The notes under the pieces were generated by a model. That model was not told where the DNA came from. It saw only the letters and a program-made list of their open reading frames with translations, and ran no database searches. A program made the position numbers and the translations under genes. Positions 1 through 64,000 of a stretch of 64,000 nucleotides of DNA are shown piece after piece. Numbering within the stretch: position 1 is the first letter of the stretch; each line of letters starts with the position of its first letter. Source of the DNA: a candidate division KSB1 bacterium (GTDB lineage: Bacteria > Zhuqueibacterota > JdFR-76 > DREG01); contig JADFJB010000003.1 of NCBI GenBank assembly GCA_022566355.1, positions 23,501-87,500 of the forward strand. Reading direction: 5' to 3'.

Positions 1-1216
1 CACCAGACTGAACGTCTATAGTAACCCGTGGAAAGTTGACCGGATCACCCAATGTATTATCTGCAAAACTAAATTTAAGATCGCCGTCAAAATCGCCTGC
101 ACGGCTCCATCTTATTGTGGGATCGATTAGTGTGTCACCTGTCGCACCAGCCACATGTAGATAGACTACTTCAAATTCCGTTGGATCGGGCGGATTACTG
201 TGATTATTACCCGGTCCTGCGGGAGATGAAAAGATTTCCATAATTCCCTGGCCCATAATCCAGAGCTTTCCACCGCCATCCGCAAATTCGGAAAGTTGAA
301 CCGGAGCTTCCGGGTAAGCATCGCCAATTTCGTGCCACATGGAAGATCCACTTCCATATAACACAGCTACCTGGAATGGAGTTAAATCAGCAGTTACTGG
401 GATTCCTTGCTCGGCGATATCCCAGGTATCGAAGGCAAAACCTTCGAGAATAGCGGCATAGAAACCATCTTCATCGATTTCATCCAAGACGCTGCCCTGG
501 GGATTATCATCGACAATAAGGACAGTAGGGAGTTTTACTTCATATTCTATCTCGGTGGTTGAGACCTCGCCATCATTGTCCTGGGCTTCCAATGTAAAGG
601 TATAAGTATCGGGCGCAGCAGGTACAACGAATCCGGCTGTCGTTCCTAAAGCAAATTCACCAAAAGCTCCACCCTCTGTGCTGCGCCAGCGATAGCCGGT
701 AATTGAACCGAATTTGTCCGGATCTGTACCGCTCCATTGAAACTTTGCGGTTTGACCGGGAGCATAAGCCGGGGTTGCACCGCTGCCGCCCGAAGAGGCG
801 CTGCCGCGGGCGCCGGAAATGAGGACTTGTGGAGGTCCTGTATTGGCGCCAACATTGAATGTCCTGGAGACTGTGGCTGTCTCACTTCCGCCGGTTGCAG
901 TTACCGTAAATGTATAACTACCCGAAGGCTGCCCATTATATGTTTTTGATATTTCATTTGTAGATACAAGTGAAGCATCAACCCCTGATAATTGAATCTG
1001 AAAGCTTACACTTGCTCCCCCACCACGTGCTCGCCATTCGAAGGAGAAGCGCGAATTATTTAATATGGTTCCGCCCTCTGCGGGACCTGCAATAATCTCG
1101 ACTATAAGCGCCTGGGTAAAGGCTGTTATGGTTTTATCATCCTTGGCGCAGGAAAACAAAAGCGCCAAAGATAGTATGAAGTAAGGAGCGCTTCTCTTAA
1201 TTATTGTTTTTAACAT
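1..1216 (-). CDS. Large surface lipoprotein, C-terminus cut by window edge
   Basis: The reverse-strand reading frame stays open from an ATG at 1216 to the window edge (about 405 codons), so only the N-terminal part is seen. It starts with a charged/hydrophobic signal ending LFSC, a lipobox, so it is probably a lipid-anchored envelope protein. An AGGAG site lies 8 bases before the ATG. Ig/Fn3-like repeats follow (Gly/Ser/Thr rich, with a DxDG-type turn near residue 190), then a segment starting VLIVDDNP that resembles the amidotransferase-like region of its upstream neighbour. It lies 48 bp downstream of that gene on the same strand, so the two are likely co-transcribed paralogues. Function is unknown; a role at the cell surface is inference. 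Confidence 0.8.
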   Translation of the reverse strand, partial: MLKTIIKRSAPYFILSLALLFSCAKDDKTITAFTQALIVEIIAGPAEGGTILNNSRFSFEWRARGGGASVSFQIQLSGVDASLVSTNEISKTYNGQPSGSYTFTVTATGGSETATVSRTFNVGANTGPPQVLISGARGSASSGGSGATPAYAPGQTAKFQWSGTDPDKFGSITGYRWRSTEGGAFGEFALGTTAGFVVPAAPDTYTFTLEAQDNDGEVSTTEIEYEVKLPTVLIVDDNPQGSVLDEIDEDGFYAAILEGFAFDTWDIAEQGIPVTADLTPFQVAVLYGSGSSMWHEIGDAYPEAPVQLSEFADGGGKLWIMGQGIMEIFSSPAGPGNNHSNPPDPTEFEVVYLHVAGATGDTLIDPTIRWSRAGDFDGDLKFSFADNTLGDPVNFPRVTIDVQSG

Positions 1217-1264
1217 ATTAGAATCTCCTAAAATTTAAGTCCTTCATATCATATTTTAAAATGT

Positions 1265-3175
1265 TTACAGTTCTCCAAAAAAATTTCTCAGGATATATTC
1301 AAAATTACTTGCAGCGCCGGCGTAGTTCTGTCCATAGATTCGGCCGGCGATGTATACAAAATTACTTTTCGTTTCATCAGTACCGGGTGTGGGCAGCGTA
1401 ACTTCACTCCTGCTGGTATATACCAGGTTCGGATGTGCCCAGACACTTAAACCGCGCACAAAACTGAATGGTGAGGTACCACCCTCTTCCATGGTCGTAG
1501 CGCTGCTGCGATGAGCAAATAACATAGTATGAGTAAATGAAGACTTGGTGTAGCTGGACATACCGTCCCAATCGGTTACGGTGCCATCGTCACTGGAATT
1601 CAAGAATCCACCGCCCCCAGAGAATACTGCGGTTGCACTCATACTGCGTGTAAAAGGTGTCATCTCAACGAGTCCAGGAAAAACCGGAATATATTCTCTT
1701 ATTCTTACCCTGCCGGAGGTAAACCCCTCCCGTCCGGAAATATTGGCATAAGAAATTAAGGCACTATCGAAAAAGTTGTCACCGTTTCGGGTTGCAAGGA
1801 GCACATTTCCTCCAGCTTGTAGATAAGCTAAAATGGGCGTTCCCTGCCAATCTGCCAGATCACCCTGAAAATTGTTACCCAGCCAGACCACAGACGAGTA
1901 TTTTGCCAGAACATCCGGAGATATTGGACCCGATCCAATTGATGCAGGGACTGTAGTGGGAACATGTTGTCCCGGGAAGAGATCCCAGAAAGCTCCAACG
2001 GTAAGCTCTCCAAAATAAGCCTTTGCTGCATAACCATCATGGGGGAGGGGATCATAGCTACCCCAGGTGATGCCGTTAACAAGAAGGAAACCCTCGTCGA
2101 ATGTTGGTAAAGCTACACTGATTTTGTTTGATTGTATGACGACAGCCCCACCCGCATCTCGCAATGCCAGGAAGACAGTATGTTCGCCTGCCGGCATATC
2201 GATGCTGGCAGAAACCGGATCGCTATAGGATAACCATTCAGTGCCGGAAAATGCGTACGATCCATCGGCGTTTAAGGTTTCATCGTTTAAAGAGTAGGAG
2301 TAGTTAGAAACAGCGCCGGTATAATAGGCTGTTTCTCCACGCCAGGTAAAAACTGCAGCTGCTCCCGCGAACCAGCCACCTCCATCCGTTGGACCAGTGG
2401 ATTGTTGTAATATCGGAGAAAACCCACTGCCAACAAAAAAGCTTCGAGTGTCTGGTGTCTCATCTCGAGCGCCATAATTATCGATGGATTGCACGGCAAA
2501 TACATGATTGCCTTCCGCAAACACATTGCCCAGGACAACGCTAAATTCTACACTGGCTTTGCCATCTGAGTCAGCCGCGATAATTGTCTCGGCTCCGCCA
2601 TCGACGGTATAGGCAAATTCTATTACTTGGCCATTTTCGTCAGACCCGGATATTCCAAAAGTCACACCTCCACCTGTAGTGGCTCCATTCGCAGGGCCTG
2701 ACACAATCGAGGTAATAGGCGATTTATTTGCCAGAATCTCAGCAAGGCTCAACTTGGCAACCGCTGGTGTAGGATCTTCCGCACCCTCGTTGTCTTTGGA
2801 TTTGACTTCCACAGTGTGTTCATCTGTTGCTGAAGTGAATGTAATCGTTCCTGAAAAAAACTGTTTGACTGTCCAGTTGGAATAATCCCCGCCATCTAAG
2901 CGAACAGCAAAACTGTCCACTGACCCATCCAGATCGGTACCAGTATATTCTACCGTAAAAGAAAAATCTCCTAAATTAGTCACAACCCCAAGGGTATCTG
3001 TTTCCAGATCCACTTTTTTCAATATTTTTGACGTGATCGATGTTTCCGGAGCTTGATTTACTCCTTTCGCATCAAACTTTGTCGGTCCGTCACCACAGCT
3101 CCAAAGAAACAATAAACTTATAACCAGGAGCAATGGGAAAGCCTTCTTACCATCATGTAAGATTTCTTTAAGCAT
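1265..3175 (-). CDS. Surface lipoprotein with Ig/Fn3-like repeats
   Basis: A 636-residue protein with an N-terminal signal and lipobox (LWSC near residue 27), preceded by a strong GAGGAGG site. About residues 40-250 form repeated beta-sandwich-like units with DGS/DNxGA turns typical of Ig/cadherin/Fn3-like folds. The C-terminal 300 residues contain LLVNGITWGSYDP and a region on 'YLQAGGNVLLATRNGDNF', resembling glutamine-amidotransferase-like folds seen in large secreted proteins of this group. No catalytic set could be assigned. It heads a probable two-gene operon with the paralogous lipoprotein downstream. Substrate and function are not recognised. Confidence 0.85.
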   Translation of the reverse strand: MLKEILHDGKKAFPLLLVISLLFLWSCGDGPTKFDAKGVNQAPETSITSKILKKVDLETDTLGVVTNLGDFSFTVEYTGTDLDGSVDSFAVRLDGGDYSNWTVKQFFSGTITFTSATDEHTVEVKSKDNEGAEDPTPAVAKLSLAEILANKSPITSIVSGPANGATTGGGVTFGISGSDENGQVIEFAYTVDGGAETIIAADSDGKASVEFSVVLGNVFAEGNHVFAVQSIDNYGARDETPDTRSFFVGSGFSPILQQSTGPTDGGGWFAGAAAVFTWRGETAYYTGAVSNYSYSLNDETLNADGSYAFSGTEWLSYSDPVSASIDMPAGEHTVFLALRDAGGAVVIQSNKISVALPTFDEGFLLVNGITWGSYDPLPHDGYAAKAYFGELTVGAFWDLFPGQHVPTTVPASIGSGPISPDVLAKYSSVVWLGNNFQGDLADWQGTPILAYLQAGGNVLLATRNGDNFFDSALISYANISGREGFTSGRVRIREYIPVFPGLVEMTPFTRSMSATAVFSGGGGFLNSSDDGTVTDWDGMSSYTKSSFTHTMLFAHRSSATTMEEGGTSPFSFVRGLSVWAHPNLVYTSRSEVTLPTPGTDETKSNFVYIAGRIYGQNYAGAASNFEYILRNFFGEL

Positions 3176-3603
3176 CTGCAGCCCTCCTCAAGGTTAGAGA
3201 ATAATAAATATTATAGTTAATTATAATAATGTACTTTTAGAAATTGTATTTTACTAAGTAGAAATCCGAAAAAATCAGCTACAAGAACAACCAATACATA
3301 AAACTAATAATACTTGGGCAGAGTACGTTTCTGTTGTTAGGAAAGGAAACATTGAAATACGACTTGAATATTTTGAAGAATGATAATTGATTCACAGGAT
3401 TTGTAGCAATTTTTTTGAATGACCACCTCCGAACTTTATTTCAATTATTAACTTATTGTAGTTATTGTAGAAAATTAAAACATGATTGTCAAGAAAAAAA
3501 TTTCAATTATCAAATTTTTTTATTAATATATCTAACAAAGCACATCATATCTTACAATATGCAACCTTAAATCCATATTTGCACTGAGGTGAATTTGATT
3601 ACG
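3176..3603. other. AT-rich intergenic region
   Basis: This gap separates the divergent lipoprotein operon from the XRE-cupin regulator. It is strongly AT-rich with A and T runs, especially 3470-3540, and must hold promoters for both sides. No confident -35/-10 pair, RNA or coding segment was recognised. Confidence 0.4.
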
Positions 3604-3651
3604 GTTCTGTGTTTAGTAATGTTCCAAGTTCTGTGTTTAGTAATGTTCCAA
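3604..3651. repeat. Perfect 24-bp tandem duplication
   Basis: Two identical adjacent 24-base units (3604-3627 and 3628-3651) begin GTTCTGTG and end TGTTCCAA. They lie about 130 bp upstream of the chosen start of the XRE-cupin regulator. Position suggests either a recent slippage event or a duplicated operator; the sequence alone does not decide. Confidence 0.85.
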
Positions 3652-3782
3652 AAATTTATGATCTACAGAAAATATTTGTTTCTTCATTGCATTCTCGTTC
3701 AAGAAATATTACAATAAGGGTCTTAAAAATTTGGCTCATTTGTTCGTATACCTCGAAAAATGTTAAATCCGGAAAAGGTGTC

Positions 3783-4337
3783 ATGACAAATTTAAATATA
3801 GGTGTTAGAGTAAAAAAGTTACGATCTGGAAAAAAATTAACATTACGACAGCTCTCTGGTCTTTCCGGTGTTTCTGCAACACAGATTTCTGAAATTGAAC
3901 GCAACCTTACGGCTCCGACTGTCCCGACCCTTATGAAAATTGTATCAGCATTAGATACGGAGGCTAGTATATTTTTTGAAAAGAAAGATAATAAAACGAT
4001 TTCGCTGGTTCGAAAAAATGACCGCCAGCAGTTAATAGACCGGAAGAATAACGTCTTTATTGAAAATATTACGACAGGGATAACCGATTCGAAAATAAAA
4101 GCGATCATCGCACATCCTCCTCCGGGCGCTGAAAATATTCCGGGTGGTTATCAGCATCCTGGAGAAGAGTTGATTTATGTAATCAAAGGAAAAATTGAAG
4201 TTCAATTAAATGACACAAGTTACACTCTCGAAGAAGGCGATAGTATTCATTTTCGGGGAGAAATCAGGCATATCATAAGAAATCCGACTAATCAGGATGT
4301 TGAAGTGCTTGCCATAATATCACCGCCAAATTATTAG
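3783..4337 (+). CDS. XRE-family HTH / cupin transcriptional regulator
   Basis: A 184-residue regulator starting at MTNLNIG. This ATG was preferred over one 58 codons upstream because GGAAAAGG precedes it and the upstream codons do not resemble the family. Residues about 5-60 form an XRE helix-turn-helix (RVKKLRSGKKLTLRQLS, then TQISEIERN). The C-terminal half is a small cupin barrel with 'HPGEELIYVIKG' and 'LEEGDSIHFRGEIRH'. The architecture matches the PuuR/SinR-cupin class, which often controls amino-acid or polyamine genes. The amino-acid permease and amidohydrolase downstream are possible targets, but a 1-kb gap of repeats intervenes. Confidence 0.9.
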   Translation: MTNLNIGVRVKKLRSGKKLTLRQLSGLSGVSATQISEIERNLTAPTVPTLMKIVSALDTEASIFFEKKDNKTISLVRKNDRQQLIDRKNNVFIENITTGITDSKIKAIIAHPPPGAENIPGGYQHPGEELIYVIKGKIEVQLNDTSYTLEEGDSIHFRGEIRHIIRNPTNQDVEVLAIISPPNY

Positions 4338-4473
4338 AGGCCAGGCTTCAGATAAACAATTATTGGAAAACTGCTCGATCCGTTTGATTCTAACTAAGTA
4401 GTTAACTTGCTTTATTCATGAATTGCTTGTATAAGCAAAGTTTTCAAAAATTGCGATCATGAAGTAAAGTATC

Positions 4474-4605
4474 CAGGCTATCCGAGAACCGGGTTTTATT
4501 GCTTCTGAATGCTTAAAGCAGGAGTTCACTCTGTGGTTGATAACGTAAAAATATCCCCGATAAAAGTATTCGGGGATGACATATTGGTAGTTCTCAGATA
4601 GCCTG
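4474..4605. repeat. Nested inverted-repeat element
   Basis: The outer 16-base arms (4474-4489, 4590-4605) match as an inverted repeat at 15 of 16 positions (CAGGCTATCCGAGAAC). Inside is a second hairpin with 8-base arms ATCCCCGA/TCGGGGAT at 4553-4577. The outer motif CTATCCGAGAAC recurs in degenerate form near 9550, so this looks like one copy of a dispersed non-coding repeat family. It contains no ORF. Confidence 0.75.
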
Positions 4606-4643
4606 CTAAAAGCGTAGGATTTGCGAATAATCCAGGTTAATTA

Positions 4644-4700
4644 AGATTTCTCGTCGTAAACTCCGTTCGACTACGCTCACGACGCTGCCTCGAAATGACA
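4644..4700. repeat. Dispersed 57-bp repeat, copy 1
   Basis: This segment matches 44704-44760 in the opposite orientation at 54 of 57 positions. Its core reads CTCCGTTCGACTACGCTCA. Both copies are intergenic and carry no coding potential. Confidence 0.85.
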
Positions 4701-4727
4701 ATTGAGTTGATTATTATCACTAATTCA

Positions 4728-5045
4728 TCACTGGGATAATAGAACTTCAAGTGAAAATAAACTTTCATCTAGATTCGAGCTTTTCGCTGCAACACTAATC
4801 AAAGTTGGAGAAGAAATATTAGTCAGATCAATATTCGTTTTGCTGCCTGCATCCAAAAGGCTATCGTACATGGGGTACTTGTTGAACGGATGGCAAGGAG
4901 ATAAGTGATCCCATCTCCACTACCACCTACAGCATTCCAGGTACTATGATAATTGCCATCATCTTGCTTTTTGGGCTGACAAACCTGTATGAGAGGGGGA
5001 GCGCCCGCCAGACTAGCCAAATAGGCAGTATTAACCTGAACGACC
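4728..5045 (-). pseudogene. Decayed C-terminal fragment of an exported protein
   Basis: Reading the reverse strand from about 5045, a protein-like segment (NTAYLASLAG, then NAVGGSGDGITYLLAIR) runs to about 4873. It then makes sense only after a one-base frame change, continuing YDSLLDAGSKTNIDLTNISS and ending LLSQ-stop at 4728. A stop codon lies just upstream in the first frame and there is no start codon or SD, so only the tail of a gene remains. The composition resembles the beta-rich ends of secreted enzymes, but the family is not identified. Confidence 0.45.
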
Positions 5046-5373
5046 TGCGAAAATAGTTAAAATTCATAAATTCGATTAAATCATTGGTGTTGATGGATTC
5101 TTGTCACAACCTAATATTGAAAAAGCTATAATGAAAATTAACTGGCGAGGAAAATTAAATTGTCCCATTTTGTCTCTCATTTTCAAAAATTATAAAATTA
5201 GTAATGTAGAATCTTAAGAAGAATTGTCAAGAAAATATATCGAGTTGAGCTTAGTAAAGTTGCATGGCTTGACTTTCCAAAAAAAAACACCTACCTTGTC
5301 CAAAATCTAAAATAATCTATTTATAATTACTCCAAGTCTTAATAAAAATCCAGAAGGAACTCATAAATATAAA

Positions 5374-6720
5374 ATGGAACGTGGCGAAAGTGCTTCTTTG
5401 AAAAAAGCGATTGGTTTACCCCATGCTACTGCAATGGTTGTGGGAACGATTATAGGAGCATCTATTTTCGTTCAGCCATCGGAGATAACCACTCTGGTTC
5501 CTTCGCTACTTGGAATTTTCCTGGTTTGGATTATTTCAGGGGTGCTCACAATGTTTGGCGCTTTGGTGTGCGCCGAATTAGCTTCCATCTTTAGCCGTAG
5601 TGGGGGTGTCTATATTTATTTAAAAGAAGCATTTTCACCTGCTCTTGGATTTTTGTGGGGCTGGGCAATGTTTTGGGTAATGCATTCCGGAATTATCGCA
5701 GTTATCGCCGTAGTTTTCGCACGCTATGTTGCTTATTTCATACCTTTGGATCCCCTAGCCATTAAAGCGGTAGCGATAATAGTTATTATTGCTCTTTCTT
5801 TCATCAATTATATTGGTGTGAAACATGGTAGTATGCTGCAGACACTTTTTACTTTCGGGAAATTGGTTGCGATTCTTGCAATTATTATTTTGGGTTTTTC
5901 ACTTGGGTCAGGTTTGACGACAAATTATCAAACAGAAGAAATGCTAACTTTTTCGGTGGGATTTGGCGATTTCGGTTTGGCATTGGTAGCCGGTCTTTTT
6001 GCTTTTGGTGGGTGGCACATGGTATCCTATAATGCTGGAGAAACCATTCAACCGCGAAAAACAATTCCACGGGCATTAATACTAGGGACAGCCATTGTAA
6101 TCTTTTGTTATATCGCTTTAAATGCAGTGTACATGTATGTCCTTCCATTAGAGGTTGTGGCTTCCTCCACGCGGGTGGCAGCCGATGCTGCGGATGCCGT
6201 TATCGGAAGTGGTGGTGGTGCAGTCATGTCGGGATTGGTTGTTTTTTCAACATTTGGTGCGCTAAGCGGAATTATTTTAGCAGGACCCCGTGTCTATTAC
6301 GCAATGGCCCGGGATGGTCTGGTTTTTAAGTGGATGGGAGAAATCCATCCCAAATATCGAACGCCGCATCGATCTATTCTCATTCAAGCCATCTGGTCAT
6401 CAATACTGGTTAGTACCGGAACCTATCGAGTTCTTTTCACCAGGGTGATCTATACAGAGTGGATATTTTTCGGTCTTATGGCGATCGGTTTATTTGTCTT
6501 GCGAAAAAGATCAGATCTAAAAAGAGATTATTCAGTATGGGGATATCCCGTTGTTCCGGTGATATTTATTCTATCGGCATTTGCAATTGTTGCGAATCAA
6601 ATTTATTCGGATTTAACCGAGTGTTTATTCGGTTTGTCGCTCGTTTTGATTGGCTTACCTGTTTATCATTTTTGGGCGAAGACCGGAATGACAAAGGAGG
6701 AGAACCATGAAAGTAATTGA
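5374..6720 (+). CDS. APC-superfamily amino acid permease
   Basis: A 448-residue integral membrane protein with about 12 hydrophobic segments. The first carries the APC signature 'VVGTIIGASIFVQPS' (the unwound helix that binds the substrate amino/carboxyl group), and 'YYAMARDGLVFKWMGEIHP' is the conserved loop of the LAT/y+L-like branch. It probably exchanges or imports an amino acid across the inner membrane; specificity cannot be read. Its last 14 bases overlap the downstream amidohydrolase, so the two are translationally coupled and likely serve one substrate. The only SD candidate (AGAAGGA) is rather far from the ATG. Confidence 0.9.
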   Translation: MERGESASLKKAIGLPHATAMVVGTIIGASIFVQPSEITTLVPSLLGIFLVWIISGVLTMFGALVCAELASIFSRSGGVYIYLKEAFSPALGFLWGWAMFWVMHSGIIAVIAVVFARYVAYFIPLDPLAIKAVAIIVIIALSFINYIGVKHGSMLQTLFTFGKLVAILAIIILGFSLGSGLTTNYQTEEMLTFSVGFGDFGLALVAGLFAFGGWHMVSYNAGETIQPRKTIPRALILGTAIVIFCYIALNAVYMYVLPLEVVASSTRVAADAADAVIGSGGGAVMSGLVVFSTFGALSGIILAGPRVYYAMARDGLVFKWMGEIHPKYRTPHRSILIQAIWSSILVSTGTYRVLFTRVIYTEWIFFGLMAIGLFVLRKRSDLKRDYSVWGYPVVPVIFILSAFAIVANQIYSDLTECLFGLSLVLIGLPVYHFWAKTGMTKEENHESN

Positions 6721-7687
6721 CTTCCATAATCACTATTATCCCCCGGAATACCTGCGAGCTTTACAAGAGGGTTCAAGTACCATCAAAGTCACATTCGATT
6801 CCGAGAATAACCCATTGCTCCATTATCCGGGTGACTACAATGTGGTTGTTCCAGGGCATAGAGACATTGCATTTAGAGAGACTGTCCTTGAAAAAGAGAA
6901 AATTGATAAACAAGTATTAACCTTTACCTCACCGGGAACCCACATTGAAAAAAACGATTTCTCTATTGAACTGGCCATGTTGGTAAACAATATGTTAGCC
7001 AGAATTAAAGATGAAAAATCTCACTGTTTCACCGCGCTAGCTACACTGCCATTAAATAATCCACAAGCTTCGGTAAAAGAATTCGAGAGAGCAACCAAAG
7101 AACTTGGTTTCGCGGGTTGTATGTTGTTTAGCAACGTAAACGGGACTGCTTTAAGTGATGACCGCTATTGGCCTTTGTATGAAAGTGCGAATGAAGCAAA
7201 AACAGTATTCTATATTCATCCAATACATCCTGTGGGTGTAGAGGCAATGTTGGATTATTGGCTTATGCCATTAATTGGCTTTACTTTTGATACGACTTTA
7301 GCTGCCGCGAAATTAGTGTTCAGCGGTGTTATTGAACGATTCCCCGAAATTCGCTGGGTGTTGGCGCATTTAGGCGGTGCAATTCCATATCTTGCAGAAA
7401 GACTCGACCGTGGTTTTTATGCATTTAAAGAGTGCCGGCAGAATATCAGCAAACCACCTAGTGAGTACTTGAAAAATTTTTATTTTGATACCGTTAATTT
7501 TGACACCAAAGCCTTGCAACTTGCGATCGATTTTGCCGGAACGGATCATATATTGGCAGGCAGTGATTACCCCCATAAAATAGGAAGCCTGGAACAAATG
7601 CTTCAAAGTATTAACGATTTGAAGATTTCATCTAAAGCCAAAGAGGATATTTTATGGAACAATACAGAGAGACTCCTGGGCTTATAA
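6707..7687 (+). CDS. Amidohydrolase 2 / ACMSD-like metal-dependent hydrolase
   Basis: A 326-residue TIM-barrel of the amidohydrolase-2 family (PF04909), which includes aminocarboxymuconate-semialdehyde decarboxylase (ACMSD). Probable metal ligands are H7 and H9 (DFHNHYYP), H171 (YIHPIHP) and D287 (GSDYPH), with H221 in 'LAHLGG' a likely active-site histidine. AAAGGAGGAG before the ATG is a strong ribosome site. It overlaps the permease stop by 14 bp, pointing to uptake and breakdown of a common compound. Whether it decarboxylates (ACMSD, gamma-resorcylate type) or hydrolyses is undecided. Confidence 0.88.
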   Translation: MKVIDFHNHYYPPEYLRALQEGSSTIKVTFDSENNPLLHYPGDYNVVVPGHRDIAFRETVLEKEKIDKQVLTFTSPGTHIEKNDFSIELAMLVNNMLARIKDEKSHCFTALATLPLNNPQASVKEFERATKELGFAGCMLFSNVNGTALSDDRYWPLYESANEAKTVFYIHPIHPVGVEAMLDYWLMPLIGFTFDTTLAAAKLVFSGVIERFPEIRWVLAHLGGAIPYLAERLDRGFYAFKECRQNISKPPSEYLKNFYFDTVNFDTKALQLAIDFAGTDHILAGSDYPHKIGSLEQMLQSINDLKISSKAKEDILWNNTERLLGL

Positions 7688-7716
7688 AACTGTAGAAAGT
7701 CATCAGCAAATAAATT

Positions 7717-9384
7717 ATGACCGAAAGTAAATTTAACATACTTTACATCGATACTTCACAAACAGATCTGGAACTGTTTAAAGCACAATTCGAAAACGAT
7801 TACAATATCACCACTGTGGATGATCCTGATGAAGCTAGGGAAATCTTAAAACTGACTGATATTCAACTGATGATTTCCGAACAGGAGTTACCGAGTACAA
7901 CCGGGATTGAGTTTTTCGAAAGTTTAAATAATTCTAATCCGGATTTAATCAAAGTGATTTTGACCCATTTCAGAAATGCCGATCAAGTAATAACTGCGTT
8001 AAATACCTACCAGGTTCACAAATTCATCATAAAACCATACGATAAATTTGCAATAGAAGAGATTATCGATGATGCGTTACAAATCTATCTAAAAAAACAG
8101 AAAAATAGAAAAACCTTACTCGAACTTCGACATTTGTTGGATGAAATGAACCTGGTTTACGAGGTCTCGCTTAAAATTTCAGAGAAAAAGCCTCTGGGTA
8201 AGTTACTTACAGAAATTATGGAGAGCTGTAAAACTGTAATGAACGCCGAAGCCAGTTCTCTATTACTGTATGATCCTGAAGATGAGCAGTTGCATTTCCA
8301 GGTTGCAACCGGATCGAAAGGAATGCTGGTTAAAAAATACAGTGTATCAATGGGAGAGGGGATCGCCGGGTGGGTGGCAAAAAACCAGGAATCGCAATTG
8401 ATCGAAGATTGCTATCAAGATCCCAGGTTTAATCGCGAATTTGATCTAAAAAGCGATTTCCATACACGTTCAATGATTTGCGTCCCGTTGGTTAGAAAAG
8501 AGAAATTACTCGGGGTCATTCAGGTGATCAATAAAATAGATGGCAAAGTATTTACAGAATCTGATTTACGCATCTTCTCGACTCTTGCATCTCAGTGTGC
8601 AATTTCAATAGAAAATGCGCAATTGATCGAATCGCAGATAGAAGCAGAGGCATTAGAGCGTGAATTACAAACCGCAAGGGAAATACAAAACCAATTACTG
8701 CCATCATCACTTCCGGAATTTGATGATTTGGATATAGCAACTCGATTAATACCGGCTCGATTAATAGGCGGTGATTATTACAATGTAATAAAAATCAATG
8801 ACCATCAAAGTTTGCTTTTCATTTCTGATGTTAGTGGAAAAGGGATTCCTGCAGCTCTTATCGTTTCTACAATATATTCATGCCTTGAAACCTATCTCGA
8901 TCTACGAAAAGAAGAATTTGATCTCCTTTCTTTAGTAACAAGTTTGAATAAAGCATTGATCAGTTCAACGCCTCTTGATAAATATGCAACCTGCTGGTTT
9001 GGTTTATATGATCATACCAAGAAGAAATTGATCAGTTTAAATGCCGGTCATAATCCACCCTATATTTTTCATAAAAAGGATAAGAAACCAATAGAATTAA
9101 ACACGGGCGGTATTATTTTAGGAATTATGGAGTTCCTTTTTGAAACAGAAGAAATCGATATGCAACTGCACGATGTATTGGTATTTTTCACGGATGGTGT
9201 CACAGAAGCGCTGAACAAACAAGATGAAGAATATGGTGAGGCTCGTTTGATTGATGTGGTTAATAGAAATCAACATAAACCAGCAACTGAGATTATAAAT
9301 GAAATCGAGGAAGATGTAAAGAAACATGTCTCTGGCGCCCCGCAAAGTGATGATTTTACTTGCGTGGTGGCGAAGATATTATAG
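7717..9384 (+). CDS. Pseudo-receiver / GAF / SpoIIE-type PP2C phosphatase
   Basis: A 555-residue signalling protein. Residues 1-120 form a response-regulator receiver fold (LYIDTSQTD; ILTHF; KFIIKPYD keeps the conserved Lys), but the phosphoacceptor Asp is replaced by Glu55 in 'MISEQELP'. Residues about 150-310 are a GAF domain (GEGIAGWVAK, VPLVRKEKLLGVIQVINK). Residues 320-555 are a SpoIIE/RsbU-like PP2C domain with 'ARLIGGDYYN' and 'DVSGKGIPAAL', the metal-binding aspartates, and 'GAPQSDDFTCV' near the end. It probably dephosphorylates an anti-sigma-factor antagonist in a partner-switching pathway; no RsbV/RsbW gene is nearby. The Glu may mimic constant phosphorylation. Confidence 0.92.
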   Translation: MTESKFNILYIDTSQTDLELFKAQFENDYNITTVDDPDEAREILKLTDIQLMISEQELPSTTGIEFFESLNNSNPDLIKVILTHFRNADQVITALNTYQVHKFIIKPYDKFAIEEIIDDALQIYLKKQKNRKTLLELRHLLDEMNLVYEVSLKISEKKPLGKLLTEIMESCKTVMNAEASSLLLYDPEDEQLHFQVATGSKGMLVKKYSVSMGEGIAGWVAKNQESQLIEDCYQDPRFNREFDLKSDFHTRSMICVPLVRKEKLLGVIQVINKIDGKVFTESDLRIFSTLASQCAISIENAQLIESQIEAEALERELQTAREIQNQLLPSSLPEFDDLDIATRLIPARLIGGDYYNVIKINDHQSLLFISDVSGKGIPAALIVSTIYSCLETYLDLRKEEFDLLSLVTSLNKALISSTPLDKYATCWFGLYDHTKKKLISLNAGHNPPYIFHKKDKKPIELNTGGIILGIMEFLFETEEIDMQLHDVLVFFTDGVTEALNKQDEEYGEARLIDVVNRNQHKPATEIINEIEEDVKKHVSGAPQSDDFTCVVAKIL

Positions 9385-9449
9385 ATTTCTATAAATATTT
9401 TATTATTAACCTGGATAATTCATGAACCATGTTTTTAAGCTTAACATCC

Positions 9450-9600
9450 AATGTCATCCCGTCGTACAGGATGCTGCAGAGTGTCGTTCCCGAATGCTTT
9501 CAGGGTGCCCGCGTACTACCCAAAATGTCATCCTCTAATGTTTTCAGCCTGTCCGAGAACTCCAAAAATGTCACGCCCGAGTGCTTTTATCGGGGGTCTA
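9450..9600. repeat. Cluster of degenerate CCCG..TGCTTT..CGGG repeats
   Basis: Four imperfect copies of a roughly 30-base unit of the form GTCATTCCCG-n-TGCTTTTA-n-CGGG (about 9450, 9481, 9525 and 9568) follow the phosphatase gene. A cleaner copy sits inside the inverted-repeat element at 10.7 kb. A CTGTCCGAGAAC motif at about 9549 links the cluster to the element at 4474. Small reading frames here are repeat artefacts. Confidence 0.6.
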
Positions 9601-9668
9601 TGAGCCTGTCTTGCATATGCGAGTAAAATATTGCATGCTGAAAAAGTATATCCTGTAGAGAATTAGTG

Positions 9669-10032
9669 ATGAAGATCTTAGCAAACGAAAATATTCCTGG
9701 CGGGGTAGTTCATGAGCTCCGATCAGTAGGATACGATGTTGCCTGGATAAGAGATAGCACCAGGTATTACAGATGCTGAAGTTTTAGATATTGCAGTAAA
9801 TGAAAATCGTATTTTGATTACTTTTGATAAAGATTTTGGCGAATTAGTTTTTAATAAAAAATTAAAAGCTTCACCAAGTATTATTTTATTTCGAATTATT
9901 CCCTCATCACCGTCTAAAATTGCACAAACTGCAGTTTCTATCTTAAAAAGTCGAACTGATTGGGGTGGACATTTTTCTGTTATAGAAGAAAACCGCATAA
10001 GAATGACAAAATTACCAATGAATAAACTTTGA
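9669..10032 (+). pseudogene. Frameshifted DUF5615-family PIN-like protein
   Basis: The reading frame starts MKILANENIPGG and runs to GYDVAWIRDS, then hits a stop. Removing one base near 9763 restores 'PGITDAEVLDIAV' and 'ILITFDKDFGELVF', running to the stop at 10032 (about 120 residues). These are the acidic motifs of the DUF5615 PIN-like family (COG4634), usually the toxin-like partner of a DUF433 antitoxin. No DUF433 gene is visible upstream, where only repeats are found. It is probably an inactivated orphan toxin; a sequencing error cannot be excluded. Confidence 0.75.
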
Positions 10033-10042
10033 TCTATTAAAA

Positions 10043-10582
10043 GTGAATATCTTAGTCGGTTCTCTCAATCCGGTAAAAATTGATGCTGTAAAAATTTCCT
10101 TCTCAACCTATTTTCCGGATATAACGGTTAGTGGTATTGAGGTTTTTTCAAATGTTGCGGGTCAACCGGTAGATTCGGATACCTTCCTTGGCGCCCAAAA
10201 TCGTGCAAAAGCATTACAAAAAATAGATACTGAACAAAATCTTAAAGCCCGATTTTTTGTTGGAATCGAAGGAGGTATTCAGGAAATCTTTTCAAAATGG
10301 TTTGCTTTCGGTTGCATGTGTATTATGGATCGGGAAGGCAAAATTGGATTTGGCACCTCTCCCCAGTTTGAACTTCCTATGGTCATTGTCGAGCGTTTAC
10401 TGAACGGTGAAGAACTCGGTGACGTTATAGATGATCTCACCGGATTGAAAAACACAAAACAAAAACAAGGGGCAATTGGATATTTAACACAGGGTGTTTT
10501 GGATCGCAAGAATATTTATGTCCAGGGATTACATATGGCTCTCATCCCATTTTTAAATCCAGGTCTTTTCAATTCCAAGTAA
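10043..10582 (+). CDS. yjjX: Inosine/xanthosine triphosphatase (YjjX family)
   Basis: A 179-residue house-cleaning nucleotide phosphatase. Family motifs are 'VGSLNPVKIDAVK' at the N-terminus, 'DTFLGAQNRAKAL' in the middle, 'FFVGIEGGI' and 'LTGLKNTKQKQGAIGYLTQG'. The family hydrolyses non-canonical purine triphosphates (XTP/ITP), keeping them out of nucleic acids. The start is a GTG ten bases after the broken DUF5615 gene with no clear SD; no better start exists. Length matches the family (about 170-180). Confidence 0.9.
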   Translation: MNILVGSLNPVKIDAVKISFSTYFPDITVSGIEVFSNVAGQPVDSDTFLGAQNRAKALQKIDTEQNLKARFFVGIEGGIQEIFSKWFAFGCMCIMDREGKIGFGTSPQFELPMVIVERLLNGEELGDVIDDLTGLKNTKQKQGAIGYLTQGVLDRKNIYVQGLHMALIPFLNPGLFNSK

Positions 10583-10657
10583 TCGGTTATTTTCTGAAAT
10601 TCGAAATTAGAATTTATTATTGGCAATGATGTTCTTTTTATAGATATTTAAAATTTA

Positions 10658-10830
10658 TTAATTAGTGTCTGAACGAAAAGCATCCATTCTGTCATTCCCG
10701 CATGCTTTTAGCGGGAATCTACCTGCTTGAAATGATTAGATTTCGGCTCAAGCTTGTCCCTGCATGTTTTTAGCAGGGAAGATTACCGGAATAACACTAG
10801 TTGTCGAGTTTTCGTTCAGACACTAATTAA
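10658..10830. mobile_element. MITE-like element with perfect 22-bp terminal inverted repeats
   Basis: A 173-bp element bounded by 10658-10679 and 10809-10830, which are perfect reverse complements. The arms contain TAGTGTCTGAACGAAAA and end in TTAA, a possible TTAA or TA target duplication. Inside are two hairpins of the same design, TCCCGCATGCTTTTAGCGGGA near 10695 and a TCCCTGCATG..AGCAGGGA version near 10770. There is no ORF, so it would need a transposase in trans. Confidence 0.8.
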
Positions 10831-10869
10831 GAAACGAATTCAGTTCTATCGAAATATCAGGAGGTGAAA

Positions 10870-11074
10870 ATGGCAGACCAGGTGTAATTCAGTATCCCAC
10901 CTCGCAGTCTGGCTCGCGCAGATGTTGAATTTCAGAGAAAACGGAACTTTGATGGGAACATTACAAATTTCAAAAGGATCGTTGGTGTGGTTTCCGGCAA
11001 AAACGACTTATGGCCATAAGATGGAATGGGGTAAATTTGCGAAGATCATGCAACAGGAGACTGCATTGATTTGA
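10870..11074 (+). pseudogene. Broken small conserved protein (SKGSLVWFP family)
   Basis: After a textbook CAGGAGGTG ribosome site, the frame reads MADQV then TAA. It continues past the stop as FSIPPRSLARADVEFQ and, after a one-base shift, as NGTLMGTLQISKGSLVWFP and YGHKMEWGKFAKIM, ending at 11074. From memory, small proteins of about 70 residues with 'SKGSLVWFP' and 'TTYGHKM' motifs are widespread in diverse bacteria, with unknown function. Here one nonsense mutation (probably AAA to TAA) plus one frameshift have destroyed it. The intact SD suggests recent loss. Confidence 0.6.
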
Positions 11075-11103
11075 GCAGAGATGACAAACCAAGAGATTGT
11101 GGT

Positions 11104-11832
11104 ATGATTGAAGTCAAGAACTTAAGTAAAGTTTTCAAGGATCGAAAAAAAGGAGATGTTTGGGCCTTAAATGATGTGTCGTTTAGTATTGGGCAAGGGG
11201 AGATTTTCGCATTATTGGGGCCAAACGGTGCAGGCAAAACCACGACTTTACGAATTTTATCTACCCTAATCGAACCCACTTCCGGTGAAGCACATATTCA
11301 ACAATTTTCAATTAAGAACAATAAAGAAGATATACGCAAACTCATTGGAGTTGTCTCCTATGAAACCGGTGTTTATGAAAAAATGACACCTAGGGAAATC
11401 GGGTTATTCTTTGGCAGGTTGAATGATCTTACAGATGAACAAATCGAAAAGAATCTTGAATACATTTTCCAATTGCTCCGCATGAAAGACTTTTGCGATC
11501 ATCGTACGGATAATTTTTCTTCAGGCATGAAACAAAAGACTGTCATTATGCGAGCACTGGTGACTAATCCTCAAATTCTCATATTCGATGAACCAACCGC
11601 CGGACTTGATTTATTGACTGCAAAAAATGTGACGGATTATATCAGGCTCTTGAGAGATGATGGCAAAACCATTTTGTTTTCGACCCATATTTTATGGGAA
11701 GCCGAAAGATTGGCCGACAGGATTGCCATTATTCATAAAGGAAAAATTGTAGAAAATGGCACGCTTACTGAGCTGCGTCAAAAAACCGGAAAAACAGATA
11801 TTGAAGAAATTTTCTTTTCTATTGTGGATTGA
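11104..11832 (+). CDS. ABC exporter ATP-binding protein (NatA-like)
   Basis: About 242 residues starting at MIEVKNLSKVF. An in-frame TTG at 11071 would overlap the preceding pseudogene and adds no family-like sequence. Walker A is 'GPNGAGKTT', the signature is 'FSSGMKQK', Walker B is 'ILIFDEPTAGLD', and the switch His is in 'FSTHI'. The GMKQK signature and the ABC-2 permease that follows place it in the NatA/DrrA group of exporters. NatA-NatB pairs extrude Na+; related pairs export drugs or lipids, so the substrate is open. Confidence 0.9.
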   Translation: MIEVKNLSKVFKDRKKGDVWALNDVSFSIGQGEIFALLGPNGAGKTTTLRILSTLIEPTSGEAHIQQFSIKNNKEDIRKLIGVVSYETGVYEKMTPREIGLFFGRLNDLTDEQIEKNLEYIFQLLRMKDFCDHRTDNFSSGMKQKTVIMRALVTNPQILIFDEPTAGLDLLTAKNVTDYIRLLRDDGKTILFSTHILWEAERLADRIAIIHKGKIVENGTLTELRQKTGKTDIEEIFFSIVD

Positions 11833-11844
11833 GCGTGGGGCAGC

Positions 11845-11876
11845 AAAAGTAAAAAGTAAAAAGTAAAAAGTAAAAA
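11845..11876. repeat. AAAAGTA heptanucleotide microsatellite
   Basis: About 4.5 tandem copies of AAAAGTA lie in the 108-bp gap between the two ABC transporter genes, followed by more purine-rich repetitive sequence to about 11920. The tract separates the ATPase stop from the permease start and could vary by slippage. Confidence 0.85.
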
Positions 11877-11940
11877 GGAAAAAGACAAAGGGCAAAAGGC
11901 AAATAGACATGAGACATGAGACAGGGTTATATAAATTAAA

Positions 11941-13071
11941 ATGAGAAATAAAGCAATTCTGGTTTATTCAAGAGAGATGAAAGTGATGTTCCGGGATCGT
12001 AGGTTGATTTTGGGTGTGGTAATTGTGTCTTTGGTTGTGATGCCTTTTCTGATGGGACTAATTGGAAATTTAGATAAAATTGTCGGATCTGATGATACAC
12101 CTGTTGATGTCTTGGTTTTTGTCAATGAACCGCCAGTTATTGATCTGTTGCAAGATTTGGATAATGTTAGAGTTTTAACCAGGGAAAATTTGATGCATGA
12201 TTTATCCGAATCCTATTTGATTATAACAAAAGAAAACAAAACTTACAAAATCGAATATGATTCCATAGACAGAAGAATCGCAAGAGTGGCATTAGAAATC
12301 CGTAATCGATTTGAAAACTGGCGGGATAGAGCTGTTACGGAAGCACTTTCAAAAAATGGAATTTCTCCTGATATATTAAATCCTTTTTTGATCGAAATGG
12401 TAGATTCTTCTGATGAAGAACAAAAATCTGCCTTTGCATTAGGACTATTGGTGCCTTATTTGGTAATCATTTTATTGGTGGCAAATTCCATTCGGGCAAT
12501 TTATATCGCAGTGGGAGAAAAACAACACAATACGATTGCTTCTCTTTTGGTGTCCACAACGCCACGTCATTCGATTGTAATTGGTAAGAGTCTCGCCATA
12601 ATGACATTCTCGATTATTGCATCTGTTCTTCTCATTATTGGGATGGTGTTATTTGCAAATTTCGGATTTTCGATTTCCAGCTCGCTCTCCGATGTTCGGT
12701 ATTCAATGTCTTTAGCACAAATGGGCGAATTGCTGGTCAATATTATGTCGGTTGCCTTGTTTGTATCTTCGGTAATTATGTTCTTAGGAACTTTGGCCAG
12801 AAACTCCAGGGAAGCCGGAATTTACACGTCGCCATTGATTTACATTTCGATTGTTTTAGCGGTGTTTTCGATGTCAAGTTCAAATTTTAGCACGAAGGTG
12901 TATGCCATTCCAATTTTGGGCAATGTTTTGGCGATGAGGGATTCTTTTCTCAATTCTCTTTCATGGATCGATCTTTTGCTGCCCATTTTATCCAATTTAG
13001 TTTTATTTTCATTGTTTCTCTGGGGCTCGATTAAATTATATAATAAAGAGACAGTTTTGTTTAGAAACTGA
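11941..13071 (+). CDS. ABC-2 type permease (NatB-like)
   Basis: A 376-residue membrane partner of the preceding ATPase. One N-terminal helix (LGVVIVSLVVMPFLMG) is followed by a roughly 130-residue extracytoplasmic domain, then five or so hydrophobic segments from residue 165 (ALGLLVPYLVIILLV; IMTFSIIASVLLIIG). 'EKQHNTIASLLVSTTPRHSIVIGK' is the conserved cytoplasmic coupling segment of NatB/ABC-2 permeases. The layout of large N-terminal loop then TM bundle is typical of NatB (YhaP-like). It probably forms a heteromeric exporter with the upstream ATPase. Confidence 0.88.
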   Translation: MRNKAILVYSREMKVMFRDRRLILGVVIVSLVVMPFLMGLIGNLDKIVGSDDTPVDVLVFVNEPPVIDLLQDLDNVRVLTRENLMHDLSESYLIITKENKTYKIEYDSIDRRIARVALEIRNRFENWRDRAVTEALSKNGISPDILNPFLIEMVDSSDEEQKSAFALGLLVPYLVIILLVANSIRAIYIAVGEKQHNTIASLLVSTTPRHSIVIGKSLAIMTFSIIASVLLIIGMVLFANFGFSISSSLSDVRYSMSLAQMGELLVNIMSVALFVSSVIMFLGTLARNSREAGIYTSPLIYISIVLAVFSMSSSNFSTKVYAIPILGNVLAMRDSFLNSLSWIDLLLPILSNLVLFSLFLWGSIKLYNKETVLFRN

Positions 13072-13323
13072 AAAGGAATGCATCCTTTTGAAAGGATGTA
13101 ATCCATAATAAATAATAATTTACAAGGTGACAAAGGCACAAAGTAACAAAGGTACAATGAAAAGTAATAAAATGTGAAACGGCAAACAAAAAGATGAAGT
13201 TACAGAAAATTGGCTTAGTTTGGTTAGATTTAGTAGTAGATATCTAGTTAAATTTCAATATTATTATTGATATAACTCAGGATTTAACCTGGTTGATTTT
13301 TTAAAACAGTTTTAGGAAAACTA

Positions 13324-13728
13324 GTGGGAATCTCAAATCAAAAAAAACAGGAACGCCCAAGCGGCCTAACCATTATCGCCATTTGGTATATCTTTTTTGC
13401 AGTTTATAATTTAATTAGTGCATTTGGCTTTACCGCCGGCGTCTTTGGAATGTGGACAAGAGCAGAAGAATATACGGATCAATTAAACTTTGGTGTTCTT
13501 CTAACGACATTTGAAATATTGGCTACATTATTCTATGGCGGTGCAAGCGCAATTGTTGGTTTTGGCTTATGGACATTAAAGAGTTGGGCGTGGAATGCCG
13601 GAGTTATCTTTGGAATTTTAATGCTGCCTGGAATACCGGTCGGGACTTTTATTGGTGCGGTAACCGTGGTTTATTTATTAAAAAGTCAGCCCGCTAAGGA
13701 AGCGCTCACTAAAAAAACGAATCCCTAG
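13324..13728 (+). CDS. Small membrane protein of unknown function
   Basis: 134 residues from a GTG start preceded by AGGA. After a polar N-terminus containing 'RPSGLTIIAIWYIFFAV', three to four hydrophobic segments follow (about 15-40, 60-85, 88-105, 105-125). A conserved-looking GLWTLKSWAWNAGV loop sits between the middle helices. Small multi-helix proteins opening with 'RPxGLTIIAI' are common, but no function is assigned. It converges with the gamma-lyase gene, the two stops overlapping by a few bases. Confidence 0.7.
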   Translation: MGISNQKKQERPSGLTIIAIWYIFFAVYNLISAFGFTAGVFGMWTRAEEYTDQLNFGVLLTTFEILATLFYGGASAIVGFGLWTLKSWAWNAGVIFGILMLPGIPVGTFIGAVTVVYLLKSQPAKEALTKKTNP

Positions 13729-14885
13729 ATTCTATTAAATCCACGCTCCAGGTCATTGATTAAGTCTTCAACATCTTCAATTCCAACCGAAATACGAATT
13801 AGCCCATCGTTTAAACCGATTCTTTTTCTCTCATCCGTTGGAATCGACGCATGTGTCATCAGGGCAGGAAGTTCGATAAGTGATTCGACACCGCCCAAAC
13901 TTTCTGCAATGGCATGATAATGCAAACTTTCCACAAATGTTTTAGCCATTTGCAAATCGCCATCCAATTCGAAAGAAAGCATTCCGCCAAATCCGTTCAT
14001 TTGTGTTTTCGCTAGTTCATATTGGGGATGGTTTTCCAAGCCCGGGTAAAAAACCTTCAATACTTTTGGATGTGATTGCAGAAACCTGGCAATAGTTAAT
14101 GCGTTTTTTTCATGCTGGCGCATGCGAATCGCCAGGGTTTTTAGTCCGCGTAAAATTAAATAGCTGTCAAATGGAGATAACACGAAACCTGCAGCATTTT
14201 GCATGAACTTCAATTTTTGGTGGATTTTATCATCCGAAAGCATAATTGCACCTCCGACCGAATCACAATGGCCATTCAGATATTTGGTAGTACTGTGCAA
14301 CGAAATGGTAGCGCCAAGGGCAAGTGGCTGTTGAAAATATGAGCTCACAAAAGTGTTATCAACCACGACTATGATGTCATTTTGTTTGGCTATTTCCGAA
14401 ATCTTTTGGATATCGCAGATTTTGAGTAAAGGATTGGTCGGTGTTTCCAGCCAGATTAATTTGGTATTGGGTTGGATAGCATTGGCTACTTCATCAGGAT
14501 TACGAGCGTCTACAAAGGTTGATTCGATATTGAATTTGTCTTGAAAAACCTGGGTTAATAATCGTCGTGTACCTCCGTAAAGATCATCGAATGCAACAAT
14601 ATGATCGCCTGATTTTGTTAAGCTTAACAAAATCGCAGTTTCCGCACCCAATCCCGATGAAAAAGCCAATCCGTATTTAGCATTTTCCAGAGCTGCGAGT
14701 CTCAACTGTAATGCGGTGCGAGTGGGATTATCCGTTCGGCTATATTCATATCCGGCAGTAGGTTTGTCGACCTCTTTCCTGGCGAACGTTGAACTTAAAT
14801 GGATCGGAATGGCAACATCCCCGGTGCCCCCATCACGAAAATTGGGTTCTTCACCAATATGAATTGCTCGAGTCTCGAATTTCAT
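13725..14885 (-). CDS. Cystathionine gamma-lyase / gamma-synthase family PLP enzyme
   Basis: About 386 residues, starting at MKFETRAIHIG where GAAGGTGAT lies just upstream; an ATG ten codons earlier lacks an SD. Motifs of the Cys/Met-metabolism PLP family are 'YEYSRTDNPTR', 'LAFSSGLGAETAIL', 'WLETPTNPLL', 'VVVDNTF' and the PLP-lysine site 'SLHSTTKYLNGH'. The C-terminus has 'GGVESLIELPALMTHASI' and 'GLIRISVGIED'. Next to a cystathionine beta-synthase-like gene it most likely cleaves cystathionine to cysteine (reverse transsulfuration). Gamma-synthase activity is not excluded by sequence. Confidence 0.9.
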   Translation of the reverse strand: MKFETRAIHIGEEPNFRDGGTGDVAIPIHLSSTFARKEVDKPTAGYEYSRTDNPTRTALQLRLAALENAKYGLAFSSGLGAETAILLSLTKSGDHIVAFDDLYGGTRRLLTQVFQDKFNIESTFVDARNPDEVANAIQPNTKLIWLETPTNPLLKICDIQKISEIAKQNDIIVVVDNTFVSSYFQQPLALGATISLHSTTKYLNGHCDSVGGAIMLSDDKIHQKLKFMQNAAGFVLSPFDSYLILRGLKTLAIRMRQHEKNALTIARFLQSHPKVLKVFYPGLENHPQYELAKTQMNGFGGMLSFELDGDLQMAKTFVESLHYHAIAESLGGVESLIELPALMTHASIPTDERKRIGLNDGLIRISVGIEDVEDLINDLERGFNRI

Positions 14886-15011
14886 GGGATCACCTTCAAT
14901 AAATACATATGGCACAATTTATAGTTATAAATTGTGAGAGATTTGGTTATCAAAAACAGTAGTTTCAATTAAAATAGGTATGTGGATTTTTTATGAGGTT
15001 GGATGGAAACA

Positions 15012-15983
15012 TTACATATAGCCGTTTGTTTGCATCCAATTGTCATTGTATATTTTACTTAAATAACGATTCCCTGAATCCGGCAGGATGACCACAATAT
15101 TCTTTGGCTCTGCTGATTTTTTTGCAACCTCAATTGCCGCCCAAAGATTACTGCCACTTGAACCACCTGCAAACAATCCTTCTTCACTCGACAACCTTCT
15201 TGTCATTTGAAAGGAACACTTATCATTCACTTGAATAATGTCATCAATCACTTCAAAATCAACTGCCTTCACCAGGTAATCCTCGCCAATTCCTTCTACT
15301 TGATAGACATGCGGTTGCGGAAGTGTGCCGGTTTTAAAATAATCATAAAATACTGAGCCAATTGGATCTACGGCAATAATCTGAATCTCAGGATTCTTTT
15401 CTTTTAAAAAGCGTCCTGCTCCACTCAAAGTTCCACCAGTACCAATTCCAGCAACTAAGATATCTAGATTTCCATCGGTTTGTTGCCAGATTTCGGGCCC
15501 TGTGGAGTAATAATGAGCATCGATATTTTTGGGATTGTTGTATTGATCCGGGTAATAGGAATTGGGAGTTTCCTGCGCGATTCTCCTCGCAACACTATAA
15601 TAACTTTCCGGTGAATCCGCGGGAACATCTGTTGGAGTAACAACGACTTCAGCACCAAATGCCTGCATAAGATTCTTCTTTTCATCACTCATTTTATCCG
15701 GCATTGTGATGATGCATTTGTATCCTTTCACCGCTGCGATCATTGCCAGAGCACTGCCGGTATTGCCGGATGAATTCTCTACGATTGTTCCTCCGGGTTT
15801 AAGAAGTCCGTGTTTTTCGGCATCTTCTATCATATAGATTGCCATGCGATCCTTTATACTTCCGGATGGATTCACATATTCGACTTTAGCAAATATTTTA
15901 CTTGATAGATTCTTAGTTATTTTTTGAATTTCTACAAGTGGTGTATTACCGATATGTTCCAGGACATCTTTTTTAATTTCCAA
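15012..15983 (-). CDS. Cystathionine beta-synthase-like / cysteine synthase family enzyme
   Basis: 323 residues from a TTG start with AAGGA six bases upstream. Fold-type II PLP enzyme: the PLP lysine is in 'NPSGSIKDR', the substrate loop is 'NSSGNTGSAL', the phosphate-binding loop is 'GTGGTLSG', and 'EGIGED' and 'SSEEGLFAGGSSG' are typical of cystathionine beta-synthase and MccA rather than CysK. It has no C-terminal CBS-domain pair. Together with the neighbouring gamma-lyase it would turn homocysteine plus serine (or O-acetylserine) into cystathionine, then cysteine. About 125 bp separate the two genes, and both run on the reverse strand. Confidence 0.9.
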   Translation of the reverse strand: MEIKKDVLEHIGNTPLVEIQKITKNLSSKIFAKVEYVNPSGSIKDRMAIYMIEDAEKHGLLKPGGTIVENSSGNTGSALAMIAAVKGYKCIITMPDKMSDEKKNLMQAFGAEVVVTPTDVPADSPESYYSVARRIAQETPNSYYPDQYNNPKNIDAHYYSTGPEIWQQTDGNLDILVAGIGTGGTLSGAGRFLKEKNPEIQIIAVDPIGSVFYDYFKTGTLPQPHVYQVEGIGEDYLVKAVDFEVIDDIIQVNDKCSFQMTRRLSSEEGLFAGGSSGSNLWAAIEVAKKSAEPKNIVVILPDSGNRYLSKIYNDNWMQTNGYM

Positions 15984-16213
15984 ATATATTCCTTTTTATA
16001 AATTTTAAGGGCATTTAATATTATCGAGATTTTCAGGATATTATCAAGTATAAATAATTTTAATAGCTTTTTTTGAATCTTGAATTGAACGAAATTGAGG
16101 ATTATTGAGTTTAGTCATTTAATTCAAAAAGATATTCGACAAAATCTCGTTGCTTTTCATGACACTTAGGTTTACTTTTAAAAAAAACCATGATAAATTT
16201 TAGGATATTTGAT

Positions 16214-16987
16214 ATGAATCCCAGAAAATCTCTCCAGTCTGTAAAAAATTCAATTTATTTGATTCTAATTTTTTGTTTGTCTATTCAATTCCAAACTGAG
16301 CTTGGAGCAACTCCTAATGAGGGCGGCAATATCAAATTTGGTGTTGCTTTTCTAATGGGATTTCCACAATCTGAATTTGCCGATAATGTTGAAAACAACG
16401 GGTATGGTCTCAATGTCAATTTTGATTATACATTTCCCCAAAGTCCTTTTGCTATCGGCTTGAGCGGAGGATTTTTAATTTATGGACAGGAAACCCGGCG
16501 TGAGCCTTTTAGCTTAACCATTCCGGATGTTACGGTTGAAGTAACAAGAAGCAATAATATTGTGCCGATTAATCTTTACTTCAGGGTTGTTCCCATCGCT
16601 GGCGCTGTATTACCATATGTAGAAGGTTTATTTGGCTTGAATTATCTTTTCACAGAAACATCCATAAAAGATGTTGATGCATTTGATGAGGACATTGCCT
16701 CATCCAAGAATTTGGAAGATGTGTCGTTTAGTTATGGGGTAGGCGGCGGTTTTATGTTTAGGGTTTATCAACAGAACAAAAACCAGGGACGGACCAGGTC
16801 TGATGATGATGACAATAAAGTGAGCTCTGTTTATATCAACCTGGGATTAAGCTATAGGAAAGGCGGAGAAGCGGAATATTTGACTAAAGGATCGATAACG
16901 ATTGACGATGGCATTGTAACTTATGATGCTCGCGAATCCAAGACAGATATTATGATGCTAAAGATTGGAGTAGTAATAGCGTTTTAG
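16214..16987 (+). CDS. Outer-membrane beta-barrel protein
   Basis: About 257 residues. The start at MNPRKSL is preferred (AGGATATTTGAT before it) over an ATG eight codons earlier with no SD. A signal peptide (SIYLILIFCLSIQFQ) is followed by alternating aromatic/hydrophobic beta-strands (FGVAFLMGFP, YGLNVNFDYTFP, IGLSGGFLIYG) and a final strand ending IGVVIAF with terminal Phe, the usual barrel signature. An acidic loop with four Asp lies around residues 200-206. The barrel probably has 8-10 strands; function unknown. It stands alone between two gaps. Confidence 0.8.
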   Translation: MNPRKSLQSVKNSIYLILIFCLSIQFQTELGATPNEGGNIKFGVAFLMGFPQSEFADNVENNGYGLNVNFDYTFPQSPFAIGLSGGFLIYGQETRREPFSLTIPDVTVEVTRSNNIVPINLYFRVVPIAGAVLPYVEGLFGLNYLFTETSIKDVDAFDEDIASSKNLEDVSFSYGVGGGFMFRVYQQNKNQGRTRSDDDDNKVSSVYINLGLSYRKGGEAEYLTKGSITIDDGIVTYDARESKTDIMMLKIGVVIAF

Positions 16988-17293
16988 AAAAAAACATTAT
17001 TTAGCGATAGCTCGTTAATAATCCTAAGTAATGTAGGGGCGGTTATGATTTTTCCCATAGTAAATTAACATTGCACAATAGCACTGTCTCCAATTATTTT
17101 AAGAAAATGTAATAATCTACTTGTGTCCTTACTTTTGAAACCATATATTAACGGATTCAAATGAACAGACATAGAGCTTCTTCAAACGCTCAATTTGAAT
17201 TTGATTCAAAATCAAGATTAACATTTTCATGTTATGAATTACAATTTACTAGTTTACAATATTTTCTATAGAAACTGTTAGGAAGGGATTTCT
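16988..17293. other. Intergenic region with no recognised content
   Basis: An AT-rich gap between the beta-barrel gene and the radical SAM gene. It includes a short TGTAGGGGCG string resembling the edge of the palindromic family near 19332. GGAAGGGATTTCT just before 17294 serves as ribosome site for the next gene. Confidence 0.4.
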
Positions 17294-18844
17294 ATGAAGA
17301 AACTTCGTATTGGTATTATCGATCTCGTTACCAAGGGACCTACAAAAGCATTGTGGGGGCGCGTTATGAACCCCAATTTTGCCAGCATTATGCCCCAGGT
17401 GCTTGCCAAGTGGTGTGAAGATAGTGGCCATGACGTGAAGCTCGTGTGTTATACCGGTTTTGAGAATTTGACCGAAGAGTTACCGGATAAAGTTGATATC
17501 GTTTTTATTGGCGCTTTTACGCAAGCTGCACAATTAGCCTATTCTTTGAGTAATCTATTTCGCTCAAAGGGAGCAATTACCGTACTGGGTGGTCCCCATG
17601 CCCGTTGTTATCCACAGGACGCACAAAAATACTTCGACTATGTTCTGGGATTTACAGATAAGTCAATCGTCAATGAAGTTTTACAAGATTGCTCACAAAA
17701 TCGGCCAATGGGTGTTTATCTAGAGGCTTCGCAACAACCACAAACACTGCCCGGCGTAAAAGAGCGCTGGAAATATATAGAGCAGACGCTCGATAAAGCC
17801 CCATTTATCAAGATTGTTCCGATGATTGGAAGTTTGGGTTGTCCTTATACTTGCAGCTTTTGTATCGATTCGATAGTACCTTATCAAACCTTAGATTTTG
17901 ATGTGATCAAGGAAGATTTGCGGTTTCTGTTAACTAAGTTTAAACGGCCGATCGTTGGATGGCATGATCCAAACTTTGGGATTCGGTTCGATGATTATAT
18001 GGGTGCGATTGAAGAAGCCATACCCCCCGACAGTATTGATTTTATAGCGGAAAGCAGTTTGTCGCTTTTGTCTGAACCCCATATGCAAAGGTTACAAAAA
18101 AATGGATTTAAAGCACTTTTGCCTGGCATTGAATCCTGGTATGATATGGGAAACAAATCGAAAACCGGTAAATTGATGGGATTGGATAAACTCAATAAAA
18201 TCTCGGATCATGTTAATATGCTATTAAGGTATGCTCCCTATATTCAGGCCAATTTTGTGCTCGGACTTGACGTTGACGAGGGACCGGATCCGTTTGAACT
18301 TACCAAACAATTTTTAGATAGGTCACCGGGCGCTTTCCCAGCGTATTCCCTGCTTTCGGCTTTTGGAAAAGCAGCGCCTCTCAACCTCGACTACCAGAGA
18401 GAAAACCGGGTCCTACCCTTCCCATTCATTTTTCTCAACAATAATCATGCAATGAATGTAAAACCGAAAAACTATGAATGGCCTGAATTCTACGATTACG
18501 TGATTGATGTTACCAGGCATGCATTTTCCTGGCCTCGGATTTATAAACGGTTCAAAGCTGCACGCGGCTATATTCCAAAATGGATGAACTTTGTCAGGGC
18601 AGTGTCGTCTGAAGGATTTGGCAGAATAAAATACTACTCGAAAGTACGCCAATTGCTGGACGAAGACCGGCAGTTTCGCAGCTATTTCGAACAAGAGACT
18701 ACCGTTCTGCCAAAATTTTACATGGATCAGGTAAAAGTATCATTAGGCCCATTATTTGAATGGCTGCCGGAAGGCGCTTTGTTTCATGATCCCCATGCCT
18801 ATCTGAAATCAGAAGAAGAATTGGCTGTTAGAAAAAGGGCTTAG
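17294..18844 (+). CDS. B12-binding-type radical SAM protein
   Basis: 516 residues. The N-terminal 140 residues resemble a cobalamin-binding Rossmann domain (VDIVFIGAFTQAAQLAYSLS, ITVLGGPHARCYP) and the radical SAM centre follows with C183-x3-C187-x2-C190 in 'GCPYTCSFC'. 'GWHDPNFGIRFDD' and 'ALLPGIESW' continue the partial TIM barrel. B12-radical SAM proteins of this shape catalyse methylations and rearrangements on unactivated carbons. The canonical DxHxxG loop is not evident, so cobalamin binding is uncertain. No clear biosynthetic partners are adjacent, so the substrate is unknown. Confidence 0.88.
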   Translation: MKKLRIGIIDLVTKGPTKALWGRVMNPNFASIMPQVLAKWCEDSGHDVKLVCYTGFENLTEELPDKVDIVFIGAFTQAAQLAYSLSNLFRSKGAITVLGGPHARCYPQDAQKYFDYVLGFTDKSIVNEVLQDCSQNRPMGVYLEASQQPQTLPGVKERWKYIEQTLDKAPFIKIVPMIGSLGCPYTCSFCIDSIVPYQTLDFDVIKEDLRFLLTKFKRPIVGWHDPNFGIRFDDYMGAIEEAIPPDSIDFIAESSLSLLSEPHMQRLQKNGFKALLPGIESWYDMGNKSKTGKLMGLDKLNKISDHVNMLLRYAPYIQANFVLGLDVDEGPDPFELTKQFLDRSPGAFPAYSLLSAFGKAAPLNLDYQRENRVLPFPFIFLNNNHAMNVKPKNYEWPEFYDYVIDVTRHAFSWPRIYKRFKAARGYIPKWMNFVRAVSSEGFGRIKYYSKVRQLLDEDRQFRSYFEQETTVLPKFYMDQVKVSLGPLFEWLPEGALFHDPHAYLKSEEELAVRKRA

Positions 18845-19006
18845 TGGAATTATAAGTCGTTAGTAATTCCCTGTGCAAGTTATTGGTCTAAGAATTATGT
18901 AAATGGCCAACTAAATTTCAATCAATATGAATACTAAATATAACTGATTGAATTTGCAGAAAAGGAAATTAGGGGTGCGAGTAACCCATTGGAGAGGGCT
19001 GGGTAC

Positions 19007-19051
19007 ATGGTTGGTAAAAAAATATCACATTATCGAATTTCTGGTGGATAA
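19007..19051 (+). pseudogene. N-terminal stub of a Ser/Thr kinase
   Basis: ATG GTT GGT begins a 14-codon stub (MVGKKISHYRISGG) that closely parallels the first residues of the kinase 550 bp downstream (MIGKTISHYKIL). It then stops and is followed directly by a REP-type transposase. It appears to be the remaining start of a lost tandem kinase copy. Confidence 0.6.
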
Positions 19052-19067
19052 GATAGGGTTATTGTAA

Positions 19068-19605
19068 ATGAGCCAACCGATTGTACATCATCGTAAATCT
19101 ATTAGATTGCAAGAATATGATTACGGGCAAGCAGGGGCTTATTATATAACAATTTGTACCTATGACAAAAAATGTATCTTCGGGACTATTACTGATGGAC
19201 AAATGCTTCTGAGCGAATTTGGGCAAATTATGGAGGATTGCTGGAAAACAATTCCCAAGCATTTTGATTTTGTTCTGTTAGATGTGTATAGTATCATGCC
19301 AAATCATTTACATGGAATTTTAATAATAGTAGGCGACGCATGCGTCGCCCCTACTAAAATTACAAAATTCGATGAGACCAGCAGGACCTCAATCTCGGTC
19401 ATTGGGTGCAATTATAGGTTCATTTAAATCTGCAACAACAAAACAAATTAATGAATTACGTGACACTCCTGGTTACCAAGTTTGGCAACGAAATTATTAT
19501 GATCATATAATCCGTACAAAAAGATCTTTACAGCACATCCGGAAATATATCTTCAATAATCCACTAAACTGGAATTTGGATGAAGAAAACCCTGGGAAAG
19601 CTTAA
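19068..19605 (+). pseudogene. REP-associated tyrosine transposase (Y1/HUH), frameshifted
   Basis: The first frame reads MSQPIVHHRKSIRLQEYDYG, AYYITICTYD and the HUH motif 'MPNHLHGILI' near residue 88, then drifts out of family. The next frame, from about 19370, gives RPAGPQSRSLGAIIGSFKSATT, the catalytic tyrosine segment 'VWQRNYYDHIIR' and 'IRKYIFNNPLNW'. One frame change joins them into a usual-length (about 175 residues) TnpA-REP protein of PF01797. Single-stranded HUH transposases of this class are linked to REP palindromes; one lies inside the gene at 19332. The stop abuts the ATG of the kinase gene. Confidence 0.85.
19332..19349. repeat. 18-bp perfect palindrome inside the transposase
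   Basis: GGCGACGCATGCGTCGCC is its own reverse complement and is flanked by TAGTA and CCTACTA, extending the hairpin. It encodes the peptide GDACVAPT in the transposase frame and lies just before the point where the frame is lost. It looks like a REP-type unit inserted in, or carried by, its own transposase gene. Confidence 0.85.
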
Positions 19606-20709
19606 ATGATAGGTAAAACAATATCTCATTACAAAATCCTCGAAAAGCTCGGCAGTGGCGGCATGGGTGTGGTTTACAAAGCCCAGGACCTAAAACTCGA
19701 CCGCTTCGTCGCCCTTAAATTTCTGCCGCCACACATCAGCGCAGATGGGGATGAAAAGAAACGTTTTATACACGAAGCCAAGGCGGCATCTGCTCTACAG
19801 CACAACAACATCTGCACCATCCATGAAATCGGAGAGACGGATGATGGGCAGATGTTCATTTGTATGGACTACTACGAAGGGGAAACCCTCAAGAAAAAGA
19901 TCGAGCGCGGGCCTTTGAACCTGGAAGATGCAATCGATATTGCGATTCAAATTTCCCAGGGTTTGGCCAAGGCACATTCCAAAGAAATCACCCATCGAGA
20001 TATCAAGCCCGCAAATATTCTCATCACGGAAGAAAAGCAAGTCAAGATCGTCGACTTCGGACTGGCGAAGCTAGCCGGTCGGACAGTGCTTACCAAAGAA
20101 GGGACGACCATAGGAACGGTTGCCTACATGTCGCCTGAGCAGGCACAAGGTACGGAAGTGGACCATCGCACCGATATTTGGGCATTAGGAGTAGTTTTGT
20201 ATGAAATGCTTACTGGCAAGCAGCCGTTTGCAGGAGATTATGAACAGGCTGTGATGTATTCGATCATGAACGAAGACGCCGAGCCGATTACGGGTTTGCG
20301 GACCGGTGTGCCGATGGAATTGGAGCGGATTGTTAACAAGTGTCTGGAGAAAACTCCGGGGAATCGCTACCAATCGGTTAATGAACTTATTGTGGACTTG
20401 CGGCGGATAAGAAAAGTTGCTAATCCCGAGAACGTTGCTCCTGCAGCTTACAAGAAGTTAGAAACGGCGAGTTTTAAAAAGCGAGCATTTATCTGGATTG
20501 GAGTTAGTCTTGCTGTCATTTTCACGGCAATTGCTGGTTATTTGTTTCTTGCTAGAGAAGCAAGCAGTCCAGAACGTATCCCCATTGCAGTTGTGGACGT
20601 CATAAATGAGACTGGTGAGAAGGAACTAGATGGATTTATCCGGTCTGCTCATTACATCATTAGAGCAATCGCGGCGATTGTCTGTTCTCACTCGATCAAG
20701 ACTATTTGA
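19606..20709 (+). CDS. PASTA-less Ser/Thr protein kinase, 5' part of a frameshifted kinase-TPR gene
   Basis: 367 residues. An eukaryotic-like kinase domain covers 1-270: glycine loop 'LGSGGMGVVYKA', VALK lysine, catalytic loop 'HRDIKPANI', DFG in 'VDFGLAKLA', activation segment ending 'GTVAYMSPEQ'. A single transmembrane helix (FIWIGVSLAVIFTAIAGYLF) lies near 290-310, followed by 'IPIAVVDVINETGEKELDGF'. The last 25 residues are out of frame: dropping one base at about 20635 joins this protein to the TPR protein that follows. It signals from the inner membrane; the substrate is unknown. Its ATG directly follows the transposase stop. Confidence 0.88.
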   Translation: MIGKTISHYKILEKLGSGGMGVVYKAQDLKLDRFVALKFLPPHISADGDEKKRFIHEAKAASALQHNNICTIHEIGETDDGQMFICMDYYEGETLKKKIERGPLNLEDAIDIAIQISQGLAKAHSKEITHRDIKPANILITEEKQVKIVDFGLAKLAGRTVLTKEGTTIGTVAYMSPEQAQGTEVDHRTDIWALGVVLYEMLTGKQPFAGDYEQAVMYSIMNEDAEPITGLRTGVPMELERIVNKCLEKTPGNRYQSVNELIVDLRRIRKVANPENVAPAAYKKLETASFKKRAFIWIGVSLAVIFTAIAGYLFLAREASSPERIPIAVVDVINETGEKELDGFIRSAHYIIRAIAAIVCSHSIKTI

Positions 20710-22531
20710 CATTCTCAAGCAAATGGGCAAGCCGAACATCGAACAAATCGACGTGGAACTTGGGCGGGAGATTTGTAGGAAGGCAAACATTAACTTCCTG
20801 GCAATTGCCTCTATCAGAAAATTTGGCCGGGTTTATACACTTGACTTTAAGCTACTTGATACTAACAAGAACAGATATTTTCTGACCGCATCTGAAAACG
20901 GTGAAGGGCACGAGAGTATCCCTGATTTGATTGACAAACTGGCAAAAAGAATACGGCAAGGTTTTAAGGAGAAATCTAGCGAAATTCAGGCTGAAAGCCA
21001 AGCTGTTACAGAATTAACGACTTCAAATTTGGAGGCATATCGATATTATAATCTTGGCGAAACGCTCTTGAGTCAATTCAAATATAGAGAAGCTGCTGAA
21101 GAGTTCAAAAGAGCCGTCACCCTGGACTCGACATTTGCTCTTGCTCATTTCCGGTTGGCTTTTGCTAAACAGTATGGTGGTATGGGAGGGGACAAGGAAG
21201 CTATGCGGATGGCCATAAAATACATCGACAAAGTGCCTGAAAAAGAGCATTTTTTGATCAGGGCACAAGATGCATGGTTTAATAATAGACGGGAAAAGTC
21301 ATACACACTGTATCAGGAAGTTTTGAAAATATATCCTCAGGAGAAGGAAGCACTCCTTCAAATTGCCGAATATATGTTGCACCATACTTTGGATCCAATT
21401 TCCGCACTACAATATTTTGAGAAATCGGTCGATGCAGATCCTGGCTATGGGGATGGCCTGGGACATCTAATTTATCTGAATCACGCTCTAAAAAGACACG
21501 ATAAGGCAATCGAATATGCACTGCAGTTTGTTGATTTGCATCCGGGCGAGGCATCGTATCGCAGATTAGGAGAGACTTACTGCTTTGCTGGTCAATTTAG
21601 CAAGGCAGAAGAAGTATTGAATAGAGCCTTAGAACTATTCCCCCGAAGCCCAGGGCTAGTTATCACTAAGGCGAATATCCCAGTCTTTAAGGAGAGTTAT
21701 GAGACTGCAAAAGCTCAGATCACTGTGTTTCTATTAGATGCCAATTCCATATCGGAGCGAAGAATGGGTTCTCGATACCTGGCCGACTTATATGCTTATC
21801 AGGGAAAATATAAAGAAATTGAAGCAGTGTTTGACAAGATTATCGGGTTGGACTCGATGTCAGATCCAGATGCCAGGCTAAGATTTGATTACGCGGAAAA
21901 GGCATGGTGGCTTGCAGTCGGAAGGGGCGATGGAAACGCTGCTAAAACGGAAATTGAGAAGGCAAAAAGGATCGGAGGCCAACAAATCTCCTGGTTCTTT
22001 ATGTCTCTTTTGCGAACTTATTTGCTTTTGGGCGAATTTGATGCTGCCGATTCTAGTTATTCGGCTGCAATCGCTTTAGCTGGTGAGGAAATGCATCCTT
22101 TTAGGTCGCACCTGATTAATGGGTATAAATACAAATCTCGCCAGGAATTTGGCAAGGCTGCTGCCGAGTTTGAAAAGTGGATAGAAATTAGAGGCTCGTT
22201 TAACTTTTGGGACAAAGTATTTTATTTATACGAACTTGCAGGTTGTTATTTTAGCTTAGGCGATTACAAGAAAGCGATTGAAACCATCGCCAATATGCAA
22301 GGAATTTATATAACCTTTACGCCTAACAATAATTTACCTAGCTCACGTGGCGCCGTTTATCCGAGGGGCTTCCATCTTCTCGGCAAGATCTATGAGAAAC
22401 AAGGTGAACCTAAGCGTGCCATCGAAAACTACGAAAAATTCCTCGAAATCTGGAAAAACGCCGACGAAGATTTGCCGGATTTGATCGATGCGAAGGCGAG
22501 GCTGGCGAGATTGAAGGAAAACTCGAAGTAA
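20630..22531 (+). CDS. TPR sensor region, 3' part of the kinase-TPR gene
   Basis: Up to 633 residues from an ATG overlapping the kinase frame by 80 bp. The first 130 residues (LLITSLEQSRRLSVLTRSRLFDILKQ) form the FlgO/adenylate-cyclase-like periplasmic segment usual in kinase-TPR fusions. From about 140 onward there are ten or so TPR-like repeats (AYRYYNLGETLLSQFKYREA; HLIYLNHALKRHDKAIEYAL). No signal peptide precedes it, which supports its being the continuation of the membrane kinase rather than a separate gene. A combined product would be about 970 residues. Confidence 0.85.
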   Translation: MDLSGLLITSLEQSRRLSVLTRSRLFDILKQMGKPNIEQIDVELGREICRKANINFLAIASIRKFGRVYTLDFKLLDTNKNRYFLTASENGEGHESIPDLIDKLAKRIRQGFKEKSSEIQAESQAVTELTTSNLEAYRYYNLGETLLSQFKYREAAEEFKRAVTLDSTFALAHFRLAFAKQYGGMGGDKEAMRMAIKYIDKVPEKEHFLIRAQDAWFNNRREKSYTLYQEVLKIYPQEKEALLQIAEYMLHHTLDPISALQYFEKSVDADPGYGDGLGHLIYLNHALKRHDKAIEYALQFVDLHPGEASYRRLGETYCFAGQFSKAEEVLNRALELFPRSPGLVITKANIPVFKESYETAKAQITVFLLDANSISERRMGSRYLADLYAYQGKYKEIEAVFDKIIGLDSMSDPDARLRFDYAEKAWWLAVGRGDGNAAKTEIEKAKRIGGQQISWFFMSLLRTYLLLGEFDAADSSYSAAIALAGEEMHPFRSHLINGYKYKSRQEFGKAAAEFEKWIEIRGSFNFWDKVFYLYELAGCYFSLGDYKKAIETIANMQGIYITFTPNNNLPSSRGAVYPRGFHLLGKIYEKQGEPKRAIENYEKFLEIWKNADEDLPDLIDAKARLARLKENSK

Positions 22532-22712
22532 TCAATTACTACTAACAAAAACCTATATAATAATTTCAACCAACAAAATAAAAGAAATCATTGGGAATTC
22601 TTTTTTGAGTATGTATATTAGAAAAAGAATCTTAAAATGATGTCCTTGTACTGGTAATATTCCATACAGATAAAAAAAGAAAATTTCTTTTTAGAAATAA
22701 CCAGAGGTCATT

Positions 22713-23519
22713 ATGAAAAAACTATCCCTTTTAATTGGCTTGATTTTTATCCCTATTTCAATATCAGCCCAGGATTCCCCTGGCAAGCGATTAGAGAAAT
22801 CTCCAAGGCACCAGGAATGGGTAAAAATCAAACAGGGAGAACGGATTGTCCATGCGTTTTTAGTATACCCGGAAATTAAAGACAAAGCGCCGGCTGTTAT
22901 TGTCATCCATGAAAACAGGGGATTAAACGATTGGGTATGCAGTGTTGCCGATCGGCTTGCTGAAGCCGGTTATATTGCGATTGCCCCCGACTTACTTTCC
23001 GGTATGGGACCGGATGGAGGAAAGACAAGTGATTTTCCCGACAGAAATGCCGCAAGGGATGCAATATATAGCCTGACTCCTGAGCAGGTCACTGCTGATT
23101 TAAATGCAACTGCAGACTATGTCAAAAAACTGCCTGCCGCCAATGGTACTTTGGCAGTATCCGGATTTTGTTGGGGAGGTTCCCAAACTTTTCGCTTCGC
23201 TACCAATCGTAAAGACTTATCTGCAGCCTATGTTTTCTACGGCAGCGCTCCCAAGAATAAAGAAGACCTTGCTAAAATCCAATGTCCTGTTTATGGTTTC
23301 TATGGCGGTAACGATGCCAGGGTAACATCAACCATTCCCAAAACTTCTGAATTAATGAAGGAAGTCAAAAAAACCTATGAGCCAGTTATTTATGACCAAG
23401 CCAGGCACGGATTCATGCGTGCAGGTGAAGCCGATGATGCATCGGAAGCCAATAAGAAAGCAGTGGCTGAAGGTTGGAAACGCTGGAAAGCACTTTTGAA
23501 AAGCTCTGAAGAAAAGTAA
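22713..23519 (+). CDS. Dienelactone hydrolase family protein, exported
   Basis: 268 residues with a signal peptide (MKKLSLLIGLIFIPISISAQ) and an AGAGGTC ribosome site. The alpha/beta-hydrolase fold of PF01738 has catalytic triad C153 (SGFCWGG), D201 (YGGNDARV) and H232 (ARHGFM), and an 'IHENRGLNDW' oxyanion segment. Family members hydrolyse dienelactone or related esters; the periplasmic location here argues for a general esterase rather than aromatic catabolism, since no pathway genes are near. Confidence 0.92.
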   Translation: MKKLSLLIGLIFIPISISAQDSPGKRLEKSPRHQEWVKIKQGERIVHAFLVYPEIKDKAPAVIVIHENRGLNDWVCSVADRLAEAGYIAIAPDLLSGMGPDGGKTSDFPDRNAARDAIYSLTPEQVTADLNATADYVKKLPAANGTLAVSGFCWGGSQTFRFATNRKDLSAAYVFYGSAPKNKEDLAKIQCPVYGFYGGNDARVTSTIPKTSELMKEVKKTYEPVIYDQARHGFMRAGEADDASEANKKAVAEGWKRWKALLKSSEEK

Positions 23520-23605
23520 GAAAGTGAAACGCGAAGATTGTAGTTTGGAGTAGTTGAACTGTAAATCTTTAAGGTAATTGAATCGGAAATAACCGTTTAG
23601 TTGTA

Positions 23606-24070
23606 GTGGGGGTTTTCCTTATTATGCTTTGCGTATCAATGTGCGGTACGACGAAGATGTTTCATTTCGATCGCAGTCCCTTTATTCCCTATATGCCAAT
23701 CGTTCTATTTAATAATGGTTGGATCGCTGCCGATTCTTGCTCGAAGGGAGTTCATGCCCTGGTGGAATTCGAAGTTCCAATTGATGAGGTTAATCCTGGA
23801 TTTGGCAAATATGAAAAAGTGGGACTTTGGTTGGAATCTAGATTTCCTCACAAGGCAGAACACGTTCGAATTGCTGGGCCTTTACCCAGGCAAATCTTGA
23901 ATTACCAATCTTATGATATTAGCAGGTTGATGAATAGAACCGGACAACCGGAGGAAGAGTACTGGGTTTATGTTATTCAAGCACAGTTTAACCTTGGATT
24001 ACTACCGAAGCATGGAGATGCCATTTATCTATTGTATGAAAGCAGATTGATCAGTTTTCTGTGGAAGTAA
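23606..24070 (+). CDS. Unrecognised small exported protein
   Basis: 154 residues from a GTG start, or 148 from the ATG at 23624; neither has a clear SD. The N-terminus is hydrophobic with two cysteines (LIMLCVSMCGTT) and may be a signal, though the lipobox is poor. The remainder is mixed alpha/beta with 'ADSCSKGVHALVEFEVP' and a Pro/Tyr-rich end. Codon pattern and length suggest a real gene but no family is recognised. Confidence 0.6.
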   Translation: MGVFLIMLCVSMCGTTKMFHFDRSPFIPYMPIVLFNNGWIAADSCSKGVHALVEFEVPIDEVNPGFGKYEKVGLWLESRFPHKAEHVRIAGPLPRQILNYQSYDISRLMNRTGQPEEEYWVYVIQAQFNLGLLPKHGDAIYLLYESRLISFLWK

Positions 24071-24208
24071 TTTTTATTGCTGAAAGATTTGGATTCAAAT
24101 TTCGATCTGAGATTATTGTGAACTTTCGATTGATAAAAAAGTAACTTAAGAGATCCACCGCAAAACAGAGCGGATAACTATAAACGCAATATGGAAAAGG
24201 TTAACACC

Positions 24209-24442
24209 ATGAGAGAATTTGTGGAATTCCTGGTTAAGCATTTGGTTGATCATCCGGATGAAATTCGGATTAATGAATTAGAAAGCGAACGTTCCATAAT
24301 TTATGAATTGCATGTAGCTAAGAGTGATATGGGAAAAGTCCTCGGTAAAAAAGGCCGAACTGCTCATGCTATGCGTACTCTTATCAATGCGGCTGCTGGG
24401 GCAAGTACAAAAAAAAGAGTTATGCTGGAAATCATTGAGTAA
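24209..24442 (+). CDS. khpA: KH-domain RNA-binding protein KhpA
   Basis: A 77-residue single KH domain beginning MREFVEFLVKHLVDHPDE. This start has AAAAGG eight bases upstream, while the ATG six codons earlier has none. The RNA-binding GxxG loop is 'GKKG' within 'MGKVLGKKGRTAHAMRTLI'. KhpA pairs with KhpB/EloR in many bacteria and binds diverse RNAs. It is usually beside rpsP/rimM/trmD, which are absent here. Confidence 0.9.
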   Translation: MREFVEFLVKHLVDHPDEIRINELESERSIIYELHVAKSDMGKVLGKKGRTAHAMRTLINAAAGASTKKRVMLEIIE

Positions 24443-24470
24443 AGTTAGTTAAAATATTTGGGGATTCATT

Positions 24471-24887
24471 TTGCGAGTAACTGTAATAAAAAAATTAATA
24501 TTCTTAATTCTGAATTTCCAAATACTGGTTTCACTATCCTTTGCCCAAGAGGAAAATCCGGGCTGGTTCTCTCACAAACGGTTATCGTTTTCTCTCAATA
24601 CCACCTATCATTTCAGCCCCTGGGATAATTACAATAATGCATTAGCAACAGTTACGAAATAGATTCGATTGGATAATTTTATTTATGAACCAACCGGTTT
24701 TTATAAAAAGATTAAACAGGGATGGCACACACTTTTGGGTGCATGATTACGAAACGCATGAGTTTTGTAAACTGGAGTTGGAGGGATTGTAGGACTAAAC
24801 CTCAAATTCAAAAAATTAAATTTTCAAACCAAAGTTCGACCTAATTGAGATTTGTTTGGAATCTGTCTTTTGGTATTTGGAAATTAA
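24471..24887 (+). pseudogene. Remnant of an exported beta-barrel protein
   Basis: From a TTG, a signal peptide (LIFLILNFQILVSLSFAQ) and about 40 mature residues with barrel-like aromatic pattern (LSFSLNTTYHFSPWDNY) reach a TAG at 24660. The same frame continues with protein-like sequence (FIYEPTGFYKKIK, VGGIVGLNLKFKK) interrupted by several more stops until 24887. It is probably a decayed outer-membrane protein gene rather than a short functional peptide. Confidence 0.55.
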
Positions 24888-24956
24888 GTAAATTATGAGT
24901 GTAAGGTATAAGTATTGTAAATAAGCTTATACCTTACACCCAATACCTAAAATTCC

Positions 24957-26063
24957 CTAGGAGGAAGTCATTTTCTGCAAGTTATCTAAAACTCCTTGAA
25001 TGCGTTGTTTCTGATTTTCCGGCGCTTTATCCAGTGCGGTTTTGTAGTTCTTGACGGCATCCTTGGTTTTGCCTTTTTTGGCATAGGCTTCGCCAAGACT
25101 ATCATAAGCATTCCATGAATCGGAATGTTTCTTAACATTAAGCTTGAAGATTTCTATAGCTTTGTCTACCTGGTCTGTTTGGAAATATAAATAACCGGCT
25201 GTGTTGAGGTCACTTTCAACACCGGTATTCTTGGCAAATTTCACAGCAGCGGCGATGGCTGTATTGGATTCTGCTGTTTTATTTGCTTGAACCAGCAACC
25301 TGGCCTTAACAGATAAATTATTGATGTTTTTGTCTCTATTGATAGAATTATCTGCCCAACTTAATGCTTCGTCGGTAGCCATATTATTTTGCAGGCAATA
25401 ATTTGCGGCTTGCAGATATGCTTGCCAGCGGAATCCGGCCAATGATTTTAACTCACTTCGCATATTATTCAGAACGATCTTTGGTGTGTCCACTTCAATC
25501 TTGAATGGAATCTTTTTCTTTTCCCATTGGAGATATGCAGTAGCAGATGTATTAGAAATATCCTCGAAGCCATACTGCAGCCATTCCAGATGATCAACGT
25601 TCATAGGTGAAACGGTTACTCTTAAAGCGTCTGCATGTGGGTCATAGAAAAAGCTACCCCAGGCCATGTTATCTTTGCTAAATATGATTGTCATTTCATT
25701 TTCCGATGGCAGCATATGTAATCCATAGTTACCTGCTGCTAGGTTTTGCCCTTCAATAGAAACATCATGAGTAAAAGTAATCGTGGTATTTTCATTCGCT
25801 CCCGCACGCCAGGGGAAATCGATGCCATTATTGAAATTTTGACCTTTGGCCATACCATTTGGAACCAATGCACCCCAAATCGCTCTCCCTTTAACACCCG
25901 GTCGATGGTAAGTAATCGTCACATCAGTGATACCGATTCTTTGAGAAACTGATGCATAAGAACTGGCCCTCGGTGTAGTCAAGTTCTGCGCAATTAATGG
26001 CGCCGCGACCATGACTAAAGCTGCCAGAACCATGACAAAAGTGGTAAATCGTGATTGTTTCAT
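24957..26063 (-). CDS. DUF2911 domain protein with TPR repeats
   Basis: 368 residues with a signal peptide ending APLIAQ. Residues 25-190 match DUF2911 (RIGITDVTITYHRPGVKGR, WGALVPNGMAKG, WRAGANENTTITF), a domain common in Bacteroidota and relatives. Residues 200-368 form three or four TPR units (ALSWADNSINRDKNI; AYDSLGEAYAKKGKTKDAV). The protein probably acts in the periplasm, with TPRs mediating protein contact. No operon partner; it faces the opposite way to its neighbours. Confidence 0.88.
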   Translation of the reverse strand: MKQSRFTTFVMVLAALVMVAAPLIAQNLTTPRASSYASVSQRIGITDVTITYHRPGVKGRAIWGALVPNGMAKGQNFNNGIDFPWRAGANENTTITFTHDVSIEGQNLAAGNYGLHMLPSENEMTIIFSKDNMAWGSFFYDPHADALRVTVSPMNVDHLEWLQYGFEDISNTSATAYLQWEKKKIPFKIEVDTPKIVLNNMRSELKSLAGFRWQAYLQAANYCLQNNMATDEALSWADNSINRDKNINNLSVKARLLVQANKTAESNTAIAAAVKFAKNTGVESDLNTAGYLYFQTDQVDKAIEIFKLNVKKHSDSWNAYDSLGEAYAKKGKTKDAVKNYKTALDKAPENQKQRIQGVLDNLQKMTSS

Positions 26064-26339
26064 TGAAACCTCCGTCTTGGTTAGTAATACAGTGAATTAT
26101 TGCAAGGAATAAACATATTTGTGGTGACTAATATTCTAAAGGCTTAGTGTGAATATATAATTTTTCTGGATCGTATTTACAGCTATGAACAAAGCAATTA
26201 CGCAAATAACTTCCAAAAGTTACCCAAAAGTTATTTATCTTATCATTTTATATTTGCAATTCTGATTTGATTTTTCTTGTTTAATAAATTATAGAAATGA
26301 ACTGTTGGTAAATTTTGATATTTTAAAAAGTGAGGTATT

Positions 26340-27272
26340 ATGAATAGTAAAATAAAAAACCAGGTCTATTTGTTTTTTGTGTTGATTGTCTCTGCATGCA
26401 GCTTTGCAATAGCGGACGAGAAAACAAATTCAACTCCAAGTGAGCAGTTTAAATCCTATTGGTACCAAGGTAAAGCTGAGCTTACGCGCTACAAACTCGA
26501 CCAGGCGCGCTATGGAGAAATCCATACGGGAGATGCGGTATTGATTTTCGTGACCGAAGATTTCCTGAAATACGAACAGGTAAAAAAGGAATTTGGTGAT
26601 AGTAAGAATTATACTTCTGTTCTCAAGTTGAACGCAACCCGGAAATTTTATACCGGAATTTATCCATATTCAACCATGGTTTCGGTATTCACACCAGTTG
26701 ATTTGCATAACGATCCAAAAACATTAAAAGTCACGAGTTCTAACCAGGAATGGTGCGGCCAAACTTTTACGCAAATGAATCTTAGAGGCCGTAATTATGA
26801 AGTCCAACTTCACTCCTATTTCCAAAACGAAGCCGATCAGAACTTTAAGATAAAATCTGTTCTTTTGGAAGATGAAGTTTGGACCCGTATCCGAATATCG
26901 CCTGAATCTTTACCAAAAGGAGATATCGAAATAATTCCCGGGTTGTTATTTTCCCGGTTTCGTCATACAAAAAGTAAAGTGGAAAAGGCGTCAGCAAATT
27001 TAACAGATTTGACGGATAATTCTCTTTCCGATCATCCACTGCAGGTTTATACCATCGAATACAGTGAATTGAAACGCAGGCTCTCAATCACCTTCGAAAA
27101 GGATTTTCCCCATACGATCGTAGCCTGGGAAGAGACACAACCGAGTGGATTTGGCAGGAATGCAAAATCTTTAACAACACGAGCGCTACGCACCCATTCG
27201 ATCTTTACAGATTATTGGTCTAAGAATGCTGTGGCCGATTCGACATTTAGAATTCAATTAGGTTTAGAGTGA
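26340..27272 (+). CDS. Conserved lipoprotein of unknown function
   Basis: 310 residues with a lipobox VSAC at Cys20 and AGTGAGG upstream. The mature part begins with a polar linker, then 'YWYQGKAELTRYKLDQARYGE', 'VLIFVTEDFLKYEQVK' and 'PYSTMVSVFTPVDL', a mixed alpha/beta protein with no recognised catalytic motif. Similar roughly 300-residue lipoproteins occur in Bacteroidota-like genomes. The neighbours give no functional clue. Confidence 0.75.
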   Translation: MNSKIKNQVYLFFVLIVSACSFAIADEKTNSTPSEQFKSYWYQGKAELTRYKLDQARYGEIHTGDAVLIFVTEDFLKYEQVKKEFGDSKNYTSVLKLNATRKFYTGIYPYSTMVSVFTPVDLHNDPKTLKVTSSNQEWCGQTFTQMNLRGRNYEVQLHSYFQNEADQNFKIKSVLLEDEVWTRIRISPESLPKGDIEIIPGLLFSRFRHTKSKVEKASANLTDLTDNSLSDHPLQVYTIEYSELKRRLSITFEKDFPHTIVAWEETQPSGFGRNAKSLTTRALRTHSIFTDYWSKNAVADSTFRIQLGLE

Positions 27273-27317
27273 AAAAGAAACAAAACGAACAACACTGAAA
27301 AAAATATAATATGATTG

Positions 27318-27466
27318 ACGTGAGTTCGATATATTTAATGGTAATGAAAATATGCAAAATTACCAGTCTTCGACGAGTTTATCCTGAGCATGAAGGGCTC
27401 AGGCTGCTGAATTTAAGCCATGGTGAGCAGAGTCGAACCATGAATTCACTTATGTCGAACTCACGT
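27318..27466. repeat. Inverted-repeat element with 16-bp ends
   Basis: ACGTGAGTTCGATATA (27318-27333) is matched in reverse complement at 27451-27466 with one mismatch. The 149-bp interior holds GC-rich direct/inverted pieces (CTTCGACGAGTTTATCCTGAGC, GAGCAGAGTCGAACC shortened here) like the TCGAC-type repeats elsewhere. It has no ORF and sits between the lipoprotein and decarboxylase genes. Confidence 0.65.
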
Positions 27467-27481
27467 TATAATTAGGAAATG

Positions 27482-28957
27482 ATGAATTCTTCTAATAATC
27501 ATGGCGATATGCCAGCCGAGGACTTTCGTAAATATGGCTACCAGTTAATCGATTGGATTGCAGATTTTTTTGCTGAAATCGATAAACACGCAGTCCTTCC
27601 GAATATTCAACCTGGTGATATTGTTAATAAATTACCCCATAGACCGCCGGTATCGTCCGAATCGATGGATAAGATTTTATCGGATATTGATAAAGTGATT
27701 ATGCCCGGCATGACTCATTGGAATCATCCTAATTTCTTCGCTTACTTTTCTTCCAGTGGCTCGGCTCCCGGAGTGTTAGGAGAATTAATTGGCTCGGCTT
27801 TCAATATCAATGGCATGGTATGGCAATCCTGTCCATCATCGACCGAATTGGAAAAAGTGACAATGGATTGGCTGCGCCAATTATTGGGTCTTCCGGAAGA
27901 ATATTGGGGCATCATTTACGACACGGCATCGACCAGTAATCTTCATGCAATCGCGGCTGCTCGGGAACAGTTGACTGATCTGAAACTCAGGGAAAAAGGA
28001 ATGTGTGGCAGAACGGATGTACCGCGACTGAGAATTTATCTTTCCGAACATGCTCATTCTTCGGTGGATAAAGCTGCCATCACATTGGGTTTTGGCATGG
28101 ATTCAATTTGCAAGATCCCTGTTGATGAAGCTTTCAGGATGAAGCCAGCATTATTGCAGGAAGCAATCCAGGCTGATCGCAGCAAAGGGTGGCGGCCGTT
28201 TTGTGTCGTGGCAACTATTGGGACGACATCAACCACGAGTGTAGATCCGACTTCTGAAATAGCCGATATTTGTGAGCGTGAAAATTTGTGGCTGCATGTC
28301 GATGCGGCATATGGCGGTTCCGCTGCAATCCTGCCGGAAAAACGGGATCTGTTTTATGGTTGGGAACGAGCCGATTCGATTGTGATGAATCCGCATAAAT
28401 GGATGTTTGTACCAATCGACTTAAGTGCATTTTATACGAGAAAACCTGCGTTATTACGCCAGGCATTCAGCTTAGTGCCGGAATACCTGAAAACCGAACA
28501 TGACGAAGTAACGGACAACTTTATGGATTACGGATTTCAACTTGGCCGACGATTTCGATCGTTAAAACTATGGTTTGTACTTCGTTACTTTGGTCAGGAA
28601 GGATTGGCTAGCCGGATTCGTTACCACCTGGAATTAGCCAAAGAATTCATCCAATGGGTGGAGGATCACCCCTCGTTTGAAGTCATGGCGCCGGCGCCAT
28701 TTAGTACGGTCTGTTTTCGATTTCATCCTGAAGGAACGGATGATGAAAATAAACTCAATCAGCTAAATGAAAAACTATTACAGGCGATCAATGCAACGCA
28801 TCAAATCTTCTTATCCCATACAAAACTTGGAGAAACTTATATTATTCGTTTTGCAATTTCGAATTTGAGAACCGAGAAAGAACATGTTGAAAGAGCTTGG
28901 AAACTTATCCAAACTGAAGCGCAAAAGTTGATTGATAGCTTCATGTATACAAGTTAA
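27482..28957 (+). CDS. Aromatic-L-amino-acid decarboxylase family PLP enzyme
   Basis: About 491 residues. Of two adjacent ATGs the second has the better distance from AGGA. It is a group II PLP decarboxylase (PF00282): 'NHPNFFAYFSS' substrate region, 'ASTSNLHAIAAARE', 'HVDAAYGGSAAI' with the PLP-contacting Asp, and the Schiff-base lysine in 'MNPHKWMFVPID'. Family members turn tyrosine, tryptophan, DOPA or phenylalanine into amines. A DMT exporter begins five bases after the stop and may export the amine. Exact substrate undecided. Confidence 0.92.
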   Translation: MNSSNNHGDMPAEDFRKYGYQLIDWIADFFAEIDKHAVLPNIQPGDIVNKLPHRPPVSSESMDKILSDIDKVIMPGMTHWNHPNFFAYFSSSGSAPGVLGELIGSAFNINGMVWQSCPSSTELEKVTMDWLRQLLGLPEEYWGIIYDTASTSNLHAIAAAREQLTDLKLREKGMCGRTDVPRLRIYLSEHAHSSVDKAAITLGFGMDSICKIPVDEAFRMKPALLQEAIQADRSKGWRPFCVVATIGTTSTTSVDPTSEIADICERENLWLHVDAAYGGSAAILPEKRDLFYGWERADSIVMNPHKWMFVPIDLSAFYTRKPALLRQAFSLVPEYLKTEHDEVTDNFMDYGFQLGRRFRSLKLWFVLRYFGQEGLASRIRYHLELAKEFIQWVEDHPSFEVMAPAPFSTVCFRFHPEGTDDENKLNQLNEKLLQAINATHQIFLSHTKLGETYIIRFAISNLRTEKEHVERAWKLIQTEAQKLIDSFMYTS

Positions 28958-28961
28958 GCAA

Positions 28962-29891
28962 ATGGGACTTCGCGTTTTATTGTGGATATTTTTCCTGGCT
29001 GTTTTGTGGGGGCCTTCATTTCTGTTCATTAAAGTAGCTGTTCTTGAAATCCCGCCGTTTACCTTAATGACTGCTCGAGTAGGAATCGCCTCGCTAATTT
29101 TATATATCATACTACGCGCGAGCGGTAAAAAACTGACGCTTAATCCAGCAACCTGGCGGTCTTTTGCATTTATGGCTGTATTTGCCAATGCACTTCCTTT
29201 CGTCCTGTTTGGCTGGGGAGAAATCCATGTTGACAGTGCCCTGGCCGCCGTGTTAAATGGAACAACGCCAATTTTTACTATCATTATTGCTCATTTTTTT
29301 ATAAGTGATGATCGGTTGAATCTTGTAAAAATTATCGGAATTATCTTTGGATTCCTGGGAGTTGTCATTTTGTTTTTCCCATTTTTATCGAAAGGATTAA
29401 CACTGGATACTCTCGGAGTTTTCGCCTTCATAGCCGCAGCTTTATGTTATGGAATATCCACAGTTTATGCCCGCAAGAAACTTCGGGGTTTACCGCCTTT
29501 AGTAGCGCCAACCGCTCAATTAATTTTGGCTACGATCTGTTTACTTCCATTTTCACTTATTATCGATCGACCATTTGAAATGAATTTTCCTTCCTGGAAT
29601 GCAATCAATTCGGTATTGGCCTTGGCCATTTTTGGTTCTGCCATCGCATTTGCAACATTCTATCATATTCTGGAAATGACTTCTGCCACGAATCTATCCA
29701 TGGTTACTTACTTGATTCCGGTGATCGGTGTAATTCTCGGAGTTGTTTTTCTGGATGAAAAATTGGGCTGGTATGTTTATGTTGGTTGTGCGATTATTGT
29801 GTTGGGCATTATGGTTGTAAATGGCGTGTTTAATCAGTTTCTGGGCAGGAAGGTTGAAAATGAAATCATTGCAGCTAAACCTTCAGAATAA
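28962..29891 (+). CDS. EamA/DMT-family transporter
   Basis: About 309 residues starting at MGLRVLLWIFFLAV, just after the decarboxylase stop; an upstream in-frame TTG would lie inside that gene. Ten hydrophobic helices form two EamA repeats ('WGPSFLFIKVAV' in the first, 'YLIPVIGVILGVVFLDEKLG' closing the second). EamA proteins export amino acids or small metabolites from the cytoplasm. The tight coupling suggests efflux of the amine product; this is inference. Confidence 0.9.
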   Translation: MGLRVLLWIFFLAVLWGPSFLFIKVAVLEIPPFTLMTARVGIASLILYIILRASGKKLTLNPATWRSFAFMAVFANALPFVLFGWGEIHVDSALAAVLNGTTPIFTIIIAHFFISDDRLNLVKIIGIIFGFLGVVILFFPFLSKGLTLDTLGVFAFIAAALCYGISTVYARKKLRGLPPLVAPTAQLILATICLLPFSLIIDRPFEMNFPSWNAINSVLALAIFGSAIAFATFYHILEMTSATNLSMVTYLIPVIGVILGVVFLDEKLGWYVYVGCAIIVLGIMVVNGVFNQFLGRKVENEIIAAKPSE

Positions 29892-29944
29892 AAGGCACAG
29901 GCCACAAAGAAATAAAATGTTAAAATAGTAGGTAAGTAAATCCA

Positions 29945-30376
29945 ATGAAAATTGCAATGGCTGCGGATCACGCTGGGTATGAACTTAAAGAACAAATTAA
30001 AACTTATTTAATCGAAAAAGGACATGAGGTCAAAGATTTTGGCACGAATTCCTCTGAATCTGTCGATTATCCACTTTTCATACGGCCTGTTGCCGAAGCG
30101 GTTGTTAAAGGCGAGTTCGAACGAGGAATTATTCTGGGTGGCTCCGGCAATGGGGAAGCCATCGTTGCGAATCGACTGAAAGGGGTTCGGTGTACCCTAT
30201 GCTGGAATTCGAAGTCGGCGAGGCTGGCCCGAGAGCATAACGATGCTAATATCTTGTCACTGGGCGCGCGGTTAATCAACCTTGAAACTGCAAAAAGTAT
30301 TGTTGATATTTGGCTGACTACCGAATTCGTTGGGGGAAGGCATGAAAGAAGAATTAAACAAATTGATAATAATTAA
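29945..30376 (+). CDS. rpiB: Ribose-5-phosphate isomerase B
   Basis: 143 residues, complete. It interconverts ribose-5-phosphate and ribulose-5-phosphate. The N-terminal 'MAADHAGYELKE' holds the ring-opening pair D8/H9. The active loop reads 'GGSGNGEAIVANR', with Ser67 and Glu71 in place of the Cys/Thr pair of the E. coli-type enzyme. This is the form known from Mycobacterium RpiB, where the Glu is the catalytic base. Preceded by AGGTAAG. Confidence 0.93.
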   Translation: MKIAMAADHAGYELKEQIKTYLIEKGHEVKDFGTNSSESVDYPLFIRPVAEAVVKGEFERGIILGGSGNGEAIVANRLKGVRCTLCWNSKSARLAREHNDANILSLGARLINLETAKSIVDIWLTTEFVGGRHERRIKQIDNN

Positions 30377-30854
30377 TTAGGTTTGACGATGGAGAATCTA
30401 GATCGAATAGCAAGCGTTTTAATATTGTCCGTTATCCAGGATTGTATTTTGACAACAATTTCAAATTGTATAAAAATGAAATCAATCAAAGAACCCTTTA
30501 TCCCTTAGTGAACTTCGTTTCCTTCGTGGTGAAATAATACAAGTTCTCTCTATTTTCATTCACTTATGCTATACAGTGTAAAACTTTGTTTTTTGAACAA
30601 ACTTTTTAACAGATGTTTCTTTTTTGACAGGATTAACAAGATATACTGGATTTTTATCCTGATTATCCTGTCTAAAAATGAACATTTAGATTAGTAAAAT
30701 ATATTTTTTGTTTGCAGCCTTGAGTTGCGCTGTGATTTAAGTTAAGTAAATCATCCATGTAATAATTATGAATTTGTTGGTTTGCTAATTGATTTTATGC
30801 ACGGGAAAAGAATTATCTTGATCCTAAAATTTTAAATCTTTAAATTATTATCCT
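30377..30854. other. Intergenic region with a GACAGGAT hairpin
   Basis: AT-rich gap before the sulfur-carrier genes. At 30626-30672 an inverted repeat with 10-base arms (GACAGGATTA / TTATCCTGTC, one mismatch) surrounds CTGGATTTTTATCCTG, a form of the common 'aggattaaca' dispersed repeat. No coding potential was found. Confidence 0.5.
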
Positions 30855-31091
30855 ATGGCATATGTGGTGAGCAAAAAATTAGATTGTCGATGGTTATACG
30901 ACCCACTTCCAATTATCCGCTTAAGTTGTGCTGTTCGACAATTAAATGCTGGAGAAATCATTGAAATGATATCAAATGATCCTGCAGCTTTGTATGATAT
31001 GAAAGCATGGAGTAAATTAACCGGCCATACCGTACTAGAAACAACAAATCGCCCAGACCATACTTGTTTTTTAATTCAAAAAAAGATATAG
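30855..31091 (+). CDS. TusA-like protein lacking the CPxP cysteine
   Basis: 78 residues of TusA/SirA fold: 'LDCRWLYDPLPIIRL' at the N-terminus, then 'LNAGEIIEMISNDPAALYDMKAWSKLTGH' as in the family. In canonical TusA the first motif is GLxCPxP; here the active Cys is replaced by Asp (YDPLP) and Gly by Trp, while an upstream Cys (LDC) is kept. The protein cannot carry a persulfide at the usual site. It leads a tusA-like, tusA-like, dsrE2 cluster with 9- and 21-bp gaps, so it may act as a structural or docking partner. Confidence 0.85.
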   Translation: MAYVVSKKLDCRWLYDPLPIIRLSCAVRQLNAGEIIEMISNDPAALYDMKAWSKLTGHTVLETTNRPDHTCFLIQKKI

Positions 31092-31100
31092 GAGATTTTC

Positions 31101-31340
31101 ATGGCTGAATATGAAATCAAAGAAACCTTGGATTGTAGTGGATTACTATGTTCAGAGCCGGTTATAAAAACAAGCAAAAAAATTAAAGAGTTAGAAGTAG
31201 GTGATGTATTTGAAATGATTTCCACCGACCCGGGTGCAATGCCCGATATGCAAGCATGGGCAAACCAGACCAAACATGAACTGCTGGAGTCTAGTGAGGA
31301 TGGGTCGCTGTACCGTTTTGTAATCAAAAAAACTCATTGA
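31101..31340 (+). CDS. TusA-family sulfur carrier with a CSEP motif
   Basis: 79 residues, preceded by AGGAG. TusA fold with 'LDCSGLLCSEPVIKT': the sulfur-carrying Cys of CPxP is present but the following Pro is Ser. 'LEVGDVFEMISTDPGAMPDMQAWANQTKHELLE' is strongly family-like. It probably carries sulfane sulfur as a Cys persulfide between DsrE-type proteins and an oxidising enzyme. It forms an operon with the flanking tusA-like and dsrE2 genes. Confidence 0.9.
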   Translation: MAEYEIKETLDCSGLLCSEPVIKTSKKIKELEVGDVFEMISTDPGAMPDMQAWANQTKHELLESSEDGSLYRFVIKKTH

Positions 31341-31361
31341 ATTTTAAATGGAGGCAAAACC

Positions 31362-31883
31362 ATGTCAAAAGAAAATGGCACTCGTCGCCTTGCTTTAATC
31401 TCTAGTAAAGGAACTTTAGATTGGGCGTACCCACCATTTATTATGGCGAGCGCTGCCGGAGCGATGGATTGGGAGGTGGCAATTTTTTATACTTTTTATG
31501 GTTTACCGCTTTTAAAGAAAAAATTGGATGCAACAGTTACCCCGATTGGTAATCCTGCCATGCCCATGAAAATGCCTTTTGGCCCGAAAGGTTTTCAAAA
31601 CATTGATTGGAATATCCCAAATCTTTTGATGAGCAATATTCCCGGTTTCGACAATGTTGCTACAAGTTTAATGAAACAGACCTTTAAGAAAAAAGGTGTT
31701 GCCACAATTGAAGAGCTGCGGGAAATGTGTATTGAGATGGACAACGTGCGCTTGATCGGTTGCCAGATGACGATGGATGTTTTCGGTTTTAAACGAGAAG
31801 ATTTTATAGATAAATGTGAAATTGGTGGTGCGGCGACTTTTTTGGAATACGCCGCAGATGCGGATGTAAATCTATTTATTTAG
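31362..31883 (+). CDS. DsrE2-type DsrE/DsrF/DrsH-like protein
   Basis: 173 residues with a GGAGG site before ATG. The Rossmann-like DsrE2 fold opens 'RRLALISSKGTLDWAYPPFIMASAAGAMDWEVAIFYTF' (quoted parts: ISSKGTLDWAYPP; FYTFYGLPLL). Two cysteines, C123 and C134 (LIGCQMTMDVFG), are placed as in family members that bind sulfur. DsrE2 proteins receive and pass sulfane sulfur with TusA and rhodanese in sulfur oxidisers. The DrsE-type hydrophobic middle (MPMKMPFGPKGF) suggests membrane contact. Confidence 0.9.
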   Translation: MSKENGTRRLALISSKGTLDWAYPPFIMASAAGAMDWEVAIFYTFYGLPLLKKKLDATVTPIGNPAMPMKMPFGPKGFQNIDWNIPNLLMSNIPGFDNVATSLMKQTFKKKGVATIEELREMCIEMDNVRLIGCQMTMDVFGFKREDFIDKCEIGGAATFLEYAADADVNLFI

Positions 31884-31962
31884 GTATCACACTTTCTTTG
31901 ATTAGGATATGATACAAAATAGTAGGGTATACAGATTTTCTTGGAGATGCTCACAGAAGGGT

Positions 31963-32046
31963 CGCTTTTTTCGCGAAGCTCAAGCAGCCGTATCTCTTAA
32001 TCACGCTAACATTGCCGCGATTTATGAAGTTGATGAAAATCGATAA
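31963..32046 (+). pseudogene. Fragment of a Ser/Thr kinase N-lobe
   Basis: The frame RFFREAQAAVSLNHANIAAIYEVDENR-stop (first part RFFREAQAAVSLNHANIAAI) closely matches the alpha-C/beta-4 segment of bacterial Ser/Thr kinases, e.g. RFIHEAKAASALQHNNI in the kinase at 19.6 kb. The glycine loop and catalytic loop are missing, so it is a decayed remnant between dsrE2 and the rhodanese gene. Confidence 0.65.
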
Positions 32047-32155
32047 CCAGGCTTTTATCGCAAAGAAGGAGGCAAAGAAGATATTCTCGGAAGGTTGAGA
32101 AACGATTAAGCGTTACATGCGTGTTGTAGAGCAACCTGATTGAAAGACAGAGAAA

Positions 32156-33379
32156 ATGACCAAACAACAAGCACAAAAGACGGAGTGGACGGTCCGGGAA
32201 CAGAAGGAACATCTGGATCGCCGTGCGAACTTCTTTATTCTTGATGTGCGCAACCGCGACGAGTTCTCCGTCTGGAAGATCGAGGGGTGGAAAACACCGC
32301 CCACATTGAACGTACCTTACTTCGAGATGTATGAGAAGGGCGGCAAGGACGACTTCATCGAGTCGATAATTGCCTATATCGAGATCGAGTTGCTTGGACA
32401 GTTACCCAAGGACCGACCGATCTTGGCCGTTTGTTCCAAGGGCAACACCTCGGCATACGTGGCCGAAGGCCTATGTCAGCTCGGTTACGACGCATTCAAC
32501 CTACAGGGTGGCATGCAGGCATGGGGCAACTTCTACGAGATCAACCCAGTCACCGAAAGCCGCGAGTTGAGCGTCTACCAGATCAGCCGGCCAGCGCGTG
32601 GCTGCTTGAGTTACATCATCGTAAGCGATGGCCAAGCGGTGGTCATCGACCCGTTGCGCCATATCGAAACATACCTCGACATCGCGAGCGCGAAAGGATT
32701 CCAAATTGAACACATCATGGAGACCCACGGCCATGCCGATCATATTAGCGGTGGGTCAAAGCTGGCCAAACAGCTCAACCGACGGTACTACCTCCACCCT
32801 TACGACGGCATCCACCTCCTTGATATGCTACCAGCTCGCATTCCTTTCGAGTACCTGCGTGACGGTCAGGCGCTCTCGGTCGGCAAGGCGAAAATCCAAA
32901 CCCTACATATCCCAGGTCACACACTTGGTAATGTGGCCTATCTTCTGAATGAAGCGTACTTGTTCACCGGTGACAGCATCTTTATCAACTCGATCGCCCG
33001 TCCGGATCTCGGTGGACGTGGGGAGACCTGGGCGGGGCTGCACTATCACTCCCTAAGAAGACTACTCGATTTTCCCGACACGACGTTTGTGCTACCGGGT
33101 CACTTCAGCACTCCACGCGAAGCCAACGTCGCCGGGCTTTTCATGGCTTCCTTGGGCGAGCTAAAGGAGAAGAACGAGGGCCTGCACATGGCCCAGAAGA
33201 GCGAAGATGCGTTTGTACAGTACATTTTGGGAAGCCTACCGGAGTTCCCGTCGCAGTACGTTGAGATCAAGCGGGTAAACGCGGGCCTGCTTCTCGTCGA
33301 CGAAGTTAAGGCGAGTGAGCTTGAGCTAGGAAAAAACGTCTGCGCGTTGGCGCAAGCCTACGAAACAGAGTCGACTTGA
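32156..33379 (+). CDS. Rhodanese / metallo-beta-lactamase fusion (persulfide dioxygenase-like)
   Basis: 407 residues. Residues about 10-130 form a rhodanese domain with C93 in 'AVCSKGNTS'. Residues 140-350 form an MBL-fold domain with 'THGHADHISGG', 'HIPGHTLGNV', 'TGDSIF' and 'LPGHF', the iron-ligand set of ETHE1/persulfide dioxygenases. Such fusions oxidise glutathione- or protein-bound persulfide to sulfite and move sulfur via the rhodanese Cys. GC content and codon use are visibly higher than in the neighbours, indicating recent transfer. It is followed 40 bp on by a broken tusA of the same composition. The sulfite would feed the SoeA-like enzyme downstream. Confidence 0.9.
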   Translation: MTKQQAQKTEWTVREQKEHLDRRANFFILDVRNRDEFSVWKIEGWKTPPTLNVPYFEMYEKGGKDDFIESIIAYIEIELLGQLPKDRPILAVCSKGNTSAYVAEGLCQLGYDAFNLQGGMQAWGNFYEINPVTESRELSVYQISRPARGCLSYIIVSDGQAVVIDPLRHIETYLDIASAKGFQIEHIMETHGHADHISGGSKLAKQLNRRYYLHPYDGIHLLDMLPARIPFEYLRDGQALSVGKAKIQTLHIPGHTLGNVAYLLNEAYLFTGDSIFINSIARPDLGGRGETWAGLHYHSLRRLLDFPDTTFVLPGHFSTPREANVAGLFMASLGELKEKNEGLHMAQKSEDAFVQYILGSLPEFPSQYVEIKRVNAGLLLVDEVKASELELGKNVCALAQAYETEST

Positions 33380-33418
33380 GCACCGCATGAGTTGAGGAAT
33401 CATAAGAAGGGATTAAGT

Positions 33419-33563
33419 ATGAGAATGACATTCGACAAGGTTCTGGATGCACGCGGGCTCGCCTGCCCCATGATCGGATATTAAAACCAAGGCATATGCA
33501 ACAATGGCCGAGGATTCTACTAAACTAATAGTATTTACATATAGTATTTACATAAAAAAATAG
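33419..33563 (+). pseudogene. Truncated, frameshifted tusA
   Basis: AAGAAGGG then ATG opens MRMTFDKVLDARGLACPM, the start of a canonical TusA with intact CP motif, but a TAA follows at once. A second frame supplies IKTKAYATMAEDST and then AT-rich non-family residues to a stop at 33563. The GC-rich composition ends within the gene, so the insertion boundary of the transferred block probably lies here. Confidence 0.75.
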
Positions 33564-33695
33564 ATGGTACCAGGCGTTGGGGGATAAATTCCATACAAGA
33601 GTTATTTTCGTGATACAAAGATTAAAAATCGATATTCTTTGATATTTGAGAGGATGCAAAGGCACAATTAGGAAAATTACGGGGACAATTATTAA

Positions 33696-33755
33696 ATGAT
33701 CGGCAAACCATCCTCCACTACAAATTTCTCTCCAAACGCGACGACCACAATTGAA
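33696..33755 (+). pseudogene. Ser/Thr kinase N-terminal stub, copy 2
   Basis: ATG ATC GGC AAA opens MIGK. After one lost base the sequence reads TILHYKFLSK, matching MIGKTISHYKILEK of the kinase at 19.6 kb. Nothing of the kinase core follows. Confidence 0.55.
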
Positions 33756-33919
33756 ACAATTGGGTAGTTTCAAATGCGACAAAATTATCTATTTACACAA
33801 ATATACAAACAAAGTCAAAAAATCATTGATTTTTAACTTATCAATTTGTAAAATTCAATATCGTAGAAACGGAAATATCTCCTGACTAAAATCAAAAACT
33901 ATCTTGTAATAACCATATC

Positions 33920-33946
33920 ATGATCGGCAAGACAATATTTCACTAA
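33920..33946 (+). pseudogene. Ser/Thr kinase N-terminal stub, copy 3
   Basis: MIGKTIFH then stop, again the first residues of the kinase family seen at 19.6 kb. It lies 100 bp before the iron-sulfur subunit gene; the surrounding gap is otherwise AT-rich and featureless. Confidence 0.5.
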
Positions 33947-34046
33947 AAAAATTCAAATATCGCGTGCTGGCCAAGGTATTTCAGATATTTTCAAGATACT
34001 TAAGCAGAGCTTGGTCAAAACAATGAAAACTAACCTGGATCGTTAA

Positions 34047-35717
34047 ATGCAATTTGGATTCATTATCGACAACCGTAGATGTATTGGTTGCCACGCTTGT
34101 ACTGTAGCATGTAAAGCAGAACATGATACTCCTCTGGGTGTCAATCGAACCTGGGTTAAATATATTGAGAAGGGTGAATTCCCAAACACACGCCGCTTGT
34201 TTTCGGTCATGCGCTGCAACCACTGTGCGGATGCGCCCTGTGTGGAAATTTGTCCTACCGGGTCCTTATTCACTCGTGAAGACGGCATCGTCGATTTTGA
34301 TAAACGTCGCTGTATCGGCTGTAAAGCTTGCATGCAAGCCTGTCCCTACGACGCGCTTTACATCGACCCTGAAACGGATACAGCGGCAAAATGTAACTAT
34401 TGCGCCCATCGAGTAGATATTGGTTTAGAGCCGGCTTGTGTAAATGTTTGTCCAACTCATGCGATCATTTCCGGTGATATGGACGATCCGCAATCGGAAA
34501 TATCTCAACTATTGGCTCACGAGAAAGTCACGGCAAGGAAAGTCGAAAAAGGAACTCAACCTAAATTGTTCTATATCGATGGAGATGAGGCGTCTTTAAA
34601 TCCAGCTGCAACAGATCAATCGAGTGATTATATGTGGAACTCACAAATCTCCGGAGTCGGCCATTTTGCCAGCTATGCTGAAAATCGGATTGCAAGTTCT
34701 GATCCACAAGAATTGCTCAATCAATTAACCGGCAGTAACGGTGATGATAAACAATGGCTATCCAGTGAGAAAAACCCCAAAGAAAAAGTGCTAGTTCCTG
34801 AAAGCCAAGGTAGCGAAATTATCCAACAAAAAGCCAAAGATGTTGTCGAAGAAACAACCAAGCGAGTTTATGATAGTCCGGGTAAAGGAGTCTTGTGGGG
34901 TTGGGAAGTGCCGGCTTATATCTGGACCAAAGCGGTTTCAACGGGTGCATTCCTGGTTCCTTTCCTGGCATTCGTGGGTGGTTTTTCTTCGGTTAGCGAC
35001 CCAGTTCAATGGCTTGGATTGAGCCTGGGATTGTTATTTCTTGTTTTAACCAATATTCTGCTAATTAAGGACTTGGATCAGCCATTTAGATTTGCTTATG
35101 TTTTGCTAAGACCCCAGTGGCGATCCTGGCTGGTCCGTGGTGGCTATGCAATCACTTTTTATGGTGGATTGTTGACCGCCGGGATTATTACAAAGTTAAG
35201 CGGATTAACCAATCTGGAAATTTTGGTAAAATGGCTTTGTGCAATCGTCGCAGTTATAACTTCTGTTTATACCGCATTCTTACTTGCCCAGGCTAAAGGC
35301 CGCGATTTTTGGCAGAGTCCGATCTTACCGTTTCATATGATCGTTCACACAATGCTAGCTGGTGCTGCTATTTTTGCTTTTCTGTCACCCATAGCCGGAT
35401 TTGATCAAAGTTGGCATACTTATTTGGATCATGTTTTTTACACGTTTATTATTCTAAACTTACTGATTATTAGTGTGGAGTTATTTACACCACACCCGAC
35501 AGCAGATTCAAAGGTCGTTGTAGATATGATAATACGTGGACGGTTCAAGAGGCTATTCAAAGTGGGTGTTGTCATTATGGGCAATATCGTTCCATTATTC
35601 TTTGTTTTGTTGGGCAGCCCGGAATTATTGCCGTTTGTGGGTTTGTTGATTTTGATGGGGATCTATTTCACAGAACATATCTGGGTGCTGGCGCCGCAAC
35701 TGGTTCCATTAAGTTAG
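34047..35717 (+). CDS. Fused 4x[4Fe-4S] / NrfD-type membrane subunit (SoeB-SoeC-like)
   Basis: 556 residues combining two usual subunits. Residues 1-160 form a DmsB/SoeB-type electron-transfer module with four cysteine clusters (CIGCHACTVAC; CNHCADAPCVEIC; CIGCKACMQAC; CNYC..CVNVC). A linker of about 120 residues leads through 'GWEVPAYIWTKAVSTGA' to about eight hydrophobic helices of the NrfD/DmsC family (280-556), the quinone-site module. The FeS part has no Tat signal, so it should face the cytoplasm. It pairs with the molybdoenzyme that follows after 73 bp. The SD is weak. Reaction (sulfite oxidation versus polysulfide/thiosulfate reduction) is inferred from context. Confidence 0.9.
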   Translation: MQFGFIIDNRRCIGCHACTVACKAEHDTPLGVNRTWVKYIEKGEFPNTRRLFSVMRCNHCADAPCVEICPTGSLFTREDGIVDFDKRRCIGCKACMQACPYDALYIDPETDTAAKCNYCAHRVDIGLEPACVNVCPTHAIISGDMDDPQSEISQLLAHEKVTARKVEKGTQPKLFYIDGDEASLNPAATDQSSDYMWNSQISGVGHFASYAENRIASSDPQELLNQLTGSNGDDKQWLSSEKNPKEKVLVPESQGSEIIQQKAKDVVEETTKRVYDSPGKGVLWGWEVPAYIWTKAVSTGAFLVPFLAFVGGFSSVSDPVQWLGLSLGLLFLVLTNILLIKDLDQPFRFAYVLLRPQWRSWLVRGGYAITFYGGLLTAGIITKLSGLTNLEILVKWLCAIVAVITSVYTAFLLAQAKGRDFWQSPILPFHMIVHTMLAGAAIFAFLSPIAGFDQSWHTYLDHVFYTFIILNLLIISVELFTPHPTADSKVVVDMIIRGRFKRLFKVGVVIMGNIVPLFFVLLGSPELLPFVGLLILMGIYFTEHIWVLAPQLVPLS

Positions 35718-35790
35718 GAAAGCGCCTAAAGCGCCAAAATTGCCAAATGCTTATTATCATATATTTTTTGGTTACCAATAGGAGAATTTA

Positions 35791-38652
35791 ATGTCCGACC
35801 GGAATTCGGGAAATCTAATTGAAAAAATAGCCGAGAAACTGCACCTCATTCCAAATCTACATACAGAAACTGGACCCGATCTTCAAAGTTTAACCGAAGC
35901 TGGCAAGCTAACGGATTTTCCTCCTATCGAAAAGTGGGACGATTGGGTTGAATATGAAGCGAAAAGCTGGCCGCGACGCGACCCCAAGCATTATATGATC
36001 ATACCAACGACATGCTTTAATTGTGAAGCCGGCTGTGGTTTACTAAGCTACGTCGACAAAGAGACTATGACTGTCCGAAAATTTGAGGGCAATCCTTATC
36101 ATCCAGCCAGCCGAGGGCGGAATTGTGCTAAGGGGCCGGCAACGATCAATCAAATTAATGATGAGGACAGAATCCTTTATCCGATGAAACGAAAAGGCAA
36201 GCGCGGGGAAGGTGGCTGGGATCGCGTTTCGTGGGATGAAGTTTTGGATGATTTTTCGGGACGAATACGAAAAGCGCTTCAGGAGAAACGAAATAATGAA
36301 GTCGTTTATCACGTTGGTCGACCGGGTCATGAGGGTTATATGGATCGAATACTACAGTCCTGGGGTGTGGATGGCCACAACAGCCACACCAATATTTGTT
36401 CTGCCGGTGCGCGATTTGGTTATGCGATTTGGCATGGTTTCGACCGGCCTTCTCCGGATCATGCCAATGCAAAATTAATATTGCTGATCTCTGCTCATCT
36501 TGAGTCCGGACATTATTTTAACCCTCATGCACAAAGAATAATAGAAGGATTAATGAACGGTTGCAAATTGGTGGTTATGGATCCACGGCTCTCCAATACC
36601 GCCAGTATGGCTGATTATTGGCTGCCTACTTATCCAGGCAGTGAAGCGGCCGTGCTTTTGGCCATGGCAAAAGTGATTCTCGATGAAAGCCTTTTCGATG
36701 AAAAATATTTACATGATTGGGTAAACTGGCAAGAGTTTCTGCAAAAAGAACATCCAACTGTAGAAGTAAACTTTGCTAATTTTATTCGATTGCTGAAAGA
36801 AACCTACCAGGAATACACACCGGAATTCGCCGCTAACGAAAGCGGAATTGATGCCGAGACCATTATTGAGGTCGCACGCAAAATAGGTGAAGCCGGAAGT
36901 CGATTTTCATCCCATAATTGGCGCAGTGCGGGTAGCGGAAATTTAGGTGGCTGGGCTGTTTCGCGCTGTTTGCATTTTTTGAATGTGCTCACGGGTAGTG
37001 TCGGAACAGTGGGGGGGACGTCGCCAAGCGGTTGGAACAAATTTAAACCAACTGTCTTTGATAAGCCACCCGCACAAAAATTCTGGAATGAATTGCATTT
37101 TCCAAACGAATATCCGCTCGCACATTACGAAATGAGTTTTCTATTGCCGCATTTCTTGAAAGAGGGGAGAAGTAAACTGGATGTGTATTTCACCCGGGTT
37201 TTTAATCCGGTATGGTCTTTTCCTGATGGTTTTACCTGGATTGAAGTATTACAGGATGAAAGCAAAATTGGCCTGCACGCTGCCTTAACACCCACCTGGA
37301 ATGAAACAGCGTTTTTTGCGGATTATGTTCTGCCGATGGGCCATGCAAGCGAGCGGCATGACTTGATCAGCTACGAGACCCATTCCGGCATGTGGATTGC
37401 TTTTCGTCAACCTGTTTTGCGTGAGGCTGCTCGAAAAATGGGTAATCCTGTCCAATTTACTTATGAGGCTAACCCTGGAGAAGTGTGGGAGGAGGACGAG
37501 TTTTGGGTCGAATTATCCTGGCGGATTGATCCGGATGGGAGCCTGGGGATTAAAAAACATTTTATGTCCCCTTATAGAAAGGGAGAAAAAATCACCATTG
37601 ATGAATATTATCAATTCGTTTTTGATAATGTACCTGGGTTGCCGGAAAAAGCGGCTGAAAAAAAGTTGACTCCACTGGAATATATGCGAATTTACGGCGC
37701 TTTTGAGGTGGAGAAAACTTCATATCATAAGCATCTAAAACCGCTAACAAAAGAAGAATTAAAGAAAACTAAGGTGGATACAAAAACGGGAACGATTAAA
37801 ACGAAAGAAAAAATTGTCGGTGTTTTTGCGGATGGAAAATCTTATGCCGGATTCCCGACGCCTTCTAAAAAGCAAGAGTTTTATTCCCAAACGATGGTCG
37901 ATTGGAATTGGCCAGAATATAAAATTCCAATTTATATAAAAAGTCATGTTCATCCGGATCAAATGGATCGAAGCAAAGGAGAGTTCCCATTGGTGCCAAC
38001 TTTTCGGTTACCGACCCTGATTCATTCCCGATCTGGTAATGCCAAATGGCTTATGGAAATTTCGAATCGCAATCCAATTTGGATGCATACTTCAGATGGA
38101 AAAGACCTGGGAATAAAGACAGGGGATTTGCTGCGGGTAAATACAGACATCGGTTATTTTGTCGATCGGGTTTGGCTAACAGAAGGGATGAAACCGGGCA
38201 TCGTGGCGTGTTCTCACCATCTCGGCAGGTGGCGGCGGCCACAAGATGCTAAGGGAAATCGATGGGCAACCAATTTGGTTTCCATCAAACAAATGAAAAA
38301 TGGCAAATGGAAAATGAGGCAATTGGATGGCATCCGCCCCTATAAAAGCAACGATCCGGATTCGTCCCGTATCTTTTGGAGCGATGGCGGTGTACATCAA
38401 AATCTCACTTTCCCTGTTCATCCGGATCCAGTCAGCGGTATGCATTGCTGGCATCAAAAGGTGAGAATTGAGAAAGCGCATCCGGAAGATAAATATGGCG
38501 ATGTGGTGGTCGATACCAATCGCTCCTTTGAAATTTATAAAGAATGGTTGAAAAAAACTCGTCCGGCGCCAGGTCCAGGAGGATTGAGAAGGCCGCTTTG
38601 GCTGAATAGACCGCTCCGTCCATCGGAAGAGATGTTTTACATCGATTTATAA
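35791..38652 (+). CDS. Molybdopterin oxidoreductase, SoeA/PsrA-like
   Basis: 953 residues, AGGAG upstream. The N-terminal [4Fe-4S] site is C75-x2-C78-x3-C82-x29-C112 with Lys114 (CAKG). 'SHTNICSAGARFGY' offers C203 as the likely molybdenum ligand, as in the PsrA/PhsA/SoeA branch. The C-terminal dinucleotide-binding domain holds 'FRLPTLIHSRSGNAKW' and 'HLGRWRRP'. There is no Tat or Sec signal, so it is cytoplasmic, as in SoeABC sulfite dehydrogenase and unlike periplasmic PsrA/TtrA. With TusA/DsrE2/rhodanese-MBL upstream and SulP downstream, sulfite:quinone oxidoreductase is the best guess. Confidence 0.88.
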   Translation: MSDRNSGNLIEKIAEKLHLIPNLHTETGPDLQSLTEAGKLTDFPPIEKWDDWVEYEAKSWPRRDPKHYMIIPTTCFNCEAGCGLLSYVDKETMTVRKFEGNPYHPASRGRNCAKGPATINQINDEDRILYPMKRKGKRGEGGWDRVSWDEVLDDFSGRIRKALQEKRNNEVVYHVGRPGHEGYMDRILQSWGVDGHNSHTNICSAGARFGYAIWHGFDRPSPDHANAKLILLISAHLESGHYFNPHAQRIIEGLMNGCKLVVMDPRLSNTASMADYWLPTYPGSEAAVLLAMAKVILDESLFDEKYLHDWVNWQEFLQKEHPTVEVNFANFIRLLKETYQEYTPEFAANESGIDAETIIEVARKIGEAGSRFSSHNWRSAGSGNLGGWAVSRCLHFLNVLTGSVGTVGGTSPSGWNKFKPTVFDKPPAQKFWNELHFPNEYPLAHYEMSFLLPHFLKEGRSKLDVYFTRVFNPVWSFPDGFTWIEVLQDESKIGLHAALTPTWNETAFFADYVLPMGHASERHDLISYETHSGMWIAFRQPVLREAARKMGNPVQFTYEANPGEVWEEDEFWVELSWRIDPDGSLGIKKHFMSPYRKGEKITIDEYYQFVFDNVPGLPEKAAEKKLTPLEYMRIYGAFEVEKTSYHKHLKPLTKEELKKTKVDTKTGTIKTKEKIVGVFADGKSYAGFPTPSKKQEFYSQTMVDWNWPEYKIPIYIKSHVHPDQMDRSKGEFPLVPTFRLPTLIHSRSGNAKWLMEISNRNPIWMHTSDGKDLGIKTGDLLRVNTDIGYFVDRVWLTEGMKPGIVACSHHLGRWRRPQDAKGNRWATNLVSIKQMKNGKWKMRQLDGIRPYKSNDPDSSRIFWSDGGVHQNLTFPVHPDPVSGMHCWHQKVRIEKAHPEDKYGDVVVDTNRSFEIYKEWLKKTRPAPGPGGLRRPLWLNRPLRPSEEMFYIDL

Positions 38653-38673
38653 TATGCTCTAGTTAGCTGGATA

Positions 38674-38999
38674 ATGAAACGAAAGAAAATACCATACGGA
38701 ACAAAATTACCTGTCATGCTAACCTTACGTGAACGGGATATCATCCGTGATGAGACATTCTGCGATCAAGACTTTGCAAAATTGGCTTTAGTAGACGGCA
38801 AAAGGATTAAAGTCGAACTGTCATTGGGGACATCGAGGAAATTCAGGGGTACATAGCAGCCGAGGCAAATCATACGAAAAATAAAAAACTCAAGAAAGAA
38901 CTTGATCGCCTTTTCGATAAACTTCAGGTCTTTCTGGATACTTACGATGATCAACATGAATTAGACAGCTTACAAATTCATCCAGCCGACCGGGAATAA
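38674..38999 (+). pseudogene. Frameshifted small conserved protein
   Basis: The first frame (MKRKKIPYGTKLPVMLTLRE to VELSLG) stops at 38856. Adding one base in the GGGG run at about 38825 continues DIEEIQGYIAAEANHTK and KELDRLFDKLQVFLDTYDD to the stop at 38999, about 108 residues. The pattern is basic N-terminus, mixed middle and helical end. No function is recognised. It starts 21 bp after the molybdoenzyme and may belong to that transcript. A homopolymer sequencing error is possible. Confidence 0.6.
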
Positions 39000-39122
39000 C
39001 GCTTGTTTGATTTTTGTTCCTGGCTCGTGGCCGGCGGCTGGTGATAGCGTTATTATAAGCGGTTCTTCAATTTTAATCATTTTTAGAAGCTTTTTCCCCT
39101 TAAAACGTCATTTATTACTTAT

Positions 39123-40850
39123 ATGGAAATCTCCAAAATAACCGATCATATTCGAACTTATAACAAAACACTATTTCGCCGTGATATTATCGCTGGGCTC
39201 ACCGTCACCTTTGTGGCAATCCCGCAATCGATGGTCTATGCACTTATTGCTGGTGTTGAACCGCAATATGGTTTGTACGCTTTTATGGTGGGTTCAATTG
39301 TCGGATCGATTTTTGGTTCATCACGTCATCTGAACACTGGGCCAACGAATGCCACATCAATAGTTATTGCCAGCACCCTGGCTTTATATTCTGTTGATGA
39401 CCAATTTTTGAAGATGGTTTTTCTATTGGGATTCCTTTCTGGATGTTTGCAACTAGGTGCCGGACTTTTAAAGTTGAGCAACTTAACTCATTTTCTTTCT
39501 CGCTCAGTATTAGCTGGTTTTATCGGCGGGGCGGGCCTTTTTATCATTGTCAACCAGATGCCCAATTTAATGGGATTTTCAAAAAATACTAATTCCTCTG
39601 TATTTGAGGGAGTAAAACACATATTTAACAGTTTGGATCAAATTCAACCAACTGTTTTATTGGTGGGAATTGGATCTATTTTATTAACACTCCTTATTAA
39701 TAGGCTAAGCCCAAAAACAACTTCAGGAATTCCCATTTTACCGTCGTACCTGATTTCTATTTTATTGTCAGCGGCAATTGTTGTGATATTTGATCTTGGA
39801 GATACAGTCAAAGTGGTGGGAGATATCCCCAGGTCTCTGCCACCTTTAAGCATGCCACTATTTGAGTTGGAATCTATTCAAACTCTGATGCAAGGCGCAA
39901 TAGCGATAGCATTTATAGGATTAGCAGAAGCTACGTCTGCAGCCAAAATAGTAGCAGACTTTGCTGGTGATAAGCTGCAAGTTGACAAAGAATTTAGAGG
40001 CCAGGGACTTGCAAAAATTGCAACATCCTTTTTTAGCGGAATACCTGTTTCGGGCTCATTTACCAGGAGTTTACTTTGCTACAGAGCAGGTGCAGAGACA
40101 AAAATGGCGAATATTATGGCCGGTATTTTTGTTGCAATTGCCGTGTTATTTTTTGGTCCGGTTATTAAACACATCCCATTAGCGGCTTTGGCTGGTATTG
40201 TTATGTTGATTGCAAGCAATATGGTTGATTGGAAATACGTTAAAATGGCTCTTCGCTCATCGAATGTGGATTCATTAGCTATTCTTGCAACTTTTTTTGC
40301 TGCCCTGTTTTTTTCATTGGTCACTGCAATTTATATTGGTGTGGGGTTTTCCCTGGTCCTGTTCCTTCGCAGGGTAAAGAAGCCTAACCTTGTTGAGTTG
40401 ATATACGATGATAAGTTCGGGTTCAAAGAAAAAACTGAATCTAATCAAAGTTCCATTCCTGAGCTTACCATTATCCATGTTGAAGGAGATGTTTTTTTTG
40501 CCAGCGTAGATTCTGTGGATGATGATATTCAAAAGATTGCTCAACGAAATGCGGTAAAAGTGATTATACTTAGATTGAAAAGAGCCTTTAGCCTGGATGC
40601 AACTTCTATGATGGTATTTATGAAAATCTATAAGGATTTAGAAAAACAAGGCAAATTGTTGCTCATCTCAGGAGCTGGCGGGCAAGTTAAAAAGATTATT
40701 CACGAATCAGGTTTGGATAAAGTAATTGGCGAAGACCACATTTTTTATTCAGATGAGAACTTATTTAAATCCACACGCGCTGCGATTAGTTATGCGCTTC
40801 AATTCATCAATGCGAATTATGGTACAAATTATACGATGTCTAATTTGTAA
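39123..40850 (+). CDS. SulP-family anion transporter with STAS domain
   Basis: 575 residues. The membrane domain (about 20-400) has the SulP signature 'VAIPQSMVYALIAGVEPQYGLYAFMVGS' (parts: AIPQSMVYALIAG; GSSRHLNTGPTNATS) and 'SGSFTRSLLCYRAGAETKMANI'. The cytoplasmic STAS domain (430-555) has 'IIHVEGDVFFASVDSV' and 'IILRLKRAFSLDATSMMV'. SulP proteins move sulfate, bicarbonate or other anions. Beside a sulfite-oxidising gene set and molybdate importers, sulfate export or sulfate/molybdate uptake are both plausible. No good SD precedes the ATG. Confidence 0.92.
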   Translation: MEISKITDHIRTYNKTLFRRDIIAGLTVTFVAIPQSMVYALIAGVEPQYGLYAFMVGSIVGSIFGSSRHLNTGPTNATSIVIASTLALYSVDDQFLKMVFLLGFLSGCLQLGAGLLKLSNLTHFLSRSVLAGFIGGAGLFIIVNQMPNLMGFSKNTNSSVFEGVKHIFNSLDQIQPTVLLVGIGSILLTLLINRLSPKTTSGIPILPSYLISILLSAAIVVIFDLGDTVKVVGDIPRSLPPLSMPLFELESIQTLMQGAIAIAFIGLAEATSAAKIVADFAGDKLQVDKEFRGQGLAKIATSFFSGIPVSGSFTRSLLCYRAGAETKMANIMAGIFVAIAVLFFGPVIKHIPLAALAGIVMLIASNMVDWKYVKMALRSSNVDSLAILATFFAALFFSLVTAIYIGVGFSLVLFLRRVKKPNLVELIYDDKFGFKEKTESNQSSIPELTIIHVEGDVFFASVDSVDDDIQKIAQRNAVKVIILRLKRAFSLDATSMMVFMKIYKDLEKQGKLLLISGAGGQVKKIIHESGLDKVIGEDHIFYSDENLFKSTRAAISYALQFINANYGTNYTMSNL

Positions 40851-41262
40851 TTGTATGTTGACTCTAAAAACCAGCTTTCTTTCGAATCTTGAAAACCGAT
40901 ACATTGATTCCATAAATAAATATTATATTATAAACATCATTTGAGGTCAACAGAAAGTCGGTTTTCACAGTAATCACTAGCGAAGCTTCGCCTCAACCGA
41001 CAAGAAAAACAAGCTTAATAAACTCGAAATGCTAATATCGAAATTCTAAACAAATTCCAAATACACCAAACAAAACGAAGAAACCTATTGAGGAGAGTCA
41101 ATCAATTTTGCCCTGTTTTTAATTTTGTACATTGGAATTTTCGATATTGTTTAGAATCTAGAATTTTGGATTTCGAATTTTAAATCAAAGTAATTTTATT
41201 TAATCGCAAAAAATCTTGACTCAAAATCAAAGTTGGATTTCTGATAAAACATTTAATTATAT
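40851..41262. other. AT-rich intergenic region with dispersed repeat
   Basis: Contains AATTCTAAACAAATTCC at about 41041, closely related to the sequence next to the heptad array at 60.3 kb, and a loosely inverted copy near 41147. No gene, RNA or clear promoter was recognised. Confidence 0.45.
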
Positions 41263-41859
41263 ATGTTTGAAAACTTATCTGCCGCCATCATCGCAGGGGG
41301 AAAAAGTGCCAGGTTTGGAGAGCATAAAGGGTTGGCTGTTCTAAATTCTCGACAAATGATTGACTATTCGATTGTCCTTGCAAAAGAGATCGGGTTTTCT
41401 CAATTCCTGGTATATGGCAAGGAAAATTACTTTGACCAAATTGACATACCTTGTTATTCCGATATCATCCCACATTGTGGACCAATGGGTGGGATTTATA
41501 CAGCTTTGGTGAAAGCACAAACAAATTTAGTCGCAACCATTCCTTGTGATATGCCTTTTCTAACGGCAGAAGTGTATAGATTGCTTTATGATAATTATGG
41601 GGAAAACAAGCCTGTTATTGCAGTTTCAGAAAACGGCGTAGAATCCCTGGTAGCAATATGGCCAAAAACATATGAAAGTAAATTAAGGGATGCAATTCAC
41701 AAGAAAGTTTTTACAATTCATGCATTCATTCAAAATAATGATATCCCTAAAATATCCATTCCTGAATTAATGCCGGATTATGAGGAGAAAATTTTTCTTA
41801 ATATTAACACGAAAGAAGATTTAGCAGCTATCCAAAAAAATTCTTATTGGAGTAAATAA
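41263..41859 (+). CDS. mobA: Molybdenum cofactor guanylyltransferase
   Basis: 198 residues. Nucleotidyltransferase motif 'AAIIAGGKSARFGEHKGL' (GG and downstream Lys), 'CGPMGGIYTAL' and 'ATIPCDMPFL' with the metal-binding Asp. MobA attaches GMP to molybdopterin, giving the bis-MGD cofactor that the DMSO-reductase-type enzyme at 35.8 kb needs. It is a stand-alone gene within the molybdenum island with no clear SD. Confidence 0.93.
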   Translation: MFENLSAAIIAGGKSARFGEHKGLAVLNSRQMIDYSIVLAKEIGFSQFLVYGKENYFDQIDIPCYSDIIPHCGPMGGIYTALVKAQTNLVATIPCDMPFLTAEVYRLLYDNYGENKPVIAVSENGVESLVAIWPKTYESKLRDAIHKKVFTIHAFIQNNDIPKISIPELMPDYEEKIFLNINTKEDLAAIQKNSYWSK

Positions 41860-41886
41860 TAGAATTCGTTAGAACTTACTAAATTG

Positions 41887-42267
41887 TTATATTTTCCTGT
41901 TTATCAGTTTCAGACGCGTCGCTGGAAGGCGTTTAAGTCGTTGATTTCTCGGATCAACTTCGATGCCCGCAGATTCAAGTGCAGTCACACCGAGAATAGG
42001 CTCAACGTCTTTTCCTCCAAAAATGACAGTTCCACCTACGAAATCACCCATAAATTCAATGTCAGCGGTAGTTATATCCATTTTGATTTTACTGCCATCG
42101 GCGAGTTCATAAATTCTTTGGCCTTTGGGTTTTAGACCTATACTTTTAAGATGCTGCCCTGGAACGAGAGTATCTATAGCACCGGTATCCACGAGAAAAA
42201 GTCCTTCCCAACTCTTGTTAGATTCAGCAGGGTTACGTATTGTGACTGTAACATGAGTGGATCCCAT
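41887..42267 (-). CDS. Retropepsin-like aspartic protease
   Basis: 126 residues. Catalytic motif 'FLVDTGAIDTLVP' (DTG) and the second conserved element 'ILGVTALESAGIEVDP' match small bacterial aspartyl proteases of the retropepsin-like PF13650/PF13975 type, which act as dimers. There is no signal peptide or membrane anchor. Its setting between mobA and moeA has no obvious meaning. GATAGGT precedes the ATG. Confidence 0.85.
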   Translation of the reverse strand: MGSTHVTVTIRNPAESNKSWEGLFLVDTGAIDTLVPGQHLKSIGLKPKGQRIYELADGSKIKMDITTADIEFMGDFVGGTVIFGGKDVEPILGVTALESAGIEVDPRNQRLKRLPATRLKLINRKI

Positions 42268-42852
42268 TATTTTACCTATCTCATAAGATAAATTTTTAAC
42301 AACAATTCGATTTGATTAATTGTACGCTGACTGATCTCAGAATTATGTTTAACCATCCTTGTTTGACGAAGTGCGTTAATATATGCAGATATCCTATAAA
42401 ATCAATATAAAACGCCAGGGTGCTAAATCCTTAAATCCGTGGATTACCGCTTATATGCTTATAGATATTAATGAGGTGGTGTAATTTGTTATGCAATCAC
42501 GTATTTTGTTGAGCCACATAAAATAATCTAAGTAATCTAACGAATGACCAAGTTATTTTCTCAAACTACTTTTTGATATACCTTATTAGCTATAATTTCT
42601 TGATAAGAGGAATTGGGTTTTAACAGCAAACCTATGATTAGTTTAACCTGTCTTGTGTTTATCTGCTCGTCAGTATAAAACTTGCCGGTTCCCGGAATAT
42701 TAGATGGATCCAGGCTTGAATTGCGAAGACGCCATTTCTAATCATCAAAGTCAATGTAGCCACGAAGGTTTTAATAACTTATCGCAAATAAAAAATGTCA
42801 ATGCATCTATTTTTTCTTTTTTTCTTTGTTACTCTGTGCCTTTGTGCCTTTG
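42268..42852. other. Intergenic region with a possible reverse-strand gene remnant
   Basis: Between 42737 and 42561 on the reverse strand there is an open stretch of 59 codons without a start (RNSSLDPSNIPGTGKFYTD, then QVKLIIGLLLKPNSSYQ) that looks coding but matches no family I recognise. Near 42826-42862 the sequence GTTACTCTGTGCCTTTGTG is the inverse of a GTGACAAAGGCACAAAG string at about 13125. Confidence 0.35.
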
Positions 42853-44073
42853 TTACTTTGTTACCACCCAGGGAAATAAAAAAGCGTCGATAAGTTCGCC
42901 CTCGTACAAAGATACACCAGCATCAATGAGTATAAACCCATTCGCATTGACAATGGTCGAAATCATGTGCGAACCTTGTTTCTCCAAAGGATAAGCTATT
43001 GGTTTTCCTTGTGAATTTGTTGTGATTTGAACACGCATAAGATGAGCTCTGTTTAATTTGTTTTGAATAGGCTCTTGTAATTCCGCTTGCAAGGGGAAAG
43101 CGGTCTTAACTTTTCCACATAGCTGATGAATCATTGGATGGATAAAATAGGAATAACACATAAATGCTGAAACGGGATTTCCGGGTAATCCAAACAAAAG
43201 AGTATTCTCTTTTTTAGCGAACAGAAGCGGTTTGCCTGGTTTTATCCGAACTCGCCAAAATAAAGTTTCGAATCCCACTTTCTGTACCGCTTCTTTAATA
43301 TGGTCGTGAGGTCCCACTGAAACACCGCCAGATAAAATGATGAGGTTGCAATTTTCCATAATCCGCTCAAGTAATTCGACTGTTTGATCCAGGCTATCAG
43401 GAACTTTTTCCACGGCTTTCACTAAACCGCCGGATTGTTGCAGTGCTGTGGACAGCATGATTCCATTTGAATCGCGAATTTGCCAAGGTTGTACAGGCTG
43501 ATCAAATGGGACAAGTTCAGTTCCGGTAACAATTATGGCTGCTTGTGGTCTCGCATAGACGGATAATTGAGATAAGCCTACTGAAGCCAATAAAGCAATC
43601 TGGGGGGGATGGATTTCCATACCCTTGGGGATTAGAAGATCGCCTGCTTTAAATTCCTCACCTTCATAGCGAATATTTTGTCCCTTCTTTTTAACCTGCA
43701 AAATCTTAACCATTGAGCCGGTTACTTCTACTTCTTCAATTGGGACAACCGTATCAGCACCTTCAGCCACCATGGCGCCTGTACTGATTCTAACAGCTTT
43801 ACCCGATATTAATTTTTCCTGAAATGGTATTCCCGCCTGGCTTTCTCCAACGATTTTGAGAGACACCGGGTTTGCAGATGAAGTGGATCGGATATCATCC
43901 CATCGCAATGCAAAGCCATCCATGGCGCTGTTGGTATAACGGGGTGAAGGCTCCGGTGCAAGAATATCTTCTGCAGATATTAACCCTAACGCATCTTGCA
44001 ATTTTGCCGAAGTTATTTCTTTTTCCGGTAAATGATCTTGAATGATTTTAGATGCTTCTTGTATTGAAATCAT
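42853..44073 (-). CDS. moeA: Molybdopterin molybdenumtransferase
   Basis: 406 residues. Family motifs 'RYTNSAMDGFALR', 'VRISTGAMVAEGADTVVPIE', 'IIVTGTEL', 'ILSGGVSVGPHDHIKE' and 'FGLPGNPVSAFMCY' are all present. MoeA inserts molybdate into adenylated molybdopterin. The last codons run into a dispersed GTAACAAAG repeat (ending FPWVVTK), so the natural C-terminus may have been altered slightly. Transcribed towards mobA, against the rest of the island. Confidence 0.94.
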   Translation of the reverse strand: MISIQEASKIIQDHLPEKEITSAKLQDALGLISAEDILAPEPSPRYTNSAMDGFALRWDDIRSTSSANPVSLKIVGESQAGIPFQEKLISGKAVRISTGAMVAEGADTVVPIEEVEVTGSMVKILQVKKKGQNIRYEGEEFKAGDLLIPKGMEIHPPQIALLASVGLSQLSVYARPQAAIIVTGTELVPFDQPVQPWQIRDSNGIMLSTALQQSGGLVKAVEKVPDSLDQTVELLERIMENCNLIILSGGVSVGPHDHIKEAVQKVGFETLFWRVRIKPGKPLLFAKKENTLLFGLPGNPVSAFMCYSYFIHPMIHQLCGKVKTAFPLQAELQEPIQNKLNRAHLMRVQITTNSQGKPIAYPLEKQGSHMISTIVNANGFILIDAGVSLYEGELIDAFLFPWVVTK

Positions 44074-44287
44074 ATTGGATACTCCAACTGAAGATTTACA
44101 ATTATAGATTATTTTTGGATCATCATAATAATGGCGTACTTATTCTTTGCCACAGACTTGCACAGACTAAAACGGAAATGCGATCAGACAGGATTAGCAT
44201 GATGAACAAGATTTATAAAGCGATAAATAAAAATGGCTAGTGCTTCTAAAACCGTTGAAACGGTTATAACTTATTGTTTTTTTGTCA

Positions 44288-44315
44288 TTAACACCTGGCT
44301 TAAGCCAGGTGTTAA
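44288..44315. repeat. 28-bp perfect palindrome
   Basis: TTAACACCTGGCTTAAGCCAGG plus GTGTTAA (split here) reads identically on both strands with no loop. GTTGAAAC and GTTTCAAC elements flank it at 44255-44335, forming a larger imperfect hairpin. It lies in the 829-bp gap between moeA and modA, in which no gene was found. Confidence 0.85.
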
Positions 44316-44703
44316 TAGGATTATGAATGGTTTCAACCGCTTTAGCTGTTTTTATAACCATCATTCTTCTATCTACATACGTTCTGTGTTTATATTGAAA
44401 TTAAAGAAATATTTTTTTAAACTGATTTTTATCTGAATCAATCAACATTTTATGAGAAATTTAACGTCTTAAAATAAAGCATTCATTCAATATTTTTGGC
44501 GTAAGATTATTGAAATATTTCCTTAGATAAACTTCGATTCCTAATTGAAAAAGTACGTAGATAAATCATTAAAGACCAGAAAGAAAAAGATTTTGAACTG
44601 TTTGAATATATCGCTAAATATAATGTCAACATTGATCCAGTTCCGTTATTTTCAAGTGAGAAATGTTAGTATGTAATAAACATTCTGAAAATACCTTAAT
44701 TAG

Positions 44704-44760
44704 CTGTCGTTTCGAGGCAGCGTCGTGAACGTAGTCGAACGGAGTTTACGATGAGAAATC
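44704..44760. repeat. Dispersed 57-bp repeat, copy 2
   Basis: Reverse complement of 4644-4700 with three mismatches. The rest of the gap up to modA is AT-rich and shows no gene. Confidence 0.85.
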
Positions 44761-44902
44761 TATTGATCCAAAAAATATAACTTGTAAAAGGCAAGATTTT
44801 TCCTCCTTGAGTTTTGTAATTGTTAAATGACCCTAGCCAATAAACGTTTGAATAATAGTACGCATTTGTTTAAATTGCAAGGCTTAAAAGTAACATTAGA
44901 AT

Positions 44903-45664
44903 ATGAAGTCTATCACAAAAATAATAATACTTTTTAATTTCTTCCTGAGTTTAGCAATCCAGGTCTATGCACAAGAACTAACTATTGCGGTTGCCGCAAA
45001 TGTTCAGTTTACCATGGAAGAAATTCAAAAAGAATTTACCAAAAAAACAGGCATTCCACTAAACACAGTGATCGGTTCATCCGGAAAGTTAACGGCTCAA
45101 ATTAATAATGGCGCTCCCTTTGATGTATTTTTGTCTGCAGACATGAAATATCCTGAATTCTTATTTGCAAATAAAAAAGCTGTTACAGAACCTGAAATTT
45201 ATGCACATGGCAGTTTGGTATTGTGGACACGAAAAGATCTGGAATTGATGGATCTGGTCTCGGTTTTAAAAGATGAAAGAGTACAGAAAATTGCTATAGC
45301 CAAACCTAAAACCGCTCCCTATGGCCGGGAATCTTTGAGAGTTTTACATCTCCACAAAATTTTTGATGCAATCGAAGACAAGCTGGTATATGCCGGAAGT
45401 ATTGCACAAGTTAATCAGTACGTGGATTCCAAAGTGGTGGATATCGGCTTCACGGCAAAATCTGCGGTGTTGTCCGAGAAATTGCTTGGGAAAGGCGCAT
45501 GGCTGGAAATTGATCCAGCCGATTATATGCCAATCGATCAGGGTGTGGTTATTTTGAAGCATGGACTACAAAAATATCCTGAAGAGAGCAGGTTATTTTA
45601 TGATTTCCTTTTCTCAGATAGGGCCAAAGATATTTTCAAAAAGAACGGTTACCGATTGCCATGA
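44903..45664 (+). CDS. modA: Molybdate ABC transporter substrate-binding protein
   Basis: 253 residues with a signal peptide ending VYAQ. ModA motifs are 'TIAVAANVQFTMEEIQKEF', 'GSSGKLTAQINNGAPFDVFLSAD', 'KTAPYGRES' and 'VDIGFTAKSAV'. The Ser/Val/Tyr positions of the oxyanion site are in place. It captures molybdate or tungstate in the periplasm for ModB/ModC. Its stop overlaps the start of the next gene (ATGA), so the cluster is an operon. Confidence 0.94.
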   Translation: MKSITKIIILFNFFLSLAIQVYAQELTIAVAANVQFTMEEIQKEFTKKTGIPLNTVIGSSGKLTAQINNGAPFDVFLSADMKYPEFLFANKKAVTEPEIYAHGSLVLWTRKDLELMDLVSVLKDERVQKIAIAKPKTAPYGRESLRVLHLHKIFDAIEDKLVYAGSIAQVNQYVDSKVVDIGFTAKSAVLSEKLLGKGAWLEIDPADYMPIDQGVVILKHGLQKYPEESRLFYDFLFSDRAKDIFKKNGYRLP

Positions 45665-46065
45665 ATAAACTCAAGGCTGAAATTGTTCGGATCGATTCTT
45701 CAAAAGATATCTCATTGGTTGATTTAAAAGTCAAAAACGATATTTTTTCGTGTGTGGTTATTGAGACTCCCGAGACAGCTGATTATCTAAAAATTGGAAA
45801 TCAAGTGACCATTTTATTCAAGGAAACTGAGGTTGCTATCGGTAAGAATCTTTCCGGTGAAATAAGTTTACGGAACCGGGTTCAGTCAATTATTAAACAT
45901 ATTGAAAAGGGTGAAGTCTTAACCAGGTTAGTCTTAGATTATGAAGGAGTCGATATTGGATCCATCATCACAACTCGTTCGGCAAATCGTTTGAAGTTGG
46001 AGAAAGGGGATGAAGTCGTTGGATTAATCAAAGCGAATGAAGTTTCAATTTTAGAGGGAGATTGA
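45661..46065 (+). CDS. Di-Mop (TOBE) molybdate-binding protein
   Basis: 134 residues made of two TOBE/Mop-like repeats of about 65: 'LKAEIVRIDSSKDISLVDLKV' with 'VTILFKETEVAIGK', and 'RNRVQSIIKHIEKGEVLTRLVLDYEG' with 'LKLEKGDEVVGLIKANEVSI'. It lacks the HTH of ModE. Small Mop proteins store molybdate in the cytoplasm or sense it. It overlaps modA by four bases and ends one base before modB. Confidence 0.88.
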   Translation: MNKLKAEIVRIDSSKDISLVDLKVKNDIFSCVVIETPETADYLKIGNQVTILFKETEVAIGKNLSGEISLRNRVQSIIKHIEKGEVLTRLVLDYEGVDIGSIITTRSANRLKLEKGDEVVGLIKANEVSILEGD

Positions 46066-46066
46066 A

Positions 46067-46738
46067 TTGGAATTCAACCTGTCGCCACTAATTCTGACAT
46101 TCAAACTCGCTATCATTACAACTTTTTTCCTTTTGTTAATCGGATTGCCCCTGGCGTATTGGTTAACGTATTGGAAGAATAAAAGTAAATATTTGCTGCA
46201 AACTTTAGTGAGTATGCCACTCGTTCTGCCTCCAACCGTAATCGGATTCTATTTGCTCATTGCCTTTAATCCGGAAAATTTCTTTGGCAGATTTTTGCTA
46301 TCGGTTTTTGATATTCAATTGGTGTTTTCATTCGAAGGACTTGTGGTCGCTTCCATGATTTATAGTTTACCATTTATGGTTAATCCCATTCAAGCAGGAT
46401 TGCAGAGTTTACCGGCTTCTATTATGGAGGCATCTTACACACTGGGAAAATCTAAACTGAAAACGTTTACGCATGTGCTGATCCCTAATATTAAGCCATC
46501 CTTAATAACCGGCATCATCATTAGTTTTGCACATACTGTTGGTGAATTTGGCGTGATCTTGATGATTGGTGGGAGTATCCCCGGTAAAACCAGGGTTGCC
46601 TCAATAGCTATTTACGACGAGGTGGAAGCCCTCAATTATGACAATGCACATTATTATTCATTGATTTTATTTGCGATCACGTTTGTCATTTTACTTGCAG
46701 TTTATATTTTTAATCGCAGGTATTTGAAGGCATTTTAG
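46067..46738 (+). CDS. modB: Molybdate ABC transporter permease
   Basis: 223 residues from a TTG start with GAGGGAG about eight bases upstream. Five to six TM helices; the coupling motif 'EASYTLGKSKLKTFTHVLIPNIKPSLITG' (EAA loop) and 'AHTVGEFGVILMIGGSIPGKT' are characteristic of ModB/CysT-type permeases. It forms the inner-membrane channel with ModC. Confidence 0.94.
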   Translation: MEFNLSPLILTFKLAIITTFFLLLIGLPLAYWLTYWKNKSKYLLQTLVSMPLVLPPTVIGFYLLIAFNPENFFGRFLLSVFDIQLVFSFEGLVVASMIYSLPFMVNPIQAGLQSLPASIMEASYTLGKSKLKTFTHVLIPNIKPSLITGIIISFAHTVGEFGVILMIGGSIPGKTRVASIAIYDEVEALNYDNAHYYSLILFAITFVILLAVYIFNRRYLKAF

Positions 46739-46975
46739 GATTGAAATATTTTCAAAGAGACATGAAGGACACGGAGGAAGAAGAATGAAGAAAGAAAAAA
46801 GATAAAAGAAAAAACCAAAAAAAAGGAAAAGACGATTATTTTTGGTGAATTTGTATCCACAATTACCGCGGTAGGGTAAATATTTGTAACACTATTCGCC
46901 AATAAAAATTGAAGAACCCCGGAAGGGTTCCATATAAACAAACTTACCCAAAAGATAAATATCTTTCATAATTTA
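46739..46975. other. Purine-rich spacer inside the mod operon
   Basis: 237 bp between modB and modC, unusual for genes that normally abut. From 46752 to 46835 the plus strand is almost entirely A and G (runs such as GAAGAAGAATGAAGAAAG). No gene or terminator was identified; a separate promoter for modC is possible. Confidence 0.5.
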
Positions 46976-47854
46976 ATGATAAAAATTAAAGTTACAAAAA
47001 CCCTACAAGATCCAGAAGGTGAATTTCAACTGAACCTGGATGTGGAGATTAATGATAATGAATTCATTACCTTGTATGGTAAATCCGGTGCGGGCAAAAC
47101 CACGACACTACGGATTTTAGCGGGATTGTTGAATCCCGATTTTGGCACGGTCCATGTCGATGATGAAGTCTGGTATGACAGTAAACATGGCGTGAATTTA
47201 ACTCCCCAACAAAGAGGGATCGGTCTGGTTTTCCAGGACTATGCTTTATTTCCCAACATGACCGTGCGGAAAAATCTCGAATATTCGTTAGATTCAAAAA
47301 AGGATTTCCAAATCATCGATACTTTGTTAGAATTAATGGGCCTGGAAAACCTGGCAAGCCGTAAGCCCAATTCGCTTTCAGGAGGACAACAACAACGGGT
47401 TGCTTTGGCTCGTGCTTTGGTACGCAAACCAAAACTTCTCCTTCTCGATGAACCTTTATCAGCTTTGGATATGGAAATGAGATCCAAGCTGCAAGATGAA
47501 ATTTTAAAGATCCATCACGAATTTGCCATCACGACGATCCTGGTTAGCCACAGTTTCGCGGAAATATTTAAACTATCGAACCGAGTGTTTGTGATTGATA
47601 AAGGAAAAATCACCAAGACCGGAAATCCTGCTGATATTTTCATAGACAGGAAATTAAGCGGTAAATTTAAGTTTGAAGGCAAAATCCTGGCGTTGCAAAA
47701 AAGTGATGTCGTTTATATCGCAACAATTTCTATTGGAAATAACATTGTAAAAGTAATTGCTTCAGATGAAGAAGCGCGGCAATTCAATATTGGTGATCGA
47801 GTGGTGGTTTCCTCGAAGGCGTTTAATCCGATTTTGATGAAAATTGATCCTTAA
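46976..47854 (+). CDS. modC: Molybdate ABC transporter ATP-binding protein
   Basis: 292 residues. Walker A 'GKSGAGKTT', Q-loop 'VFQDYALFPNMT', signature 'LSGGQQQRVALARAL', Walker B 'LLLLDEPLSALD', switch 'VSHS'. After residue 230 there is a degenerate C-terminal TOBE-like domain. It powers ModA/ModB uptake of molybdate. No SD is visible, so translation may rely on an A/T-rich leader. Confidence 0.92.
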   Translation: MIKIKVTKTLQDPEGEFQLNLDVEINDNEFITLYGKSGAGKTTTLRILAGLLNPDFGTVHVDDEVWYDSKHGVNLTPQQRGIGLVFQDYALFPNMTVRKNLEYSLDSKKDFQIIDTLLELMGLENLASRKPNSLSGGQQQRVALARALVRKPKLLLLDEPLSALDMEMRSKLQDEILKIHHEFAITTILVSHSFAEIFKLSNRVFVIDKGKITKTGNPADIFIDRKLSGKFKFEGKILALQKSDVVYIATISIGNNIVKVIASDEEARQFNIGDRVVVSSKAFNPILMKIDP

Positions 47855-47904
47855 GGGTTCTCGGTTGTGTTGGGTGGGGGAAATATAATTAAACTATAGA
47901 AAAA

Positions 47905-48033
47905 ATGGACTACACGCATGTTATGAACACGAGCATTAAGTTTGCACCGTACATCGAGCGAGTATTTGCGGATGATTTAAGAGTGAACAAATCTATGTCC
48001 GAATGTTACGCGATAAGTTCAGTTCTCAAATAA
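47905..48033 (+). CDS. Doubtful 42-codon ORF
   Basis: An ATG-initiated frame (MDYTHVMNTSIKFAPYIERV at the start) between modC and the fabI fragment. Composition looks protein-like but there is no SD and no family is recognised. It may be a fragment of a lost gene. Confidence 0.2.
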   Translation: MDYTHVMNTSIKFAPYIERVFADDLRVNKSMSECYAISSVLK

Positions 48034-48084
48034 AGTCTCTTCGTTTTCAAACTAACCCTTAAGTTTCATGAGAATAAACCACTT

Positions 48085-48445
48085 TCACTTTTCCCCATAC
48101 ACACTTTCCAGCAATGCATCACTAACTAATTCCCATTGAACTAAAACTGCCGTCATTATAGATATTTTGTAGGATGATTTTGCGGGTCAAATCAGATAGC
48201 AGCACAACGACCAAATCGGCGCATTCTTCTGCTGTGGCATTACCGAGGGGAGATAATTTTTCCGCAAAGTCATAGAGATAGAGATGATTGAAGCCCTCTA
48301 TTCCGCTACCTGCTGTGGTTTTTGTTGGGCTTTGCGATAGCGTATTCACACAAATTCCTCGATTGTCTAACCTGGCGCCAAAGTTTCTGGCTATACTTTC
48401 AAGCAAAGCTTTCACATCGGACATGTCGGGATACTCGGTGTTGTG
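48085..48445 (-). pseudogene. C-terminal fragment of fabI (partial duplicate)
   Basis: The frame reads DMSDVKALLESIARNFGARL, NTLSQSPTKTTAGSGIEG, ADLVVVLLSDLTRKI and YNDGSFSSMGIS, nearly the same as the C-terminal 100 residues of the intact fabI at 49.1-50.0 kb. A small insertion creates a stop after GIS; beyond it SDALLESVYGEK-stop is still readable. The N-terminal cofactor half is absent. A toxin-antitoxin pair lies between fragment and intact gene. Confidence 0.9.
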
Positions 48446-48599
48446 GATGGATTAGAGTTGGGTGGCTCCGCACTTATCCGAATAGACTTTTAAGAAAAAT
48501 TAGCGCTCAATCAGCTAAATCTTTATTTGATTCAGTAGTTAATATTTCCTATTTATTACTTAACGAATCTCGACCAAGAACAAGCACGAGGAGTTTTCT

Positions 48600-48818
48600 A
48601 TGGGAAATCCAAAAACAATTCTTGAACAAGCTTTAAAAATGAAACCTGCTGATAAGTTTTTATTAATTGAAGGATTATTGAATAGTCTAGACGAGCCTGA
48701 CAAAACCATTGATGGAATTTGGGCTATTGAGGCAGAAAAACGGTTAGAAGCCTACAAACAAGGAAAATTAAAAACGGTATCATATGAGGAAATATTTGAT
48801 GAAAAAAATACAAAGTAA
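48600..48818 (+). CDS. Addiction-module antitoxin (PF09720-type)
   Basis: 72 residues. Pattern 'ILEQALKMKPADKFLLIEGLLNSLDEPD' followed by 'AIEAEKRLEAYKQGKLKTVSYEEIF' is typical of the small addiction-module antitoxin family (TIGR02574-like), which neutralises a ParE/RelE-type toxin. CGAGGAG precedes the ATG. Its last base is shared with the toxin start (ATGA-type overlap). Confidence 0.9.
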   Translation: MGNPKTILEQALKMKPADKFLLIEGLLNSLDEPDKTIDGIWAIEAEKRLEAYKQGKLKTVSYEEIFDEKNTK

Positions 48819-49063
48819 TGAAAATTCAAATATCCGACTTTGCTCATAAAGAACTCGAAGAAGCAATATACTTCTATGAATTAGAACAACAAGGATTAGG
48901 TCGAAGGTTTAAAAAAGAAATTCAAAAAGCCATTGATCGCATTATAAAGTACCCAAAGGCATGGCCATTTGAAAGAAGCGAAATCAGAAAATGCTTAGTT
49001 CACAAATTTCCCTACAAATATTATATTCTTTACAATCTCCCGACATCGTCATTCTTGCAATAG
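48818..49063 (+). CDS. ParE/RelE-type toxin with a frameshifted C-terminus
   Basis: 81 residues in frame. 'AHKELEEAIYFYELEQQGLGRRFKKEI' and 'WPFERSEIRKCLVHKFPYK' are the usual body of the ParE/RelE toxin partnering this antitoxin. After about residue 68 it goes out of family; the next frame carries the expected end (DIVILAIAHQHRRPGYW) to a stop at 49107. One base change near 49025 therefore removes the conserved beta-strand and terminal residues. The toxin is probably inactive. Confidence 0.82.
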   Translation: MKIQISDFAHKELEEAIYFYELEQQGLGRRFKKEIQKAIDRIIKYPKAWPFERSEIRKCLVHKFPYKYYILYNLPTSSFLQ

Positions 49064-49147
49064 CTCACCAACACAGAAGACCAGGGTACTGGATAAATAG
49101 TATTTAAAACAAGTTATTATCCTCCGCTTATCCTGCCTTCGGAATAA

Positions 49148-49978
49148 TCAACTATCCTTCTCACCATACACAGATTCTATCAGCGCATCACTAATTCCCA
49201 TGGAACTAAAACCGCCATCATTATAAATGTTTTGCATGGTGATTTTCCGGGTTAAATCGGAGAGTAATACAACAACCAAATCGGCGCATTCTTCTGCGCT
49301 GGCATTTCCGAGAGGGGATAGTTTTTCCGCAAAATCGTACAGGTGATTGAATCCCTCAATGCCGCTACCTGCTGTGGTTTTTGTTGGGCTTTGGGAGATA
49401 GTATTCACACGAATTCCTCGATTGCCTAACCTGGATCCAAAGTTTCTGGCTATACTTTCAAGCAAAGCTTTCGCATCGGCCATGTCTGAGTATTTTGAAA
49501 AGATTCTCTGGGCGCCAATGTAACTTAAGGCAACTATACTAGCGCCATTGTTCAGCACCTCCGCTTGCATTGCCGCTGAGATCATTCGATGCAATGACAT
49601 TGCAGAAACATCCAGTGTCTTGTGGTACCAATCGTAATTCAGTTCCTGGTAGCCTTTTTTCTTACGAACGTTAGGAGACATGCCAATGGAATGAATAATG
49701 AAGTCGATTGAACCGAATTGGCTTTTAACTTCAGCAAAAGTGTTGTCTAAATCTTCTGTAGAGCTGGCGTCGCAGGTAATTAAGGGAGCATCGCCACATT
49801 GTTTTGATAATTCTTCAATATTACTTAGTCTGAATGCAACTTTGATATTGGAAACCGCAAATTGGGCGCCTTCCCGATAAGCGGCGAGGGCAATCTGCCA
49901 ACCGATACTGCTTTTATCCAATGGCCCAAAGATAATTCCTTTTTTCCCTTTTAGTAAGCCGTAACTTTTTTCATTCAT
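49148..49978 (-). CDS. fabI: Enoyl-[acyl-carrier-protein] reductase
   Basis: 276 residues. An SDR-fold reductase for the last step of fatty-acid elongation. 'GKKGIIFGPLDKSSIGWQIA' is the divergent cofactor-binding loop of FabI, 'DFIIHSIGMSP' follows, and the catalytic Tyr-x6-Lys lies in 'YSDMADAKALLES'. 'GAQRI' carries the second conserved region. It is intact, unlike the partial copy 700 bp away. C-terminus ends GEKDS. Confidence 0.93.
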   Translation of the reverse strand: MNEKSYGLLKGKKGIIFGPLDKSSIGWQIALAAYREGAQFAVSNIKVAFRLSNIEELSKQCGDAPLITCDASSTEDLDNTFAEVKSQFGSIDFIIHSIGMSPNVRKKKGYQELNYDWYHKTLDVSAMSLHRMISAAMQAEVLNNGASIVALSYIGAQRIFSKYSDMADAKALLESIARNFGSRLGNRGIRVNTISQSPTKTTAGSGIEGFNHLYDFAEKLSPLGNASAEECADLVVVLLSDLTRKITMQNIYNDGGFSSMGISDALIESVYGEKDS

Positions 49979-50653
49979 CGATGAACGCTCCTAATTCTTT
50001 TAGTTTGTTTAAAAGTGGTTCTCGCAACATCAATTAACGAGAGATCAAACTTGGCACTCTTCGATAACACCGACCGAAGTCGGTTACTCAAGATGCTTTT
50101 TATTGAAGCGAATTAAATCGAACAACGAGCATCCCGAGTAGCAATCAATATTTTTCAATGATTGCATATCGAAAGGTGCCAGGTAGCCGGAATAACCTTG
50201 CAAATTTAAATTTAAGTTTGCAAATATGACGAATTTTATTTTAAAATTCAAACTAAAAATCATTAACCAACCTAGTTCATAAATCGCAGTGTTCACTGGG
50301 CGCTGATTGTTTTTATAAGACCCAACCTCAGATTTTCTTTTTTCCAATTTAAATTACTTTGAAGACCAATGCGTTCTTTTAACTGTTTGTTTTTATTTGA
50401 TCTCTATGTTTCTTAGCAATCTCAGCCTTGAATATTCCAGGTTAATCTTTCCGAAACGTATTAATTCAATGATGTCAAATTGAATACATTTAAGACCACT
50501 TTACAAATATTTGATTTTGTACCACAAATCGTTTACTTTCTTGACTGTTTTTTAAACAAAAAAAGAATGCAATTTGATTTCTTCTTTGAGGATTCACTCG
50601 AATTGGGCATTGGATTTTATCTCCAGTAAATATCAATAAAAAAGGAAACGTAA
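49979..50653. other. Intergenic region upstream of the pyruvate dehydrogenase operon
   Basis: 675 bp between divergent fabI and aceE. It is AT-rich with no recognised gene; GTGCCAGGTAGCCGG at about 50176 is the only GC-rich patch. It should contain promoters for both genes. AAAAAAGGAAACGT before aceE is a good ribosome site. Confidence 0.45.
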
Positions 50654-53329
50654 ATGGATAACAATCACTATGATCTACTAACTGAAGACGATATTGAGAT
50701 TCATGAGTGGTTGGAATCTCTAGATTATGTGATCCAATCAGGAGGCGCAGATAGAGTTCGGACTTTATTGCGGCAATTACAAGTTCATGCACAGAAATCC
50801 GGAATTTCCATTCCATTTACGGCTAATACCCCTTATATTAACACAATTCCGGTGGAAGATCAACCGCCATACCCTGGCAGCAGGGAGATCGAACGCCGCA
50901 TAAAAAGTATTATTCGCTGGAACGCCATGGTCATGGTCGTCAGAGCAAATAGAACTGAAAGTGGTATAGGTGGTCACATTTCCACTTATGCGTCAGCAGC
51001 AACTTTGCTTGAAGTGGGTTTTAATCATTTCTTTCGAGCAGGCGGCGAAAACAACGATGGCGACATTATCTTTTTCCAGGGACATGCTTCCCCTGGAATT
51101 TATGCTCGCGCTTTTCTGGAAGGAAGAATTTCAGAGACTGAGCTAATAAACTTTCGCAGGGAATTGCAACCGGAAGGTGGTTTGTCGTCTTATCCGCATC
51201 CCTGGCTGATGCCGGGATTTTGGCAATTTCCAACGGTATCTATGGGACTTGCCCCGATCATGGCAATCTACCAGGCTCGATTCAACGAGTATTTAGCGGA
51301 TCGAGGTTTAAAGGATACAAAAAACTCAAAAATCTGGGCTTTCCTCGGCGATGGTGAAACAGATGAGCCTGAAGCGTTGGGAGCCATTACGCTGGCATCA
51401 CGAGAAAAATTAGACAACCTGATTTTTGTGATCAACTGTAATTTGCAAAGATTGGATGGACCGGTTCGAGGTAACGGTAAAATCATTCAGGAACTTGAGG
51501 CGACATTCCGTGGTGCGGGCTGGAATGTCATTAAATTGATCTGGGGAGGTGACTGGGATCCATTAATAGCGAGCGATCACGATGGTGTTCTTATTCGCCG
51601 GATGGAAGAAACAGTGGATGGCGAATACCAGAAATATACTGTTGAATCGGGCCAATATACGAGGCAACACTTTTTTGGCAAAGATCCTCGATTATTAAAA
51701 CTTGTGGAAGGGCTTTCCGACGAACAGATCAGGAAATTGAAGCGCGGTGGTCACGATCCGGATAAAGTTTATGCGGCATATAAGGCAGCGGTAGAACATA
51801 GAGGATCACCGACGGTTATTATTGCCAAAACGGTCAAGGGTTATGGCATGGGTGAAAGTGGGGAAGGGAAGAATATAACCCATCAACAGAAAAAACTGAA
51901 TGAAGACGAAATGAGGGATTTTCGATCCCGGTTCGGCATTCCTATTTCCGATAAAGAAGTTGCTGAAGAAGCCTTTTACAAGCCGAAAGAAGATAGTCCG
52001 GAGTTAACTTATTTGCATGAGCGCAGAAAAAAACTAGGTGGTTATCTTCCGTCCCGATCGGTGAAAGTGAAACCAATAAAAACTCCGAGTGAAAAAGTAT
52101 TTGAAGAGTTTTATAAAGGTACTGATGGCAGGGAAGTTTCCAGCACGATGGTTTTTGTTCGCATTTTAGCAAAGTTGCTCAGAGATGCTGACATTGGAAA
52201 ATTACTCGTTCCCATAGTGCCGGACGAAGCCCGAACTTTTGGTATGGAAGCTTTATTCCGTCAGGTTGGTATTTATGCCCATGCTGGACAGCTTTACGAG
52301 CCGGTTGACAAAGACAGTCTCCTTTATTATAAAGAAGCGCAGGATGGCCAAATTTTAGAGGAAGGAATTACTGAGGCCGGATCGATATCTTCTTTTATTG
52401 CGGCAGGTACAGCTTACGCAACCCACGGTATTAATGCGATTCCGTTTTTTATTTTCTATTCCATGTTTGGTTTGCAAAGAGTGGGTGACCTGATCTGGGC
52501 CGCTGGAGATATTCGGTGCAAGGGATTTCTTATCGGTGGAACCGCAGGGCGGACCACGCTGAATGGTGAAGGGCTGCAGCATCAGGATGGACATAGCCAT
52601 ATGCTGGCCTATCCGGTACCAAACTTAGTTACTTACGATCCTGCATATGCATATGAGTTGGCCGTCATCATTCGAGATGGCATCTATCGGATGTATGAGA
52701 AACAAGAATCTGTTTTTTATTACATAACTGTTATGAACGAAAATTATGCGATGCCGAGCATGCCAAAAGGCGTTAAAGAAGGGATCCTCAAAGGCATGTA
52801 TCGCCTTGAAAAATCCAAAAAGAAAGATTCGAAATTACAAGCACATCTGTTTGGCAGTGGTACAATCTTGAATGAAGCCATAAAAGCAAAAGATATGTTG
52901 GAAAAGAATTACAATGTAGCCACTGACGTCTGGAGTGTTACCAGCTATAAAGAGCTACACCGTGATGCACTTGATGCGGAGCGCTGGAATATGTTGCATC
53001 CGGATGAGAATCCTCGAGTGTCTTACATTTCAAAATTATTAGAAAAAGAAAAAGGCGTTTTTGTAGCGGTGTCAGATTATTTAAAAGCATTGCCTGAATT
53101 AATTTCCAGGTGGGTGCCTGGTCGATTGATGCCCCTTGGAACGGACGGTTTTGGCAGAAGCGAAACAAGAGAGGCGTTGCGGAATCATTTTGAGGTTGAT
53201 GCACGATGGATTACTGTTGCAGTGCTTTACAATCTGGTCAAAGAAAACAAAATAAAGCTTACAGTGTTGAAAAAGGCATTTAAGGAGCTTGATATCGACC
53301 AGGAAAAAGCGAATCCACTTTTTGTTTAA
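50654..53329 (+). CDS. aceE: Pyruvate dehydrogenase E1 component, homodimeric type
   Basis: 891 residues, full length for the AceE family. N-terminal 'YPGSREIERRIKSIIRWNAMVMV', thiamine-diphosphate motif 'GDGETDEPEALGA' to 'INCNLQRLDGPVRGNGK', and C-terminal transketolase-like 'GGTAGRTTLNGEGLQHQDGHSH'. It decarboxylates pyruvate and acetylates the lipoyl group of E2. It is first in an aceE-aceF-lpdA operon with gaps of 56 and 66 bp. Confidence 0.96.
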   Translation: MDNNHYDLLTEDDIEIHEWLESLDYVIQSGGADRVRTLLRQLQVHAQKSGISIPFTANTPYINTIPVEDQPPYPGSREIERRIKSIIRWNAMVMVVRANRTESGIGGHISTYASAATLLEVGFNHFFRAGGENNDGDIIFFQGHASPGIYARAFLEGRISETELINFRRELQPEGGLSSYPHPWLMPGFWQFPTVSMGLAPIMAIYQARFNEYLADRGLKDTKNSKIWAFLGDGETDEPEALGAITLASREKLDNLIFVINCNLQRLDGPVRGNGKIIQELEATFRGAGWNVIKLIWGGDWDPLIASDHDGVLIRRMEETVDGEYQKYTVESGQYTRQHFFGKDPRLLKLVEGLSDEQIRKLKRGGHDPDKVYAAYKAAVEHRGSPTVIIAKTVKGYGMGESGEGKNITHQQKKLNEDEMRDFRSRFGIPISDKEVAEEAFYKPKEDSPELTYLHERRKKLGGYLPSRSVKVKPIKTPSEKVFEEFYKGTDGREVSSTMVFVRILAKLLRDADIGKLLVPIVPDEARTFGMEALFRQVGIYAHAGQLYEPVDKDSLLYYKEAQDGQILEEGITEAGSISSFIAAGTAYATHGINAIPFFIFYSMFGLQRVGDLIWAAGDIRCKGFLIGGTAGRTTLNGEGLQHQDGHSHMLAYPVPNLVTYDPAYAYELAVIIRDGIYRMYEKQESVFYYITVMNENYAMPSMPKGVKEGILKGMYRLEKSKKKDSKLQAHLFGSGTILNEAIKAKDMLEKNYNVATDVWSVTSYKELHRDALDAERWNMLHPDENPRVSYISKLLEKEKGVFVAVSDYLKALPELISRWVPGRLMPLGTDGFGRSETREALRNHFEVDARWITVAVLYNLVKENKIKLTVLKKAFKELDIDQEKANPLFV

Positions 53330-53385
53330 GGAGATTCCTTAAAGATAACGTTTAACTTTTTTAATTAGAATAGGATAGAATTAAT

Positions 53386-54732
53386 ATGAGTAGTGAAGTA
53401 CGCCTGCCGGAACTTGGGGAAAACATTGAAGCTGGTGACATTATCCAGGTTTTGGTTTCGGTTGGAGATACCATCGATCTGGAGCAGCCAATTATAGAAC
53501 TTGAAACGGATAAAGCTGTGGTTGAAGTTCCATCCCCGGTAAGTGGTAAAGTAACCAAAATTCATGTCAAGGCTGGTGAAAGTTTAAAAGTGGGTGCTGT
53601 AGTTTTATTAGTCGATGTAAATAGTGGGGATACGATTGCAGGAAAACAGGAAGCTGTCGAAGACGCGCCAACAAAAGAAGAAGCCAAAGATGTTATTGAA
53701 TCAGAACCACATGAACCAGATAAGCCGGTTGAACAAAGTTCGAGTGCTGAAATCAAACCGGAAGCTGCCGAAGTTCCACAGGTCGAAGCCAAACTGCCAG
53801 TAGAGAAACCCATTGACAGACCTTCAGGACCAAGAAATGTTGCACCTGCAGCTCCTTCAGTTCGTCGACTCGCGCGTGAGATTGGCATCGATATTAATCA
53901 AGTAGCAGGGTCCGGACCATCAGGACGAATTTCTGCTGACGATATAAAGAATCATTCCAAGAAATTGTTGCAAGGCGGTTCACCATTGGCGTCTGTTCAG
54001 GTTGAAATTTTACCTGATTTTTCCAAATGGGGCGAAATCGAACGAAAACCGATGAGCAACGTTCGCAGGAAGACGGCTCACCACTTAAGTTATGCCTGGG
54101 CGACCATACCCCATGTTACCCAATATGACAAGGCAGACATCACCAATGTTGAAAAATTCAGAAAAGAGTTTGGCAAGAAAGTTGAGCAAGCTGGTGCAAA
54201 ATTAACAACGACTGCAATCCTGATAAAAATTGTTGCTTCTGCATTAAAGCTTTATCAACAATTTAATGCCAGTGTCGATATGGCGAACAATGAAATTATT
54301 TACAAAAACTACCTTCATATTGGAGTGGCGGTAGACACTGAGAGGGGATTATTGGTACCGGTAATCCGGAATGTCGATCAGAAAAATATTATAGAAATCT
54401 CAATTGAACTAGCAGAGTTAGCGGCAAAAGCCAGGGATAAAAAAATATCACTTGAAGAAATGCAAGGTGCATCCTTTACTATTTCTAACCTTGGTGGATT
54501 GGGAGGCACTTATTTCTCCCCTGTTATCAATTCTCCGGAAGTTGCTATTCTCGGCGTCTCACGTGGTAAAATGGAGCCGGTTTACATTGATGGAGAATTT
54601 ATTCCAAGGTTGATGCTGCCACTCTCATTATCTTACGATCACCGCGTCATAGATGGCGCTGAGGCAGTAAGATTTTTAAGATGGACCGTTGGCGCTCTTG
54701 AGCAGCCGTTCCTGATTTCTCTGGAGGGCTAA
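53386..54732 (+). CDS. aceF: Pyruvate dehydrogenase E2, dihydrolipoamide acetyltransferase
   Basis: 448 residues. One lipoyl domain (1-80) with lipoylated K43 in 'ELETDKAVVEVP'; an Ala/Pro/Glu-rich linker; an E1/E3-binding domain near 155-195 (PSVRRLAREIGIDINQVAGSG); the catalytic core from 215 with H419-x3-D423-G in 'YDHRVIDGAEAVRFL'. It transfers the acetyl group to CoA. One lipoyl domain is fewer than in E. coli AceF. AGGAT precedes the ATG. Confidence 0.95.
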   Translation: MSSEVRLPELGENIEAGDIIQVLVSVGDTIDLEQPIIELETDKAVVEVPSPVSGKVTKIHVKAGESLKVGAVVLLVDVNSGDTIAGKQEAVEDAPTKEEAKDVIESEPHEPDKPVEQSSSAEIKPEAAEVPQVEAKLPVEKPIDRPSGPRNVAPAAPSVRRLAREIGIDINQVAGSGPSGRISADDIKNHSKKLLQGGSPLASVQVEILPDFSKWGEIERKPMSNVRRKTAHHLSYAWATIPHVTQYDKADITNVEKFRKEFGKKVEQAGAKLTTTAILIKIVASALKLYQQFNASVDMANNEIIYKNYLHIGVAVDTERGLLVPVIRNVDQKNIIEISIELAELAAKARDKKISLEEMQGASFTISNLGGLGGTYFSPVINSPEVAILGVSRGKMEPVYIDGEFIPRLMLPLSLSYDHRVIDGAEAVRFLRWTVGALEQPFLISLEG

Positions 54733-54798
54733 AATACATTCCTCTCTTCCTTATGTTTTTCACTATAAATCACTATTTAATATTCTTGGAGATGAAGA

Positions 54799-56226
54799 AT
54801 GACTGACAACGCTAATTCCATTCAATTGGTCATTATTGGCGCTGGACCTGGTGGTTATGCCGCGGCATATTTAGCTGCTGATTTAGGTATGAAGGTTACT
54901 CTTATAGATAAAGAAGCCAACCCTGGTGGGGTTTGCTTATACGTCGGATGTATTCCATCGAAAGCACTGCTGCACGTTGCTAAAGTGATTACAGAAGCCG
55001 AGGAGGCAAAGGATTGGGGTTTGGAATTCTCTACTCCAAAAATTGATATTGATAAAATGCGTGAATGGAAAAATCAGGTTGTCGGGAAACTTACCGGCGG
55101 ACTAGGTCAAATGAACAAACAGCGTAAAGTTAACTATATTCAGGGCAGCGCAAAATTTCTAAATAATAAGTCACTTCATATTTCCAAAAGCGATGGCAGT
55201 GAAGAACAACTAACTTTTGAGAATGCGATTATCGCAACTGGCTCTCGACCATCAGTTATTCCAAGTTTGAGTATCGATTCACCAAACGTATTGAATTCTA
55301 CAACAGCTTTGGAAATTAAAAAAATTCCGAAAACCATGTTGGTCATTGGCGGCGGATATATTGGGCTTGAACTTGGGACTGTATATGCGGCGCTTGGAAC
55401 AAAAGTTTCTGTTGTTGAAATGATGCCTGGATTGTTGCCAGGCGCCGATCTGGATTTGGTCAGGCAATTGAATAAAAGGTTGTCAAGAAAATTTGATAGC
55501 ATAATGCTGGAAACCACAGTAACGGAAATTAAGGAGACAAAATCCGGGATCAAGGTAAAATTTGAAGGTAAGAATGCTTCGGAAGGAGAAAAGATTTATG
55601 AAAACGTTTTGGTTTCGGTTGGCCGACGTCCAAATTCTGAAGACTTTGGTTTAGAGAATACAACGGTAAAAGTGAATGAAAAGGGTTTCATCGAAATTGA
55701 TGCCCAGAGACGAACTGCTGAACCATCAATTTATGCAATTGGTGATGTTGCCGGAGAGCCGATGTTGGCACACAAAGCATCTCATGAGGGTCGTACAGCA
55801 GTTGAGGTAATCGCAGGTCATAAAGTGGCCTTTGAACCGGCAGCCATTCCTGCCGTTGTTTTTACTGATCCGGAGTTAGCCTGGTGTGGACTAACTGAAA
55901 ACGAAGCAAAAGAACAAAATATTGAAGTTGAAATTGCCAGTTTTCCCTGGGCTGCTTCAGGAAGAGCAATAACACTGGGGCGCAGTGATGGATTAACGAA
56001 ATTAATCATCGATCCGAAGTCAAAACAGGTTTTAGGAGTTGGGGTTGTTGGGCCGGGAGCCGGGGAGCTTATCGCAGAAGGTGTATTGGCCATCGAGATG
56101 GCTGCGATTGTTGATGATATCAAGTTAACGATTCATCCACATCCAACGTTAACCGAGACAATCATGGAATCAGCAGAGGTTTTTTTCGGTCAGAGCACGC
56201 ATGTGTATAAGCCAAAGAGGAGATAA
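54799..56226 (+). CDS. lpdA: Dihydrolipoyl dehydrogenase (E3)
   Basis: 475 residues. FAD site 'VIIGAGPGGYAAAYLAADLG', redox disulfide C46/C51 in 'GGVCLYVGCIPSKALLH' (Tyr where Asn is usual), NAD site 'MLVIGGGYIGLELG', second FAD motif 'SIYAIGDVAGEPMLAHKA' and the catalytic 'HPHPTLTE'. It reoxidises lipoamide with NAD+. Last gene of the pyruvate dehydrogenase operon; a palindrome starting two bases after the stop may act as terminator. Confidence 0.95.
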   Translation: MTDNANSIQLVIIGAGPGGYAAAYLAADLGMKVTLIDKEANPGGVCLYVGCIPSKALLHVAKVITEAEEAKDWGLEFSTPKIDIDKMREWKNQVVGKLTGGLGQMNKQRKVNYIQGSAKFLNNKSLHISKSDGSEEQLTFENAIIATGSRPSVIPSLSIDSPNVLNSTTALEIKKIPKTMLVIGGGYIGLELGTVYAALGTKVSVVEMMPGLLPGADLDLVRQLNKRLSRKFDSIMLETTVTEIKETKSGIKVKFEGKNASEGEKIYENVLVSVGRRPNSEDFGLENTTVKVNEKGFIEIDAQRRTAEPSIYAIGDVAGEPMLAHKASHEGRTAVEVIAGHKVAFEPAAIPAVVFTDPELAWCGLTENEAKEQNIEVEIASFPWAASGRAITLGRSDGLTKLIIDPKSKQVLGVGVVGPGAGELIAEGVLAIEMAAIVDDIKLTIHPHPTLTETIMESAEVFFGQSTHVYKPKRR

Positions 56227-56227
56227 T

Positions 56228-56254
56228 CCTCTCAGACTTTAAAAACCTGAGAGG
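56228..56254. repeat. REP-type palindrome, copy 1
   Basis: CCTCTCAG at the left pairs with CTGAGAGG at the right around an A/T-rich loop. It lies between lpdA and the transposase and shares arms with the copies at 56889 and 58901. Confidence 0.8.
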
Positions 56255-56272
56255 TTTGTGTCCACAACCGTT

Positions 56273-56875
56273 ATGTCACAATCATTTGAGGTAGGCAAAT
56301 ACTATCATATTTTTAACCGTGGCAACAATCGAGAAAGGACCTTCTTTTCTGACGAGAACTATGCATACTTCCTTAAAAAATTTGATCAATATTTATCTCC
56401 TTATTTAGAAGTTTATTCATATTGTCTATTGTTTAATCATTTCCATCTTCTGGTCAGGGTGAAAGACCATGAAAACCCCTCAGGTCTTCAAGACCTGAGG
56501 GGTTTAGATTATCAGCGCAATCCAGTCAGCCAGGCGTTCTCCAACTTGTTTAACGCGTATACAAAAGCCATCAACAAACAGGAAAACCGCACTGGAAGTA
56601 TTTTCCAGAAAAAGTTCAAGAAAATTGAAATTGATAAAGATAGTTACTTAATTCGAATGATATACTATATTCACAGGAACCCGGTCCATCATGGGATTTG
56701 TGAACAATTATGGGACTATCATTGGAGTTCCTATTATCGCATGACAGATGACAAGCAGACAAAATTAAAGAGGCGGGAGGTGCTGGATTGGTTTGGAGGT
56801 AAGACGGAATTTGTCAATTATCATCAGTCTATGTTGGTTGATTTTAGGGAAGTACAGAAATATTTGATTGAATAG
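56273..56875 (+). CDS. REP-associated tyrosine transposase (TnpA-REP)
   Basis: About 200 residues starting at MSQSFEVGKYYHIFNRG; an in-frame GTG five codons upstream is less likely. HUH motif in 'YCLLFNHFHLLVRV', then 'FSNLFNAYTKAINKQENRTGSIFQKKFKK' and 'YYIHRNPVHHG', with the nucleophilic Tyr in the 'LIRMIYYIH' helix. HUH single-strand transposases of the Y1 class (PF01797) recognise REP palindromes. Such palindromes lie on both sides and one lies inside this gene, encoding NPSGLQDLRGL. The gene appears intact, in contrast to the copy at 19 kb. Confidence 0.9.
   Translation: MSQSFEVGKYYHIFNRGNNRERTFFSDENYAYFLKKFDQYLSPYLEVYSYCLLFNHFHLLVRVKDHENPSGLQDLRGLDYQRNPVSQAFSNLFNAYTKAINKQENRTGSIFQKKFKKIEIDKDSYLIRMIYYIHRNPVHHGICEQLWDYHWSSYYRMTDDKQTKLKRREVLDWFGGKTEFVNYHQSMLVDFREVQKYLIE
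56473..56505. repeat. 33-bp perfect palindrome inside the transposase gene
   Basis: Two 16-base arms, AAACCCCTCAGGTCTT and its exact reverse complement, surround one C. It is in frame in the transposase and supplies the peptide NPSGLQDLRGL, between the HUH region and the rest of the family sequence. The core CCTCAGG is related to the flanking REP copies. Confidence 0.9.
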
Positions 56876-56888
56876 GAGTATCCAGATA

Positions 56889-56921
56889 AAACCTCTCAGG
56901 TTTTGGAAACCTGAGAGGTTT
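56889..56921. repeat. REP-type palindrome, copy 2
   Basis: 15-base arms AAACCTCTCAGGTTT and reverse complement with a TGG loop, directly after the transposase stop. Near-identical to the copy at 58901-58927. Confidence 0.9.
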
Positions 56922-56971
56922 GGGAAAATATAAATCCTAGCAAAACGAAAAAGATAAATCATAATAAAGAG

Positions 56972-58897
56972 ATGAGTCGCTATAAAAATAAAATTCATTC
57001 TAGGCCAATTTTTCAGTATGAAACAGGTCAATCAGGCTTACCCTTAAAAATTTCTAAATCAAATTATTTTCCAACACAAATACCAAATGCAGATCTTACT
57101 GCTCTAGCTAGTAATAGTAATAAGGCTACATCATCAAAATATAGTACGATTTTTACCGGACTTGCTGCAGCGGCATTCTTATTTTATTTGAATATAGGAG
57201 CAAAAAGTCAAGGTGCACAAAATAATGCTAATCAACTGCTGAATAGCTCACAACATTCATCAGAATCATATAATAAGAAGCATGGTCAACTTGCAAAAAC
57301 AACGGCAACAGCAGATATAACTATTGAAATGTTACATAATGGTTCTGGAATGCCCTTACCTGGAGTGCAAGTTTCTCTTGAAGGAATAACTAACAGTTTT
57401 TCTTATAGCGGTCAAACTGGTTTAGATGGAAAAATAATTTTTCAAGATGTCTTTACTGATGTTAAGGATAATAATGGAGGACCACCTCTTGATTTTTCAC
57501 TTACTGAAGCATATCCTAGTGTTACAAAAGGTCAATCCCAATTCCAGTTTTATCTTTCAAAACGCGAAGTAGTAAATGTCAAACTAATAAATGTAAGGGG
57601 TCGAGAAGTAGCATCACAAAAAAATGTAGAGCTCAATCCAGGAAATTATGAATCGTAAATTGATTTTAGAGGAGTTGCAAAAGGACGGTATTGGTTAATT
57701 GTTGAAACAGCAGAAGGTGCCATTTCAAAAATGATCACGTACAGAGGAAAATTCCGACAAGGAAAAGCATCAATTGCAACACCGTACTCTGCTACTACTA
57801 TTTTTTCAGGAAGCTTATCAAAAAAAAATAATGAAGTGAAACCGTATGGTATAAACGAATTATACAAACTTTTGGCAACAAAAGATGGATTCATCAATGT
57901 TATGGACACCTTAAAAGTAAAGGGCCCTGCAGAATTCACGAGAAGCATGGATGCTATAAACATCATGCTATATTTTCAATTGTTAGAAGCTGTTACAAAC
58001 GATACTTTGCGAAATGTTACTATTTACCGTGCCAATGGAACACCTTTGGGGAAAACTAACCAAGATGGATTCGCATCAGACATTACCATAGCAGAAAATG
58101 ACAAAGAAATAATTATTGGAGATGGATCGCAAATTCTGCCGCTTTATTACGCTATTGTGCCTAATGGTGCAACCGATAGTTTAGGAGTGTTGTATGCTTT
58201 CGATAGAGATTTTCCTGTGAGAAAAGTAATTAAAATACAAAATGATGGTATAATTGACGAGAACGCCCCAAACATCAGCGCTCATCTTACGGATTTTTCA
58301 CCAGAAATTGTAAAAAACGGCATTGTCCCCATGAAATATTTCAATGCTGATGATTCTAAATTTAATGAATTATTAGCATTAGTGAAAAATATTAATGTTC
58401 ATGCACTTAAAAGCACTCATGGTAAGTATCAAATTGAATTGCCAGATATGAATACAAACTGGTATCATAGAACAGTAAATTCTATACAAGATGAAGTTGC
58501 ATTAAGAGATTCTCTAAAAGCTGACTTAGGTACACCATTTTTTTATTTATTTGCTAAATTTGGTTTGGCAAATTCATCAGGAGCTAATGACAATCCATTA
58601 AGTTCAATTGGTCCTCATTACGCAACAAGCGGGAGAATTATCACAACGTCATTACATCCTGGAACAGTGTTTGAAGAATTTATTACTTTCATTATGCTAA
58701 TGCAAGGTGAAACCCCGGATCCGAAATACGAATTCACAATATTTAGTGGAGGTCCGAATACAGATTCTTTCCCAACACTATTAAATTATAGAGGGAGACA
58801 AATACCAGTTGAAGAAATAATGGGAGCAAAATTCAAATTTGAAGCAGGTACAAAACTAGAACTATTTAAAGCAAGTACACCACAGAGTTCCAGGTAG
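56972..58897 (+). pseudogene. Exported surface protein with an in-frame stop
   Basis: One 642-codon frame broken by a TAA at 57656. An N-terminal hydrophobic segment (FTGLAAAAFLFYLNIG, about 50-66) probably directs export, followed by 'GMPLPGVQVSLEGITNSFSY', a carboxypeptidase-regulatory-like beta-sandwich. Next, 'NVKLINVRGREVASQKNVEL' continues across the stop as DFRGVAKGRYWLIVETAEG, which resembles the T9SS C-terminal sorting fold but lies in the middle of the protein. The 390 residues after it are not recognised. It is enclosed by REP palindromes on both sides. Either half could still be translated; the downstream one has an ATG at 57731 without SD. Confidence 0.7.
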
Positions 58898-58900
58898 AGA

Positions 58901-58927
58901 CCTCTCAGGTTTTGGAAACCTGAGAGG
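58901..58927. repeat. REP-type palindrome, copy 3
   Basis: CCTCTCAGGTTT and AAACCTGAGAGG around TGG, three bases after the surface-protein stop and 18 bp before the convergent tyrS stop. It could terminate transcription from either side. Confidence 0.9.
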
Positions 58928-58944
58928 TTTGGTTTGATTACTCG

Positions 58945-60165
58945 TTATTTCACAACTATTCTCAAGAACCTGCGCTTTCCCACTTTAACGATGGTTTCTT
59001 CCGTTGGTGCTAGTTCATAATCCGGATCCGAGATTCTTTCGCCATTCAAACTAACAGCCCCTTGTTGAATGAGCCGTCTGGCCTCACCATTTGAAGATGT
59101 TAAACCTTGGGAAGAGAGAAGTTTTACAATCCAGATTTTTCCGGAAGATGCGTCGTATTTATATTCAGGCATCTCACTTGGCAGCGATTTTTCTCGAAAA
59201 ACACGATTGAATTCCTCTTCTGCTTTTTTGGCCTGTGAATCTCCATGATAGGTTTTGGCAATTTCAAACGCAAGTCTGGCTTTGATTTCACGGGGGTTGA
59301 TCTTTGGGTCTTCAAGCTGTGTCTTAATTTTGGGAAGTTCAGAATCGGGTATGTTCGTTGCGAGTTCAAAATAGGTTAAGATCATGTTGTCAGTAATAGA
59401 CATGGTTTTACCATACATTTCTGTCGGTGACTCATTGATACCGATATAATTACCCAGGCTCTTACTCATTTTCTCGACACCATCCAACCCGACCAGTAAC
59501 GGCAGGGTCAGGATAACTTGCGGCTCAAGCCCGTACTCGCGCATAATATCCCTGCCAACCAGCAAATTAAATTTTTGGTCTGTCCCGCCTAGCTCAACAT
59601 CAGCCTTGAGTGCAACGGAATCATACGCCTGGGCAAGAGGATAGAGGAATTCCATTACCGAAATTGGACGATGATCATTATAGCGTTTTGAGAAATCATC
59701 CCGTTCCAGCATCCTGGCAACAGTGTACTTTGATGTTAATGTCAAAATGTCTTCGAAATTTAACGGCAGTAACCACCGGCTATTAAAATCGATCACGGTT
59801 TTATCCGGGTCGAGAACTTTGAATATCTGCTTTTTGTAGGTTTCCGCATTCTGTCGAATCTCTTCCCGGGTCATCCTCTTACGCATCTCCTTCTTACCGG
59901 ATGGATCACCAATCATACCCGTAAAATCGCCGATCAAAAAGATAACGGTATGACCCAAATCCTGGAATTGTTTCAACTTCCGAATTGAAACCATATGTCC
60001 AAGATGTAAATCAGGCGCGGTTGGGTCAAAACCTTCCTTAATGATGAGCGGTTTGTTTTCCTTTATTGATTTCTCAATTTTTAGGATTAATTCTTCTTCT
60101 GGAATTATTTCTTCCGCACCTCTACGAAGGTGGTGCATTTGTTCTTCAACGCTAGGGAATGACAA
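58945..60165 (-). CDS. tyrS: Tyrosyl-tRNA synthetase
   Basis: 406 residues from a TTG start. Class I signatures are 'PDLHLGHM' (HIGH) and 'EKMSKSLGN' (KMSKS), with '[21 protein letters not shown]' between. A C-terminal S4 RNA-binding domain ([20 protein letters not shown]) closes the protein. Length and spacing fit the TyrZ-like bacterial subgroup. It charges tRNA-Tyr. About 300 bp separate it from smpB upstream. Confidence 0.95.
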
Positions 60166-60240
60166 ACTAATTTACTCTCTTTAGGTAAATAATTGATTAA
60201 ATCTTAGATTTATGATCCTCAAGACCAAATGCGAAATCCG

Positions 60241-60305
60241 AATTTCTAATTTCTAATTTCTAATTTCTAATTTCTAATTTCTAATTTCTAATTTCTAATT
60301 TCTAA
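60241..60305. repeat. AATTTCT heptanucleotide array
   Basis: About nine perfect tandem copies of a 7-base unit (AATTTCT) upstream of tyrS, followed by AAACAAATTACAAATTCC, a string shared with 41.04 kb. The array sits within the tyrS leader and could change length by slippage. Confidence 0.92.
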
Positions 60306-60463
60306 ACAAATTACAAATTCCAATATTTAATTCAACAAACCACTTTTACTTTATTTGTTCTAACATATTGTGATTTAGTAATTTTTATTTGCTTCGGATT
60401 TCGTATTTAGAGATTCGGAATTCCTAACATTCTTAAATTAAACTTTCAAACAACTCAATATGA

Positions 60464-60931
60464 TTAAAATCGTACCTTGTGTTTTATTTCTCTTCTTAAC
60501 TCACGATCTAAATCACGTTTCTGAATATCTGTTCGGTGGTCATATTCTTTTTTGCCTTTGGCTAACCCTAACTCAATTTTAACCCGGCCTCGTTTTAGAT
60601 ATACTTTTAGCGGTATCAGGGTTAAACCTTTTTCAATAATTTTTCCTGTTAGTTTATCAATCTCTTTTCTGTGTAGAAGCAATTTTCGAGTTCGTGTAGG
60701 TTCATGGTTGTGTATATTGCCATGAGAATATTCATGAATATGAATTCCATATAAAAAGACTTCACCCTTATTTATCGATGCGTAACTATCTTTAATATTG
60801 ATTTTTGCCTGTCGCACGGATTTAACTTCAGTTCCGGTTAAAACAATACCTGCTTCATACTTTTCCAAAATATTGTAATCGTGTCTAGCCTTTCTATTTA
60901 TGGCTATTATTTTAATGTCACTGTCCTTCAT
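60464..60931 (-). CDS. smpB: SsrA-binding protein SmpB
   Basis: 155 residues: 'INRKARHDYNILEKYEAGIVLTGTEVKSVRQ', 'IHEYSHGNIHNHEPTRTRKLLLHRKEI' and the basic tail 'KKEYDHRTDIQKRDLDRELRR' are all family hallmarks. SmpB binds tmRNA to rescue stalled ribosomes. No tmRNA gene was seen in the window. It begins six bases after uppP, so the two are co-transcribed. Confidence 0.96.
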   Translation of the reverse strand: MKDSDIKIIAINRKARHDYNILEKYEAGIVLTGTEVKSVRQAKINIKDSYASINKGEVFLYGIHIHEYSHGNIHNHEPTRTRKLLLHRKEIDKLTGKIIEKGLTLIPLKVYLKRGRVKIELGLAKGKKEYDHRTDIQKRDLDRELRREIKHKVRF

Positions 60932-60937
60932 AATAAA

Positions 60938-61750
60938 TCAATAAAAATAAATGGCTCCAACAATACCTGCAGCAAAGCAATAATATGCAAAATAACTTAT
61001 TTTTCCTTTACGGATTGCATTTAACAAAAATCGAATTGCCCAATACCCGGAAATAAAAGCAACAAATGTTCCAATCAACATCGGAAAGAATTGTTCAAAT
61101 TTAGGGGATTGCTCCAATAAATCAAAAAACTTCAAAATTGTTGCACCGAAGATAACCGGTAACGATAATAGGAAAGAAAACCGAGCCGCTTCATTTTTGT
61201 TTAAACCCATAAACATAGCCATGCAGATTGTAGAACCGGATCGGGAAATACCCGGAATGATCGCAAATGCTTGAGCCAAACCCATTACCATTGCGTCCGG
61301 AAGTTTGACGGATGAGTGTTTAGTAGATGTCAAGTTCGTAGCAAGCAAAATACCTCCGGTAATGAGAAGCATTATTGATACCCAAAAAGGTAACGAAAAA
61401 ATATTTTCCAAAAAATCAATAAAAAATAGACCAACAATTGCTGCAGGAATAGATGCTAAAATAATGTAAGTCGCAATTTTGAAATCCGAATTTTCTTTGA
61501 AATAATACTTAGGATTTGAAAGATTCTTAAAGAAACCAAATACAGAGATTGTCATTTTGAAAATGTCAGCTTTGAAAACTAACACAACAGCCATTAAAGT
61601 TCCAAAATGGACAAATACTTCAAATGTGATGTTTTGGTGATGCAAACCCAACAAATGTTGTGTTAAAACCAAATGGCCGGAACTGCTTACCGGCAGGAAT
61701 TCAGTCAATCCTTGTACCAATCCTAATAAAATCGCTTCATACCAACTCAT
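60938..61750 (-). CDS. uppP: Undecaprenyl-diphosphatase
   Basis: 270 residues with eight hydrophobic helices. The two BacA/UppP signatures are 'GLVQGLTEFLPVSSSGHL' and 'PGISRSGSTICMAMFMGL', with the catalytic Glu/Ser/Arg. The enzyme recycles undecaprenyl pyrophosphate for cell-wall synthesis and confers bacitracin tolerance. It is first in a uppP-smpB transcript. Confidence 0.95.
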   Translation of the reverse strand: MSWYEAILLGLVQGLTEFLPVSSSGHLVLTQHLLGLHHQNITFEVFVHFGTLMAVVLVFKADIFKMTISVFGFFKNLSNPKYYFKENSDFKIATYIILASIPAAIVGLFFIDFLENIFSLPFWVSIMLLITGGILLATNLTSTKHSSVKLPDAMVMGLAQAFAIIPGISRSGSTICMAMFMGLNKNEAARFSFLLSLPVIFGATILKFFDLLEQSPKFEQFFPMLIGTFVAFISGYWAIRFLLNAIRKGKISYFAYYCFAAGIVGAIYFY

Positions 61751-61855
61751 TGATCATGTCTGACTTTTTGGTTGATCGTGTAATCAATAACAGGCTGAAG
61801 GATAAGTGTTTTAATAGTTAAGTTCAAGATATAAATAAAGTAATGGTATAAGCAT

Positions 61856-61887
61856 AAAAAAAGCTCCGACTTTAAAGAGGACGGAGC
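61856..61887 (-). terminator. Intrinsic terminator of the beta-barrel gene
   Basis: On the reverse strand GCTCCG pairs with CGGAGC across a 13-base loop (extra pairing of TTTAAAG) and is followed by seven T. It lies just after the stop of the gene ending at 61918. Confidence 0.85.
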
Positions 61888-61917
61888 TTATTAGTGAGGT
61901 ACTTAAAATTGATAGGG

Positions 61918-62487
61918 TCAATTTCCCATTGCGAAGATTACGCCACCAGTAATGGCCCAATAATCAATACCACCCAAATTATACTTAAATTCTGCCCGCC
62001 CAGTTGCTTTAGGGGAAAGTTCTAAATCCACTCCGCCGGCGACACTAATTGAAAGATCTGTCGTTGAGGCAGATCGAGATCCAGATAGAAATCCTCCTAA
62101 ATCAAAATCGAAACCAACTTTTGACCTGATAAACCCAAGTCCGGCTGCAACATATGGGGCAGCTTTGGATTCATTCGGAAAATAATAATAACCCATTGCA
62201 GCAATCGTTAATGCGGAAAAATCAACCTCTGCACTTGAACTGCCATCTGAGCTGCCTATAGATTTGGACCAATAATCAACAAATGCACCAAATCGAATGG
62301 CGTCTGTAATATTTCCCAGATCAACTAATCCGCCAAACATAATTGGACTACCATCAACGCCATCAGGTCCCGCAATACCAAACTTAGCGCCTACACCCTT
62401 AAACCCAATATTCATCTGTCCGTAAGACATACCTGTTAAGCTTAAAATAAATATAGCTATAGCAAGCAATCTAAAAATGGATTTCAT
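61918..62487 (-). CDS. Outer-membrane beta-barrel protein
   Basis: 189 residues with a signal peptide ending GMSYGQ and a GAGGAGG site. An eight-strand-like barrel: 'GAKFGIAGPDG', 'IRFGAFVDYWSK', 'ALTIAAMGYYYFP', 'PYVAAGLGFIRSKVGFDF', ending 'WAITGGVIFAMGN'. OmpA/OmpW-like size without a peptidoglycan domain. Function unknown. It is flanked by its own intrinsic terminator, so it is a monocistronic unit. Confidence 0.85.
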   Translation of the reverse strand: MKSIFRLLAIAIFILSLTGMSYGQMNIGFKGVGAKFGIAGPDGVDGSPIMFGGLVDLGNITDAIRFGAFVDYWSKSIGSSDGSSSAEVDFSALTIAAMGYYYFPNESKAAPYVAAGLGFIRSKVGFDFDLGGFLSGSRSASTTDLSISVAGGVDLELSPKATGRAEFKYNLGGIDYWAITGGVIFAMGN

Positions 62488-62622
62488 TATACCTCCTCCA
62501 TTAGGTTAGTGATTAATATATTTTTATTTTGAAAGTGCACAATTTAGCGATTTATTCGTCTATTGTCAATTTATTTGTTATCTGAGCAGTAATAATTATT
62601 TTCATCTAAATGCATATCAAAT

Positions 62623-62649
62623 AAAAAACCCTGCTGTTGAAGCAGGGTT
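62623..62649 (-). terminator. Intrinsic terminator of the TPR lipoprotein gene
   Basis: Reverse-strand stem AACCCTGCT / AGCAGGGTT with a five-base loop followed by six T, 20 bp after the stop codon of the TPR gene. Confidence 0.88.
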
Positions 62650-62669
62650 CTTAGTAATTCTATTTTCTT

Positions 62670-63770
62670 TTATTGTTTAAGTTCATCAGCTTTCTTAAAG
62701 GCAGCCTCTCCCTGTTTAGGCATTCCTAACCTTACATAAACAACGCCAAGATTATACCAGAGATTGGAATTATTGACATCTATTGTACTAGCTTCTTCTA
62801 GGTACTGCTTAGATAGTTCATAGTTTGCTTTTTCATTTGATTTTAAATCATTAATTTTTGATGCACTGCCGTTATTGTTTTCAAGCTCTTGCCGTTCTTT
62901 TTGAAATTTCTCTCCAATATACATATAAGAAGTTCCAAGATGCATTTTTGCCGTACCATCTTCCGGATTAAGTTCAGTCACCTTTTTAAAATCAACTACT
63001 GCATCTTCATAAGATTCTGCTTTGTAATGCAGAAGTCCTCTGTTGAAGTAAAGGTCTGGATTTTCCGGGTTATCTTTTAAAGCTGCGTTATAGGAATCCA
63101 TAGCTTTGTCACTATCACCTAACATACTATAGGAAAGTGCAACATACTTAATGGCATCTTTATTTCCAGGCTCTAATTCCAAGGCTTTATTCATTATATC
63201 AATAGTTCCTTGATAGTCCTCGGTATTATAAAGATGGTATCCGTAATTGATCGACAGCTGAACATCGCTCGTATCTAATTCCAATGCTTTTTTATACGAT
63301 TTAGTTGCATTCTCGTTGTCTTCTACACGAACATAGGAGATTGCTAAATTTTTATATGTACCGGCTTGTGTCGGGTCAATCATCATTGCAGTTTTAAAGT
63401 CTGCAATTGCTTCGGTGAATTCATTATTTTGAAACTTTCGTACACCCCTGTTAAAATTATTTTGCCAATGTTTTGTTCGTTCAAATTTAATTTCATTTTC
63501 ATGGGCATTCGAAATTGCCAGTGACTTATCGAAAGCATCATTCATTTCTTCAAACTTATTTTGGCGGGAGTAACAATACCCTAGGAAATAAAAAGCTTCG
63601 GTGTTTTCTGGATTCGCAGCAACTTCCAATTGTAACTGCTCTATTGCTTTATCATATTCTTCCTGTTGTATATACAACTTTGCTGATGTGGAGGCTGTAC
63701 TTTGACAACCTATATGAGTGATTATGGCAAATATAGCCACCAATCCAAAGATAAATTTTAAGAGTTTCAC
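62670..63770 (-). CDS. TPR-repeat lipoprotein
   Basis: 366 residues. The signal ends 'HIGC', a slightly unusual lipobox. About eight TPR units cover residues 30-360, e.g. 'AFYFLGYCYSRQNKFEEM', 'AGTYKNLAISYVRVEDNENATKSY' (shortened), 'DLYFNRGLLHYKAESYEDAV' and 'NLWYNLGVVYVRLGMPKQGE'. It is probably an outer- or inner-membrane-anchored periplasmic scaffold. Good GGAGGAAG site before the ATG; monocistronic with its own terminator. Confidence 0.9.
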   Translation of the reverse strand: MKLLKFIFGLVAIFAIITHIGCQSTASTSAKLYIQQEEYDKAIEQLQLEVAANPENTEAFYFLGYCYSRQNKFEEMNDAFDKSLAISNAHENEIKFERTKHWQNNFNRGVRKFQNNEFTEAIADFKTAMMIDPTQAGTYKNLAISYVRVEDNENATKSYKKALELDTSDVQLSINYGYHLYNTEDYQGTIDIMNKALELEPGNKDAIKYVALSYSMLGDSDKAMDSYNAALKDNPENPDLYFNRGLLHYKAESYEDAVVDFKKVTELNPEDGTAKMHLGTSYMYIGEKFQKERQELENNNGSASKINDLKSNEKANYELSKQYLEEASTIDVNNSNLWYNLGVVYVRLGMPKQGEAAFKKADELKQ

Positions 63771-63845
63771 AACTTCCTCCGGGAATTTAGTGATATTATT
63801 TAAATTAGTTTTAACCGTAGAAGTTAATATTTTTTTAAAAATATG

Positions 63846-64000
63846 TCAAGAATTTAATTGCATTTTCAAGGCGGTTTCATTATAAGGTGGTGTTATAACA
63901 CCTTTGTCCGTAATAAACGCATTGATAAGTAAATTAGGGGTTATATCAAACGCAGGATTAAATGTTTGAACATTTTTAGGTGTTGTAATTTTGTATTCGA
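63846..64000 (-). CDS. mtnA: Methylthioribose-1-phosphate isomerase, C-terminal end only
   Basis: The last 50 codons read in from the window edge: '[29 protein letters not shown]' (parts: [25 protein letters not shown]). NPAFDxTP and TxKGV are the C-terminal hallmarks of MtnA, an aIF2B-like enzyme of methionine salvage. The rest is outside the window, so intactness cannot be judged. A related aIF2B-like isomerase is less likely. Confidence 0.82.

Follow-up and report, generated by a model that had tools for sequence, protein, structure and literature searches.

A cytoplasmic gene cluster for the conversion of sulfane sulfur into sulfate, composed of two exchangeable halves, is the reading that is favoured here, with some reserve, for positions 30855–47854 of the window (the whole 64,000-nucleotide stretch of DNA that was analysed, from a candidate division KSB1 bacterium); the sulfur acceptor of the front half, a type II sHdr system in relatives, would have been swapped for a fusion of a rhodanese and an MBL domain. 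The core pair of the cluster, a fused FeS–NrfD subunit followed by a molybdopterin catalytic subunit (moA), is ordinary and widely shared, and the new element is the sHdr-to-rhodanese–MBL difference inside the island.

Genome and gene content

The window belongs to a draft genome of 4.62 Mb (213 contigs, 98.5% complete), in which the segment lies inside a 94-kb contig; the window contains no N. All genes listed by an earlier reading made from the letters only (the sequence-only reading) were found as open frames at their coordinates and were matched to their families by Pfam and profile searches, with two corrections of detail: moeA lies on the minus strand, and TusA1 is devoid of the CPxP cysteine. 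That loss, the sHdr version of the locus in relatives and the foreign composition of the rhodanese–MBL gene had been passed over. The absence of Dsr, Sox and Hdr-like genes, which had been claimed for the window, extends to the 98.5%-complete genome as a whole, in which neither dsrA nor soxB was found. SQR of the type tried was likewise not found in the genome, and one SQR-like match was rejected because it reads as NDH-2. Elsewhere in the genome, a contig end carries part of aprA and, after it, aprB-cysD-cysNC; these genes were judged to be an assimilation set and were rejected as a dissimilatory apr-sat-qmo set.

Family assignment of the molybdoenzyme

The catalytic subunit moA (35791–38652, plus strand, 953 amino acids), assigned as SoeA/PSRLC3-type from Pfam, a tree and its orthologues, carries no RRxFL signal at its N terminus; the sister clade has one. 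The subunit encoded directly upstream (34047–35717, plus strand, 556 amino acids) is SoeB–SoeC-like, with Fer4_11 and NrfD matches in one frame, 16 cysteine residues in keeping with a four-cluster ferredoxin domain, and at least seven hydrophobic segments in the NrfD-bearing chain. The fusion of an N-terminal FeS domain to NrfD, together with the lack of a signal peptide, argues for a location on the cytoplasmic side. Residue C203 of moA aligns with the cysteine of PsrA and ArrA, which we take, from those structures, to be the molybdenum ligand.

A maximum-likelihood tree was calculated on residues 71–545, with ArrA, ArxA, TtrA, PsrA, PhsA and DmsA but not canonical SoeA (Allochromatium vinosum ADC63403.1, Aquifex) among the reference sequences. 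The Tat-less enzymes and a Tat-exported sister group share a node with a support of 100, apart from ArrA/ArxA (together at 100), TtrA, PsrA/PhsA and DmsA; support within the Tat-less group is low. With the curated NCBIfam models for PsrA, PhsA, TtrA, ArrA, ArxA and DmsA, the best score of moA was 195 bits, against cut-offs of at least 440. The claim of a cytoplasmic SoeA-type enzyme in a sulfane-sulfur context is supported by these sub-cut-off scores, by the conserved order of the core genes and by the tree, in which the enzyme falls outside all of PsrA, PhsA, TtrA, ArrA and ArxA, the sequence-only reading having named a place among tetrathionate, polysulfide or arsenate reductases as the contrary outcome.

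Three features of SoeABC were found, namely a MopB subunit with an FeS site and a cysteine at the molybdenum-ligand position, its lack of a Tat signal, and a four-cluster FeS protein with NrfD. The pair matches the description of the PSRLC3/SoeABC-type sulfite oxidoreductase of green sulfur bacteria, and its predicted activity would be that of a sulfite:quinone oxidoreductase. PSRLC3 has been called an alternative sulfite-oxidising system of these bacteria (PMC6338057) and is encoded by two genes (PMC5473276); SoeABC has been described as universal among purple and green sulfur bacteria (PMC8232776), and the cytoplasmic bSreA/SoeA lineage carries the cysteine ligand (PMC10100899). Four Chlorobium loci (L092, L094, L104, L134), equated with PSRLC3 by description, likewise consist of a fused FeS–NrfD gene and moA (68–70% identity) and carry dsrE2, tusA and TauE downstream. 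In those Chlorobium genomes sulfite comes from rDsr, whereas a probable persulfide dioxygenase (PDO) is its source here. Compared with SoeABC of Allochromatium vinosum and Aquifex, the Tat-less MopB protein with the cysteine ligand position, the four-cluster ferredoxin subunit and the NrfD anchor are shared, but SoeB and SoeC are fused in the window. A curated family model for the fused SoeBC plus SoeA unit was not found in the libraries searched, and annotations often list it simply as a generic molybdopterin enzyme. Including moA, the genome encodes four MopB-type proteins; the rest are, by reading of the sequences without HMM, a YdeP-like enzyme, an ACIII-type subunit and NuoG.

Distribution and neighbourhood of the core pair

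Another 17 genomes of the phylum have orthologues of moA with 74–83% identity. Relatives were found in at least 563 stretches of the genome collection, and the best 80 of these (63–79% identity), which were kept, span Bacteroidota, Chlorobium, KSB1, Planctomycetota, Nitrospinota, Neomarinimicrobiota, Chloroflexota, Latescibacterota and others; plasmid-borne orthologues (56–62%) occur in Thermomicrobium, haloarchaea and Rhodococcus. The fused FeS–NrfD gene lies upstream of moA in 83 of 93 loci, and several of the remaining loci are short contigs. The core gene order is kept in many genomes and so is not unique to one contig. The view that the combination is unusual in an FCB-type genome is contradicted, since the two-gene unit is widespread, also in Bacteroidota, Chlorobium and KSB1. 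A 1498-aa frame at one further locus (L166) was rejected as a fusion and is read as an open-frame run-on.

The neighbourhood was assessed at those 54 orthologous loci that are flanked by 6 kb or more on each side. At least one sulfur gene was found near moA at 35 of these loci and none nearby at 19; the neighbours comprise MBL–rhodanese (21 loci), SulP (19), rhodanese (11), DsrE2 (9), TusA (8), PmpAB-type (8), SQR-like (6) and TauE (6). In the window, a SulP anion transporter and putative sulfate exporter (39123–40850, plus strand; PF00916, STAS) follows moA, and sulP adjoins moA in a genome of the same family (G001; 77% identity) and in many Bacteroidota.

Further downstream, a mobA-like gene (41263–41859, plus strand; PF12804), moeA (42853–44073, minus strand; MoeA_N, MoCF_biosynth, MoeA_C) and the molybdate uptake genes modA, Mop/TOBE protein, modB and modC (44903–47854, plus strand; family matches) were found. 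Their linkage is not conserved: modA or modB was found near moA at 0 of the 54 loci and mobA/moeA matches at three, which tells against the molybdenum supply that had been taken as the cluster's own. It was rejected as a defining part of the unit. The genome holds a second candidate molybdenum enzyme (L139).

Sulfur carriers and the rhodanese–MBL gene

The cluster opens with tusA1 (30855–31091, plus strand; PF01206, 55 bits), the product of which has the TusA fold and reads CRWLYDPLP where the CPxP active-site cysteine of a TusA is expected. The tusA1 products of relatives are also free of that cysteine (DPLP, GPMQ, EPMP); by its sequence, TusA1 is a conserved pseudo-TusA, which would be unable to work as a normal TusA. 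TusA2 (31101–31340, plus strand; PF01206, 80 bits), a putative sulfur carrier, retains the active cysteine in a CSEP motif and is 59–76% identical to the copies in the sHdr clusters of relatives. The sulfurtransferase gene dsrE2 (31362–31883, plus strand) belongs to the DsrE_2 family (NF047629, 205.8 bits against a cut-off of 210); its orthologues in eight other members of the phylum are 78–87% identical, that of G001 showing 87%.

The rhodanese–MBL gene (32156–33379, plus strand; Pfam matches, relatives with PDB entries 3tp9 and 3r2u) has a GC content of 54.7% and a GC3 of 67.9%, against a mean of 37% across 43 open reading frames of the window (z 5.1). Among 99 genomes a close orthologue was not found, the best match in the phylum being 35–37% identical. 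The counterpart in the Bacteroidetes genome KatS3mg041 (L100) is 56% identical and stands in the order rhodMBL-tusA-dsrE2-FeS/NrfD-moA-sulP; a related gene set on plasmid pRHL3 of Rhodococcus RHA1 (L032) includes a fusion with 34% identity. Judged by composition and matches, the gene is probably foreign and horizontally acquired. Residues H193, H255 and D273 of the PDO iron site and C93 of the rhodanese domain, whose roles are established for ETHE1 and CstB, are present both here and in the L100 protein. Fold and residues point to what is probably an O2-dependent persulfide dioxygenase. The known PDO–rhodanese fusions CstB, Blh and PRF share the MBL domain with the Fe-ligand residues and the rhodanese domain (PDB 3r2u, 3tp9), but in the protein described here the rhodanese domain is N-terminal, and the score with the curated Blh equivalog model is 60.3 bits against a cut-off of 625.

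Proposed replacement of the sHdr block

In G001, one contig carries tusA1-tusA2-dsrE2-lplA-dsrE-lbpA and another carries hdrA-hyp-hdrC2B2-etfB-etfA, a gene for a 698-aa membrane FeS/CCG protein, FeS/NrfD, moA and sulP, with hdrC1-hdrB1 falling in the gap between them; we infer that the two contigs form one cluster. Type II sHdr is defined as shdrC1B1AHB3 with etfAB, LbpA and a lipoate ligase (PMC11582611), and the predicted gene set of G001 fits this published definition. The gene dsrE2 stands beside an sHdr system in all eight relatives with an orthologue (G001 and seven others), typically in the order two tusA (in most), lplA (in several), a small dsrE, GcvH-like lbpA, hdrC1, hdrB1, hdrA, hyp and the CCG subunit. 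The system thus stands behind the same tusA-dsrE2 genes in these relatives but is absent from the genome of the window.

Synteny to G001 stops at the stop codon of dsrE2 and resumes at the start of the FeS–NrfD gene, which delimits the replaced segment (31884–34046, plus strand); in blastn, positions 30863–31885 match L202 at 73% and positions 34056–35155 match L040 at 70%, with nothing between. The 98.5%-complete genome yielded neither the sHdr hyp protein nor a CCG protein of the sHdr type, the only CCG proteins being a 252-aa LutA/LldE-like protein and a 993-aa frame. Across the draft genomes of the phylum, sHdr and moA co-occur (7/8 vs 11/74, Fisher p 6e-5), as do DsrE2 and moA (p 1e-5), both values being uncorrected for shared ancestry. 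The form in the window is taken as derived, since four families of the phylum have the sHdr form. On balance it seems probable that a single acquired gene replaced the type II sHdr–LbpA–ETF block of about ten genes in place, the carriers and Soe–SulP being kept.

Proposed route and alternative explanations

In the proposed route, TusA2 and DsrE2 would pass sulfane sulfur to the rhodanese domain, and the MBL domain would oxidise the persulfide with O2 to sulfite. SoeA would oxidise the sulfite in the cytoplasm, with transfer of the electrons through the FeS domain and the NrfD part to quinone, and the sulfate would be exported by SulP. The Soe pair and the following SulP would form the conserved back half, and the acceptor in the front half of relatives would be type II sHdr–LbpA–ETF. 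The self-contained route from persulfide to exported sulfate claimed by the sequence-only reading is retained as to its SoeA-type context and given up as to molybdenum supply; the catalysis, the hand-over of sulfur from TusA2/DsrE2 to the dioxygenase and the export of sulfate by SulP are predictions from the genes.

The unit could instead serve, as a tentative alternative of appreciable weight, for the detoxification of persulfide and sulfite from the breakdown of cysteine or organosulfur compounds, with no notable lithotrophic energy gain. PDO conserves no energy (PMC12345210), the window has genes of the cystathionine synthase/lyase and CBS/CysK types 15 kb further upstream, and the lack of Sox, Dsr and the type of SQR tried agrees with such a role; a quinone-reducing membrane enzyme, however, conserves electrons from any source, and SulP and the PmpAB-type neighbours in relatives suggest flux. 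It is doubtful that tusA1, tusA2 and dsrE2 are remnants of the lost sHdr system that now feed nothing in the cluster: the carriers do open the sHdr cluster in relatives, the TusA2 motif has changed from CPMP to CSEP and TusA1 lacks the CPxP cysteine, but the three frames are intact, dsrE2 has stayed 87% identical to that of G001, and similar genes accompany the MBL fusions in L032 and L100.

The inclusion of the bacterial sulfur reductase SreA in the wider lineage (PMC10100899) and the unassigned function of the Tat-exported sister clade would allow the molybdoenzyme to be reductive or to act on another substrate (polysulfide, thiosulfate, tetrathionate, formate); this is unlikely, as the tree separates moA from PsrA, PhsA and TtrA and the SulP, TauE and MBL neighbours indicate sulfite and sulfate. 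That an sHdr system was missed by the assembly, the rhodanese–MBL gene being an unrelated insertion, is conceivable for a draft of 213 contigs but highly improbable for a 98.5%-complete genome without the sHdr hyp protein or an sHdr-type CCG protein, in which the segment lies well inside its contig and the window is free of N.

Significance

A combination of PDO and SoeABC without rDsr and sHdr is known from Beggiatoa leptomitoformis, but there the genes are scattered, and Soe was not detected in its proteome (PMC11507549). Occurrence of the fused SoeBC plus SoeA unit in many phyla, with no curated model in the libraries searched, means that metagenome surveys may under-count sulfite oxidation. 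If the exchange proposed for the window is true, the step from sulfane sulfur to sulfite would be a plug-in module that can be exchanged for an O2-dependent one, at the cost of the sHdr electrons and of a requirement for O2. Because two unlike sulfite-making routes, sHdr–lipoate and PDO, are tied to one locus in sister genomes, both the exchange and its cost would be testable.

Genes in and around the sulfur cluster

In the same-family genome G001 (contig C283, locus L040, 5233-9227), the cluster for sHdr, a sulfur-to-sulfite machine, is followed by etfBA, by a gene for a 698-aa membrane FeS/CCG protein and, immediately thereafter, by the Soe genes (fused FeS-NrfD and molybdopterin enzyme). 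Because etfBA and the FeS/CCG gene stand between sHdr and Soe, an sHdr-ETF-quinone electron path is suggested for G001.

The TusA-like protein encoded at 30855-31091 reads without the CPxP cysteine, as do those of seven further loci (L184-L187 and L189-L191); DPLP, GPMQ or EPMP is found at this position. A normal TusA adjoins the Cys-less protein, and the pairing is retained across the phylum.

Genes of the cystathionine synthase/lyase and CBS/CysK types (13725-15983) are a possible source of cysteine persulfide. The enoyl-ACP-reductase-like gene at 49148-49978 also exists as a partial, decayed copy at 48122-48424.

Relatives of the molybdoenzyme and other sulfur genes

The molybdoenzyme has a Tat-exported sister clade (L163-L165, L173-L176), several members of which are preceded by a four-cluster ferredoxin gene. 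In five loci of phylum relatives (L050-L054) extra sequence interrupts the match to moA, the Tat-less enzyme of the window, around residue 838; two of these (G048:C312, G024:C20) carry further C-terminal pieces as partial duplicates.

In the window's own genome, a contig end (L199, G000:C43:26000-33322) carries an AprA fragment followed by aprB-cysD-cysNC; this AprAB-type enzyme appears to belong to a sulfate-assimilation set. The same-family genome G002 contains dsrA, scoring above the cut-off, with a dsrB-like neighbour (G002:C58:13369-15663), and no close moA orthologue was found in it; sulfur metabolism therefore differs sharply within the family.
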